Assembly (NCBI GenBank): GCA_964019135.1
Contig: OZ025255.1
Span: 27,529,188 to 27,593,187, forward strand
Source of the DNA: Arenicola marina
Lineage: Eukaryota > Annelida > Polychaeta > Arenicolidae
Length of the DNA stretch: 64,000 nucleotides
Reading direction: 5' to 3'
Made by a program: the position numbers and the translations under genes. Shown one piece after another: positions 1 to 64,000 of the stretch (position 1 is its first letter; the number at the start of each line of letters is the position of its first letter). The notes beneath the pieces were generated by a model that was not told where the DNA came from, made no database searches, and saw only the letters and a list, made by a program, of their open reading frames with translations.

Positions 1-940
1 AGGACCAACAGTCTGGGAGATATACTAAACACACGCATGGCATTCTGGGTGATTTACTGAGAACAGGACCAACAGTCTGGGAGATATACTAAACACACGC
101 ACGGCATTCTGGGTGATTTACTGAAAACAGGACCAACAGTCTGGGAGATATACTAAACACACGCACGGCATTCTGGGTGATTTACTGAGAACAGGACCAA
201 CAGTCTGGGAGATATACTAAACACACGCACGGCATTCTGGGTAACTTACTGAGAACAGGACCAACAGTCTGGGGGATATACTAAACACACGCACGGCATT
301 CTGGGTGATTTACTGAGAACAGGACCAACAGTCTGGGAGATATACTAAACACACGCATGGCATTCTGGGTGATTTACTGAGAACAGGACCAACAGTCTGG
401 GAGATATACTAAACACACGCACGGCATTCTGGGTGATTTACTGAAAACAGGACCAACAGTCTGGGAGATATACTAAACACACGCACGGCATTCTGGGTGA
501 TTTACTGAGAACAGGACCAACAGTCTGGGAGATATACTAAACACACGCACGGCATTCTAGGGGATTTACTGAGAACAGGACCAACAGTCTGGGAGATATA
601 CTAAACACACGCACGGCATTCTGGGTGATTTACTGAGAACAGGACCAACAGTCTGGGAGATATACTAAACACACGCATGGCATTCTGGGTGATTTACTGA
701 GAACAGGACCAACAGTCTGGGAGATATACTAAACACACGCACGGCATTCTAGGGGATTTACTGAGAACAGGACCAACAGTCTGGGAGATATACTAAACAC
801 ACGCACGGCATTCTGGGTGATTTACTGAGAACAGGACTAACAGTCTGGGGGATATACTAAACACATGCACGGCATTTTGGGTGATTTACTGAAAACACTT
901 ACTGAATACACGCACTGCATTCTGGTTAATTCACTGAAAG
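1..940. repeat. 64-bp minisatellite, about 14 units
   Basis: The unit begins AGGACCAACAGTCTGGGAGA and recurs every 64 bases with few changes. The last complete unit ends near 898 and a decayed part-unit runs to about 940. The array starts at or before the window edge. It lies downstream of the last visible SERINC exon, so it probably sits in the next SERINC intron. No coding role is visible. Confidence 0.95.
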
Positions 941-1562
941 ACTAGAGGCTTTCAATATCGATCGCTGTCTTGTTATGCTCTCACGTTACGTGAATAGTAT
1001 ACCATTAGACCTAGCCTGGTTTGGTTTCTACAGGTCACACACACTTACCCGCACTCCAACAGACGTTTCCCTTGTTCCCGTCTAGTCCTCTCGCTCGGTG
1101 AGACCTTGGATCACGAGATCACAACGAGACTCAACAGTTAAGTAGAATATATCGCGGTCCTCTCCGAAGTCATTTATGGCCTCGAAGAAGATGCATATAC
1201 AGAGTCGTGTAATCAATTACAACATTCTTAGTAAAGAATAAACACTTAGATACACAGAGCGACACATGCAAAGATCTCAATTGGCAATAAATAAAAGTCA
1301 AAATAATAACAACGGCAAGACAAGCTACGTATGGCAAGGCAAGGACGTAAGACGATGCATATAAGTTCTAGTGTCGATCATTGCTCGCGCAGAAGCCGAA
1401 ATTTCAACATAATAAATATATAAAAACTTACACAAACTCAATAGGAGCAATCTAAATCACTGGGGCACACGGAATGCGATTGCAGCCAGGAGAGCAAAAA
1501 TATGAGAAGTAGTATTGCGTGGTACAAGAACAGCGAGTGAATAAAGAATGAAAGATACCCAC
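941..1562. other. Non-coding stretch, probably SERINC intron
   Basis: I see no exon here in any frame resembling the SERINC segment expected after the DFAHSW motif. The sequence is AT-rich and unremarkable, so the next SERINC exon should lie left of the window. Confidence 0.5.
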
Positions 1563-1641
1563 CATCTGCAGTGCCACGAGTGCGCGAAGTCCACCAGTAG
1601 GATAAGTTGTAGCATAATAAAGAGGAAGCCTCCAGCCATGC
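1563..1641 (-). CDS. SERINC: SERINC exon (DFAHSW segment), partial gene
   Basis: SERINC proteins are multi-pass membrane proteins linked to incorporation of serine into membrane lipids. On the minus strand the exon starts after acceptor ...GTACATAG at 1641 and reads [21 protein letters not shown] then SWHCRW, the strongly conserved [14 protein letters not shown] motif after a hydrophobic helix. Its first two bases complete the glycine codon begun in exon 3237-3319, so the join is in phase. The donor could be GTGGGT (exon end 1563) or GTATCT (exon end 1559); I cannot choose. The 39-bp minisatellite begins right at its acceptor. The family assignment is firm; the exact 3' edge is not. Confidence 0.85.
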
Positions 1642-1644
1642 CTA

Positions 1645-2955
1645 TGTACATCCACACTGTAACACAGCACAGGTACATGGTAATGTACATGCACACTGTA
1701 ACACAGCACAGGTAAATGGTAATGTACATCCACACTGTAACACAGCACAGGTACATGGTAATGTACATGCACACTGTAACACAGCACAGGTAAATGGTAA
1801 TGTACATCCACACTGTAACACAGCACAGGTAAATGGTAATGTACATCCACACTGTAACATAGTACAGGTAAATGGTAATGTACATTCACATTAACATAGT
1901 ACAGGTACATGGTAATGTACATGCACACTGTAACACAGCACAGGTAAATGGTAATGTACATCCACACTGTAACATAGTACAAGTAAATGGTAATGTACAT
2001 TCACATTAACATAGTACAGGTACATGGTAATGTACATGCACACTGTAACATAACACAGGTACATGGTAATGTACATGCACACTGTAACATAGCACAGGTA
2101 AATGGTAATGTACATCCACACTGTAACATAGCACAGGTAAATGGTAATGTACATTCACCCTGTAACATAGTACAGGTAAATGGTAATGTACATTCACATT
2201 AACATAGTACAGGTACATGGTAATGTACATTCACACTGTAACATAGTACAGATACATGGTAATGTACATGCACACTGTAACATAGCACAGGTACATGGTA
2301 ATGTACATGCACACTGTAACATAGCACAGATACATGGTAATGTACATGCACACTGTAACATAGCACAGGTACATGGTAATGTACATGCACACTGTAACAT
2401 AGCACAGATACATGGTAATGTACATGCACACTGTAACATAGCACAGGTACATGGTAATGTACATCCACACTGTAACATAGCACAGGTACATGGTAATGTA
2501 CATGCACACTGTAACATAGCACAGGTACACGGTAATGTACATGCACACTGTAACATAGCACAGGTAATGGCAATGTACATGCACACTGTAGCACACAGCA
2601 CAGGTACATGGTAATGTACATCCACACTATAACATAGCACAGGTACATGGTAATGTACATGCACACTAGCACAGAGCACCAGCACATGGTAATGTACATG
2701 CACATTGTAGCACAGGTACATTGTAATGTACATGCACATTGTAACACAGAGCACAGGTACATGGTAATGTACATGCACATTGTAGCACAGAGCACAGGTA
2801 CATGGTAATGTACATGCACATTGTAGCACAGAGCACAGGTACATGGTAATGTACATCCACACTATAACATAGCACAGGTACATGGTAATGTACATGCACA
2901 TTGTAGCACAGAGCACAGGTACATTGTAATGCACATCCACACTGTACCACAGTGC
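1645..2955. repeat. 39-bp minisatellite abutting a SERINC acceptor
   Basis: About 33 units of 39 bases, with plus-strand consensus TGTACATGCACACTGTAACA then CAGCACAGGTACATGGTAA. It fills the SERINC intron immediately upstream, in the gene's direction, of exon 1563-1641. Each unit read on the minus strand contains TGTTACAGTGTG. The last unit runs into the real acceptor GTGTGGATGTACATAG. The peptides encoded across the array are repeat artefacts. Confidence 0.95.
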
Positions 2956-3236
2956 TGGCACAGATCTACATACACCCAGACTTTAAGTCCGTAGACACAC
3001 AGAATATTTCATTACACTATGTGGAGTACATTGCATTTTAAAAATTGTTCTGTAACGTTTCTTTGCAGTTTCCGTTAAGTTACGTGTAACATGAAATTCG
3101 CGATACTGTCTTCTATACTTTCATTATATAATTATCCACATCTAAGATCATAGACCACAACTACACTTCAGCTGAGTGTCTAAGTTTATATGTGAAGAAA
3201 TGATGAAACTATAGTGCGAAAACGCTGTGAACATAC

Positions 3237-3319
3237 CCAGGGCGAAGGTTTCGTCGTTGGGGATATAAAATGATCCTATGCAAATTCCGACGAGGGCTAG
3301 GAACTTCAAACCCCAGAAC
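3237..3319 (-). CDS. SERINC: SERINC exon (SFYIPN segment)
   Basis: This 83-base exon lies between acceptor TATTCCTTCAG (exon starts 3319) and donor GTATGT (3231-3236). With one base completing the previous glycine codon it reads FWGLKFLALVGICIGSFYIP then NDETFALG. This matches the SERINC region just after the conserved AAVHNG motif, where family members have FWFxK, a hydrophobic helix and GSFYIP. Phase is 2 in and 1 out, and both neighbouring exons agree. I am confident of both the family and the borders. Confidence 0.93.
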
Positions 3320-3435
3320 CTGAAGGAATACAAAAAACAGGATATGCATCAACACACTTTCTAATAGATAGCTTCATGTCACGAACATTATAAAAGAGGT
3401 AGTGGACATAATTTTCAGGACAATTTTCACATAAA

Positions 3436-5579
3436 CCCCCAGTCACCCATTGTACACAGAACACTCACTCACCCATTGAACACAGAACCCCCACTCACCC
3501 ATTGTACACAGAACCCCTACTCACCCATTGTACAGAGAACCCCACTCACCCATTGTACACATAACCCCTACTTACCCATTGTACACAGAACCCCCACTCA
3601 CCCATTGTACACAGAACCCCCACTCACCCACTGTACACAAAACCCCTACTCACCCATTGTACACAGAACCCCCACTCACCCATTGTACAGAGAACCCCCA
3701 CTCACCCATTGTACACAGAACCCCTACTCACCCATTGTACACAGAACCCCTACTCACCCATTGTACACAGAAATCACTCACCCATTGTACACAGAACCCC
3801 ACTCACCCATTGTACAGACCCCCCCACTCACCCATTGTACAGCCCCCCCCCCACTCACCCATTGTACACAGAACCCCTACTCACCCATTGTACACACCCC
3901 CCCACTCACCCATTGTACAGACCCCCCTCCCACTCACCCATTGTACAGACCCCCCACCATTCACCCATTGTACAGACCCCCCCGCACTCACCCATTGTAC
4001 AGACCCCCATCACTCACCCATTGTACAGACCCCCCCACTCACCCATTGTACAGACCCCCCACTCACCAATTGTACGGACCCCCCCACTCACCAATTGTAC
4101 AGACCCCCCCCCCTCACCCATTGTACAAACCCCCCCCACTCACCCATTGTACAGACCCCCCCACTCACCCATTGTACAGACCCCCCTCACTCCCCCATTG
4201 TACACAGAACCCCCACTCACCCATTGCACAGAGAACCCCCACTCACCCATCGTACACAGAACCCCTACTCACCCATTGTACACAGAACCACTACTCACCC
4301 ATTGTACAGAGAACCCCCACTCACCCATTGTACACATAACCCCTACTCACCCATTGTACACAGAACCCCTACTCACCCATTGTACACAGAAATCACTCAC
4401 CCATTGTACACAGAAATCACTCACCCATTGTACACAGAACCCCCACTCACCCATTGTAAACACCCCACTCACCCATTGTACAGACCCCCCCCACTAACCC
4501 ATTGTACAGACCCCCACTCACCCACTGTACACAAAACCCCTACTCACCCATTGTACACAGAACCCCCACTCACCCATTGTACAGAGAACCCCCACTCACC
4601 CATTGTACACATAACCACTACTCATCCATTGTACACAGAACCCCTACTCACCCATTGTACAGAGAACCCCCACTCACCCACTGTACACAAAACCCCTACT
4701 CACCCATTGTACACAGAACCCCTACTCACCCATTGTACAGAGAACCCCCACTCACCCATTGTACACATAACCCCTACTCACCCATTGTACACAAAACCCC
4801 TACTCACCCATTGTACACAGAAATCACTCACCCATTGTACACAGAACCCCACTCACCCATTGTACAGACCCCCCCACTCACCCATTGTACAGACCCTCCC
4901 CCACTCACCCATTGTACACAGAACCCCTACTCACCCATTGTACACACCCCCCCACTCACCCATTGTACAGACCCCCCCACTCACCCATTGTACAGACCCC
5001 CCCACTCACCAATTGTACGGACCCCCCCCCCTCCCCCCCTCACCCATTGTACAAACCCCCCCCACTCACCCATTGTACAGACCCCCCCACTCACCCATTG
5101 TACAGACCCCCCTCACTCCCCCATTGTACACAGAACCCCCACTCACCCATTGCACAGAGAACCCCCACTCACCCATCGTACACAGAAATCACTCACCCAT
5201 TGTACACAGAACCCCCACTCACCCATTGTACACACCCCCACTCGCCCATTGTACAGACCCCCCCCACTAACCCATTGTACAGACCCCCCCACTCACCCAT
5301 TGTACAGACCCCCCCCCCCACTCACCAATTGTACAGACCCCCCCCCCCACTCACCCATTGTACAGACCCCCCCCACTCACCCATTGTATACAGAATCCCT
5401 CCCCAATTGCACAGACCCCCCCCCCACACTCACCTATTGCACACAGAATCCCTCCCCCATTGCACAGACTCATCCATTGTACAGACCACCCCCCACTCAC
5501 CCATTGTACACAGAATCCCTCCCCCATTGCACAGACTCATCCAGTGTACAGATCCCCCCCCACTCACCCATTGTGCACG
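3436..5579. repeat. About 26-bp minisatellite derived from a SERINC 5' splice site
   Basis: More than 2.1 kb of degenerate units, plus-strand core CCCACTCACCCATTGTACAC followed by AGAAC or C-runs. The length suggests about 80 units. On the minus strand the core reads GTACAATGGGTGAGTGGG, which matches the last bases of SERINC exon 5568-5746 plus its GTGAGT donor. The right-hand end of the array is that exon's own splice junction. All frames stay open because the unit lacks stops, and these frames are not genes. Confidence 0.95.
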
Positions 5580-5746
5580 GCGGCCCTCCAGGACTTGCTT
5601 GTAATCACACAGCATGTCAGTAACATGAGGACAAAATGGAAGACAACCATTGTAAAGCACACTCTGTAGACCGCCATGTAGCCTATCAGAGAGTCACAGT
5701 TTGGTCCAGCATTCAACATGATGCATGTCTCATTGAAGCGAGGCAG
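5568..5746 (-). CDS. SERINC: SERINC exon (GYMAVYR...SKSWRAAVHNG segment)
   Basis: This exon follows acceptor TTGTCTCTTCAG (start 5746) and ends at 5568 before donor GTGAGT (5562-5567). It encodes LPRFNETCIMLNAGPNCDSL, then IGYMAVYRVCFTMVVFHFVL, then MLLTCCVITSKSWRAAVHNG. Hallmarks of SERINC are the extracellular C...C loop, GYxAVYR at the start of a membrane helix, and SKxxRAAVHNG after it. Length 179 bases gives phase 0 in and 2 out, matching its neighbours. Its last nine bases and donor are the founder unit of the adjacent minisatellite. Confidence 0.95.
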
Positions 5747-6148
5747 CTGAAGAGACAAAAAGGAGAGAGTGAGCACCATTGTCAAAGCAGCCGCCATATA
5801 TGACAAGCAATATGAAACCATAACACGATAATTGAAGTTAATTGTAATCAGATTGACTGGTAGTAACCATGTTAATTATGTTGGTTGGCTTGAGAAGATA
5901 GCTGCAACAAATTAAGGTCATATCGCGTCACAGAGGATGATCACGTACAGTGCGGATTCCTGCCCCGTGAGTAACCTCCAGACTTAGTAAGTAACCTGAA
6001 CTATGGAAGTATGACTGATCGGACAGAGCTCATTCTCCGCAGCAGCGCAAGCTAACAATCAGACCATTCGGGTGACGCTCAATAAGCAGATGATGCTTTC
6101 AACAGAAGTAAAGGCTACACATAGGTAGATAGACAGCCACCAGTTCAC

Positions 6149-6304
6149 CTCCTCTGCCAGTTGGTGTTGGACGATGGGAGATTGCATAATGCAGCAGACA
6201 GCCGTGGCTAACAGCAGCAGCAGTGTGTACATGACCCGAGTGCCGATAGAGGCCTTGGGACAACAGCAGAAGGGACATGATCCCGGACCGCAGCAGCAGC
6301 GAAC
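6149..6304 (-). CDS. SERINC: SERINC N-terminal exon (cysteine-rich plus first helix)
   Basis: After acceptor CTTATTCTAG (start 6304) the minus strand reads RCCCGPGSCPFCCCPKASIG then TRVMYTLLLLLATAVCCIMQ then SPIVQHQLAEE, up to donor GTGAAC (exon end 6149). The Cys-rich stretch followed by a leucine-rich membrane helix corresponds to the second coding exon of vertebrate SERINCs. At 156 bases it is phase 0 to phase 0, as required by exon 5568-5746. The short first exon (expected to begin near MGA) was not located. Possible read-through past the donor gives a non-family sequence and was not used. Confidence 0.88.
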
Positions 6305-6507
6305 CTAGAATAAGAAACAATAACATGCACACCACAAATATAGCATCAGTAATTAAACAGCAGATTGTTGGCTTAAGCAGGATGTTTAAGCTTGGCAGGT
6401 CAGTTCACGACCATGAAAATGGTCAAGACTGGGAAGAGTCATGTCTCAGGAGTGTTACCCCCTACTGTTTGCATAGAAAGACACAAACACAAATATTTGC
6501 ACAGGTG

Positions 6508-6732
6508 GATTGGTTGGTGGGTTATTCAGGACGCTTTAACCACTTTTGGTCATATCGCGTCAATGGGAAAAGGAAGGGAGAGTGGAGCCATGTCCCCAGG
6601 GGTAACCCAGCCCCTACACTTTATGAAGGAAAATAGTTTTTTTTCTCTGCGACCACACTGACATGGCCACAGAAGGGCTTGAACCACCGATCCACATGCC
6701 GTTAGGCTCTCAGGTGACCAGAGCACTCAATG
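6508..6732 (-). mobile_element. tRNA-derived SINE, reverse orientation
   Basis: Read on the minus strand this resembles the SINEs at 18252 and 60573. Shared parts are a tRNA-like head (CTCTGGTCACCTGAGAGCCT, then a B-box-like GGTTCAAGCCC), a body with GACATGGCTCCACTCTCCCT, and a tail near GACGCGATATGACC and AACCCACCAACC. The 5' end of the tRNA-like head is not clear. Confidence 0.75.
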
Positions 6733-7220
6733 TTTGCACAGGTGGGCGCACCCTCTATATTCCTGCAAAATTCCTACAGCAAAAGCTTTACATCTAAACT
6801 GGCCATTTAAGGTATGTAGTTCACAGCATTGCATAACTTGGTGAATGATTTCAGATTTTTTTTACCAGATATAGCTTGTTATTTTCTTATAACTTCACAA
6901 AAAAAAACATTTCTTCAGATAATGCGAGTTTGAATATCCCCACTCCGATATCTATATTTACCATCGTCTCTTATAGGATTTAATAGTATTCAAATTTCTT
7001 GCAAATAAAAAAAAAGAAGATTGAATCTAATATTGAATGGTTGTCAGGAATCATACCACTCAAACCCCCTATGGAAACTCACCGAATTTGACCCCCCCAC
7101 CAAAAAGAATGGGCAGGTCGGGATATTTGTACTATTTGGCAGGGGCTAAAATGAATAATAGAAGATACATTGGCTATAAGTTGTATGCAGCAACATTAAC
7201 TATATAATTAATTACAGATA

Positions 7221-7297
7221 GGCCATCCACAGGTACCTCAATCGTGGGCCCCCCCCTCCCGCCCTACCGACCCACGATTGAGGCACCTGTGGGCCAT
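7221..7297. repeat. Short hairpin with about 27-bp arms
   Basis: The left arm GGCCATCCACAGGTACCTCA continues to ATCGTGGG. The right arm is its near-perfect reverse complement (CCCACGATTGAGGCACCTGT then GGGCC), separated by a C-rich loop. It is probably a tiny foldback remnant. Confidence 0.8.
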
Positions 7298-7638
7298 CTT
7301 ACTTTCATTCTCAGTAACTTGCCCTGATCAATAGCTACCATGCAGTACACGCTGGTAGACTTGCTGGAGTTAACCAGCACATAATATTAGTATTAATTTG
7401 CCGAGAACTTGCCAAGTGAAATACTAGAACCTAGGCTATGTGATAGTTAGTTCCATAGACATTACACCATCAGGCCTGATATGTAATAGTGATTATTTAA
7501 CTATAACCCTGATATGGTTAAAGTTCTTATTTCAACTAAATGTAAATAAGCGAAAGGGCAAGACCATCTGAACTGAACTTTAGATAATTTTTATAAAGAT
7601 ATAAATTTTCAGAGAAAATATGGAGCAGACCTATAGCT

Positions 7639-7837
7639 AGCCCTGGTACATGCCTCTCTGACCACGCCCATAAACGGAGCAAAGGTGAGCGTGGTCAGAG
7701 AGGCATGTACTTACTTGATATGTAACTTAAAAGTTTGAGCCACCGGTCCGTTATTTCAAATTTTAGGCCTGGTGAATGGCATGGCTCTCACCCTTGCTCC
7801 GTTTACAGGCGTGGTCAGAGAGACATGTACCAGGGCT
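7639..7837. mobile_element. Foldback MITE-like element, about 50-bp terminal inverted repeats
   Basis: The left end AGCCCTGGTACATGCCTCTC continues through TGACCACGCCC to AACGGAGCAAAGGTGAG. The right end (7787-7837) is its reverse complement with a few changes. A third arm fragment, GCGTGGTCAGAGAGGCATGT, lies inside at about 7689. There is no coding capacity, so it would be non-autonomous. Confidence 0.75.
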
Positions 7838-9779
7838 AAGCTAGGCCTAGGCTATATGACAATGTCATGTCATATGTCATGTATGGCTACTTGTAGCATT
7901 GCCATTGGCATTGTCATTGTATTTGTAGGCCTAGCCATTTCATTTGTAACAATCAAAATGTCACTTGTAATTTGTTCAGATGCATGATACACCCCTAAAT
8001 GTTTACCTGTGCCATGCAACAATTCCCCATGACTACACTCTAATTACTGCGTCGTGACTCTGGGTACAATATTCATCCTAAGCTTTGACTTGTAAAGTTT
8101 GTAAGATTCACCGCTCATAAAAGCCTGGTGCCGCTTCCTGCTGGTCGATGTTGTGGACATTCCAGCGCGCACCCTCTGCACAATATACGCCTGTTACTCG
8201 CCAGGCGGCGCATACTGATTAACTAACCATATGGAAAGCGTAGTGGCCCACAACACCAAACAAACCGCATTTGGCAAAATGGCTATGCGGCCGCTACTGT
8301 TTTCCGTCCACAACCTTGATCGTGCACATGAGTCTTTCATTTTTTTCCAAAATCATTAGTATATATAATAGCGCTTTGCAGTCTTTGAATGCTTACAGCG
8401 CCGGTGACACATAATTTTTTAGTGCTATTTGTGTTTCTCAAGTTGAAAGATAAACTGTGACAAATTATTGCAATAACGTACAGGCTACGGCTTTTATTTT
8501 TTGCCCTATATATGATGTCAAAAGCATGACACCTAGGCGAGCTATGATGCTGAACATAGCCATCTGTTTTCGACAGGGCGTGTTTTCATTCAAGCCAATA
8601 AAAAACGGACAATGGAATCTTAGTAGGAAAGTGTAAACGCTTTTTCATTAATACCTAAACTACTTTATCAAGAATACACCAGATTATTTAAACTTAAAAA
8701 CAAACCATGTTCATGACTGTTCTAATTGGCTAACATTTGATATATATGGTAATATGTCAATGTAACAGGTATTGAGCGCATTAGATTGTAAATTGCCCAA
8801 TACAAATATTTTTGTTCTTAAAAGTATTTAAATTAATATGTTAGAGTTTGAAATTCTTCAAACCTACACGTTTTTTTCGAATTTGAAGCACATAGATCAT
8901 TTCACTTATTTGCGCAATGACATCATCAGTATTTTTTACATTGACGGGAATTAATGGAATTTGGTAGCTGGTTCTTTTTGTGAATGCAGTGTTTTATTTT
9001 AGGTTCTAGATCGTTCGAGACTATATACAGAGCCAGTACCGGGCGATCTCGGTACCATCCGGTGCAAAATAAGATCATGCTGCTGACACACAGCACACAC
9101 GTACATGGCATTGGTGTGAGCGTGAGATTGCTTTATCTCGGCACAGGCCTCTGTCCGAGCCTTTATGCGGGGGAAGGATATCGAAAGGGGCATTGTGCTG
9201 AGAGATATATATGATATCAGCTATGCTTATAAACGCATCTGGCGTGAGAAGGACACATCTGACTAAATGGTGATAGGTTGAAAATCGTAATCGCAGAGTA
9301 CAGGGTTGGCTTTTCCCTGACCTGCAGATGACAGCCACGCGAGAGGCCACAAACCAGCTCGTTATCCGTAGTTAATGCGCACTTAAATTCTATGATGTTT
9401 AAACATCATAGAAAAATGTTACAACGCGCAATACACCATAATTATCCATGAATAATTATATATTTACGGTAGAATGCTTTGTCAATAATTACTATACAGC
9501 CCTACGCAATATATGTGGTCTGCTATGTAACATATCCGATATTGCTTCAGTCGAAGTATAAGTCGAAGTGTCCCCCCCACCCCCATAAAAGCTTATTGCA
9601 AAGAATTATAGATGTCCCATTGTCACATTTGGCTCTTTTCACCGGAATCAAATCTAAATTTTTCACATTCTGTTTTTCTGGCTTTTTATAATGTGTCGGT
9701 TTTGGCACTTCAGAACATCTGAAAAAAACATCTTCACGAAGTTAGCTGCATACATCAGTATTGTTTTTGAGGGTCAACT

Positions 9780-9860
9780 CGTGGTCTAGTAGGCAGCACT
9801 TCGTGTGTTCGGCAGCGGGCGGTGTGTTGTTCGAATCCCACCTGTGCGAATCTCAATGTC
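9780..9860 (+). mobile_element. tRNA-like SINE head
   Basis: An A-box-like TGGTCTAGTAGGCAGCAC and a B-box-like GTTCGAATCCC are spaced as in a tRNA promoter. It resembles CCTAGTAGGTAGCACTTTCT at 60400. It lacks a convincing full cloverleaf, so I call a SINE fragment rather than a tRNA gene. Confidence 0.5.
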
Positions 9861-11876
9861 TAATTAAATTAAATCAACTTGTGTTTTAGGCCGCATTTGA
9901 ACATATACTACATATATTAACTGAACCTCAAGGGATGAAGGATGCATTAGGGGCTCGGGTCCGGATGCTAATCATTGCAGCTGGGAGACCCCAACCATTA
10001 CGATTTATAATTAAGCCGATACAATGTATTACTCACCACGTTAGACCGCATAGAAATCCTTGTCTCCCTCCGATGTTATATAGTCCAGTTCTATATCGTC
10101 ACCAATTTGCGACAGACAAAATTCGTCATGTCCCTCTTCCCCGGAGAGTGACAGATTATAATACCCTGCTAAATCTAAGCCTTGAGACGTCATTTTCTTC
10201 ATTTGGGGCCGGGGAAAGCTAAATAGCCCGTAAGATATGAGGACTTCATATTGTAGCCCCTTGGTTGTGAAGAAACCTGCAACCATGAGTTACACATGCA
10301 CACCCATACATACCCGGAACGCAGCCAACGGCAGCTAATTCCCTGTCGATTCCACGGTAGGCCTATTACAAGAGAGGATGCACATTGTAAACACAGAGCA
10401 ATCGCATGGAAAGGACGCAAACTTATTGTATCAAGAAATTAATGGATCGTAATTGTTGTACATTTTAGTAACTAGGCCAGTTGGAGAGCAAAAGAGGGAA
10501 AATAATGACCCCTGGCTCACATAATCGATTCTGTAGCCGGCTCATCAGAGGAGCAATAGTAATAAGCATTAATTCAGATAAGGATTGAGTTGCGGGTCCT
10601 TATTGAGATCGTGTTTTGGTGCGGCATGAAAACTCTGCGCACTTCATGTCACAGTACAATAGCACTATTTATTCACTAATTCGTAGCGACTCGATATCCC
10701 GTGCTTACCTATGCGAAAAGCGCCCTGTCTTGAACAGCGGATGAATTTGTGGTATTTTTGTGGAAACTACTTTTGTCAAGTAGTGTAGTTTCGTGCCAGC
10801 AGCGCGGTCTCGTGCGTTGCGATGGTGACGATAAGCGGCGATGTCACCACCTGGTTTTTGCAGTGGGGGAGATCGCGCTCTTTTACGGCGGCAAGCGACT
10901 GGATCGGACGTGGGGAGCGGCGCCGTGGAGCCACGCACGGACCACGATAGCGCCGGGATTTAGGCCGGCCTTACCCCATAACCCTAGCGGTATGACTATG
11001 GTAGGCTATGTATTTGGCTGATGTGTCTCCCGGTAAATATAGGGCTGTACAGTACGTTCTCGCGGGTTCTATTTCCGGTTTAGGTCTTTTGGGGACCAAC
11101 AAAAAAACACGTGCTCTTAGAACGAGGGCGCATCACGCTGGTGCCTTGCTGCAACTGCGTGACTCGCACACATTGTAGTCAACGTTTTAGTGTTAGGAAC
11201 CGGCCGGCTGCGCGGTTTGTGCGTGAAAAATCGAGTGGGTGTGAAACTATTTTTTGTTTGCTTTGGTCCAGGCATGGCTAACTATAAAATCATAATATAA
11301 TTAAAGATAAGACATTTATCTCTCCATAATGCATGTGGTCCCTTCGATGAGGCTGTTGGAAGCTTTGTATTTTGAGCCAAATCATCGATGTTACAGTTCT
11401 ACGACAAACGGAGCACCATTGTCCTCACCTGCTCAGTCCATATAAGGAGCGTTGTTACGTAACCATAGATACGCGCGCAGACACGCACGTCATGATGATT
11501 ATTACGTCATACGACATGGAAAACCCCGCGCAGCATGTTAGATCGCCCGACACTGACAGTCACTCAAGAGACAACCGCATTCTGGTTTATCAACTGTCTA
11601 ACCGCTCATACATTACATAAATCTACTCGGATGGTTATAATTCGGATATGCACATAACTTCAGTGGTTATTTGTGCTTCCAAGGACAGCTTTAGCCGATC
11701 TTGTGTGTGAGGTGAGTGAAGGCAAACAACCGGAAGGTAGGCAGCTCGTACAGGCCGTTGATGCTAGGCATTGACGTAGAGCATAGGTATCCCTGTCTCG
11801 TGGGGTCTCGATAAGATCCCGAAGTGACTGTACAGCCCTATTGCCCATAGAGGCAAGAACGGCTGTCTTCAAACTG

Positions 11877-11898
11877 GGGGGGGGGGGGGGGGGGGGGG
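11877..11898. repeat. Poly-G tract
   Basis: An uninterrupted run of about 22 G on the plus strand, next to no recognisable gene. Such runs may form G-quadruplexes and are prone to length error in sequencing. Confidence 0.9.
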
Positions 11899-12879
11899 CA
11901 GTGCTATAATAAGAGCCAAATTTTGGTGAACTGACAACAGTAGTGTTTTGAATAACATTGCTTGGATACATGCGAGTGACACTGTAAGGTCGGACCCCTG
12001 GGTTAGGTTGAGGTTTCAAATCTCACGTGTGTCATGTTCGGTTCGGCTAGGGCATGTATACAGACTCGCGGTCTTCGCATTCACAAAGGAAGTCGCTTGT
12101 ACATTTCAATCAAGCCTTTATTCATAGCGGTTGTACATCTCGTTGTGTTGTCTAAGGTTCTTCCTGATCCGTCAGTAAGTTGTCTGCCTAGTGGCTAGCT
12201 GATTTCTTAGTTCTCCCTTAGTTGTCTGGACTCTCGGATCCGTGCCCCTTATATACCCACACGCTGCTACACCCCTGGGAGTGTACTCTCTTATCAGGAA
12301 TTTGGGAGGAATTTGGTGGAAAGATGTTTTCACTCTCTTTCTCTAGTTTGCGCGTCTGGATCTCGGATCAGACTGACTGGCGTCGAGTGTCACCTTAGTA
12401 CCCGTGATCCAGTTCCAGAACGCAAACATCACGTTTGCCAGCCTCCCTTCCAGAGCTGTATAAGGGCCTAGGACTTCCGGGTCGACGTATCCAGAACGTT
12501 CTATAAAAATTTATTTAGCTAATAAGCGTCACGAGTACTGGTAGGTGCAGTGACCTAACCTACTTCCACGCGGATCTCAGGACACATGACTGCGTACACT
12601 GACTCATGCTTCGGGAACCTTCTAGAACTATAACTAAGCATATGGCTTACGTAATACATTTAGTACGTACAGTGGTTACACAATGCTCCCTTCTGGGTGC
12701 GGATTAGTCACGCCCGGTTACTAGCACAAAAAACATGTTTTATGTCACAGTGGGTCATTTTGCCCCCCTAAAGGGGCAAAATGGTCAGCACATTATTTCA
12801 GCATGTTAATGAGTGAACTGAACAGCCTAAGAAGGCAAACTCTTAACTCGGAAATTTATATAAATTATACCATTTACCG

Positions 12880-13218
12880 CCCCCCCCCCTATCCAGCATA
12901 TCTGGATCCGGCATAAACCGCCACCCCCCCCCCCCCGGTTTTAGGGAGTGGGGTAATTAATACATTGCCGGGTTTGGGGGGTTCCGGGGTAAATTCCCCC
13001 TTTTTCACTGCCACAATCTGCTCTATGAACGCACATTTTCAAAGCCCCCCCCCCACCACCGATCGCAAGTCTTAAAATATTCGCTCTATAGGGGTATGTT
13101 TTTCATCATACATGTCCGTTCTATAGGGGTATCTTTTCCATCACAAATATCCGCTCTGTCATCAAGGCACCCGCGGACCTCCCCCCCCCCCCCCAGATTT
13201 GTATAATAGTGCCCCCCC
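12880..13218. repeat. Region of repeated poly-C tracts
   Basis: Several C runs of 9-14 bases lie within about 340 bases (near 12882, 12923, 13047, 13183 and 13213). A near-repeat CTATAGGGGTAT(G/C)TTTT occurs at 13086 and 13122. No coding sequence is visible. Confidence 0.7.
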
Positions 13219-15160
13219 CCCATCTGCGTCTTATCCTGACGAGCTGCTGGAAGGAATGACCCTTAATTTCTCCGAGATTTCTGACTTCTCGAAATCAGCC
13301 GGGCCTTGCCACAATCTTTCCGTTGGTGGAGACCGTAGCGGGACATTGCCTGTTACTTGGCTTTGTCTTTCTAACTGGAAGTCTAGTAGCTTTTGGAAGT
13401 GGGAATGTATCGAATGGAGACACGGTGTCGCGTGCCGCCTGGCTCTGCCTCAATCAACGCTTCCGGTACCTGGGGCGCACAACTCTCCCTTCTTCAAGCT
13501 CCCTGTGACGCACATCGTTTTCTTCTTCAAGCATATTCATGATCATCAAACTTTGATGTTCCGACTCAGTGGACATATCATCCAGTTTGCTAAAGATAAT
13601 CGTTTCTGTTGGAGTATATATATTAAATTGGATGTGGGTAGAACGGCCCACTGGGTCATTAACCTTAAGATTTGACCACCGCATGAAAAATACGGCGCAG
13701 TATACTCCGCATCTGATTTACGTTTGGGACTTGACTTGGACTTATCTTTGATCGTGTTAATTTTGCAAAATTTTCCCCCAAGCTAGTATCCACTGAGCTC
13801 TACTTTCTTCCAGTGTTTACCATGGATGGCAACAGCCCAGAAACTTTTACTTCGGGAACGAAGGTCAGCTGTCTGCTTCAGTGCCCATGTAGATTTGTTA
13901 AGGTATCATGTAACAAACAGGAACAAATGTAAAACGCTTCAATACACTGTCAGGTGGCAGCATCGCAATTGCGCGATATTGTGGTGGGCCATTTGACCCC
14001 GATGGGTCAGTTTGCCCCATGTTCCCCTAGTAGAAGTAATGATGTATTAAATAATAACTAATTTTACCATGTTACCATTTCAAGCCCCCCACCCCCCCCC
14101 CCTCCTCCACAAAGTAAAAGGATGTTTGTAAGCGTGACATGAAGGCTTTGTTTCAGGACGAATTCAATTTGAACCGAAATACCAAATTAAAACACATTGT
14201 TTCTTGTTTTTGTTCTTAACAGGTTTACGCTTACATAAACCTTCTAAGCCAACTTCCCTGCTAACAAGTTAACGTCATGACAATGTTTTTTTTTGGTTTG
14301 GTTTTAGTTGAGATGACGTGCAAATGTATGTTTTTTTTTAAGTTGCCCGAACGTTTTCAGATAACGTGGTCTGACATTCATTCCAGTAATAAAATTGTGC
14401 CTTCTGTAAGAAAGAACTGCGTATATGATGAATTAATCAACTGCCAAATACAATCAATTACATATTGTTTTCATGATGTCTAATTTTTCAGGTAAGGTTG
14501 TCCTAACGTTAGGAACACGTCCACTCTCGACTTCTCACAAGTTTGTATTTATAACAACTGCTGCACGCAGCCACGTTTTATTAGTCACTACACATGGCGA
14601 AGGTTTTATTTTTATGGGATAAAGGCTAGAATATTATATTAAATATAAAATATTACTTCAATTTTTGCGACAAGCGTTGTAACAACGTGTCCTGATGGTA
14701 ACTTTGAGATGACGTGATTGCAACCCAAAACCAACGTGTGCAAACGTTGTGTGTTAGCTGGGTTACACCTTCATTCTTACAATGCCGATTCCGGCCAAGA
14801 AACCGGTTTCCTGCGTGGAACACTTTCCTTCCCTTAGGATTTAGGATAAAGTACATTTTTTTGTTAATCCGTCTCCAAAAAAACATTTCAACTTCTTAAC
14901 GCTTCCACCATAGGCTATATTAGTACGCGCCTGGAAGAAATGTTCTGCCAATTTACAAAATGGGTGCCAGCATGGTGATACCTAGCTTCCACAACCAAAC
15001 CCCCAAAATAACGGTTTGTCAGCCATAAAAACGTGACTTTACCGTCTTACCGACACGTTTTGCTGCGACATCCCGCTATAAAGCAGCCGGATGACCCACT
15101 CGCTGGGGTGGATCGCCGGAGTGAGGGGTGAGCGAGGCAAGGCTGTTCGTGGTCCGACTA

Positions 15161-15581
15161 AGGGCGTGTTCGATTTACCTGAAACCGACGGGAAACCGAC
15201 ACCGTTTTTGAAACCGGTTTCACCGATTTGCCCATCTGAGTATGAACGCATAGTTTCATTTGTTTACAATTTCACCATGTAGTCGACAATGGGCTTATTA
15301 AGTTATGCCAGCATAAATACGCCGTCTGTTTCATTTTCTACCCGCGATTGGACTATCCGTAAATAAATGAGTGTCATAGTTTTGTCTAGAACTCTATTCA
15401 TTACATTTATGATTAACTATGGTGTATGTGTTGCTTGAACTGACAGTTCCGCGGAACTGAAACCGTCAATCCAGCTCTCTCGATAGTTTCAGGGTTTCGA
15501 GCAAACGCGTGTCGGTTCTTCTCCTGTCGAACGGTCAGTTCGGCAAACCGGTTTTGGTTTCATGTAGATCGAACACGCCCT
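15161..15581. mobile_element. MITE-like element with about 26-bp terminal inverted repeats
   Basis: The left end is AGGGCGTGTTCGATTTACCT followed by GAAACC. The right end is the inverse, GGTTTCATGTAGATCGAACA then CGCCCT. The 421-bp interior has no transposase. No clear target-site duplication is seen. Confidence 0.65.
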
Positions 15582-16263
15582 AAATACCTTCATCGGCGAG
15601 GAGATTCCAGAACACGAGTAACTGCTGGGACACTCACGTAAAGTAAGACAGTAACGTCTTGTTTTCAGTCTATTATTCGCGCTGATGCCAATGTTTTGGC
15701 AGATTTTGAGCTGGCACAAGCGAAATTCTGTGATTTAAAGATATATATCTTCTGGTTACTTTACAGTTTATTAGTTTCATTGTTGTATTTGTAGTCAGAG
15801 CTGTAGTGCTCACTGCCGAGTCCGGCAGTGGGGCTCTGCATGTCTTGGTTGCGCATCGTTGTTGGGCCTGCCCGCTGTCTGGCTGCCAGGGAGCTTAAGT
15901 GCTGGCGTTTGATTGTAAGAGTCAGCGGTGACGGACGTATAGACGAAACGAAGATTTAATGGTTTGATAATATTTTAAACATCTACATTTTTGTACCTCG
16001 CAAACAGTATCATGGGGTTGACACCAGATTAGAGAAACATATTAAGACACATTCGTGTAATAAATATCGGTATTTATTATATAATCGCAAAATCAGCATC
16101 ACAAGGATCACATTACAGGCAGGCAACAAACAGGTAACGGTTTAGAATATACAAGCAATGTTTTGCTTACAATGCGTCTGACAAATACAATATTATGTGT
16201 GCGTAAATGAGCTGTGGCTGGGACTGTATAGATCCCTCGTAAATCTCGGCTATAACTTGCAGC

Positions 16264-16410
16264 CAGGGGCGTAAACAGGAACTTGAACAAGCGTACGCAC
16301 TTGCTGTACATGAAATAAAGAAAAGTACTCCCGAACAACAGGATTGCCCGTACCGGCACAGCCCTATGTGTACGCACGTGCGTACGTTCGCACGGCTGGC
16401 TACGCCCCTG
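16264..16410. mobile_element. Short hAT-like non-autonomous element
   Basis: The ends CAGGGGCGTAAACAGG and, inverted, CAGGGGCGTAGCCAGCC resemble the CAGGGGCGTA ends common on hAT-family elements. It is only about 150 bp long and non-coding. Target-site duplication is unclear. Confidence 0.5.
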
Positions 16411-16450
16411 GGAGCTTGTAAATTACTGTATCACCTTCCTCTGCGATTAA

Positions 16451-16456
16451 TTTATT
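16451..16456 (-). terminator. Candidate poly(A) signal for zf20
   Basis: AATAAA on the minus strand, 382 bases past the zf20 stop codon, with no other minus-strand exon between. Confidence 0.4.
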
Positions 16457-16837
16457 GAAGCCATAAGCAAAGGCAAAGTTAAATACAAAAGGGACGCGTA
16501 CATAACATGGAAATATCTCACTGAAACCAATTCGGAGGCACTTCTCTACCAGTTTAATAGAGATAATATATGTGCTTAAATCTTGCCCCACTGGGTAGAA
16601 TTAACCTACTTTAACTGACCGATCATCTGTTGACGTCATTCGAGCAGAACATACAGGTTATCCAGGTTACACAAAAGCACGAAGCGGTTGCTGGAAGGCT
16701 TTTGGTTAACACACACTCTGTCACTGTGAACTAGTTTGAACATTCCGACTTGGTGTCGGGTAGGGCAGGGTGAAGCGCTTGGTGAAAGGCCAACGGGGGA
16801 CTTGGTCGACAACCCTGCTCAATGTGAACTGGTTGAA

Positions 16838-17746
16838 CTAGTTTTTTGAACTAGTTGAACATTCTGACTTGGTGTCAGGTAGGGCACAGTCAGACACGGC
16901 AGGGACCGGCGTCGTTTCTTGTTCCACTTGTTCCCCGGTGTAGTTCTCCCGCCATTGCTGCTGCGAGCTCAGCTGCGGCTCCAGCTGCGGCTGCAATGCC
17001 CCAGGCGCCGACTGAGACTGCTCTGTCTCTCCATCTGTTTCGTCGTCTCTATCTCTACTATCGTCTAACTCTCCAACGCCGAACTGCCTGGCGCCGGCAT
17101 CTTGTCTGTCGTCTCGATGGCCCCCGACCTCCCCAGATGGTTCTCTACCCTCGTACGTGCCTGCTCGCCCTGCCAGCGCATTGCCTCGCTCCCCGCCTAC
17201 TTCCGAGTATGGATCCCCGCCTTTGCCCATAGTTAGCTCCCCGCTTAAGTCCGTCCCGGGTTCCTCGCCTGGTTCCTTGTCCGACTCCTCCCCAGACTCC
17301 TCTCCTAGTACCATCTGGGAGGGCATTTCGAAACCCGGATGTTTGACCCGGATATGACGCAGCAGGCCGCGCCTGTGGCCGTATTTGCAAGGGCAGAAGG
17401 TGCACTGGAAGTAGATATCCACCCTGTGCTTGGCTTCGTGCAGCTCCCACTCGCTGCGACTGAAGAAACCCTTACCACAGCTACTGCACGTGTAGCGGTA
17501 GATGCCGAGGTGTCGGCGCTGGTGCTTTAGCAGATTGTTACGCCGACTGAACATCTTGCTGCAGAGCGGACACTGCAGCTGTCGCGGAACGCCGGGCTGC
17601 TCCCCGGATCGCTCTCCGGACTGCTCCCCGGACCGCTCTCCGGACTGCTCCCCGGGCCGCTCGCAGGCCGCCGCCCAGGGGTTGACGCTGGTGAGACCTA
17701 GCGGGCGCTCTGCCAGGCTGGGACCCATGATGCCGTACGGCTTGCT
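16838..17746 (-). CDS. zf20: terminal zinc-finger exon with long acidic tail
   Basis: The most distal and longest exon of the array: acceptor CTTTCTACTTGCAG, start at 17746 in phase 0, 302 residues, own stop. A Gly/Glu/Ser repeat (GEQSGERSGEQSGERSGEQ, residues 32-50) precedes the fingers. Three C2H2 fingers sit at residues 59-79, 87-107 and 115-136, with the array's typical HLGIYRYTC linker between the first two. A tail of about 165 residues is rich in Glu, Asp, Gly and Gln and could act in regulation. The fingers are closest to zf17-zf19 (GKGFFSRS, CPCKYGHRRGL). It is presumably joined to the leader at 48770. Confidence 0.9.
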   Translation of the reverse strand, partial: SKPYGIMGPSLAERPLGLTSVNPWAAACERPGEQSGERSGEQSGERSGEQPGVPRQLQCPLCSKMFSRRNNLLKHQRRHLGIYRYTCSSCGKGFFSRSEWELHEAKHRVDIYFQCTFCPCKYGHRRGLLRHIRVKHPGFEMPSQMVLGEESGEESDKEPGEEPGTDLSGELTMGKGGDPYSEVGGERGNALAGRAGTYEGREPSGEVGGHRDDRQDAGARQFGVGELDDSRDRDDETDGETEQSQSAPGALQPQLEPQLSSQQQWRENYTGEQVEQETTPVPAVSDCALPDTKSECSTSSKN

Positions 17747-18251
17747 CTGCAAGTAGAAAGAACGCAGGCGATTTTTAAACTGGCCTATATCATGCTATAT
17801 GATTGACCTTTATACCTGCTGCGAGAGGGTGACAGGATGCAACGGATTAACACAAGAAACGTACCAATTTTGTATGTCACATGCGGTTCAAGGTTGTGTC
17901 TAAAAGATACTCGCGCCGAGCGCCAGCTATAATAGTTCAGTGGGTAGTGTAAGGAGCGCCGAGCCGAGCAGCCCACGCAAAGCGTGGTTCTGCAATATGC
18001 CAATATATCTGGGGGTTTTCCTGAACGGCAAAAACCGTGTTGAGTTGCGGCACCCATATTTCAATCAAAACAAAATGCGTGTGGTTATCATACAATTTGT
18101 AATGGCAGATGCTTATTATTGATATTTATAGTTCAACAAACTTTTCCATGGAAACGAGTTGGCTAGTTCGGGAAGTAACCATTGGAAACCAAATGGTCCT
18201 CAGTACTGTGTATGTACTAATGAGACGTGTAACAGGTTCTCTCGAATCCCA

Positions 18252-18510
18252 GGGGCCGTCCGATAGCTCAGTGGGTTACGGCGTTCGCAATGAGCGCTCT
18301 GGCCACCTGAGAGCTTAACGACACTAGATCGGTGGTTCGAGCTCCGCTTTGGTCATGTCTGTGTGGTCGCCAGGATAACGTTCCCGTGTCTTTCTTCGCA
18401 AAGAGTAGGGGTTTACCCCGGGGACATGGCTCCGCTCTTCCCTTCCGTCTCCCGTTGACTCGATATGGCCAGAATTGGCTAAAGCGTCCAAGTTCTTCCC
18501 CATGTCCAAA
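18252..18510 (+). mobile_element. tRNA-derived SINE
   Basis: The head GATAGCTCAGTGGGTTACGG (A box) and GGTGGTTCGAGCTCC (B box) is followed by a body with TCATGTCTGTGTGGTCGCCA, GGGGACATGGCTCCGCTCTT and TCGATATGGCC. It matches the better preserved copy at 60573. It lies in the 17.7-19.7 kb stretch between zf20 and zf19. Confidence 0.8.
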
Positions 18511-19255
18511 CGTCTATCACGAAAGTCCCTCACATAAGCAGATAGGTGCAGTGCTTCCAAAAAAGAGGTAAGACACCGAGCGACAGCTGTCCATTGGTTA
18601 AATTTATAAGGCAACTGCACTTTTTGTATCTGTTGTTCCACAAATAGCAATCGAGTCTCATAAAAGGTGCAATGTGGCACCAAACTGTCGAAAAGTTTAC
18701 TTTGTTCGATCAATATAAGAAGTAAGGCCGTATAAAATTTAATTCTGTTTTTTTTTATTTCAAGCCAAACGGTAGCAACAGAAACACACATAAAAGAGCT
18801 TATACAATAACGGATTCTCCGTTTACGTTGCACACATGCACGCAAATCATGTTTAAAACAACTGATCATTCCAACTAAACATTCAACCAAAGCTGAATTT
18901 ATGTGTGGTAGCTTCACGTTCCCGAGCGGTAAAATACTTGTACGCAAATCAGGTTTAAAACCACTGACCAACTAAACAATCCCTCTAAGCGGAATGCCTG
19001 TGTGGTGGCTTCACGGTGCCTGAGCGGTAAACGAACATGACGCTTCAGGCAAATATTTTCCATTATCAGACAAGGATTTACTTCAGTGGAGCCGTCGTTA
19101 CACTGGTGCCAGGTTGAGGGCAAGCCACAACACCCAGGAAGTGTTCACGCTTGCACTGAGGCGTAAACTTACTTCCGTGACGTGCATCAATAATACACGT
19201 ATTATATTATTACCTGACCTGAGGACGACATGGTGACAATCAGACACATACAAGT

Positions 19256-19420
19256 AACGTGCGTACACATGCGTCACGCGCGTAAACATGCGTCACGCTC
19301 GTAAACATGCGTCACGCGCGTAAACATGCGTCACGCGCGTAAACATGCGTCACGCGCGTAAGCATGCGTCACGCGCGTAAACATGTGTCACGCGCGTAAA
19401 CATGCGTCACGCGCTTAAAC
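19256..19420. repeat. 19-bp minisatellite
   Basis: The unit CATGCGTCACGCGCGTAAA recurs about eight times with few changes. It lies in the spacer downstream of zf19 and has no coding role. Confidence 0.95.
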
Positions 19421-19691
19421 ATAAAAATGCCGTTCACTGCTAGCAGATCTAAAGGATAAAAGGCGACACAAACCCCGTCTCATCTGTCGTAGACCGTTTG
19501 GCTGCATACGGACATTACCAATAGAAAGAGCATGAGACCTTTCTTCGCTGGCACGTACTATTGGTGTCCTGAGGCCGAGCGAGGAGCAATACTCATAGTC
19601 ACTGAGCAGGATGAGACGACTCCATGGTAACTGGAATGGGCAATTCATCGCATTTAGGGACAGATGATGTCCCATATCTATCGTCGATTCG

Positions 19692-20036
19692 TCAGTCGTC
19701 CGCTTGGCTCACTTCGTTGTGCTTGAGCCGCAAGTGTTCCTGCAGGCCGCGCTTGTGTCTGTACGTGCACGGACAGCGGCGACAGCGGAAGGTCACGGGG
19801 CCGGTATGCGTCACCACGTGGTCCTTATAGTGGGTCCGGCAGTTGAAGCCTTTACCGCAGACGGCACATGTGTAACGGAAGATACCCAGGTGGCGCTGGA
19901 GGTGTTCTTTGAGATTGCTCTTGGTGGCGAAGCTTGTTCCACACTGGTCGCAGTACCAGCGCTGGCGTTCCTTATCCCCAGTGACACACACAGAACCGTC
20001 TTGCTGGTACCGGCCATCTTCAACCAAACGAAAAGC
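19692..20036 (-). CDS. zf19: terminal three-finger exon
   Basis: Acceptor CTATCTTTTTTTCAG, start 20036 in phase 0, 114 residues, own stop. Fingers are at 29-49, 57-77 and 85-106. The start AFRLVEDGRYQQ is related to VSGLVDDVRYEQQ of zf18. The three exons zf17-zf19 share QRWxCDQC in finger 1, GIFxYTC in the linker and HKRGLQEHL in finger 3, which indicates local duplication. Finger 2 differs here (GKGFNCRTHYKDH), which would alter DNA choice. Confidence 0.92.
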   Translation of the reverse strand, partial: AFRLVEDGRYQQDGSVCVTGDKERQRWYCDQCGTSFATKSNLKEHLQRHLGIFRYTCAVCGKGFNCRTHYKDHVVTHTGPVTFRCRRCPCTYRHKRGLQEHLRLKHNEVSQADD

Positions 20037-20544
20037 CTGAAAAAAGATAGCCGACACTTAGCAACGTCCACACAGATCGGTGAAAATTAAGGCTGGATGT
20101 AGTATTTCATTCGCTGTGTAAGAACGACACGAAGGGCTTGGATTCTGGGAAGCGTTGGGCTCTGCCGCTATACGATACACCCGTGTCCATGTAGAGCACG
20201 CCACAAAGGCGCCATGAAGCCTTAACTGTCTGCATATCCCATACAATAATGGACGTCCATTCAAGGAGTCTCGTTAGTCTTCCCAGGTTTTCACAATGAC
20301 ATACTTGAACAAGAACACACGACAAGCCGAAGATTCTCGCTTCATCGGGTTTTTTCTCTTGACCTGCACTGCATGGCACGAAAGCTGTAAAGTGGATCGA
20401 CCGGTCACGTTTCGTGATTCCCGCTTCTCAGACAGTGAAGCGCTATTCATCCAGTTGGGGAATAGGATAGGGCCACCGTTGCGTATATAAAAGATAAACC
20501 AAGCCGCGAAATCACAGGGACAATGAGGGGAAAAGAAAGACACG

Positions 20545-20652
20545 TGTGAGGCTTTGAACCCGCAACCGGTTGATCAGTAGTCGACAACGCTGCACCTCAA
20601 CCCCGGCGGCTTCTGCGGGTGGGGTTTGAACCCGCAACCAGTTAGTCAGCAG
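20545..20652 (-). mobile_element. Two tRNA-like (B-box) fragments
   Basis: The minus strand shows two copies of GGTTGCGGGTTCAAA with nearby TGATCAACC/TGACTAACTGG, like the 3' half of a tRNA promoter. A related piece lies near 23030-23060. These look like SINE remnants and not tRNA genes. Confidence 0.45.
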
Positions 20653-20839
20653 GAACAGAAACACCGAGACCAGCGAGCATTAGAAAAGGAATCTAACGCA
20701 CAAGTAAAGGGTTGTACGGATTAATTTCCGTGTTGGCGATGCAAATCGCGCCCCTTAAGTCACCATAAAGCTTACTGTACATCGCCGGACACGTACTATC
20801 TAGCATCACATGTCTTCCATGTACAGACAGTCCGCACGC

Positions 20840-21172
20840 TCAGTTCAGCTGGTGGTGTTTCTTTTTCAAGTGTTCCTGCAACCCTCTCTTGTGGCTGTAC
20901 GCGCAGGGACAGAGGTGACAGCTGAAGATCGCGTTGCCGGAATGCGTCGCCACGTGTTCCTCGAAGTGGCTTCGACTGAAGAAGCCTTTGCCGCACATGG
21001 AACACGTGTAACTGAAGATGCCCAGGTGGCGATGGCGGTGCTGTCTCAGATTGCTCTTGGTGGTGAAGGTCTTAGTACACTGGTCACACGGCCAGCGCTG
21101 GTGCCCGCCAGGCTCGTTGGTCGACAATGACACCTGCTGTTCGTACCGGACATCGTCAACCAACCCAGACAC
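20840..21172 (-). CDS. zf18: terminal three-finger exon
   Basis: Acceptor GTGTCTTTTCAG, start 21172 in phase 0, 110 residues, own stop. Fingers are at 29-49 (CDQCTKTFTTKSNLRQH), 57-77 (CSMCGKGFFSRSHFEEH) and 85-106 (CHLCPCAYSHKRGLQEH). Finger 1 to finger 2 linker is HLGIFSYTC. It is the closest relative of zf17, sharing the start VS(I/G)L and the TTKxNLRQHRxRH block, so the pair is a fairly recent tandem duplication. The acceptor contexts (TCTTTTCAG|GTGTCT) also match. Confidence 0.93.
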   Translation of the reverse strand: MSGLVDDVRYEQQVSLSTNEPGGHQRWPCDQCTKTFTTKSNLRQHRHRHLGIFSYTCSMCGKGFFSRSHFEEHVATHSGNAIFSCHLCPCAYSHKRGLQEHLKKKHHQLN

Positions 21173-21297
21173 CTGAAAAGACACCCGTCACTTAGTACAG
21201 CGCCACAGACCAGCCTTCGGCAGTGCTTCACGATAAATCAGGATCCTCCCTCCCTCTATGTTCAGCTAAGTTATGACCTACGAACAGCCTTCCGGCG

Positions 21298-21303
21298 TTT
21301 ATT
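21298..21303 (-). terminator. Candidate poly(A) signal for zf17
   Basis: AATAAA on the minus strand, between the zf17 stop and the zf18 acceptor. The 748-base distance makes it only a possibility. Confidence 0.3.
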
Positions 21304-21377
21304 TAGCGGAGACCAATCCGTACACAAGAGTTGACTGATCACGATCATCAGTCATTCCCTTTAGCGGTCCATGGCGC

Positions 21378-21600
21378 ATGAACTAAACCAGGACACAACA
21401 AATCGCCTAAACCAAGAAACAACGAATCGTCTAAACCAGGCGACAATGAATCCTCTAAACCAAGAAACAATGAATCGTCTAAACCAGGAGACAACGAATC
21501 ATCTAAACCAAGAAACAATGAATCGTCTAAACCAGGAGACAGCAAATCGTCTAAACCAAGAGCCGAGCATCGTCTAAAACATAAGCCAACGCATTGTCTA
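21378..21600. repeat. 24-bp minisatellite
   Basis: The unit CTAAACCAAGAAACAATGAA then TCGT recurs about eight times, with decayed units to about 21720. It lies in the spacer between zf17 and zf18. Confidence 0.92.
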
Positions 21601-22050
21601 AACCAGAAGCAAATGCATCGTCAGTAATAGGAGCTTAAGAATGTCTAAACCAGTATCCAAAGCATCGCGTAAAACCTGAACGAACAGATAGTCTATAATA
21701 CGAGCCAACGCACCGTCTAGGCATCGTCTGAGCCAGTAAAAAAACCAGTACAGTGCCAAAAACGAGAGGTTGCTTTGGGTTCAGTTGGTAAAACAGTTTG
21801 TCTCATCGTTGTTTATGTATACTTCGTCGGTGCCTACAGACTTAGTAGGCATAACATAGAGTTTTGCGTTGTTCTAAGACACGTAAAATGTTTTTTTTTC
21901 CAACAATAGGTACCGACGGACTCGCTTGCGGGACCTAATGTTCGTTCGTGTCGAACGGTTTGCCGAATCTTCTGTTCAAGTTTGTCCATATTATATGTGT
22001 AATAACAAATTTTACCATCGCGAGAGATTATACCCCGACGCCTGATCACT

Positions 22051-22377
22051 TCAGATGGCATGTTTTTCCTTCAGATGTCGTTTTAGTCCTCTTTTTCGGC
22101 TATAGACGCATGAACACAGCGGGCAGCTGAGGGCGACCTTGCCCTGGTGCAAGGCCACGTGTTCCTCGTGGTGGCTCTTGCTGAAGAAGCCCCTGCCACA
22201 GGTCGCGCACGTGTAACTGAACATGCCCATGTGGCGAAGGCGGTGCTGTCTCAGATTGTTCTTGGTCGTGAAGTCTTTGCCACACTGGTCGCACGGCCAG
22301 CGTTGTTTACCCTGAGTGAAAGGGGCCATTACAGAAGATCCCTTCTCGCCCCATCCATCTCCCGCCAATATAGACAC
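22051..22377 (-). CDS. zf17: terminal three-finger exon
   Basis: Acceptor GATGTCTTTTCAG, start 22377 in phase 0 (VSILAGDGWG), 108 residues, own stop shortly after the last histidine (KEKHAI). Fingers are at 29-49 (CDQCGKDFTTKNNLRQH), 57-77 (CATCGRGFFSKSHHEEH) and 85-106 (CPLCSCVYSRKRGLKRH). Linker 1 is HMGMFSYTC, a variant of GIYRYHC. It is sister to zf18. The region before the fingers is only 28 residues, typical of the array. Confidence 0.93.
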   Translation of the reverse strand: MSILAGDGWGEKGSSVMAPFTQGKQRWPCDQCGKDFTTKNNLRQHRLRHMGMFSYTCATCGRGFFSKSHHEEHVALHQGKVALSCPLCSCVYSRKRGLKRHLKEKHAI

Positions 22378-24229
22378 CTGAAAAGACATCCGTCACATAG
22401 AAACATCACCAAAAAGCGGACTGCCAGAGTTTCGCATGCTGAATTACGGATTGCGCCAATATTCATTCATAGTCAAATACACAAATATGATTGGCTGAAT
22501 GTAACTCGTGGACGTCCACAACCGTTACATAGCTTGGGAACGACCATGATAAAAATGAAATGGTGCGGTTGAAGGCCGCTTTTTTGCACATGAATGCTAA
22601 AAAGAGCCCGTAAACCTCCCGGGGACCATGAAAGCCCCAGATGCAGATTCCATCGTGCTTTCAGGACTTCTAGCTCGGCAGCTCAGCTTGCCTACCAGCT
22701 GCATGAGCAGGGGAGCATCCCCTCATCGTGATGGCGCTTTCCCTGTATTCTGTTATTGTCTCTTGATCGCTATTCCATGTTCGGGCGAACCGTTGTTTAA
22801 GGGTAGCTCACGTATGACTCACGCCTACAAATTACTGCAATAATCCATTTCGCTGGCTCCAACATGGAAGAGGACCCGTCAGCTAAACTAGATTGGGTAC
22901 CAAGTCAACGACGTCACAATGATGAATAGGTGTTGTTTCATGCCACCGCTGTGCACAGGTTGGCTAAACTAGGCCGAGGAACCCTTAGGACAAGGAGACG
23001 CAAAGACGAAATGGTTGCAGACACAGGTGGCCGTGGGGGTTGAACCCGTAACCAGTTGGTGTGCTATATAGTATAGTACCTCACGACCAAGGCCGCTCCC
23101 CGAACAATAAACCAACGCTTGTTCGCATAATTTTATTCAAATTTAAAAAACCGTACATTGGACAATATTAATCACAAATCACGTTTCCACCTTTATTGTG
23201 TATACCGTACATTCCTTGAAAAGCATTGGCTAAAATAGATACATGACTGATTTTATTTGAATTATTAAATGACGTAAATCGAATTATCGAGTACTTTGGA
23301 TACAACTAGATAATGGGAAGGAACAAAATAAGGGAATATGGGTCTTTCTTATTTTGCGGAATTAAACTCACGACAAGTGATCTCCTACGTCCTTGCATGC
23401 TGTCCAGTGGCACGTTGTCACGACGTGCACAAAAAGGTCTCAATACTCATTAAAGATATGTTTAATATGACATAATGTTGGCAATGAATAGCATAGACTA
23501 AACAAAGGGGGGGGGTATATTAACATGATTAGCATGGCTTCGAGCAAAGTCATAGTCACTCTCTGGAGAGTTACTGGGCAGCAGTGATGTGTCCGGGTGA
23601 TCCCCAGACTCCAGAGATGACGATGCCGACCGGCAACAGGAGAACTGCTGTCGACCTTAAAGATGGCTGTCGGCGGACTGTCGCAGCAGTGTCATCATCG
23701 ACGAACGGAGATATCGCCCTAATACAAAGGGGCGTCTCCAGGCTGAGCGATGATAGGAATTAGGATGATAGGAGTTCATACGCTATAACGACGTAGCAGC
23801 CTAGCGTCCAATACTCCGAAGCGCTCGTGGGAGTTGTCTTGATGACATCGGATGTTCTGTCGCCGCCTGTCCTGAAGTAGTCTGCCCACTCCGATGTGGA
23901 TGCTGTATTTATACCGATGGCCACTCACGCGATAAACGCACTATCGACCGCACTGAGCTAATCAACAGCGGCTGCTGCGAACATGGCCATAACCAGAATG
24001 ACTCGACCGAAACGAGTAAATCAACGATCACTGCTAATTAAATTGAGACAGTCACATTACAAGTGAAACTCACATTACATGCGAAGCAGACTGATAACCG
24101 TTTTCACGACACACGTCCTTTCTGAAATAAAAGCGGCCTAAAGTACGGCCCCCACCCTTCTAAACGCCGTTAAAAACAGCGGTTTTCCCACACCTAAACC
24201 AGGCCTACATTGGCGCCTGAACCACACTT
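22378..24229. other. Non-coding spacer between zf16 and zf17
   Basis: No finger motif or other domain is visible on either strand. A tRNA-like fragment near 23030-23060 and a short G run near 23507 are the only landmarks. Confidence 0.55.
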
Positions 24230-24598
24230 TCACCTAATGCTATGCACTCTCCTCATGTGGTCAGTCAGTCCCTTTTTGTACCAGTAGCTATTGCCACACA
24301 GCTCACACACGTGCTGCTTGATGCCTGTGTGCTTGGTCATGTGGCCCCGCAGCATGCTAGAGGATGAAAAGCCCTTGTTACACTCCGGGCAGTTGTACTT
24401 GTAGATCCCTTGGTGCAGCAACAGGTGGCTGTGAAGACCCTGACTCGACTTGAAAGACACCGAACAGATGTCACATCGCAACCCGCCGCGGCCGGGTGTT
24501 CGTGATTGCTTAGTTTGCTGGGCAATGGTTGCCAACACGTCAGCCATCTGCGATTGGTCGGCATCAGCGCCCATGGCAACCAACAACCCGTCCGCGCC
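24230..24598 (-). CDS. zf16: terminal three-finger exon
   Basis: Acceptor TACTGCTTGCAG, start 24598 in phase 0 (GADGLLVAMG), 122 residues, own stop. A 41-residue lead containing ADQSQMADVLATIAQQTK (perhaps a short helix) precedes fingers at 42-62 (CDICSVSFKSSQGLHSH), 70-90 (CPECNKGFSSSSMLRGH) and 98-119 (CELCGNSYWYKKGLTDH). Linker 1 is HQGIYKYNC and linker 2 is HTGIKQHVC. The YWYKKGL helix recalls YLYKHHL in zf8 and YFYKHHL in zf9. Confidence 0.93.
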   Translation of the reverse strand, partial: GADGLLVAMGADADQSQMADVLATIAQQTKQSRTPGRGGLRCDICSVSFKSSQGLHSHLLLHQGIYKYNCPECNKGFSSSSMLRGHMTKHTGIKQHVCELCGNSYWYKKGLTDHMRRVHSIR

Positions 24599-24689
24599 CT
24601 GCAAGCAGTAAAAAATGAAAATGGTGTGACTTTTGGGGTGGATATTTGGTCCGGCAACTGAAGCGTGAAGGTGAATGTGTTCCTGTGTG

Positions 24690-24800
24690 GGTTGGATGGT
24701 TATTCCGGACGCTTTAACCACACCATATCGCGTCAATGGGAGAAGGAAGGGAGAGTGGAGCCAATGTCCCCGGGGTATCCGCCTTTTTCCTGTGTGGGAT
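24690..24800 (-). mobile_element. SINE 3' fragment
   Basis: It contains GGTTATTCCGGACGCTTTAA, ATATCGCGTCAATGGGAGAA and GGAGCCAATGTCCCCGGGGT, matching the body of the reverse SINE at 6508. The tRNA-like head is absent. It sits about 90 bases upstream of the zf16 acceptor. Confidence 0.7.
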
Positions 24801-26697
24801 CTTGTTATGCAGTCTCCATGACCACCTACAGGCATTCCCTCACTCAGAGAGTGTCGACCAGAGAGATCCGAAGTAATCTATTTCAGTCACACGGGTTTCT
24901 CAGCGTAACGCTCCAAGCTGACATATGATAATCGCGCATCGCAAAGGAAATTTAACTGTTATTTTTAACATCTCTCTTTCAGGTGCCATAGTATAAATCC
25001 AACTACAATGATACAATTCGATGTAATGATCTCAGCTTAACAAGTCTTGCAATACAAATGTAACTTGACAATCGCTTGAGAAAGATGAATTTGGTGAAAC
25101 TAAAGTTCTTACCCCACTCGGACCAATCAGACTGATTACTTGCGAGGCAATCTTCTTTAATGAGCGGGGCATGAGGTCTCGTAACCGGTATACAATTGGA
25201 TTTGGATTAGGAGTTAAATACAACAATACTCCTTTGGCTGCACGCAGAGGACGCAAAGCAAGATTCTTTGAAGATAAAAGGACAAGAGTTCACAGAATAA
25301 GTCACCATCCGAAAATTGAGATGGATGGATGAATTCTTGTTTAGGCCACCGTTCCCCATACGTGGGCTTAGTCGGGCCAAAAAACCTACTGGGTTTCAAT
25401 CACATGAAACGATAAAATGACCACGTGCACAGGAGAGGTTTAAAGTCGTAACCACCTGGTCGGCGGCCGAGAACAGCAAAAACTGAGAAAGTGACCTAAA
25501 TCCAAGGGATCGCACAAAGCGATAAGCCCAGTTTCGTTTATGTGGGGCCGTATTCATTAAAATAGCATAACTCTCGGAAAACGCCGTTTTGTGGTAGCCT
25601 ATTACGCCCTTGGCGGTAGTATGCATAATCGCAAGGAACTGTCACAAGTTTACTCACAATCTGACTCATTTGTAAAATTTGTGTGGGTGGTATTTTTCGG
25701 TTCTTAGCTATGAAATTTGTTTCAAAATGTTCTACTTAGCGTTAATTCAAGTAACGCCCATATTCATAAACCACACGTAGTTTACGCACGAACGGTGCAT
25801 TTTCGTCGTAGCTTCACCCACTCGCTGAGCTCCTGATCAAGAAATCATATGCAATATAATATCAGCGCTTTCTTAATGGAGAAAATCCATCTGTTGGGTG
25901 ACTACATTTGTATTTAGAAACGAATAATCGCTCGACAAATGTATACAGTATATAAAAAAGAACATCATCGAAATATACACCTATGAAGGTACCATGCAGA
26001 ACTGCTATGTTTGTTCACAACATGTTTAGCTATAATGTGACACATATACAGTAGCCGACGTTATATGCCTTATGTTAAATGATTTGCGGTTGTTAAGTTA
26101 TCAGTTTTCATACCTTATCATATAAAACTAAGTTTTTTTTTTTAAGGTGGGTTCCCTGCCAGCGACATTTATGTCTTAATCTAGACTCTCCTCGGCCAAT
26201 GCCACTTTGTATCCGGTATTAGTATAACATTATTTTGTTCTCATATATGCGTTTGTTTTTATTATCATGTACCGTTTATTATCATGTATTCCTTGAAACA
26301 TGGCATTCGGTTAAATAAATGATATTCTCTCTCTCTCGACTTACCGCTAAGTCTATTGACGTAGCCTGAGACGCGTGATTTACGTGGTTTATAAATCCCA
26401 CCCCACAGGCAGTCAACTGTCAACACGTATATTATGTACGAAAACAACTTCACTCGTAGTAAGAATTAGCGATTTTATCAATAATGCATACACAGCTTCT
26501 TTCTTTCTACATTGTGCTAAGACACGTCGACTTTCGAAGAAGATATAACGCACAAAGCAATGCAATGTTTGTATTGTCCTGTGCGACTCTTGGTTAAATC
26601 AGTTAAATTGTTCAATTCCTTAGGTAGGCCTATGTTCAACACGTCTCCTCTATATATGGACTTCAGACAAGGTGATGCATCCGCCGAATAAGTGGAA
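24801..26697. other. Non-coding spacer downstream of zf15
   Basis: AT-rich sequence without finger motifs. CCGTATTCATTAAAATAG near 25550 and CCCATATTCATAAACCAC near 25756 look like related repeat ends. Nothing else is recognised. Confidence 0.5.
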
Positions 26698-26703
26698 TTT
26701 ATT
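26698..26703 (-). terminator. Candidate poly(A) signal for zf15
   Basis: AATAAA on the minus strand only 77 bases past the zf15 stop, a good position for a short 3' UTR. Confidence 0.45.
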
Positions 26704-26779
26704 ATATTGTGGTTCAACGGGATTTTCACTGTTCTAATATATCGCATCATGCGTAGCAAAGGAGACATATTGCGACGGC

Positions 26780-27151
26780 TCAAGGTCCAGCTGAGGGCCT
26801 ATGCGGGGGCCCAGCCGGGGGCCCAGCCTCGTGACTGTTAACATGTGCCTTGAGGGAGGTCTGGCATGTATAGGCCTTGCCGCAGACCGGACAGGCGTAC
26901 GGCTTCACCCCGGTGTGTGTGGCCACGTGACCCTTCAGGCCGGCCATGGAGCAGAATCCGCGGTTGCAGTGAGGACAGTGATATCTGTATATCCCCTGGT
27001 GCGCTCGCATGTGGTCTTGAAAGCCGCGGCTACTGGTGAATTGCTTATAGCAGAGATGGCATTGAAACCGTACAACCGCGCCATTCCGCTGCGGGGCGTG
27101 CTGCGTGTACTCAGACGGGCCATCGGAAAGCTTTGCGCCCTTGTCTATTAC
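26780..27151 (-). CDS. zf15: terminal three-finger exon
   Basis: Acceptor CTCTTGTCCTTGCAG, start 27151 in phase 0 (VIDKGAKLSD), 123 residues, own stop. Fingers are at 31-51 (CHLCYKQFTSSRGFQDH), 59-79 (CPHCNRGFCSMAGLKGH) and 87-107 (CPVCGKAYTCQTSLKAH), followed by a Pro/Gly tail (AGPPAGPPHRPSAGP). Fingers 2 and 3 are almost identical to zf14, while finger 1 and the lead differ, so this is a recent duplicate pair changing mainly in finger 1. Confidence 0.94.
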   Translation of the reverse strand, partial: VIDKGAKLSDGPSEYTQHAPQRNGAVVRFQCHLCYKQFTSSRGFQDHMRAHQGIYRYHCPHCNRGFCSMAGLKGHVATHTGVKPYACPVCGKAYTCQTSLKAHVNSHEAGPPAGPPHRPSAGP

Positions 27152-28523
27152 CTGCAAGGACAAGAGAGGCAAGGTCTGAGTAACGCATCGGGAGAATGTA
27201 GGCTACCCCGCGAGCAGGAGAATCCAATGTGAACAGGAGTGTTTGACCTCATGAGAGAAAAAAACAACACATTTTTGCTTTGGTCGGTTTTCACGATAAT
27301 AGATTAGTGTTCTATGCCATTTTTAGCAACGCCTGTCACGAGAATGGTATGCGAGCGGTTGGTTATGGCATCAGGACGGACACGCGGTCACGGGGACAAC
27401 GGAGCGTTACCTTTACCACGATGACACAGCTGATGGGTGCCAATCCGTGGACACAGGTCATTAAGGAGCGAACGAGCGGCTGGCACCACCTAGTCGTAGC
27501 AGACCATAGCGTGACATCAATCGATGGTGACCACACTCACGGGGGGGGTCGTGAACCGAGTGTCTGATGAAGACATTATTTGCAGGCCACAGGTTGTTCC
27601 GCTTTATTTGGGTGCACGGATACGATTTGTTTCGCCTCCTGTGTACCAACGACTGAACTGCGGAGACTCTCACGTCCGCTCGCGTCGAATTACGGTGTCT
27701 ATGAAGCGAAAACCCCATTCAACAGTAAAATATCCTCCTCCTATGTACTGTACTGACACGATTCGCACAATATCCGATATGTTTGCGTCATCCCATGAGT
27801 AAACGCCCGTTCTATAATATTTCACGGCTACCACGAAGGCATACTGCATTGCGTTCTACATACATTTGGGGCCACATTTGGTCCCTTATTCTAAAGCCGA
27901 TGCCAGTCGTAGCGTGCGAGGTTGCTTTATGTGACAAAGGCCAGTCTGTAGCATCTTCAATAGAATTGACGCATTCGAGCGGACGACATTTCCAAATCAA
28001 AGGAGGTAACTGGCGCAACAACATCATTCTAAACAAAGAAACAAACGACGAAAGGAAAGCAGCCGGGGTCTCACTTTGATCATACCGTACCGAATAATAT
28101 ACTTGTCTTTTGCGAGGCGAAATGATGAAGCGGTTTGGCTGGCGAGCAAATCTGTCAACGTTTGTCACGATACGAAAAAATAACGGACGTCCACTGGTCC
28201 ACACTAAACTCCAACTTCCATCGATACAAGGATTGGGCACTTTGTAGCATGGTATGCATCGTCCGATAATATAGGAACAGGACCAGAACCCGGAATATAT
28301 CTTGACATGGTTTTAAAAATCCGCTATCAGATACAACTACTGGAATAAACGTACCATCACAGTGTGTCTCCAAAGACTCCAAAGAATCTCTATGTTACGA
28401 TTTCAAGTTTTAACGAGGGTCCAGTTACACCAATTATGGACTTCAGCAACAATGAATAGAACATGTCGTCAGTTCTTTGTCGTCAAGTAGTCACGCATGG
28501 AGAGAGCAACGCCACAGTAGGCG
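27152..28523. other. Non-coding spacer between zf14 and zf15
   Basis: No coding signal is supported. Open frames here lack domains and overlap on both strands. Confidence 0.5.
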
Positions 28524-28895
28524 TCAAGCTTGAAAGGGGAGTTCCGACACCACTCTGGGTTCAGCCTCGTGAGTTTTCGTATGCGCCTTGAGCGAGGTCT
28601 GACAGGAGTAGGCCTTGCCGCACACCTGACAGGCGTACGGCTTCACCCCGGTGTGTGTGGCCACGTGACCCTTCAGGCCGGCCGTGGAGCAGAAGCCGCG
28701 ATTGCAGTGAGGACAGTGGTATCTATAGATGCCCTGGTGAGCATTCATGTGGTCATTATAACCTTGCATACTGGCAAATTGCTTGCAGCAGATGTGGCAC
28801 TTAGTGCTCCCATCGGCGCCACCATCCCCACGCCGAGAGATGTGCGGCGGGTATACCGGTGGAAAACCGATGCGGGCCCCATCATTGCCAAAGAC
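28524..28895 (-). CDS. zf14: terminal three-finger exon
   Basis: Acceptor CCTTTCTCTTTACAG, start 28895 in phase 0 (VFGNDGARIG), 123 residues, own stop. Fingers are at 33-53 (CHICCKQFASMQGYNDH), 61-81 (CPHCNRGFCSTAGLKGH) and 89-109 (CQVCGKAYSCQTSLKAH). Linker 1 is HQGIYRYHC and linker 2 is HTGVKPYAC, closest in the array to the classical TGEKP linker. Near-identity with zf15 in fingers 2 and 3 suggests overlapping DNA preference, with finger 1 giving the difference. Confidence 0.94.
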   Translation of the reverse strand, partial: VFGNDGARIGFPPVYPPHISRRGDGGADGSTKCHICCKQFASMQGYNDHMNAHQGIYRYHCPHCNRGFCSTAGLKGHVATHTGVKPYACQVCGKAYSCQTSLKAHTKTHEAEPRVVSELPFQA

Positions 28896-31290
28896 CTGTA
28901 AAGAGAAAGGAAATGCCTTAATAGTTACTAATGCAACCGGCACTTAGTCGCAAAGTGTAGACGTAAAGTGAGCGTGAAGTTGAAGATGGTTGCTTGTTCT
29001 TCTTTGAACCGGCCCGGGTACTGCTGGATGGCTAAGTGGGCCTCTCGCTCAGTATGCCCGAAGCCACGGATCGTTAGGAACAGACAACGTTCCACGCGCC
29101 CAGCGTGGACACAACGGTACCTGGTACGGTAGTCATCACACTTCTGTTCTAGACTGTGAATGTGAAATATCTTTTATATTCCTACCGTTCCTTCGCTTAT
29201 TCTTGCAGTGACAGCATTTTTCGTCATCGGAATCGTCACTCATTTAATCCCAGCGAGATTGTTAGAAAGGTGACCACACTGGACTTATGGACTCAGAGGC
29301 ACGGGGAAAACAGAGAGAATCCATAGCTTCGAATAATAAGATCACACGTTCGTTTCTGAAGCAACGTGTGTGTTTATGGAGGCTAAGTTGGGCATAGAAG
29401 CGCGCTTACCATGGATGAGTCACGGCAGCACCCCATCACTTTGGAACTGATTATCGCGGTGAGACAGTGGAGTCTTTTTAATTAGAGAACGATGGTAAAG
29501 TTACTATATAGGGTAATCACCGACGCACCATCTTCACACTTAAACCACCAACCACCAATATGTCAGTCCTTGCGTCACTGGTTACGTCCAGCGTTTAACT
29601 TGGCAGCCACCCATATGTCAGAGAGCGTCACTGGTTACGTCCAGTGTTTAACTTTGCAACCACCGATATGTCAGACCGAGCGTCACTGGTTACGTCCAGC
29701 ATTTAACTTGGCAACCACCGATATGTCAAGAGCGAGCGTCACTGGTTACGTTCAGCATTTAACTTGGCAACCACCGATATGTCAGACCGAGCGTCACTGG
29801 TTACGTCCAGCGTTTAACTTGGCAACCACCGATATGTCAGACCGAGCGTCATTGATTACGTCCAGCATTTAACTTGGCAACAACCGATATGTCAGACCGA
29901 GCGTCACTGGTTACGTCCAGCATTTAACTTGGCAACCACCGATATGTCAAGAGCGAGCGTCACTGGTTACGTTCAGCATTTAACTTGGCAACCACCGATA
30001 TGTCAGACCGAGCGTCACTGGTTACGTCCAGCGTTTAACTTGGCAACCACCGATATGTCAGACCGAGCGTCATTGATTACGTCCAGCGTTTAACTTGGCA
30101 ACAACCGATACGGCAGACTGAGCGAGGGTCACTGATGTAGCGAGTGTTTGTGCCGTGGTCGATTGGTAAATGAGCACGCCTGAACTGTATCGTCATAATA
30201 AAGTGAGAAAAGCATACACTTGTAACCATATATCCCGTATCGCTTCTTGGTTCTTTATTGCAAAATGTACATTTGATGTTATGACGTATAATGTACAAAA
30301 TGTAATTGTCGTCATAAAATGGTCAATTCTATGATAAAACCTGAGACTTCTAATTTAAAACATAAAATAGGCGCTAAAAAATGTACTGAAAAAGTTTAAC
30401 AAGCTCGTATTCTCCAACGTCGTTCATGATTTGTGTCCAGGCATCCAACCGTCCTGTCGTTTGTTTCTGGTTAAGAGTAACTCACACGGTAGAACCACTG
30501 TTCACCAGACTTTCTGAGATTGGTGCTGGTAGAATTTGAGAAGAGCAAGCGACCGGCTGCATGCCGCAAGCGAGCTCTTAAGGTAATGTAGTAAATTCAA
30601 AGTCTATAGCAAATTCCAACGGCACCTACAAACGCTTTTTAGTTGAGTTATGTGCATCAGTTTGGGTGAGTGACCGTCACATATAGCTGCATGACAGAAG
30701 GCCTAAACTTCAAAGTGCGCGACTGACAGCGCCGTCTGACGGAGTCGTATGCTGAAGGAACATGGGAACAAAGTTGCACCACAGGCACGAGCACGTGCCA
30801 AAAACAAACATTGCGCCTGGATCGGACGTTGGTGCTCTGTAAAACGTCTTGCACACACAGATACAAGTGAAAAATCTTGTTGATAGTTTGGAAGAAATTG
30901 ATAGCTAAAAGATTAATATATTCAAAAATGTGATATATAGCCCAGATATTTCAGAATTTCCAAATGCGCCTATTCTTTTTGAAAACCCGCATAGACCCCA
31001 CTATGCGGCAGCAATTCTGGCATCGAAAACCCCAGATTGGGTAGAAATGAGCTTACTGGTTCCACAATCAAATGTTATAAATTTCGATACGGAAGCGTGT
31101 GTGATCGACAGTCACCTCGAAGTTTAACATAAAATTCAAAGAAAACTGCCGCTGCTTTCTCCGCTTACTTTGTGATTAACGACGTCATAATCACCGGATG
31201 AGACATATCCGCTGAGAGGAACTGGTTCTCACGAGCGGCACCAAATTATTCTGGTCAAGAAGAACACATTCGATGATATGAAGGTCAGAA
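28896..31290. other. Spacer between zf13 and zf14
   Basis: It contains the 55-bp minisatellite (29553-30130) and most of a wide inverted repeat (30477-31412). No exon is recognised. Confidence 0.55.
29553..30130. repeat. 55-56-bp minisatellite
   Basis: The unit GTCACTGGTTACGTCCAGCG, then TTTAACTTGGCAACCACCGA, then TATGTCAGACCGAGC recurs about ten times. Two variants (CAGACCGAGC and CAAGAGCGAGC) alternate in a higher-order pattern. Direct repeats without unique spacers rule out a CRISPR array. Confidence 0.95.
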
Positions 31291-31412
31291 TTTATTTTAA
31301 AAAACGTTTACATTTCTGGTTTAGACAATATGGTCCTTTGCTAATCTCAAATTCTACAAGCCCCAATCTCAGAAAGTCTGGTGAACAATGGTTCCACCGT
31401 GAGTTACGTACG
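30477..31412. repeat. Inverted repeat, arms about 65-80 bp
   Basis: The left arm (about 30477-30545) carries GTTCACCAGACTTTCTGAGA then TTGGTGCTGGTAGAATTTGAG. The right arm (about 31340-31412) is its reverse complement with several changes. The 0.8-kb interior has no open frame of note. It may be an old transposon or an inverted duplication of sequence downstream of zf13. Confidence 0.7.
31291..31296 (-). terminator. Candidate poly(A) signal for zf13
   Basis: AATAAA on the minus strand 166 bases past the zf13 stop. Confidence 0.4.
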
Positions 31413-31461
31413 AGTTATGAATGTGCTTGATCCATTTGGGGCTGAGCAAGCCAGTTTTTGG

Positions 31462-31746
31462 TCACTGTCCAGGTTTCGACTTGGGGACATTGTTATCGGA
31501 TACAGTAGGAGCGGTGGGAATGTTGTGTTGCCTCGCCAAGTGATTCTTCAAGCCCGTCGTTGAGCAGAAGCCTCGCTCACAAAAGGAGCAGTGGTATCTG
31601 TATATTCCCTGGTGTGTGCGAACGTGGTCTTTACAGCCGTGAGGAGTTGTAAACCTCTTGTAACAGACGTCACACTGATACGGGTAGTCCTTTCCCCACA
31701 TGTGAGGATGCATTGCTGGGTAACCACTTCCACCTTGCTCAAAACT
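31462..31746 (-). CDS. zf13: terminal two-finger exon
   Basis: Acceptor TCTTATCCTTGCAG, start 31746 in phase 0 (SFEQGGSGYP), 94 residues, own stop. There are only two C2H2 fingers: 25-45 (CDVCYKRFTTPHGCKDH) and 53-74 (CSFCERGFCSTTGLKNH), joined by HQGIYRYHC. Where the third finger should be, a 20-residue polar tail (TAPTVSDNNVPKSKPGQ) ends the protein. The open frame is intact, so the third finger was lost cleanly and not by frameshift. Finger 2 keeps a normal terminal histidine, unlike zf4 and zf7. Confidence 0.9.
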   Translation of the reverse strand, partial: SFEQGGSGYPAMHPHMWGKDYPYQCDVCYKRFTTPHGCKDHVRTHQGIYRYHCSFCERGFCSTTGLKNHLARQHNIPTAPTVSDNNVPKSKPGQ

Positions 31747-32662
31747 CTGCAAGGATAAGAAAGGGAACGTCTCAGTCATGCATTTATACCGCTTGGCACA
31801 CGCTCGGAATAAAAGCGAAGCTCCTCGATGAAGAGCGAATACTATTGCCCAGACAGTCAATTCAGCTCCCTCGCCCATCCAAATGTGGACTAAATCGTCT
31901 GTCCTGAAACAGAACATCCGAAAATGGGCACTGAAGGAATGAGCGAGTGCCCATCGTACCTAATGGTCGTCAAAGTCACTTTTTATTCTGCGCCATAGAC
32001 TCCATTGGATAGGAGATGACAAATAAACCGTTCTTACACGGAAGGTGTTGCGGAACGCTGCTTCTTAGGCCATCCGTGCGGCGCCTGTGTGACGAGAGGG
32101 TTCCACTGCCTCCCAGAAGTAAAGGTATCATAACCCTTTGTGTATATCTAATCTGGTGGGTCGTTGTGCCGTGCACCTTTATCCCACAATCCCGGTGCGG
32201 GTTGATGGTTTTTTTGAAGTCGAGAACGCAGCCAGACCTGCCATCGCCCAGAGAATCCCCTATTTCGCGAGGATCTGGATAGATTGTTTCCACAAGAATT
32301 AGGGCCTACCTCCAAACATGGCTCCTGTCTACCTTGAACCTTCCCACTGGCGCGATATAACCTACAGAGGCTAACATGCCCCACTTAATAAACCAACTAA
32401 CGATACGAGTGGCGCTGTGTGAGTAAGGGGATAAAGTTTCATGCACCGCTCTAACCATTGGAGATAAGATTCCAACAATGGTACTCTTCAGCTGTGTTTG
32501 CACTGTTTGCACGAAACGCCGACATAGAAAGCTACAGAAGATACACCAAAGTCCACATGTAAACTTTTGCTCGATCTTTACTTAACACGAACAATGAAAC
32601 AAACGCTACAGTATCAGATTCACACTTCGTTACAATACAGATGTGTGTACAGATGTCGGTGA
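31747..32662. other. Spacer between zf12 and zf13
   Basis: A short SINE-body piece (CATGGCTCCTGTCTACCTTG, GGCGCGATATAACC) lies near 32318-32365. No exon is recognised. Confidence 0.5.
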
Positions 32663-32668
32663 TTTATT
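32663..32668 (-). terminator. Candidate poly(A) signal for zf12
   Basis: AATAAA on the minus strand 255 bases past the zf12 stop. Confidence 0.4.
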
Positions 32669-32922
32669 CCATCGATTCGAACTTTCACAACGATTCATGG
32701 TCGATTCTTGGCTTGGGGTGTAACAGCTGGCAAGGCGTATCATCACGTATACACCTGCCCTGAATACTAAAAACAAGGACCCTCTTATCCCAGGATGCTG
32801 ATCTTGAGGAGGAATGTCCAGTCGGGGATCACCGACAGAGTTTGAGAGAACCGAACAGAACGTTAATTCAATCCTGTGGTACATACTGCAGAGATACAGC
32901 AGATCTGTGAGTGGAGCTGTTC

Positions 32923-33255
32923 TCACTCAGGACCTTCTGAGAACGACTGCACTCCATCATGGGCCGCCAACATGTGTCGCTTCAGACTCTGCGCGTACGG
33001 ATACGTCTTGCGACACACGGTGCATTGGTAGAGCTTGATGCCTGTGTGTTTGGTCAGGTGGCCGGTGAGACCCTTGGAGCACGAAAAGCCCTGTTGGCAA
33101 TACATGCAGCGGTATCGGTAGATGCCCCTGTGGACCCGACGCACGTGTTCCTCGAGGCCGTGGGACGTCGTAAATAACTTCTTGCATTCTTCACAAACAA
33201 GAATTCGATCCGAGGCCTGGGTCCTGTGCAATTTGTCTTCACCAGGCGTCGTAGC
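32923..33255 (-). CDS. zf12: terminal three-finger exon
   Basis: Acceptor CTTTCCTATTGCAG, start 33255 in phase 0 (ATTPGEDKLH), 110 residues, own stop. Fingers are at 21-42 (CEECKKLFTTSHGLEEH), 50-70 (CMYCQQGFSCSKGLTGH) and 78-99 (CTVCRKTYPYAQSLKRH). Finger 3 is nearly the same in zf10-zf12 (YP(Y/F)AQSLKRHM). The intron just before the acceptor (GGAAAGAAGAGATGAGACC on the plus strand) is also shared with zf11, so the duplication carried intron with it. Confidence 0.94.
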   Translation of the reverse strand, partial: ATTPGEDKLHRTQASDRILVCEECKKLFTTSHGLEEHVRRVHRGIYRYRCMYCQQGFSCSKGLTGHLTKHTGIKLYQCTVCRKTYPYAQSLKRHMLAAHDGVQSFSEGPE

Positions 33256-33718
33256 CTGCAATAGGAAAGAAGAGATGAGACCGGGTCATGGCATCCTCCA
33301 ATTCCATTCCATCTCTCCTAGGCCTAGCGGTCAGTCAATACACATACCGGTACCACCCGGTGGAAAGTCCGATAGCGGAAACAGCCAATCGCCAAAATAA
33401 AGATCAGCGATGCCATGTGAACTTACAAGTCATTGGGTATCGGCACGAGTCAAGCCACACCACAGTTCTGCCGCTCATGTTTGATCGAGTTTCATTGCTT
33501 ACGCCATGGCGAGTTCAGACATAGTTGAACAAAACAAGGAACATGGACAGCAAAACAAGACACGAAAACACTGCTTCGTGATAACGTGACTCGTCACTCA
33601 ATTTCGTATGTCGCATTGCGGTATTCGGCAGCGGCGAAAAAAGTGAGGATGATGTCGCTATTCCGTGAGATGAAATCACATGCCTCTTTGCATACGATGG
33701 CGCACTGTTTAATCCAGG

Positions 33719-34045
33719 TCACGCAAGCTGCTCTCCGCCGTGAGCCGCCAACATGTGTCTCTTTAGACTCTGCGCGAATGGATACATCTTGTGACATACG
33801 GTACAACGGAAGGGCTTGACGCCAGTGTGTTTGGTAAGGTGGCCGTTGAGGCTCATGGCGTTGGCGAAGCCCTGTTGGCAATATGGGCAACGGTGATTGA
33901 AGATGCCCATGTGGATTTGACGCACGTGGTTTAACAGGTTGCGGGGAGTCGCGTACGACCTCTCGCAGTATTTACAACGGTGAGTGCCAGGCACTACCTG
34001 GTGCTGGAACTGGGCGCTGAGTGAAGTCTCTTCACCAGACGGAGC
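33719..34045 (-). CDS. zf11: terminal three-finger exon
   Basis: Acceptor TCTTTCCTTTTGCAG, start 34045 in phase 0 (APSGEETSLS), 108 residues, own stop. Fingers are at 24-45 (CKYCERSYATPRNLLNH), 53-73 (CPYCQQGFANAMSLNGH) and 81-102 (CTVCHKMYPFAQSLKRH). Linker 1 is HMGIFNHRC, so the usual tyrosine is histidine here. Finger 3 and the end MLAAHGG match zf12, whereas fingers 1 and 2 differ strongly in their helix residues. Confidence 0.94.
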   Translation of the reverse strand, partial: APSGEETSLSAQFQHQVVPGTHRCKYCERSYATPRNLLNHVRQIHMGIFNHRCPYCQQGFANAMSLNGHLTKHTGVKPFRCTVCHKMYPFAQSLKRHMLAAHGGEQLA

Positions 34046-34501
34046 CTGCAAAAGGAAAGAAGAGATGAGACCTCATCATCCTATTGTCCACTTCCATCTC
34101 TTCTTTCTTCTGGGACATAACTTAATCATCACCTGATGAAAACCAAAGGCTGAAACATCCAAGCCAAAAACTCGAACACAAGGGATAGTGTCCTTCGCCA
34201 TGCGAAGGTCATTGGTGTCCGCATAATAGAAGCCCTAACCTACTATCCTCTAATTACACCAAGGACCCCAAACGGATGTGCATGTTGGGGATCATAATAG
34301 CTTCATGGAATTTGAACTGGAGTAGGACCCAAACCAATTAAATTTTGTCCCTTCGAGGATGAGACTACCAACAGACCCTTCTGCATGTTCCTCTGCGATG
34401 CTGCTTTCGCCCTTCAATGGTAAACTACTCCCAATCGCTTGGGTGTTCGGTACTCATAAGAATGATTAAGACAGCAACCAAAAATGTCAAGGATGACGTC
34501 G

Positions 34502-34843
34502 CTATTCCACCGTCCCGTGAGATGAAATCATATGCCTCTTCAAGCTCTGTGCATACGGATACGTCTTGTGGCACACTAAACACTCGAATTTGTTGACGCC
34601 GGTATGTTTGGTAAGGTGACCATCCAATCCCATGGTGGAATGAAATCCCATTTCGCAGTATGGACAGTGGTACTTGTAGATGCCCATGTGTACTCGGCGA
34701 ATGTGGCCGGCTAGGGCCTGCGGGGACGAGAATACCTTCCGGCAATGTGAGCACGGAGAGGACGCCTGGGCTTGGTATCCACTCGACGGTAAATCCTGCC
34801 GCTGTACCCACATACCAGGCGTGCCCTCTCCTACATTCGCCGC
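34502..34843 (-). CDS. zf10: terminal three-finger exon
   Basis: Acceptor TCCTCTTCCCGTTGCAG, start 34843 in phase 0 (AANVGEGTPG), 113 residues, own stop. Upstream open frame continues into the intron, but the acceptor and the family pattern fix the start. Fingers are at 31-52 (CSHCRKVFSSPQALAGH), 60-80 (CPYCEMGFHSTMGLDGH) and 88-109 (CLVCHKTYPYAQSLKRH). Finger 2 has EMGFHST in place of the common NKGFSST. It groups with zf11 and zf12 through finger 3. Confidence 0.93.
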   Translation of the reverse strand, partial: AANVGEGTPGMWVQRQDLPSSGYQAQASSPCSHCRKVFSSPQALAGHIRRVHMGIYKYHCPYCEMGFHSTMGLDGHLTKHTGVNKFECLVCHKTYPYAQSLKRHMISSHGTVE

Positions 34844-35242
34844 CTGCAACGGGAAGAGGAAATATCTCAGCCTCACAGCCACATGGCAAGTCCAAGTACA
34901 AACTAAGTATACCTCGGAAGAAGCCAGGTGTTCAAATGTTGCGGTAGCGGAAAGCAAAAGGGACTGGGATTCCACAGTCACGCGGCTATGGGCTGTATCT
35001 AAACTGGGAATGCGGTGTTCCTGACAATGTGACCCCACTTATCAATATGCAGTCGCACGTCATTAGGACTACAAAACACAAATACTTAGTGCGACAAATC
35101 GCCTCCAACGTCATACAATCCGTGCTTCCTCAGCTGATGTTGCAGTTGAAGTCGCCATTGACCGCGTAATCGAGAAGCGATGTTTGTCCACCATCTGACC
35201 GATGTCAGATTGGTGTTCTGTGCTGTATTCCTCACATAGGCG

Positions 35243-35581
35243 TCATCGTGACCCCAATGGCACCACAGTGCCGTGCTTATCCATCATGTGGTCCTTCAGG
35301 TGATGCTTGTAGAAGTAATCGCTGCCGCAGAGGGAACACACGAACTCGCGGACCCCGGCGTGCTTCGCCAGGTGGCCTCGCAGATTGGTGGTGGCATTGA
35401 AGCCCTTCCCACACTGGTGACAGTGGTAGCGATAGATTCCCTCGTGGCTCTGGATGTGGATTTTATATCCCGAGACGGATGTAAAACTCTTCTTACAATA
35501 CTGGCAGTGGTGAATCTTGCCCAGACGAGGTCCCTCGTGAGGCGGCGGCCTCATCATTTTGCTTCCTATTGCAGAATGCAT
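35243..35581 (-). CDS. zf9: terminal three-finger exon
   Basis: Acceptor GATTCCTTGCAG, start 35581 in phase 0 (MHSAIGSKMM), 112 residues, own stop. Fingers are at 26-46 (CQYCKKSFTSVSGYKIH), 54-74 (CHQCGKGFNATTNLRGH) and 82-103 (CSLCGSDYFYKHHLKDH). Linker 1 is HEGIYRYHC and linker 2 is HAGVREFVC. Linker 2 and the YKHHLK helix of finger 3 match zf8, so these are sister exons. The methionine just after the splice is not the start of translation. Confidence 0.93.
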   Translation of the reverse strand: MHSAIGSKMMRPPPHEGPRLGKIHHCQYCKKSFTSVSGYKIHIQSHEGIYRYHCHQCGKGFNATTNLRGHLAKHAGVREFVCSLCGSDYFYKHHLKDHMMDKHGTVVPLGSR

Positions 35582-36708
35582 CTGCAAGGAATCAAACGAG
35601 AGTATATTTGTACGCGGGCGAGATAGGACAGGGCAGGAAAGAAGTCTCCCTTGAGATAACGCCGAAGCACAGCAAATTCGCTGACCAAAGTAAACATTTT
35701 AGTCTAGTTGAGCAACCCGGTTTCGTTCGGGTGCGCCCAACGTAGTGTAACAAATGCAGCAGAACCATATACTAAACCGACAGACCATGGACGATATGGT
35801 TCGATGTTGACTTAATTCGGTCAAATGATGGGTAGTCTATCCACTTTGTGAACTGTAAATGATGAAAATTATGAAACGGCCCACAGCCCCAAACAGGTGT
35901 TCGCAACCGGTGAAACTGCAGTGCAATACATTACCCCTTGGCCACGGCCTTTAGGGCCCGGCCCCCTTTGGTCAAAGTCAAAGTGACGTCATTTCCATCT
36001 TTATTCCATCGACATATCCACGATATATTGCAACCGTAGGATGCCATCGCCGAACGAACATAGTTTAAGTAAGTGCGCTTTTGGTGACCTAGGTTAAGGT
36101 CATGAACGTCAAACCTACTTGGAACCACAGATACCGACCAAGACATGTAACGCTAGATGAACGGTTAGCACATATCGTACAGTTTATTTCTACAAACGAA
36201 CTCATCAAATGACTTATGGTACAAAACAGCAATATCGTAATTTTCATGATTAGACGTGTACGTTTCACACAAAATAAACTGCATTCTCTTCCTACCTGTT
36301 AAATTAAACTTTCGAGCGATCCAAAATTACGGGTCAACAACTGTCTTGTATCACTTTCTTACACATAAAGATCTAATCAATACTCTCCAGTCCTTTATAT
36401 GCCATACCATGCATAAATAATTTGACTCAGCAACGATAAAAATTGTATACAGGAAGCCTATACCATGCCATTGTCATGCTGATCTAATACCGATATAACA
36501 GCCCATCCCCGTTTACTAACAAGACGAACGAAATCCATTAAAAGCGACTAGACTGATGGTATTATTCCTGTGACACGAAACTCTCGACAGAACAAAAAAC
36601 AAGAACACAGGACACACCCATACACTTTCAGCTAAGACGGTACTACCCCCATCAAGAGAAATTTCTCTGGCAATACTACATAACCGTTACACCACCATCA
36701 TCTCATCC
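35582..36708. other. Spacer between zf8 and zf9
   Basis: AT-rich, with no finger motif or repeat recognised. Confidence 0.5.
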
Positions 36709-36714
36709 TTTATT
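36709..36714 (-). terminator. Candidate poly(A) signal for zf8
   Basis: AATAAA on the minus strand 185 bases past the zf8 stop. Confidence 0.4.
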
Positions 36715-36898
36715 ATCACATTAAGTTACGCGTGACAAAGACATCCCTTAAGAGAGAATATAAAGTTCGAAAGCCGCTATGACCAGTGGAGTCGTCAGCC
36801 AAGACCGGGGACCGTGCGTCAAAGGAAGACATAAATCACCATTGGATCTACAAGCCTTCCGCATCCCGTTAATTGCGAATAGCATCTACCGTTCGACG

Positions 36899-37474
36899 TC
36901 AAGAGAGATAATCTATCTTTGTTGTCGTCGCCTCTTTGTATTCCCGTGTTTCCAACTGTTCGCCACTCTTCGAACTAATCTCATCAGAATTCTGCCCCAT
37001 CAGGTCTCTTTCTGCAGGCAGTTCAATAAACGACTCTGTCACATGCTCGCCTAACTGTTTTTCATCAGTCTTTCCACTTAATGACTCTGTCGCATGCTCG
37101 CCAGACTGCCCTCCATCAGTCCTTGCACTAAACGACCCTACGTGCTTTTCGCCTCTATTTGTGATAAGCGAATCAGGCGCAACTGCGAGGTGTTTTTCCT
37201 GCAAGTGCATTTTCAGATGGTGTTTGTACAGATACTGTTTTCCGCAGAACGTGCAGGAGAACTCTCGTACGCCAGTGTGTTTGGCGAGGTGCCCTCGCAT
37301 ATTGGAAGTGGAGGAGAATCCCTTGTTACAATACGGACAGTGGTAGCGGTAGATGCCAAGGTGCTGGCGCATGTGGTCCGCGTATCCCGAAGGGGTGAGT
37401 AACTGTTTTTGGCAGGGCTGGCACCACAGTGCTCGACGACCCTGAGCAGCAAGCAGCGTTCCAACGTCGGCCGT
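36899..37474 (-). CDS. zf8: terminal three-finger exon with long polar tail
   Basis: Acceptor CTTCTCCATGTTGCAG, start 37474 in phase 0 (TADVGTLLAA), 191 residues, own stop. Fingers are at 18-38 (CQPCQKQLLTPSGYADH), 46-66 (CPYCNKGFSSTSNMRGH) and 74-95 (CTFCGKQYLYKHHLKMH). About 96 residues follow, including an imperfect internal repeat GEHATESLSGKTDEKQLGEH that is rich in Ser, Thr, Glu and Lys. Only zf20 has a longer tail. The extension could give this isoform its own partner or regulation (inference). It is sister to zf9 in finger 3. Confidence 0.92.
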   Translation of the reverse strand, partial: TADVGTLLAAQGRRALWCQPCQKQLLTPSGYADHMRQHLGIYRYHCPYCNKGFSSTSNMRGHLAKHTGVREFSCTFCGKQYLYKHHLKMHLQEKHLAVAPDSLITNRGEKHVGSFSARTDGGQSGEHATESLSGKTDEKQLGEHVTESFIELPAERDLMGQNSDEISSKSGEQLETREYKEATTTKIDYLS

Positions 37475-37835
37475 CTGCAACATGGAGAAGACGAACACTG
37501 CAGTTTGCTTTACCATCAGAACACCCCGATCACAATGGCAACGATGTTCGAAGGACTGGAACCTCTAAACGAGGTGATGTTGAGTGACATTATCGTCAGA
37601 AAAGCGGCGATAATAGGCAGTTTGGCGAGTAGAAACGTCAAAATCACGGTCGTTTATTCGCGTAATTTAAAGCAATTGTTTCTTCGCATTGTCTTATGTA
37701 TGGGCACCCAGTCAATAGCAATGAAACGTTGGTGTTTTAGGCCAAATCTGTGCACATGGATGCTAAACTTGGACAATAGACCGCCCGGAAAAATGAAATG
37801 AAATTGGATGCAACATGGTTCAGATGCTGCTGTGG

Positions 37836-37905
37836 GGCGAAAACCCATGACCTGCAATTCTGCAACTCAAACTGCTGACCAACTGAGCTAGGGGGACTCC
37901 TTGCC
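37836..37905 (-). mobile_element. tRNA-like sequence (SINE head or tRNA pseudogene)
   Basis: On the minus strand CCCCTAGCTCAGTTGGTCAG (A box) is followed about 35 bases later by GGTCATGGGTTTTCGCCCC in the B-box position. The B box departs from GGTTCRANNCC and the acceptor stem does not pair well, so a working tRNA is unlikely. Confidence 0.45.
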
Positions 37906-38563
37906 CCACGTCGAGAAGAAGCATGAAGGTTTCGGGTCACGAACACTATACTTCGAAGAACAAGTGAGGGATAAAAGATTCCCCAAAACATGGTTGAAGG
38001 GATTATATAACCTAGGAATTTTCCCCGGAAAGGGCACGCCAGTTGTAAGAAGTACAATACGATGTTTGGCTATATAAAACTGGCAGCCAGCATCTACATG
38101 GCGTCTACATCAAAGGAAAATAATGATGCAAAACAAATGGCAATACTTCCACATGTTTATTTCGGGACACTTTAACACGCAGAAATACATCAATGTGTTT
38201 CGTTCGTGTGACTTTTAATACGTACAGGTAAGAGTATCCAGGTATACAAGACGAGCTTTCCAACATCTACCTGCACATAGTGGCAGTTTCAAGTAGCAGA
38301 TAAACAAAACGATTGCGCCCCCAAATGCAAAAAGACACCAGTCGAGACATACAACACATCTAGTTAACGTCTTACGCGTGCGGTATCCGGTCAACGCTCC
38401 ACACAAACAAATATCCAGTACGGCTCCGGCACGAGCACCAAGCCATTTTCACATTTCACAAGTGATCATGACCTACTTGGCATATCGCAGGTTTAGCCTT
38501 AACGTAAAAACGCATTTTGAACAATTATATGAAACCCAGGACATCTGTGGCTGGATGATCCGC

Positions 38564-38569
38564 TTTATT
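38564..38569 (-). terminator. Candidate poly(A) signal for zf7
   Basis: AATAAA on the minus strand 69 bases past the zf7 stop. Confidence 0.45.
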
Positions 38570-38637
38570 GGTTGACTTCGTAACCTTTGTCCTGTTGCGT
38601 AGTTCTTGCTATGCCGTCCTCTGCCCCATCCTTGTCG

Positions 38638-38883
38638 TTATTCTTGCTCGGTGGGAGGCAAGCATTTGGCCGCGTGATGCTTCAACCCAGTGGTCGATGA
38701 GAATCCCCTCCCGCACCGTGGGCAGTAGTAGTTGTAGATACCGCGGTGTACCAGTTTGATGTGGGTACGCAGGCCAGACATGGAGGCGTACGTACGGTTG
38801 CACTGTGCACACGCCCTTACCACACGGCCATCTGGCTGCACGGTGGCCTGCGTGGAATCCTTTGCCAGCATAGTAAAGCCAGT
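38638..38883 (-). CDS. zf7: terminal two-finger exon with a C2HC second finger
   Basis: Acceptor TCTGTGTTCGTTACAG, start 38883 in phase 0 (TGFTMLAKDS), 81 residues, the shortest exon of the array, own stop. Finger 1 is C2H2 at 25-46 (CAQCNRTYASMSGLRTH). Finger 2 at 54-74 (CPRCGRGFSSTTGLKHHAAKC) ends in cysteine, not histidine. There is no third finger. Linker HRGIYNYYC has tyrosine in place of the usual histidine before the Cys, exactly as in zf4. Together these features pair zf7 with zf4. Confidence 0.91.
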   Translation of the reverse strand, partial: TGFTMLAKDSTQATVQPDGRVVRACAQCNRTYASMSGLRTHIKLVHRGIYNYYCPRCGRGFSSTTGLKHHAAKCLPPTEQE

Positions 38884-39091
38884 CTGTAACGAACACAGAA
38901 AGCAGACAGCTTGTAAGGAAACACAGAAAGAATAAACAGTTCCCGCGAGAACGTTCAAGAGTCAGGCACAACAGCCAATCAGTCGTCTTTATGAAGAATG
39001 TCAAGTCAGCGTTTGGGTCCAGGTATGGCGACCCTTCACACCCTCGTTCGACATGGCACATCGAAAAGCCTCCCTGTCTCCCGAGGCTTGG

Positions 39092-39421
39092 CTACTTGAT
39101 TAACTGGTCGTGGTGCCGGAACATGTGATCTTTGAGGCGCCGCTTAGAGGCGAACTCCTGCGAACACAGTGGACACGCAAACTCCTTCACTCCAGTGTGG
39201 ATGGCGACGTGCGCACGCAGGGTGGTGCTGGAGGAGAAGCCCTTGTCGCAATGCGGACAGCGATAGCGGTACACGCCACTGTGAAGATTAAGATGCAGCG
39301 TGTAACCCTTCTTCGTCCTGAACTCCCGCAAGCAGATGTGGCAGCGCAGGGGTTGGCCCACAAGGGGGCCGGGCGGGGTTACCCCGTCCATTGGACTGCC
39401 GTCCGCAACCCCGGAAAAGAC
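39092..39421 (-). CDS. zf6: terminal three-finger exon
   Basis: Acceptor TCTGTTTCTCTTCCAG, start 39421 in phase 0 (VFSGVADGSP), 109 residues, own stop. Fingers are at 27-47 (CHICLREFRTKKGYTLH), 55-75 (CPHCDKGFSSSTTLRAH) and 83-103 (CPLCSQEFASKRRLKDH). Linker 1 is HSGVYRYRC and linker 2 is HTGVKEFAC. Both linkers and LNLH before linker 1 are shared with zf5, its neighbour and likely duplicate. The bases before the splice are a good polypyrimidine tract, so the longer upstream frame is intron. Confidence 0.94.
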   Translation of the reverse strand, partial: VFSGVADGSPMDGVTPPGPLVGQPLRCHICLREFRTKKGYTLHLNLHSGVYRYRCPHCDKGFSSSTTLRAHVAIHTGVKEFACPLCSQEFASKRRLKDHMFRHHDQLIK

Positions 39422-39677
39422 CTGGAAGAGAAACAGAACCTCGGTCACTGACTGAGTAGAGTCTAGATAGAACCGGAAACGCGAGGCTAATCGGAAAGCG
39501 GTGCATGGCAACTGGAACGGAACCCAGTTGACATTAGGCTCACGGTGTATCCACAAATCATTCTCCACGGCTCAACTTCAACTTCCACCAGCAACGAGTC
39601 ATCAGACCGCAGACCACAGAAGAAAGGATAAACCAGGTTGTGGATTTTTGTTTTCTCCTTGGGCCTATCCCGACGAT

Positions 39678-39998
39678 CTATTCGTTCTCGTGGCATCGAC
39701 GAACGTGCTGCCAAACCTGATACTTGTAGACAAAGCGCTCTGGACAGAGAGGACAGACGAACTCCTTGACGCCAGTGTGTGCGGAGTGGTGGGCGCGTAG
39801 CATCGTGTTAGAGGAGAAGCCCTTATTGCAAAAGGAGCAGCGGTAGCGGTAGACGCCGCGATGAAGATTCAGGTGGTATCTATAGCCGGCCACGGAAGTC
39901 AGCGTCTTGGAACAGAGCTTGCACTGGTACAAGACCCGCCCTCCCTCTCCCTGAAGAATACAGGGAGCGTCCAGTGCAACTGGCGACGGGTGTTCACC
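39678..39998 (-). CDS. zf5: terminal three-finger exon
   Basis: Acceptor GCTTTACTTATCTTACAG, start 39998 in phase 0 (GEHPSPVALD), 106 residues, own stop. The frame stays open from the acceptor, which adds 22 residues before the first in-frame near-start codon. Fingers are at 26-46 (CKLCSKTLTSVAGYRYH), 54-74 (CSFCNKGFSSNTMLRAH) and 82-103 (CPLCPERFVYKYQVWQH). Linker 1 is HRGVYRYRC. A second possible acceptor (ATTCTTCAG) lies 15 codons inside, also in phase. It is sister to zf6. Confidence 0.92.
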   Translation of the reverse strand, partial: GEHPSPVALDAPCILQGEGGRVLYQCKLCSKTLTSVAGYRYHLNLHRGVYRYRCSFCNKGFSSNTMLRAHHSAHTGVKEFVCPLCPERFVYKYQVWQHVRRCHENE

Positions 39999-40237
39999 CT
40001 GTAAGATAAGTAAAGCAACGGTTACTCATCTTACGGGGTCTTCAGCTTACTCATAGCTTTACACTTCCATATCGACACAGTCTAGACGCCCCCTAAGAGG
40101 ACGATAGCGCGTTAGAGCGACCCACAATCATATCAAAGAAACAGACCGCACAAAGCAACGTAAGCAGTACATTGAATATAAATGTTCAAAAGCCTCTTCC
40201 TTTGTTGAGTTGACTCGACTTATCTATGACAGGGAAT

Positions 40238-40243
40238 TTTATT
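40238..40243 (-). terminator. Candidate poly(A) signal for zf4
   Basis: AATAAA on the minus strand 253 bases past the zf4 stop. Confidence 0.4.
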
Positions 40244-40495
40244 TTCAATGTTTTCTTTCTACGATTTGCCAACCCGAGATACAAGACAAAGAAACTGGTA
40301 ACTCGGGTGATGATAACGTGAAATACCATACCAGGTGTACTTGGATCAGTATGGTTTCGCCTCAACAGTGTCATCGTGTCTGCCTGCTTACTCGAGTCTC
40401 GAAAGTACGTAATCCGCAAAGCATGCAGATGTCCAGATACTCAGCGTTTCCCTCCAAAGACAAATGCATGAAATGCGGCGATGGCTGCTTTATCC

Positions 40496-40816
40496 TCATT
40501 GCGAGGGGCCCACGTGACCGGCCTCGGTCTGCTGGGGGCACTGCTTGGCCATGTGCCCCTTCAGCCGGTTGGTAGAAGAGAACCCTTTACCGCAGTGGGG
40601 ACAGTAGTAGTTGTAGATGCCCTGGTGGACGAGCATGACGTGTGTCTTCAGACCGGGCCGCGAGGAGTACTGCCGACCACAGTGCTCACAGGAGTAGACC
40701 GGTCGAGGCCGCCCGGCCCTTTCCCATTGCGACTGCCCCGCGCCGGGGGTCGCCATGGATACAGGTGCCATGCCAGGGTGAGATCCCGCCAGACCCTGCA
40801 CCATTCCAGAATAACT
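40496..40816 (-). CDS. zf4: terminal two-finger exon with a C2HC second finger
   Basis: Acceptor TCTTCTGGCTTAATTGCAG, start 40816 in phase 0 (SYSGMVQGLA), 106 residues, own stop. Finger 1 is at 43-64 (CEHCGRQYSSRPGLKTH). Finger 2 is at 72-93 (CPHCGKGFSSTNRLKGHMAK then QC), so its fourth zinc ligand is cysteine in an H-X4-C arrangement. There is no third finger; a 13-residue tail ends the protein. Linker HQGIYNYYC matches zf7. A Gly/Met/Pro-rich lead of about 42 residues comes first. Confidence 0.92.
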   Translation of the reverse strand, partial: SYSGMVQGLAGSHPGMAPVSMATPGAGQSQWERAGRPRPVYSCEHCGRQYSSRPGLKTHVMLVHQGIYNYYCPHCGKGFSSTNRLKGHMAKQCPQQTEAGHVGPSQ

Positions 40817-41210
40817 CTGCAATTAAGCCAGAAGATAAAACGGTGATCAGCAAGACCGCTGATATTTGCGCAGTACAATTCGGTCCGGTTCGAGGAGCAA
40901 TATTTCGAGCCATAGCACGCGCTGCTTTCCAGCTCAGCCAAACACTGGGGACACTGCAAGGTCTTGGGGGCAAGATTCCCAACGTAGCTGTCCCACACGC
41001 AATCCGTGACGCACGCTCAAGGAAATCTAACTATCCTTCCCCGTTCTGACGACGACCGCGATATGAACTGTCTTTTGTACACTTGTATGACTGAATCATG
41101 CCGAGCACTACCGCGCTATGTTGCAACGTCTCGCATCGTTTATACAAATTCATGCTGGTCAAAGGCAAAAACTCTTCCTATAAAGCGCACGACTGGCTTG
41201 CCTTAATAGT

Positions 41211-41498
41211 TTACTGTTGAGCATTGGCGAGGTGCCACCTCATATGACTGTTATAAGATCCAAAATGCTCAAACGACTTCTGGCATAAATTGCAGACAAA
41301 GCCGTTGATTCCTGTATGAACGGCCATGTGTCGCTTCATGGTGGTGGTTGAGGCGAAACCCTTGCCGCAGTGTGGGCAGTGGTAGCTGTAGATACCCTGA
41401 TGTAATAGCAGGTGGTTCTTCAGCCCATGGGGCGTCACGCACACCTTGCTACAAAGAGTACAGCAATACGTCTTCTTGCCCGCGCCAGGCCCCGCGGT
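41211..41498 (-). CDS. zf3: terminal three-finger exon, very short lead
   Basis: Acceptor CGTTTTGTTGCCTTGCAG, start 41498 in phase 0 (TAGPGAGKKT), 95 residues, own stop. The fingers start after only 12 residues: 13-33 (CTLCSKVCVTPHGLKNH), 41-61 (CPHCGKGFASTTTMKRH) and 69-89 (CNLCQKSFEHFGSYNSH). In finger 1 the conserved aromatic residue after the second cysteine is replaced by Cys (KVCVT), a mild departure. Finger 3 EHFG recalls EHLG of zf2 and DHLG of zf1, so zf1-zf3 form a cluster. Confidence 0.93.
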   Translation of the reverse strand, partial: TAGPGAGKKTYCCTLCSKVCVTPHGLKNHLLLHQGIYSYHCPHCGKGFASTTTMKRHMAVHTGINGFVCNLCQKSFEHFGSYNSHMRWHLANAQQ

Positions 41499-41995
41499 CT
41501 GCAAGGCAACAAAACGCAGGGTTACTAGGGTGACTGGCGGCTTTAAATGAGCCTAGCGCAGGTGGAGCAATGTGTCGAAATAAAAAAAAATACTTTACTC
41601 CCGTTCTCGACCATATATAATCGGTGGCAAGTACGCACCCACAGATTGTCGCCCAGATGGACGCACAACCTAACTGTGATTAGCAATCGAGACGCACGCA
41701 GCTTCAGAAATACCGGACTGAAAACTTCATGCCACGCCACCTTACAGAGGCACTATCCTTTTCGGTCTGATGTGGCTGAGCGTGTTAGAATCCTAGAAGC
41801 CCACAGATCGCGTCAGATACAGGACGCTTCGATATCTCACACAAAGGGCATATCCTACAATTCCCACAAATATGGACGCACTGCACTAGTCTGACAAAAG
41901 GCTATAGGTTGATTTATGTAAGATTTCACAAGTGTATACGAAAGCGCTAGTCAATCCCGTAGGTCAAAGGAAACAATGAGATTCAAATAGATATC

Positions 41996-42001
41996 TTTAT
42001 T
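41996..42001 (-). terminator. Candidate poly(A) signal for zf2
   Basis: AATAAA on the minus strand 310 bases past the zf2 stop. Confidence 0.4.
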
Positions 42002-42310
42002 TTTCTTCAAAAATGCGCAGGTTCGAAACCATCGGCTAGTTAGTTGACACATCATAAATCGACTTGGCAATGACTTGGCACATATCTTCCAACTTTACAT
42101 ACATGAGAATATGCCATACGTTACACAGCCTCGCCATTAATGTACCAAGCACTTGTCGCCTGGTATGACCACAATGAGGTGGGACATATAAGAAATGAGA
42201 CGATGTCACACGTGTCCATTCTCGATAAACTCAGTTCGATTGACAAACATGGCAGCGCCTCTTCTCATAGCTGGTTTCTGGTGTACTGCTGAGATCATGA
42301 GCAGAAAATA

Positions 42311-42697
42311 TCATGTACGTTGGTTATTATTGACGGACTCAGCAGCGTGTTCTTGTTTCAGATGGACGTTGAGAGTGCCTAGATGTTCGAACTCCTGCCC
42401 ACATGTAGGGCAACTAAACTGAGACACGCCAGTATGTATCTTCATGTGTTTCTTCATGGTCGTGCTCGATGAGAAGCCCTTATTACAGCTAGGACAATGG
42501 TACATGTAAATGCCCTGATGGAGGCGTTCGTGTCTCTGCAAACCCAGCTTCGTCACGAACGTCTTCGCACACATGGAACAACTATATGTGATGATCCCGG
42601 CCGCTTCGCCGAGTGCTCCAACTCCGGCGTCGGCAACGGTGTTTTCAGTTACACTGGCCCGCAACAAAGCACCCGTACCGGGAGAGAGCCAATAGCT
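42311..42697 (-). CDS. zf2: terminal three-finger exon
   Basis: Acceptor GATTATTTTGTTGCTTGCAG, start 42697 in phase 0 (SYWLSPGTGA), 128 residues, own stop. Fingers are at 40-60 (CSMCAKTFVTKLGLQRH), 68-88 (CPSCNKGFSSSTTMKKH) and 96-117 (CPTCGQEFEHLGTLNVH). Linker 1 HQGIYMYHC and the block GLQRHERLHQGIYMY are shared with zf1. The acceptor-proximal intron (TTATTTTGTTG) is also shared with zf1. The lead of about 39 residues is Ala/Gly-rich. Confidence 0.94.
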   Translation of the reverse strand, partial: SYWLSPGTGALLRASVTENTVADAGVGALGEAAGIITYSCSMCAKTFVTKLGLQRHERLHQGIYMYHCPSCNKGFSSSTTMKKHMKIHTGVSQFSCPTCGQEFEHLGTLNVHLKQEHAAESVNNNQRT

Positions 42698-43503
42698 CTG
42701 CAAGCAACAAAATAATCACCAGTTATCATCCGCTGTCCGGCATCCCCCAGTCAAACAAGTATAAGGTTACCACGACTAGTGGCAACTTAGTGTGACAAGG
42801 GAAAACCTCATTAAGTGCATCTCATGTGTATGGCTCAAGTGCTGAAGCAATCCAATAGTCTCCTGACTGTAAACTGTCGACAGTAAATAGAGCTTTGTCG
42901 TGCGGTCCAGTAAGTGAGCGTTTGACATACATTCGTTTCTGACCACTGTTTTAACGCAACAGAAGTGTGGATATCACAAAATTAATTCAAAATGAAGTAT
43001 ATAAAATTTCTCGTGCCATCAAAAAGTTGTAAAGCAGCAAGCTTTTACAACGAAACATTTAAAAAGACATGATGTTATTAAACCTTAAATTTTCTCTCTA
43101 TATGAGCCAATGTATCAAATAATGGAGTTCTACCAAAGCTGATTACAAGATTCTCGGTTTTGCATCGCCCCCAAATCGCGTCTTGACATCTATCCACCCA
43201 CGCCATAAGCTTATCTAATACAATCCACGTTATGTGTATATGTATCGTGTTGCTGGCCAGCTCGAAGGCTGTACAGTACAAACACTGACATCATAGGCAT
43301 ATCACGAACATCTTCTCAATCATGCAAACAGCCCATTCCTCGTAACAGACGAGGATTCCAGTCGGCTGGCGATGTAAATAGTTCAATGACGAATATCAAT
43401 TCAAGCCTTTCATGAGTCATTGTGTCCAATCTTGGCTTCCGTAGAACAACCTACTGACCCCATCAGGTCTAGGAAAGCACCAAGAACCTTGATCCTTTTG
43501 GTT

Positions 43504-43869
43504 CTATGCTTGAACGTGGGTTGGCACACTGCCATCATGGTCGTGTTTTTGATGAAACCTCAGGTCGCCCAAGTGATCAAATTCCGTTTGGCAAATGGGA
43601 CATACAAATTTGGACACGCCCGTATGTTTCTTCAGGTGTCTTTTCATGCTGGTGCTCGACGAGAAGCCCTTATTACAGAAGGGACAGTTGTACATGTAGA
43701 TGCCTTGATGCAGGCGTTCGTGTCTCTGCAAACCCATCTTCCTCGTGAATGTCTTGCCACACAATTCGCACCGATACATCAAGGGTTCGGCGGCCCCCGG
43801 TGCTGCTTCCGTTGCGCCAGCAGCACCGGGCCACGACAGATCACCCTCGCTGGGCAAGACCCAAGACCG
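43504..43869 (-). CDS. zf1: terminal three-finger exon nearest the leader
   Basis: This exon shows the array pattern clearly. Acceptor TATTTTGTTGTTTGCAG is followed in phase 0 by RSWVLPSEGD (start 43869), an Ala/Gly-rich lead, three C2H2 fingers, and a stop in the same exon (121 residues). Fingers are at 34-54 (CELCGKTFTRKMGLQRH), 62-82 (CPFCNKGFSSSTSMKRH) and 90-109 (CPICQTEFDHLGDLRFH). Such exons encode sequence-specific DNA-binding ends. With the leader exon the predicted isoform has 380 residues. The decayed exon at 46933 is its closest relative in finger 3. Confidence 0.94.
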   Translation of the reverse strand, partial: RSWVLPSEGDLSWPGAAGATEAAPGAAEPLMYRCELCGKTFTRKMGLQRHERLHQGIYMYNCPFCNKGFSSSTSMKRHLKKHTGVSKFVCPICQTEFDHLGDLRFHQKHDHDGSVPTHVQA

Positions 43870-46800
43870 CTGCAAACAACAAAATAACCACCTGTTACGT
43901 TCGAGTGTGTTTCGCCAACGGGTAATGTCATGATTCAGCAGTAGATCTCTGGTTGATTAAGCCGCTTTAAGTAGACTGATATGAACTGGATTTGATTGGT
44001 GCCATTTAACAGCCATAAAAGACCCACAATGGGTTTTCCATCCCATAAATCCTATGACCAACATGCTAAAACAACTTAATGCATGTTCCAGTCAGTGAAT
44101 GATACAGTTCATCTGAGCCGAAGCTTGTAGCATGTAGGAGGCAACAGGTCCTTCACAGTAGAAGAGATGTCCTGACTTCCCATCATGTCCATGTAAGTTG
44201 TACCCAGATTTTCGTAGTTTAGTTGAATCCGTAATCTGACCACGCATCATAAATATTATGATGTTTATCAGACATTGTTGGCAGTGTGACCCAGTGCAAT
44301 GCTACAGTTAAATAGGATAGGCTGACAGTTACGTGGCGAGATAAACTCGTACCATGGCAAGTCATCAGAGGCGTAGGACTAATTTTGTGAGTGATAAGGG
44401 CGACCCCCATACCCATGATTTACCGACAGAAAACAGAATGGAAGCCGAAAAATTGTCATCCATGAATATGACGATAAGACTCCATACTGCAAGAAGGTGT
44501 GAGTGTGCTCGATCAATCTAGATCATTAACCTTGGCATTAAAAGTATAATACCAGTCAAAAGAAACACAAAATACTTTCTCCTTACCGGAAAAACTGAGT
44601 GGACGCCAAATGTACATGGAAAAGTATGCATATGAAGAAATGATGTAGATTGTTGGCCACCATTGTTCCGATGTAGGTTAAACTGGGCACAGCAATCTTC
44701 TGTGACGTGGTAGATTTTCGTGTCAGACGCGTATGACCAAATCACTTGCAAGATGAACATAAACAGTTCTTGATTGCATGAAGCAATACCGCCCACATTT
44801 TTATGACCTATTTATGATAGAAACCGTTCAGTGGCTACTATTACATAGCTATTCTATGGGTAATCCCACATGCTAGACCTTGATTCACAGTCATAAAGGT
44901 GGTGTTACTGTCAGCAATAAAGCATCACTTTACAATTACACAACATCTTCGTGAGAGGCGTGAACGCTTCAATGAATGACATATCAGCTGTTATGACAGT
45001 CAGATGACTGCAGCAATAGACCCTTCTTAATATTATCTCATGAATAATCCAGAACGAGGCTACCATGGCAGCTGTCCTACTGTATGCGGCGCTATAACAT
45101 GACGACTGGCACTAACCTTTCTGGTGTTTCGCATAATCCGTCGGTTACACAGAGCGATCGTGACATTTTATCGTTCCTGGCTATATATTTACATTTGTTG
45201 AAGAATATGTCACAAAGTGTAGTAAATCGCCAGGACATAACCACACCAGCAAAGGCTAGCTCAACGTTGAAAGTTCAAAGTTTATATCCATAACGTGAGA
45301 GGCAAGTTTGTTTCTTTATGAAACTGTCATGAAAGCAAGTCCTGGCGTATTCCAAAACTTCCCAAGATACCCTTCAGTACACGAGCCTGGCATTTGAAAA
45401 AGTACACTGAGGCTGATGACAACAGCATGATCCAGAAGTTTGTAATGGAACATCCAAAATCTGGGGGTCACTCCACGAATCGTCTAGCTATGTCTAATAA
45501 ATAAATCGGGTTGAGGCGATAAAGTGCACTTGATCAATTAATATTCGAATTAAAAATATTACTATTGCAATAATAATAATGCTTCGTGTTACATTATAAT
45601 TGCATTAATTATTATCGTTCAAGCAGTGGATGCCGGTTGTAGGCATATATTGCAGGAGTCTTTGCAAAGTCCAAGTCCAAAACGCCTAATGACGATTTAT
45701 TTTCTCATCAATGCAATGTCTTTGTCCCCTTTAGCCAAGATTGACTGAGGTTCTTGTATTTCTTTCCGGGGAATTGCTTTTCATTTGCACCTGTGTCAGA
45801 TTTCTTCTATCGCTTGAGGCTTCTCTTGGACAGCTTCAGTGGTATGTGTGTCGGATGTGTATGTATGTGGGTCCTACAATGTCATGAGAAACACACCTAA
45901 TCATGTTGATATGTTTTGTTTACAGCATGATGCCTTTTTCTAGCTCCCATATGTTATATAGTGGGTAAGAATATATGCGGACGATATAAACCACATATAA
46001 TTGACTCTATAATGCACACAAAATTGACGTGAGTCTGGAGGGAACGGCACCACAGTCTTTCTTAAAGCGCTCCAATTAAAATTGTCTTCGGTAAATTGCT
46101 CCCAGCACATCAGTGCTAGTTGTAATCTGTCAGAAAGAGGAATAGTAAATACATGCAGAATTACACGTATTAACATATCCCCACCAGAGTACTCCATGGG
46201 GTAACCCCCCAAGAAAGAGATGGCCCCAGAGAGGTGACTGTATGGAGGTGGAGACTGCCCCATTAATTTGAGATAAGGCCAACTGACACATAGGACACGC
46301 CATTAAATTATGTGTTTCTCATTTAGTTTTAACCACTTTAAATAATCAAATAATGATTGAACTTCTCCATTTAGCTCTTTTCAAGCTACTGAGTTGTTGT
46401 TGAGTCAACCCATGCGTCATACCTCACTGTTTAGTGTCAAGGGTAAAAAAACAAATCTATCACACAAAGCCAAGAAACAAAATTGTGACTATCATTGGCC
46501 TTAGGCAAGGCGGGATCTGGAAGGGCCATCTGGTTTCAATGTCATCTTCACTAGACCATGCAATATCCAGATAGGATACCGGTAGGCCTTGCCAAGCGAC
46601 GACGTGTTACTGTTAGTGACTGTCCAATGTAGAGCCAGTGTTGTAGTCCAAGTGAACTAAATTTTAGGCGATACATTCGACTATTCTCTTCAAATAACAG
46701 TGGCAATAAGTGAACGAATACCTAAAAATTAGGCCCAGCATCACTTCGGATTATTACCATCCATTCTTGGCGTATTTTTTTGTCCTTGAGCAATTGGTGG

Positions 46801-46932
46801 AAGCTGTTTTCAGCTGCCATTAACACAGTAGGGAACACATCAGTGCGCCATGTTGCCACCGACGCTTCGCGTTGCTGCGCGGGCAGCCTCGTTCTGGTGC
46901 CGCATGCATAAATTTTGAGAAGGGCCTATATC
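43870..46932. other. Non-coding stretch
   Basis: No intact finger motif or other domain is seen. The open frame at 44518-44796 on the minus strand lacks the Cys/His spacing. AT-rich runs lie near 45540-45610. Confidence 0.5.
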
Positions 46933-47125
46933 TTGTTCATATTTCTCATAATTAAGGTCCTGCAACTGGTCAAATTCCTGCTGACAGATTGCACAGGTGA
47001 ACTTGGACACACATGTTTTTCTTGATGTAGCCCATTATGTGGCTAACATCGGTTAAGCCCTCATTGCATTTCGACAGTGGTACGTGCAGACGCCGTGATG
47101 TCGCAGCTCAGGTCTCTGGTGCCCT
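46933..47125 (-). pseudogene. Decayed zinc-finger exon related to zf1/zf2
   Basis: On the minus strand, HQRPELRHHGVCTYHCRNAM aligns with LQRHERLHQGIYMYHC...C of zf1/zf2 but meets a stop (RA*). Further on, in another frame, SKFTCAICQQEFDQLQDLN matches SKFVCPICQTEFDHLGDLR of zf1. Loss of the second Cys pair of finger 2, a stop and at least one frameshift show it is dead. It lies between the leader and zf1, so the array once reached closer to the leader. Confidence 0.85.
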
Positions 47126-48769
47126 ACTGAAGGAGGGTTTGGCTTAATCTCCACCAAAGGACATTTGGTCAATGGAAGCAGCCAAGGCGCAAATGCCATT
47201 CATTCCAACAAAGACAAAGTATGTCTTCCACTTCACACTTCATGGAAGAGTGATCTCCGCCTCAGGTTCATCAATGCTGTTCAACATGCATTAAGAGATC
47301 ACATGTACCTCACGCTCCGCATCGATACTCATCCTACACATAATATTGAGTCGCTTCACTTATGTAAAGCTTTGGTAGAACACACAAATGTCGAAATAAC
47401 AACTATGTTGTTCATGAGAGCTGTTTTCTTGTTGAAATGGAACAGATGTAACTCTAGTTTAAGCCGACATGTGGGCAGTAGATTGCTCTTGCAGTACCGG
47501 TAGATTGCCCAAAGCAACATGAAAAAAAGTATATTCCAGACAGAGATATAGCTGCAATTTTTTTTTCAGGCACGCCACATTGGGTCTTACTTTTCTTACA
47601 ATACAATGTCAGGAGATCAACTTCCAAACCGAGAGCAGAAAGTACTTGCCCTCTAGAAGTATTATTTTCCATATAAGTTTAACAGCTTCACTCGATAACA
47701 TTTATCTCTGAAAATGGCAGGCTCAATCTTTTAAGTTTGTAAAGAAAAAGCTACTTTATATGGCTTAGATCAGGTTGTGGTTGCCATATAGTCTGGCACG
47801 GGTTTTCCATTTCTCCAGTAATGTATTGCCGGTAATTACAGCAATGTAATTGCCTGTATGCCAAGGCCAAAGAAAGCAGGGTTGCACCTATCTTCAAAGC
47901 AAAAGTTGCCTATAGCATGCCAAGCAGTACTGCCAATAAACTAGGGCAATTGGCAAAGTCATAAGCCTTAACAAGCACTTGACAAGTTTATAATATATTG
48001 TAAGAGTATTATACCATTTTACCACAACAGTGGAGTTAACAGCAAACGTAACATCAACATTACATAGTGTTGTCACAGCAAGTTTTGCTGGCAAGAGGGA
48101 TAGGAAAACTATTGACAATGTATGTAGCATTTATTGTCACAGTTTTTAGGTATTTTCATAGCTGCATATGAAAGAAATATTGTCCCTTCAGGAAATGGTA
48201 GCATTATGTTATCATGATATCCACAGCTCTAAACTTGATTTACAATATTCTAGTTGTGTTCATAGACAAATAACAGGGGTTGCCAACCTCCTGTCGTATA
48301 GAAACTGCCACCATCTCGTAAATGGGACAAATATTTAAAAAGCTATAATTAACTTGGTCAGCTTAACACCAAATGACCCTTTGTTACATTTCAATATAAA
48401 ATCAGAAACCATAATGCAGCTACAAATTATCAGATTAATCCCTTTCTTTCCCTCATATACACAGAAAAATTACAACCCTGCTAGGTTGATAGCATATACC
48501 ATAATTATTTTCTTGTTCTTTAGAATCTTGTGTTTTGCTACAAAGGGTCATTTAGCGCATAAAAACTAATAATAGATGTTGTTAGAAATGCATCCATGAG
48601 AGACATATGCCTTATTCCAAGGTTAAGTCTGTTACTGATCAAAATTTGCTTTACCTGAATTCAGAAAAATATACTTCAAATTCATTGAATCAATCCAAAA
48701 ATACTACAATTTCATGTTGTCTCTCGTGTATACACCTTGTTTTTGTAATAAAGAAAGCATGGCACAAAC
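47126..48769. other. First part of the leader intron, no features seen
   Basis: AT-rich sequence between the leader donor and the decayed exon. No repeat or exon is recognised. Any element that guides choice among the 20 acceptors might lie here, but I see no direct sign of one. Confidence 0.5.
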
Positions 48770-49558
48770 CTGTGACATTTGAGACATATCTCCACCTTCT
48801 GATGTGATGGTAGATGTTCGAGACATGTTTTGATGTTGGGAGGGGTCAGCCCACATATTCTGTGCTGATGACTGAGATGGTCCGGCTCCCAAAGAGTCTG
48901 AACCCAAAGCCTGGGCCAAGTCAATATCACCATATGGAGCCTGTGTATTATAACACACATTTTGTTCTGATGCCGAATCGTCAATTTCTTCCTTTATAAT
49001 AATGATATCATTGTTTGATGAGGAATGTACATTTCTTCTCTTGGCATTTGGCGGTTCAGTGGAGGAGCCCTGGGATTGGAAACTGGATTCATCATAGGTG
49101 GCCGGACTGAGATCAGGGTCTGGTGGGCTCTTTTGATTCCATGAATCATCTGCCGGCCAGTGACCACCATTTTCGTCGCCAGCTCCTTGTTCTGACAATT
49201 CTTGCTTTACACCTGATAATGTTCTTTTTCTATTTTGTCGTCTGTTAGTATCAGAGGAGCCCGTCTTGTGTTGACTGGAATCCCTATCACTCGGGAAATG
49301 TGGTGAACTGTCCTCAACAAAACTGTCATCATTACTTTCATTCTCTGCAATGGACTGTGCTTTGGCCAACTGATTTTTCACTGTCTCATTAATTGACACA
49401 TGAAAGACCTCTTCATCATCCAATGTAAACACAATCAGAGCCTCCATGGAGAATTGAGTGTCAAAACTGAGGCCATTTTTACATAGCAGGGTGAGTGTGT
49501 CCTTGATCAAAGCCCGGATTCGCTGTTGATCCCCTTTAACCACCATGATGAAGTTGTT
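48770..49558 (-). CDS. Leader exon A: conserved N-terminal domain shared by zinc-finger isoforms
   Basis: The exon starts after acceptor TTATATTTTCAG (49558), has 12 bases of 5' UTR, and ATG at 49544-49546. It encodes 259 residues and ends in phase 0 with CAG before donor GTTTGT (48769 down). Residues 1-58 form a compact conserved domain (MVVKGDQQRIRALIKDTLTL, CKNGL, MEALIVFTL, VFHVSINETV); it is not BTB, SCAN or KRAB and I do not recognise the family. The rest is polar and acidic, with basic RRQNRKR (102-108), VKQE (113-116) and IIIIKEEIDD (181-190), the last two fitting the SUMO-site pattern. It probably mediates dimerisation or cofactor binding (inference). All downstream finger exons accept phase 0. 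Confidence 0.88.
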
Positions 49559-51465
49559 CTGAAAATATAAATACAGGTATCATATCATATACAACCCTCA
49601 AGCTTCACAATGATGGCAGAATTGAAAAATCATATTACTCCCCAGTAAGCTTCCGACACATTTGTAGGTCAAATTGCCTACAACAAGAAAGGTCAAGAGA
49701 GAGAAAATGCAACCCTGGCAGATTGTTATCCTTAAAATATGTAGTTTTTGGGAAAATGGTTCTGGGTGCATGCCGACCTGGTTTTGAGACCAAAGCCTGG
49801 GTGCAGTTTCCAATATGCAAGTAGCTTCAAAAGGGTAGATTATGATAGTTATAGCGTAGCATTCAATCCAGTTGAGATCATTTTAATTTCACAACAATGC
49901 AGCACGGGTGGATCCCTGACTTTGAGAGAGAATCATTGTTTATTTTGACCAGGAAAACAACAATACAATACAGCAAAAAACTAACAAAATATAATCAACA
50001 AATTGGGTAAGCAATTACTGATAAACACCATTACAATTCGATGGTACATATGAAATAAAAATTATAATTTGGGGGATTAGATAAAACGTAATATCTTTAT
50101 AATTTTTTTGTGACAGACAACAATTAACTTTAAAACAGTCAACAGAGTATCTATTAATAAGTCTATTTTTAATATATGTAGAGTATCTCGCTATTGTATG
50201 GGTAAATATCTTCCGTAAAAATGTCTTTTGAAGTTTGGTTTATTAAATGGGTCAAGTAATAGCGGATGCTGGCATAACTGCTGCCCCAACTGATAATGTG
50301 GCCACACCACTATGTCCAGTTGCTCCAAAGGCAGCCGTTATCCAAAGTGATCCAGTGGCCACAGGATCAGATCCTGGTCCAACAGATGTTGCCATAGCTG
50401 CCTGGAGCTGATGAAGCCGCTACCCCTCATTCCAGCATGCAGCAGAATTGTAATATTGTATATGCATTATTTTTTCATTAATAAAAATGATAATATGTTA
50501 ATATCTTAGTTTGTTGAAACTAACATCAACGATCGCTCAAATGCGAAGTGGTACTGGTAGGATCCCAGTGCAATCAGCCGATACAGCACGATCCGGCAGC
50601 CAGATGGGTGGCCCGCTGCCTATTCCTTCAACGCAACCCTGCGGCCTCTCCCTACGATGCAACCCTGCGGCCCCTCCCTACGATGTAAGCTTTAAGCGGG
50701 GCCACCCCATGGCCCTCCATTACCAGCTTTATGCCCGTCTTCACCACCAGTACCAAAGCTGTGACGAGGTAAAGGGAACCGCCAGCCTGGCCTCTAACGC
50801 TGCTTTACCGATTCATATAATACTCAATTGTCTATCCTCCAAATTACAGAATTTTTCGTTCTATCTGTAGCTCACCATAGCATTTAGAAGTGACCGCCAG
50901 GCACGATTTGGCCGCCTACCCAGGCGGCAGCCCTTTTTAGAGGCATGTCTGCGATTGACCAATCAGGAGGCGACACTCTAATTTATTCCAACCGGAAATT
51001 GCGCCTATTGTGTGAGCAAAACAAGAGCGCATGATAATTGCTAGTATAAATAGTTGCAATTGTAACTCCTATCATGGCATTGTTGCAGATTCAATCGTCA
51101 CAAGACGTATATCAATTTGTTTAAACGGCACTTTTCCATGAAAGGCTAAGATCTTGCGCTACTGCATGGCTTGTTAAGATACATTGATAAGATACAGTGA
51201 AATATGCGAGTAAGTTAGAGAAGAGTTATGTTAAGAGAATCTTTGGACAGCAAGTGTCAATATGGTACAACATTAATGTAGTTAAGATTTATATATTTTT
51301 TATTTAATGGAAATAACGGTAGTTATGCCGAGCAAGGTTATAAATGAAAAGTACAAAATTTACACTACATTTCGACTAATAGTTGGTTTAACCGCCACCC
51401 ATAACTGCCTGAAAAAAAATATCCCAAAACTTCCTTAAACGCGTCAAAATGTGTCGTATAGTTTT

Positions 51466-51621
51466 GGGCCAATGAGGATGGACTTCCCCTGTGGTAGCTT
51501 ATGCGCATGCGTGCTGAGGTGCAAATGGCGAATGAGGCTGTGTATGTTTGTCAATTTGGATGTTTTTACCCCATTTCTTAGTTTAATCAAGGTCTGTTCA
51601 CCCTTTTTTGGTGTCAAAGGT
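51466..51621 (+). promoter_or_regulatory. Candidate promoter and non-coding 5' exon (plus strand)
   Basis: GGGCCAATGA (CCAAT box, 51466), then the palindrome TGCGCATGCG (51502, NRF-1 type), then about 110 bases later GTCAAAG|GTAAGA, a good 5' splice site (exon end 51619). There is no TATA box. It could start the plus-strand leader gene. This rests on motif spacing only. Confidence 0.35.
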
Positions 51622-52642
51622 AAGACTTAGCGCTAATGCTTTGTTTGATTTTATTTTTAAATGCCTGACAACACCAGTACATTTTAAAATAGCCGATGTT
51701 TGTCAGACGTCTCTGAGATATTGCATACTCTGTTATTATATATAGATAGGAGCGTACTGATTCGAGTGCTCGTGCACCGCCTCACACTCCACCCCAACCG
51801 GCGGTCCAGATAAACTGCGGTCGAAGCGAGCTGCGGTCGTACGGACCCTAGACTGAATAGCCCCCTCTTGAGGAATGCCTAAGGTGTAGGTGGTGTCATT
51901 TGTAGCATATGCGGGGAAGTTCGGCAGGTAGGGTAATGACAATGTCTCAGTTAATCTAGCCGCAGCTCGCATGCCTATCTTTATTATCAGGAGAATGCAC
52001 AAACTATTTATAGTTAATTTATACAAGCAGAGGTTGTAGCATTTAACATGGAGGTTGTAAAAGTCTTTGTGGTCGATGGGATTTTGAGGGGTGCCATCTA
52101 GCGATGGAGTGGCAAACTTTGCAGCGCCCTCTGATAGTCTGTCTTTAGTGGTGCCCTCTATTGGCAAATAATAATGCTAATTCAAGACGTAAGCTGGTAC
52201 TACCGCTAAACTGAGCGAGCGAGGTGGCCCGGCGCCAAGCTGTGCAACAACAACGTACACAGTACAAGCATATATGGGGCAGTTCAGCAGGCATGGAGGG
52301 GAAGTTCGGCAGGTAGTTTTTCAATATTTTCATTGATTATGCGAATTAAGTTTGACCTACAAATGGAGAAACCTTATCTAGGAATCTTAATATACAAAAA
52401 GGGTACAATCCGGATCTCATATAAGGTAGCCGAGAGAGAGAAATGGTCGAAATGGTGACAGTAGCAGAGTTTAGCTTTCAACTTTTCAAATATCAGCTAG
52501 GAAGGGAATTGGCGGGAAAAGTGACACGCCTACTTTAACTTAGGAATATTCATGAGTTAGCAGTTATCAATTTTTATTTACCTATGCTTTAGATACTATA
52601 TAATCATTTTAGAAACTAAATTATCAGGAAAAATTAGTATCT

Positions 52643-53217
52643 AAAGTCAGTCATAAATACCGTAGACACACGTTTCGGCCCATATTTTCCACGAATTTGC
52701 CTCGATCACTCTCAAAATATCTGACGTGAAAAAGCAATACTAGACCATTTTAATTATACCAAACTTACGTTTGTACTGTGATGTTATCCTTTTTTATGAC
52801 ACAAAGAATATTTCTCCATGCTGATACGCCATTGGCAGAAGATACTCTGTCGCCAAAATACTAAAACACGCGTCATAAAATGATGGTTGCCATGGCGCCG
52901 AACATGCTTTGAACAATACATGCTCTATATTTATACCAGCCACGAGGATGCCATGGCAACTATAGAGCCTTTCATTGTCTGGGATTTAGTCTATTTGCGA
53001 AAGTGTGTCTGCTGCCAATGGAGTGTCAGCATGGAGAAATATTTTTTGTGTCATAAAAAAGGATAGTCTAACATCGCAGTACAAACGTAAGTTTGGTATC
53101 ATTAAAATGGTCTAGTGTTGCTTTCTCATGTCAGTGATTTGTAGAGCGATCGCAGCACAATCGCGGAAAATATAGGCCGAAACGTGTGTCTACGGCATTT
53201 ATGACTTTGACTTTAGT
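52643..53217. mobile_element. Foldback element with about 200-bp inverted arms
   Basis: The left arm begins CTAAAGTCAGTCATAAATAC and includes GTAGACACACGTTTCGGCC, CCAAACTTACGTTTGTACTG and TTTTTTATGACACAAAGAAT. The right arm carries all of these inverted in reverse order and ends at CTTTAG. The unpaired centre is about 150 bp, and no transposase is encoded. Confidence 0.85.
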
Positions 53218-53512
53218 TAGCTAATTAAAAAAAATGGGCTAAAATAAAAACCTGCCGAACTTCCCCATGCCTAAATTGTGCACGTGCCTCGAGAAGTATT
53301 TCGAGCCCTGAAAGAATCAGCACTAACAAACATCTAAGATTAATGTAAAGCCGGAACTTGCGGAAGGCCTTCGGCCTCACCGGCCTCTCCTCCTGCCGAT
53401 CGCCGACGGGCGGACAGAATTCAGAAACAAGAGTCAAGACAAGGAAATTCGAAATGTAGGTCATGTTTGCCGCGATAAAATATCCTTCAATTAAAGCTCC
53501 ATTTACCACTAT

Positions 53513-53755
53513 ACTCACCCAAATTGTTGCCGCTGGTGACAAGACGCAATGCTTTTGCTAGCTGAGGTTAAATGAAGACGCAAAAGCTTCAAATTTCACC
53601 TAAAATATAATCATTTCAAACAACACAGCGACAACCCACGCCAACGATGCAGTCTATTACAATTGTGCGCATGCGTGAGGGATGTAATTTGGGACACTCT
53701 TTCTTCCACCGACTGCCGCTACGCGGCGCCACTGTGGCTTTGCTGGCAGGTGAGA
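53513..53755. promoter_or_regulatory. Candidate bidirectional promoter with a 5' exon on each strand
   Basis: The palindrome TGCGCATGCG (53665) is central. On the plus strand GGCTTTGCTGGCAG|GTGAGA gives a donor at 53750. On the minus strand CAACAATTTGG|GTGAGT gives a donor at 53518 (exon end 53519). Strong donors facing outward on both sides of an NRF-1-like site fit divergent transcription of the two leader genes. This is inference from motifs. Confidence 0.4.
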
Positions 53756-54657
53756 TCGCGTGATAAACGCGTTAAAGAAATATATAAATGTATAGACATG
53801 AAACTCCTGTTTTGTGCAACTTGAGCAATTGCCCTCAGTCCAACAATGTGCGTAAAATTCTTTTGTCTATAATCATTTACCTATATGTTAACGTGGAGCC
53901 CCCACCCCCTCCCCGCCACCGGCCTCGATCTGTATTCTTGGAGAGTCGCAAATTTAGCAATTTGTGGGGATCGTTATCCGTATAATTCCTGGTTCAACGC
54001 GAACTCTTTCCCTATTCACCGCTATCTGTTATATCAGTCTGTGAATTTCTCGATATTCGCGATATCACTTTTAAGGTGTTTTTTTCTTTGCGACCACACC
54101 TGATCCCAACTGAGGTCAATTTAGATGTTTGGATGTTACCAGAACACTCAAAAGATGGATCTTGTCTGCCTATAGAGGTGCATATTATCACTGAGTATTA
54201 AATTAGTGGTGGTCAGGTGTCATTTAAGCTGTCTTTTCGCAAGGTTACGCCATCTATATAGTGAGGCAACGGCCATGCAAGTGTCGATCAAACATGGCGG
54301 GAGCCCACCGATCGCTCAACAGGGGCCGTGTTGAAATATTTTTAACCAATATATATAAACCCGATTAAACAATATATTTTTCATTCTTACGAAAGGTAAA
54401 GCCATTAGAAACCCAATCAGCCTGATCGGCAGCTGCAACTGAGGATTTATTGGCATTTAAGCTGTCTTTTCGCTGTCTTTTCGCAAGATACTGTCTTTTC
54501 GCTATAAAGTGCATGAGACCGATACCGGATGCATGGTCATTCTGAAAGGCGATATAATTATTTCTGTGATATATGGGGCACTGTTTGCGAAAGTTGTAGG
54601 CATTACTGACTAGATATTTAACTGCATATGTGGGTTCTTGATTGAACTTCGGGAACC

Positions 54658-54970
54658 CTGGGCTCGCGTTAGCATTCGCCAATAGCCATTTGGCGAGAAA
54701 ATTCGGGATTTGGCGATAAGAACTTCCTGGACACTCGCCAAAATGGCGAATATAAATAAGTGTTTAACCCCATTTATCAATTGTTCCTCTGGCTATCAAG
54801 GCATATTTGTGCCTGGAAAACACATTACATGGTAGATCTACTACATTCATCTCCAATTATGAGATTTATAACCAATTTATAACCAAATATATTTGGATAA
54901 TTTTGGCTAATGTTTTTCTACAGAATTAGCCAAATTGGCTAATGAAAAAAATATCCTAGCGCGAGCCCAG
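54658..54970. mobile_element. Non-autonomous element with inverted ends and 5-bp target repeat
   Basis: The left end CTGGGCTCGCGTTAG and right end CTAGCGCGAGCCCAG are inverted repeats. GAACC flanks both sides (54653-54657 and 54971-54975). The interior repeats TTGGCGA/TTGGCTAA motifs and does not code. Confidence 0.6.
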
Positions 54971-55179
54971 GAACCGTACGTATGTCATACTGAAATTTTT
55001 TCGGCTTGATCAAATTTATGTAAAAGCTGAGACTGAAAAAAAATTGTGGTAAGCTTAGTTGTAATGACACAGAATTTTTACGAGTTGGGGAAACGGTATC
55101 TACGTCCCGGCCGGGACTTATACGTAAAGCTGAAAAGTAAAAAAAAAACTGCTGTACGTAGTAAGTTCACACCAGCTTA

Positions 55180-55295
55180 TAAAATGTTAAAGGACCGACG
55201 TCTTGTCGGTCAATAGCACGTGTGCTAATGTTTATTGTTGACGTTTACATCCGGCGTTAAATAAAACTTGATCTTATCTTATCTTATCTTATATA
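55180..55295 (+). mobile_element. 3' end of a non-LTR retrotransposon
   Basis: GACGTTTACATCCGGCGTTA then AATAAAACTTGATC leads into a short (TTATC)n tail, the usual form of a LINE 3' end with a simple-repeat tail. No reverse transcriptase remains upstream. Confidence 0.55.
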
Positions 55296-58200
55296 ACATC
55301 AGTTTACAAAAAGATCTTCAAGATCATCAGATCCAGGATTTAAAAAAAAAGAGACGTGGGTAGGGGGGGTGGGGGGGGTGCATTTATTTTTTTGGCAGCA
55401 TTTTTATTTATATTGACTTCTTCGAATTATTGTACAGATGGCATACCGTCACTATTTGGGTTAAATCTTCTCTGGTAAATATTGGTTGGTTTAATCCAAT
55501 GAGAATTTCTTGTAGCGCAGTCGTCATTTCAAATTGTTCTTTGTCCAACGACGATAGTCATATTGTGGCTGAAAATAAAGGTTAGTTCATGGGATTTCTA
55601 CCTTAGAGCATACCTTGGTCCCATACCTTTTCTTTTGGGGCATATAATGACGTATTTTAAAGTAGCCTGACTTCTTATTGAGCGAGTAACCGTCCAACAC
55701 ACCTTTTGCTGATCCTGATGCCGCCGGCGAAGGCCGAAGCGTCACCGACATTCGGCGGTTTCCTCCCCGCGGCCGGTGGTTGGGCCGCCGGCATTGCATT
55801 TACGTGTAGTTTAATGTATCTTTAGGGGGTAGGCAGTAGCATCTCCAAAACCGCGTGGGGACTCAAGCCTGCAGTAAAAGGTCGAGGCTCATACTCAAAA
55901 TCAAATTTCGCTTACCTTCTGCTATTGGCAGTACTGTATTTTATTGCTAACATGGGCGATAGGCTGTATGAAACAATTCCTGTTACACACTTCATGTATA
56001 GGTTATGAGATTAATCTCTGCATATTGTGACTCACAGATATTTTTTCCTTTCAATTCAATAAAATCTTGCTGCATGAATTAACTGTTTACCGAGATATAT
56101 AGCAAAATAAATTACATTTTTAGCTGGCTTTGCATGCATACTGGTTCGGCCATTTTGCAAATCGGTGTCACATGGCCTCTCATACAAATGGTGTTTTCTT
56201 CCTCCGTAGGGAGAGTTCTCAAACTATCAATGGCGCAAATGAAAGCCTAGGCTTTAGAGCCAAATCGGTATAAAAATCTGAATAATTCGTCCAGTATTTC
56301 AATGGTAAAATTGGAGTCTGAAATTGGTGTTTTTCACCATAGTAGTGTGGATTTATTTTGGTGGGAATCCTCTGGAATCATAGTACATTACTTAGAGGAA
56401 TGTCAAATTATATTAGATAAATTGAAATTGTCCCTATAGAGTGGAGCGCGAAGCAGCGCAAGCAGCTTAACTGAGGTCCTAGTCCCTGAGCTGGTAGCCA
56501 TCTTGCCTTCTTGTCCAAAGAGCCTCCAATTCGTATTGCATGATGGGTAATTTCTGTCTGAAAGCAGGGATTAGTTTTTGCGTGTTGTTGCAAAATCATG
56601 CAGAAATCAACTGTTATCGATGCCCGATGATTATGTCAACTCTACAAATCAAACCATTTGGATGGACGTGTGTTTGACATAAATAGTGTCCAGTGACGTA
56701 GCCCCATGTGATGTTGTTGGGAAACAACGCCACATGTCCGGTCTATCAAATCCTGTACGGCATTTTACAAACATGCGTGGCGAGAACTTTTTGGGGTATG
56801 GCAATAGTTTTTAAAAGTATGCATCTTACAACTTACCTTGTTATTTTGGTTGAAGTCTCAGCGATTACGACTATATCGTCTGTTGATTTTTCGAAGTAGC
56901 ACACAACTCAGTTCTGTCCGCCACCTTGCCCACCCAGTGGAGAAACTGCGCATGCATGCATGTCGTTAAAACCACACCATTTGCATGGTGGCGCTTCATA
57001 CACCCAGCCATTGACACGTAATAAGCGAAATGCCACCTGGCGAAAGACGCTGGTGAAGAATGACCAAATACGAAATGGCGCGATAAACAACAAGAAAGTC
57101 TCATTTCAACCGACTTGATAGTAATGCAATAATTTGTTAGTTAATATGCATATGGGTTTTGTGGTAAATATGAAGTTTAGGTATCAGAGTATAAAATGAT
57201 AAGGGTTTGATGGATTGTGTGGTTAACAACACTTAGCCACCCACAAAAACAAATCTTACACCCTCATTTTCTACATGAGGACATGAGACTGTTGTGCCGA
57301 GCAACAACTGTCTCATATGGGACTACCCGTAACGATGTTATCTTTACCTCTAACTGCGTAAATGACATTCTGAATGGGAACGGTGGGAGGCTGTAAACCC
57401 AGGTATGGTTTCATGTCAGTTTATGTATTTCATGTGACTGTATGCAATTTACATTGCAGGCTCTTCCAATTATCACACTCCAGCCTCAAGTACTTATATT
57501 GGCCAACTTGTAGTACAAGTGTTTGCAGGGGGAAATACATCAGTAGAATAAGTAAGACCGATCCAGCCGTGTCTGGCATTGTTTCTTCACCGATGTCAAT
57601 GTGTATCGGGTATTGATAGAGCTTGTTAAACAAAACATTTTGTCCCTTACTAATCAGTTATTATATTGTGATTGCAATATTTTCAAGCTGCTGAATGAAA
57701 AACACATGGGAGGTTAATCTATCTTCACCGGGACATTACTCCACCCCCACAAACTTGCTGTGTTGTAACATGGCCCATCGGCCAAACGCGGTCCACCTTA
57801 ATCATATCCCTCTGTGCGACTAATATTGCATGTAACTTTACTTCCATTCACTCTACGCTAATCTCAAACAAGTACCATTCTCTTGCCCAGAACAAGACAT
57901 ATCCCGTGATATATACATTGCATGATTAGCTAGTCACCCAGACCCCAATTATGCCAGGAATAGGATCTTGATATACAGGTCTTAAAACCGGCAGAAAAAT
58001 TAGCCCAACATTGTTTTTCAAATCATCACAACTTCGTTACTATTTATCGTAGATTGCTCAAACTAGCACCAATCATTTTCTCTGGACGAGATCTTTCGAA
58101 TGGTATATCGTTTGCTTGGCATTTCTAAAAATATAAAAATAGTCTGACCTCACTAATTGAAGTAAGCTTAATACACTTCGATTGAAGTAAAACTTGTATT

Positions 58201-59040
58201 GTTACCTTATTCTCAGTAATCTGACATTTTTACCTCAATCCAGGTAACTTTCTCAAGTTTTACCTACATTAAAGTATATTTAACTAGTGTTTAGATAGAA
58301 GTCCAGACCTCATCGGGTGATTTCATTAAGCAGATATCAATATAGTGTTCTGATTGGCTGTGTTTCTATAGGTCAGCACACTTCCATATATGTATATCTT
58401 CAAAGTACAAACTTTAGCATGGCGGGCCAACAAACGAGATATTGTTTTGTAGACTCGTTTATGTGGAAAATTGGTCTTGTAAGGGTATAAAGTATTGCAC
58501 GAAAGTTATATAAAGCTGCCGAAATGTTTTTATAATTGGTGTTACTAGTTTAAACCATATTAAATCAAATTGTATGTTCAGGAATTTGACTTTTATGTGT
58601 GGATAAGTCTCAATTTCATTCAGCAGACCCATAACCTGTGGATAAGCCAATTTCTGAACATTTGTGTTTGTGCGATCTCTTTCATTTCGAATAGTATTTG
58701 CTAATGTAAGCTTTGTATTTCTATAGTAGACATAAGATAAATCATTTTAGATAATTGTATGTGAAGTAGCAATTGTTTACTTCACTCTTCCAGACTCTAA
58801 CATCGGCCTGTGACTCATGACACAGATGTGTTGTGCACGCCCTCTAGCAGTGTCAGTTATTACTTTAATTAAAGTAACTTCAACAAAGTCCTGCATGAAT
58901 TTACTCAAATTGAAGTAACATTGCCATAAATACTAGAACCAGGGTCAGAACCAGGTCATTTACAAAGCTTTGAAATGCACATTTATTATTGTGATGAATT
59001 ATATTTTATTTGTATATCTTACAAACACACTGCCCTCCTT

Positions 59041-59205
59041 GCTCAGTCTTCCAAATCTGAACCAAACCCCTCGAAGTTCGTTGCGGCAGGCATCAGTATA
59101 CATGTACTTCCACAGTTCTGCCTCACTCAGTCTCTAAGTCTGAGCCAAATCCCTCGAAGTTCTTTGCGGCTGGCATCGGTATACATGTATTTCCACAGTT
59201 CTGCC
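59041..59205. repeat. Direct duplication, about 82-bp unit, two copies
   Basis: AACCAAACCCCTCGAAGTTC...CATGTACTTCCACAGTTCTG is repeated as AGCCAAATCCCTCGAAGTTC...CATGTATTTCCACAGTTCTG. The copies differ at several bases. Confidence 0.85.
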
Positions 59206-59577
59206 GTGCAGAAGCCAGGTATATGCCCACCATTGTTAATTATACCCGTAATTGCATTTAACATGGCTCTCCCACACTGTTTGTTGTCAAAGGCTGTCAG
59301 AACTGACGGATCTACGTTTCCTTGATGGATACTCGAAGCACAGTTTCAGTGGCACCGGCTTAACACACTGCAGCTTACAGTCACCAAATAGAGCAGGCGA
59401 TTTGATTAGGCATTGTTTATATAGGTGGTTGATGCTAAATTTTTATTCATATTTGACACATACATCATACTAGGAAATGCCGGGCAGGCAGCAATGAAAG
59501 TTTCCAAATCTCTTTCTGGGTTGGTAAACAACAGCTGAGTACCCAATTGCCCATCTGCCGGGGGTGGGGGGGGGGGG

Positions 59578-59951
59578 GCAAAGTACTTTTGCAATGACAA
59601 GTAAATATATCTGGTGTGACAAGTAAAATTTGAAAAGGGATGTAGGGGAGGAAGGGATGTAGGACAAAGGTAATTGTTAGGAGTTAGTGTTGAGCCCATA
59701 ATGTTAAGTGCTAGATTTCCAATTTGTTAATTTCATTATTCATTGACACATTCAGCTCTTCATTGCAAAGTACTTTTGCAATGACAAGTAAATATATCTG
59801 GTGTGACAAGTAAAATTTGAAAAGGGATGTAGGGGAGGAAGGGATGTAGGACAAAGGTAATTGTTAGGAGTTAGTGTTGAGCCCATAATGTTAAGTGCTA
59901 GATTTCCAATTTGTTAATTTCATTATTCATTGACACATTCAGCTCTTCGTT
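59578..59951. repeat. Near-perfect tandem duplication, 187-bp unit
   Basis: GCAAAGTACTTTTGCAATGA opens both copies (59578 and 59765), and I saw no differences until the last bases. It is a very recent duplication or an assembly artefact. The preceding G run marks its left edge. Confidence 0.93.
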
Positions 59952-60394
59952 CTCTTTACAATTGCATTGTGGATGGTACCTAGATGTTGCTGATAAACCA
60001 GTATTAGTCTTGCATCACATTTATCTCATCACAAAAAGTAAATGTTGGATGAGTAGGGCCACATAAATCTGGTGGAAGGCATTCAGGAGTTCAGAAGCAG
60101 GGTGCATCCAAACACCACTGGTCCTTTTGAAGCTCTATTAGCTCAGTCAGCAGAGCAGTAACTAGGATGGTGTTTCTTGTGACACTGGGGGGCTAGAAGT
60201 TGGAAAAACACATTGTACTAAAGCCGTATGGCAAACAAAGGCACTTCCACTGATTGACAGTCACATTGGAACCAGTGAGTCAAACTCTCTGTGGTACTGA
60301 ACAACTTTTTAGGATCAAGATAACGATACATCTGTCTGCAGGAAATGGGAAACGTCTGAATTTCTTGTCATTGAGTATCAGGAATGATAATATC

Positions 60395-60860
60395 TAAGGC
60401 CTAGTAGGTAGCACTTTCTGCTATTGTCAAGTGTGCGTTGCTGGGGCAGCCCAGATGGCTGGTGCATGCTTTGAGCCACACCTGTGCAAATTTATAGTTT
60501 TTTTCTGCATGATTAAGATCCTGTTTATTTCTTCGCAAAAAGTAGGGAGTTCTAGCCAGAGACATGGCTCCTGGGGCCGGCGCGATAGCTCAGTGGGCTA
60601 GAGCGCTCGCATTGAGTGCTCTGGTCACCTGAGACCCTAATGGCACGTGGATCAGTGGTTCGCACCCCGCTGTGGCCATGTCTGTGTGGTCGCAGGATAC
60701 AGATATCATATCTGTCTCCGTAAAGAGGTTACCCCCAGGGACATGGCTTCACTCTCCCTTTCTTCGTGCATCATGAATATACAACCAACCAACCATGGCT
60801 CCTCTCTACCTTGACCCATTCCATTATTGCCATGTGACCACATTGGCTTGGTTTTCGAAG
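60395..60860 (+). mobile_element. Older SINE copy interrupted by a younger SINE
   Basis: The 5' part (GGCCTAGTAGGTAGCAC... TTCGCAAAAAGTAGGGAG ... GACATGGCTCCT) stops at 60572. Its continuation (CTCTCTACCTTGACCCATTC) resumes after 60803. The SINE at 60573-60794 sits between. Confidence 0.65.
60573..60794 (+). mobile_element. Well-preserved tRNA-derived SINE with 9-bp target duplication
   Basis: It starts GGGGCCGGCGCGATAGCTCA (A box), has B box GTGGTTCGCACCCCG, a body TGGCCATGTCTGTGTGGTCG...GGGACATGGCTTCACTCTCC, and ends in (ACCA)n. ATGGCTCCT flanks both sides (60564-60572 and 60795-60803). It ends about 190 bases before the leader B acceptor. Confidence 0.88.
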
Positions 60861-60979
60861 CGACCCGATTTCCACAATTTCGTTATTATAACATCAATAA
60901 GGAAACTGGGCTGAAAAATGGATTTAATAAATATAATGTTTTTATCAAGTTTTTAATATCACATATTTGTTTTCCACAG

Positions 60980-61752
60980 ACATTGCAATGGTGGTGAAGG
61001 GAGACCAGCAGCGCATCCGCGCCTTGATCAAGGACACGCTGACCTTGCTGTGTAAGAATGGCCTCAACTTCGAGTCCCAGTTTTGTATGGAGGCTCTGAT
61101 CGTGTTCACCTTGGACAACGAGGATGTCTTCCACGTGTCCATCAACGAGACCGTCAAGAACGCGCTGGCGGCCGCCGATGCCAGTTCAATGGCAGGGGCC
61201 AGAGATGAGGCGGAAGAACATGATGACGAAACACCCTCAAGGCATAAGCCCAGCCAGCAGTCCAGCGGGGCTAGCCGAAAACGAAGCTACCAGGACATTA
61301 AGTTTGAAGTGGAAGAACAGCGCGAGGGGTCTAGTTCGTCTGACGGTCAGACGCTAGATACTGGAGGGGATGGCTTCGGACAAGATACCTCTCACCGCAG
61401 GGACCCTGAGTCGAGCACTTCTTTGTCCACCAAGCCACCACCTCCCAAGCGGCAAGAACTGGATCACTCAGATCAGCTCCCGGATGACGATGACATTGTC
61501 ATCATCAAGGAGGAAGATGACAATGACGAGGAGTATGAGGGAGACGACACAAACTCGAGTTACGCTTATGATCCAGGTTCTGCCTCGGGATACCCCTATG
61601 GAGATCCGGACTTAGCCCAAACGACAAGTTTATTCCCAGAAAGCACGCAAGGCAGTCCAGGCATATGGCCTAATATATCTCAGCAATCAGGGTCGGCAAC
61701 AGTCACGTCAGAAGGCATGGAAGGAAATAGTTTTAGTTCGGATCAATTATTG
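60980..61752 (+). CDS. Leader exon B: paralogue of leader exon A on the opposite strand
   Basis: Acceptor TATTTGTTTTCCACAG is followed by eight UTR bases and ATG at 60988. The 255-residue reading ends in phase 0 (DQLL) at donor GTAAGT (61753). Residues 1-58 differ from leader A at only six positions (for example LNFES for LSFDT). Collinear motifs follow: RKR plus IKFE (97-107), PPKR, DDIVIIKEED (168-177) and YGDPDLAQ (204-211). The region between is more acidic than in A, and codons are more GC-rich. Open frame past the donor is intron. Its finger exons are expected beyond the right edge. Function is inferred as for leader A. Confidence 0.88.
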
Positions 61753-64000
61753 GTAAGTAGTACCCAATCGTTAATTTTTACATGTTGGTTGAAATTGATT
61801 AATGAAAGCCTGACTTATCCTTGATAAAAACGTGGTTTTCTAAAACGGTGTTGCAATATTACCCATTCTATTCTGTTCTTAAATGTTAAACTAGTTTTAG
61901 GGGTTTCTATATGTGGGAGCATTTAAAGCTTTCATGATATTGATGGGCTGTCATTAATTAGTGAACCAGCATGTTCATTGTTATTATATACCAGCGTAAT
62001 GGGTAGGTGATCATGATTTGGTATTTCTGAAACTTACAACAGCAACAGTAAAGATAAAGGAACTTTAGCTGTAACCATAACCAAAAAAATTTGAGCTTGC
62101 TTTTTTAAAACTTTAGTAACAAAAAACTAGCAGCAGTTTCTGTTTATCGATGGACGTAGGCAACAGCTTCCATGCTCTGTAGATGTACAAGGTTTGGAAT
62201 GTGACTACTGGTATCTTCAATGTACTGCCTTTCTGTGAAGTTCGAGGAATGTACACAGATTTGTTAAATTACATGTCTGGACCTTGTTACTTTCGATCTA
62301 TGCTGCGAAGGCAGAAATGTATCAATTAAGTGTTCCCAAGAAAAATATTGAAGTCAACCTTAAATTATGAGCATGATGATTTGGAACAGCTTTGGAAATG
62401 CACGCTAATACAAGAAACAATGGAAATTGTTTGTAAAGTGTTGAAGTCTATGGTAGATTATCAAAGCTCAGGTGTTAGACAATACTTGATAAGGAACAAC
62501 AATTTATATATTTATAAATCATCAAAAAGTTTTTAATTAACATTTTATTTAACTTCTTGCCAAGACTCTCTTCTATATCCACCCAGAGAAGTCTTTAATC
62601 ACGTTACTTCTGTATAATCTCCCTTTGATAATTTTGGAATTTAGACATGTTATTGCTGTATTGTAGCAAAAAACCAAATCATGTTCACCTTCTTTCTTTA
62701 ATTTCTGAAATACCGCTACCTAATCAATCTTAAGTTGATCAGTTTAGGCACCATGTTCAGTATCCCCGTTTTAACCCTAAGCACGAAATGAAAAAAAAAC
62801 GTCATTACAATTTAAGCATTGGTCTTGAACCCTCTTTGTTACGGTGAGTTGGGATTCTTATCATCACATGGAGTCTAGACTGATCAGTGAATATACCGGT
62901 AATGTGGGCCAATATATACATGTCGAAGTGTTAGTAGATCAATACTTCAGCTACCGGTCGCAAGTTTAATCTTAAATGACCGTGAGAATATTTTAGCAGA
63001 ATAAGAACTTCAGTATAGGGGTGTGAGTTATTGAGTCTAGTGATTATATATAGCCAACACATCCTGGTTTCAAAATAAGATGACCTTTAAAAATTTATGA
63101 ATACAGTGAGTGTAAAATCACTGATTCTTACTAACATTGATATGCATATAATGAGGCCTTGCTCTTAGACATCACTCTCTGAAACAACTTGTTTCCAATG
63201 TATTGTCATCTGTGCATATGACAATTTCTACTCGTTCCAATGTGAGTGTCAATAAGTGGGCAGTGCCATCATCTCCCATACTGATGGATGATATTAGGCA
63301 TGTGTGCCTATCTGTAACATTATACAAACAGTATGATCGGAGATTTAATCACAGCCAGTGACGACCACTAGCCTTGTTTTTATAAATTCCAGTGTAAACA
63401 AGACTACACCAAAGAAATGTCACAATTAGGTTAAGATTAGTTCCTGTTGGCACTTATTTTGCCAGATACTTATGTTTATGTTCGAGTTGGTTTATTCTAA
63501 TTGATTTGTGATGGGGATGGATTTGAGGATGCTGCTCAACTCCTCTGCAGGATAAATTTTGTCTTCATATTGATTGCGGGATATCATAATATCATGAATT
63601 TTCTGTTAAGTTTAATATATACCTGCGTCAATGCATCTAACATTAACACATGAGAAGATTGGTGATCTTCATATACTTGGCGTGCAATGTGACTAGCATG
63701 GCATCCTGGACTTTAAACTACCTGGTACTGGTAGTTATGAATAGCACACAGCCTCTTGAACCGAAGTACGTGGAAATACCGTTATACGTACACCGTCATT
63801 TCGCCTCAAGGATAATCTAAACATATCCTGGACTTGCCAGATATGACGGCACCTTGACCTGACAATCGCTCTGGCATCCATAGGATGAGTAGGATCACTC
63901 TGCTTTACACATACCGAAATTATTTTGACCGAAGATCTGCCTGAGATAGATTCCTCAACACCTCGTCACAACTGTCACAGTCACAGCAGCCAAGGCTTAC
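61753..64000 (+). other. First intron of the leader B gene, no finger exon yet
   Basis: No Cys/His finger pattern appears on either strand. The sequence is AT-rich with nothing recognised. The gene continues past the window. Confidence 0.6.

Follow-up and report, generated by a model that had tools for sequence, protein, structure and literature searches.

The locus described here, probably from an animal, raises a question of gene structure: do the many C2H2 zinc-finger exons that lie behind a single leader exon form the alternative ends of one gene, or are they separate genes that happen to be neighbors? A sequence scan of the window (the whole stretch of DNA that was analyzed, 64 kb in length) found, on the minus strand, one leader exon (49558-48770) followed by 20 intact C2H2 cassettes with 57 finger motifs. 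These cassettes, here called units 1 to 20, span positions 43869 to 16838, and the whole locus extends over about 33 kb. A search of the window showed that, on the strand of the units, a single leader precedes them; all 20 units lie downstream of it, each with a stop and a phase-0 AG acceptor of its own. Outside the units, the C2H2 motif scan gave no strict match and only loose matches, three on the plus strand and five on the minus strand. Scans of the window for tRNAs and Rfam families gave no matches.

The shared leader exon (48770..49558, minus strand) was defined from its sequence and translation, and its 3′ junction is observed in P0001, a public protein described below. It has 12 nt of 5′ UTR, an ATG at 49546 and 259 codons. 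The preliminary description had the leader ending in phase 0, which is the case, and lacking a stop, which needs qualification: the reading frame stays open for 21 codons beyond the donor and then meets one. The donor after 48770, CAG/GTTTGT, is non-consensus. A putative 5′ acceptor of the leader exon sits just ahead of the ATG and, because it directly precedes the ATG, a 5′ UTR exon probably lies further upstream.

The leader begins with an N-terminal domain of about 70 aa (N-domain; 49331..49546, minus strand), which we characterized with AlphaFold2, hmmscan and 33 public relatives. AlphaFold2 predicts a helix (residues 3-23), two strands (31-42 and 46-57) and a second helix (59-70), a helix-hairpin-helix arrangement; this model, of residues 1-76 alone, has a mean pLDDT of 80 and a pTM of 0.55. 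An hmmscan of Pfam-A placed the N-domain in no Pfam family, and it has no clear PDB fold. The earlier claim that the front part is unrelated to BTB is supported at the level of sequence: hmmscan against Pfam-A listed no BTB family for the leader at E values up to 1, none for the isolated N-domain at E values up to 10 and, across 35 family members, none in the 25 families listed out of 43. Nor was a BTB structure among the structural matches listed for the N-domain, although such an absence is no proof. Two other assignments were considered. The STN1 C-terminal domain (PF09170) scored 16.6 bits against the N-domain, compared with a Pfam cut-off of 27.2, and was matched by three of the 35 family members at E values up to 0.1 (best 0.0069, hmmscan). 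MADS-box domains (MEF2, SRF, SEP3) gave weak structural matches and a negative profile comparison, and are a lead only. The N-domain may serve in dimerization.

The linker that follows contains two sequence motifs of the SUMO-acceptor type, psi-K-x-E: IKEE at 48986..48997 and VKQE at 49199..49210, both on the minus strand. A psi-K-x-E motif occurs somewhere in the linker in 31 of the 33 family proteins, whereas 300 shuffles never gave more than 10 of 33. We infer that SUMO may be attached at these motifs, with repression as a consequence.

Motif, acceptor and translation analyses bear out the 20 minus-strand finger exons of the preliminary description, each with two or three fingers, a phase-0 acceptor and its own stop. 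Seventeen have three fingers: units 1 (43504..43869), 2 (42311..42697), 3 (41211..41498), 5 (39678..39998), 6 (39092..39421), 8 (36899..37474, with a long tail), 9 (35243..35581), 10 (34502..34843), 11 (33719..34045), 12 (32923..33255), 14 (28524..28895), 15 (26780..27151, from motif and translation), 16 (24230..24598), 17 (22051..22377), 18 (20840..21172), 19 (19692..20036) and 20 (16838..17746, with a long acidic tail). The other three, units 4 (40496..40816), 7 (38638..38883) and 13 (31462..31746), have two, and in units 4 and 7 a Cys replaces the final His of the second and last finger. A stricter core C2H2 pattern is met by 51 of the 57 motifs, and the two units scanned with PF00096 both exceed its curated cut-off of 25.2 (unit 1, 54.2 bits; unit 15, 45.8 bits). 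On a common cassette plan there are 20 distinct sets of contact residues, some of which, such as those of units 14 and 15, differ by one residue; the cassettes would bind DNA. Nine units (2, 3, 5, 11, 12, 14, 15, 18 and 19) have no in-frame ATG ahead of the first finger, which makes it unlikely that they are independent genes of a single exon. For these nine, this speaks against a start codon for each cassette, named in the preliminary description as a mark of separate genes; the other 11 have some in-frame ATG there. Past the stop, all units except 1, 9 and 18 (17 of 20) have AATAAA or ATTAAA within 1.5 kb, a frequency near estimated chance, and poly(A) hexamers were dropped as evidence for terminal exons.

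The splice acceptors were compared with a control of 84 stop-bounded frames drawn from other parts of the window. All 20 units have their best-scoring acceptor in phase 0, compared with 27 of the 84 control frames (binomial P about 1e-10), and the mean best score is 6.5 for units and 1.9 for controls. For unit 17 the top-scoring AG lies at 22311 rather than 22377; both are in phase 0. Unit 18 has the weakest acceptor (score 0.8). As for docking and selector pairing of the Dscam type, in which a common docking site would be complementary to elements ahead of each exon, the number of units sharing exact complementary words of 7-9 bases was no higher than in 20 shuffles.

Is the leader actually joined to a cassette? 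Indeed, exactly such a join at 48770, the junction whose absence was to count against the preliminary description, is present in P0001, a public protein of 338 aa (94% identical) encoded by a close relative's 1330-nt contig. This transcript-like contig, of unstated kind and not a read alignment, connects the leader at 48770 to acceptor 38883 of unit 7 without a gap. The protein is 97.5% identical to unit 7 over 81 aa and groups with unit 7 in the tree. The join spans 9.9 kb and skips six cassettes.

We consider it highly probable that the locus encodes transcription factors in the manner of lola but with an N-terminal domain unrelated to lola's, its leader being spliced to about 20 alternative finger ends. 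A whole set of transcription factors would thereby come from a single gene. The leader exon would contribute the small conserved N-terminal domain and the linker with its SUMO-acceptor-type motifs, and phase-0 splicing would connect its donor at 48770 to any one of some 20 alternative terminal exons. Every one of these would bring a cassette of two or three C2H2 fingers, its own stop and, presumably, its own poly(A) site, so that each choice would set a different DNA-contact surface on a constant front part. The earlier figure of about 20 transcription factors stands in part: one of the 20 junctions is observed, in a near relative rather than in the individual sequenced here, and the other 19 acceptors are probably used in the same way. 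The same proteins could be made partly by trans-splicing, with some cassettes having promoters of their own and the leader being supplied from another transcript. Trans-splicing is stated for lola and mod(mdg4) in PMC11426971, and the length of the locus and the non-consensus leader donor are consistent with it. However, because all 20 units are downstream on the leader's strand, cis splicing suffices, and we regard a share of trans-splicing as unlikely.

Tandem duplication is the origin of the cassettes. The nearest relative of a unit is an adjacent unit in 14 of 20 cases, an outcome reached in 0 of 10000 permutations, and the supported tree clusters match physical order, units 4 and 7 excepted. 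Units 14 and 15 are the closest pair, with 81% amino acid identity. A decayed 21st cassette with in-frame stops (46912..47127, minus strand) was detected by tblastn and is nearest to units 1 (E 1.8e-7) and 2 (E 6.5e-6). This decay, the weak acceptor of unit 18 and the fact that the unit 7 isoform alone was found would fit a locus in which one or a few cassettes are in use and the others are drifting duplicated exons. Yet all 20 units are open, zinc ligands are kept in the 57 counted fingers, and 17 of the 20 acceptors score above the control's 90th percentile. Moreover, the cassettes show signs of purifying selection: of the 14 closest pairs, two were not computable and the other 12 have a dN/dS of 0.10-0.44, values that are rough because dS, above 0.5 in all 12, is above 1.5 in nine of them. 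Drift of most cassettes therefore seems quite improbable to us. That some 20 independent zinc-finger genes lie by chance beside an unrelated leader gene is barely credible: C2H2 genes often occur in tandem clusters, 11 units do have an in-frame ATG ahead of their fingers, and separate upstream exons might provide one for the rest, but nine have none of their own, the best acceptors are uniformly phase 0, and P0001, in which leader and cassette are fused, contradicts it for unit 7.

How far does this arrangement extend beyond the locus? The N-domain family has 33 public proteins, five of them with fingers; P0002, P0004, P0008 and P0024, from contigs of 1.4-1.8 kb, have the leader domain followed by two or three fingers. 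Many of the 28 finger-less relatives look like intron read-through or fragments, and P0005 has a real-looking finger-less tail. Three of the 33 are named "hypothetical protein." No relatives were found in viral_contigs. In the tree, P0004, P0008 and P0024 group together by their finger regions and with no unit, and P0002 is unplaced; because the finger parts of these distant relatives stand apart from the units, the evidence for an array stops at the near relative. A search with 20 virtual unit tails (E up to 1e-20) returned 37 finger proteins of 162-320 aa, a weak test given its length limits and a ceiling of 100 words across the 20 units. After P0001, no second protein near-identical to any unit was among these 37, and the best identity for units other than 7 was 61%, to P0001.

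The window also contains a second, paralogous leader exon (60988..61752, plus strand), found by sequence search and comparison with the first. It has 255 codons and a phase-0 donor, TTG/gtaagt. The two leaders are 85% identical over 65 aa of the N-domain, and the rest has diverged to 36% over 164 aligned codons. Terminal exons of this plus-strand leader, if any, lie beyond the window.

Overall, we lean, with modest confidence, toward an undescribed non-BTB family with one front and many ends, in which a new small N-domain (perhaps for dimerization) and a SUMO-regulated linker are combined with finger arrays the size of lola's, in many little-annotated species, and which is duplicated here as a divergent second locus. 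The N-domain, which Pfam does not yet include, is open to characterization, and 20 cassettes on one frame are a natural set for studying the evolution of finger specificity and the choice of terminal exons.

To our knowledge, swapping of terminal finger exons to obtain many DNA-binding specificities is described mainly for insect BTB genes. Fruitless, Broad-complex and tramtrack are BTB zinc-finger genes that have alternative finger exons, as here, but unlike this locus they combine a BTB domain with few alternative ends. Drosophila pipe (pip) and PGRP-LC, which are neither zinc-finger nor BTB genes, resemble it in having alternative terminal regions; for pip, eight tandem clusters of terminal exons are reported in PMC9013439. 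A literature search, in which subscription journals were thinly covered, brought up no account of a non-BTB gene on this scale among the works listed. Drosophila mod(mdg4), for which PMC11426971 gives 30 or more isoforms sharing one N-terminal part, has a BTB front and, in the same account, mostly FLYWCH ends, whereas this locus has a non-BTB front and C2H2 ends. The closest parallel is Drosophila lola, for which PMC11426971 reports C2H2 fingers in 17 of 20 isoforms and PMC3262752 reports more than 20 isoforms, at least 17 of them with fingers. Both loci have a constant N-terminal part and many alternative 3′ finger exons with their own stops; of the 20 ends of this locus, one has been seen in use, in the near relative. 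They differ in that most lola isoforms carry a CCHC and C2H2 finger pair, as stated in PMC3262752, whereas each end here has two or three C2H2-type fingers, and in that lola has a BTB domain and this locus an unrelated domain of about 70 aa with no BTB match. If our reading is correct, the lola solution would have been invented independently: an array of similar extent attached to a front domain of different ancestry would imply at least two origins for the design, and BTB chemistry would not be a requirement for it.

A motif pattern scan of the window found 57 C2H2 motifs in 20 minus-strand cassettes (43869 to 16838), here called units 1-20 and numbered from the leader outward; 51 of the 57 also fitted a stricter core pattern. 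Elsewhere in the window the scan gave no strict C2H2 match, and only loose ones (three on the plus strand, five on the minus strand). All 20 finger exons of the preliminary description were recovered. Every unit forms an open frame closed by a stop of its own, and 12-58 codons ahead of its first finger it has an AG acceptor in phase 0. As a chance control, 84 stop-bounded frames from other parts of the window were given the identical acceptor score. The top-scoring AG fell in phase 0 in 20/20 units versus 27/84 control frames, and the mean best score was 6.5 versus 1.9. In nine units the frame contains no ATG from the preceding stop to the first finger, a point against reading them as single-exon genes that stand alone. 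The fingers of unit 20 are followed by a long acidic Gly/Glu-rich tail (16838-17338, minus strand), and unit 8 likewise has a long tail.

The leader, the shared first coding exon (49558-48770, minus strand), is preceded by a good-looking acceptor and has its ATG at 49546; its phase-0 end carries the non-consensus donor CAG/GTTTGT. A protein search with leader residues 1-70 scored 16 candidates and returned five. The close relative P0001 (338 aa) comes from a 1330-nt contig labelled 'lgn', a label that we read as marking contigs assembled from public sequencing reads. P0001 matches leader plus unit 7 at 94% identity (319/340) with no gap at the join, although in the window these parts lie 9.9 kb apart with units 1-6 between them. 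We therefore conclude that, in this close relative, the predicted leader donor is joined by splicing to the predicted unit 7 acceptor (38883 in the window). This accounts for one junction of the 20; a shallow search with the 20 units as queries found no second. Of the original proposal that one leader is joined to about 20 ends, the unit 7 join is thus borne out in a relative, and the other 19 we infer.

An alignment search, which scored only the 7993 candidates sharing most words, found 32 proteins; with those from the residues 1-70 search they make up P0001-P0033, the public relatives of the leader's N-terminal domain, three of them named 'hypothetical protein'. Two to three fingers follow the domain in five of these 33 (P0001, P0002, P0004, P0008 and P0024), and the remaining 28 do not continue into fingers. 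By their sequences, several of the 28 look like intron read-through, ending where the spliced proteins are joined: P0008 passes from SHNPD into a finger exon, whereas P0007, 89% identical, passes from SHNPD into VSKII, as a GT intron would read. Other finger-less relatives are short. In P0005 the shared front part runs into a basic tail without fingers, and P0016 apparently has two N-domains in tandem. The unspliced leader itself runs 21 residues into the intron before a stop (48704-48769, minus strand), much as several family members seem to do; such read-through would yield a finger-less protein, a possible isoform.

A second, paralogous leader exon with a consensus donor (60988-61752, plus strand) lies head to head with the first. 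The C2H2 motif scan found no fingers 3' of it up to the window end, and its finger exons, if any, would lie beyond. Outside the domain the two leaders are 36% identical, and by this measure that part is evolving fast. Among 33 linkers of >120 residues (two from the leaders in the window and 31 from public proteins, with the short P0019 and P0020 left out), a psi-K-x-E motif is present in 31 and a stricter form in 27, where 300 shuffles gave no more than 10 and 4, respectively; these counts accept any linker position, with no single aligned site, and come from related, hence non-independent, sequences. It is reasonable to suppose that SUMO would be attached at the linker, and repression with it. 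Elsewhere in the window, two open frames on the minus strand (5564-5875 and 6059-6304) match serine incorporator (Serinc, Pfam PF03348) and are probably exons of one gene. Large minisatellites occupy 1-897, 1644-2952, 3434-5578 and 29549-30124, with main periods of 64, 39-41, 26 and 55 bases, respectively.

The cassette plan is broadly constant: a finger, an H-x-G-[IMV]-[YF] link, a second finger and, in 17 of 20 units, a third. Helix positions -1, 2, 3 and 6, in the standard finger numbering, nevertheless form 20 different sets, some one residue apart. For 14 of the 20 units the nearest relative is an adjacent unit, a number reached in 0 of 10000 permutations. The cassette tree, poorly supported on 9 of its 22 inner branches, groups units 1-3, 5-6, 8-9, 10-12, 14-15 and 17-20, and also the non-adjacent 4 and 7. 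P0001 fingers group with unit 7; those of P0004, P0008 and P0024 cluster apart, and P0002 could not be placed. The tree thus shows cassette orthology for the near relative only. Of the 14 closest unit pairs, two were not computable and the other 12 gave a dN/dS of 0.10-0.44. Between the leader and unit 1 lies a 21st cassette (46912-47127, minus strand) that has decayed and is interrupted by stops; its relatives are units 1 and 2. This picture fits birth and death of cassettes by tandem duplication under purifying selection.

The most likely mechanism is cis alternative splicing, in which the leader of a single pre-mRNA would be joined to any one of some 20 terminal exons that would each have a separate 3' end. 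A comparison of exact complementary words of 7-9 bases gave no sign of shared pairing elements for exon choice, which may therefore rest on ordinary competition between splice sites and poly(A) sites. Trans-splicing of the leader to the cassettes would follow the precedent of lola and mod(mdg4), at both of which it is reported in PMC11426971, but we consider it unlikely here. By its number of ends the locus falls in the size class of lola, for which PMC11426971 and PMC3262752 give at least 20 isoforms, at least 17 of them with fingers. Literature searches listed no described non-BTB case of such size, in keeping with the preliminary description. Unlike lola, the locus has neither a BTB match nor a CCHC-C2H2 pair; we conclude that it works like lola but is not a member of the lola family.
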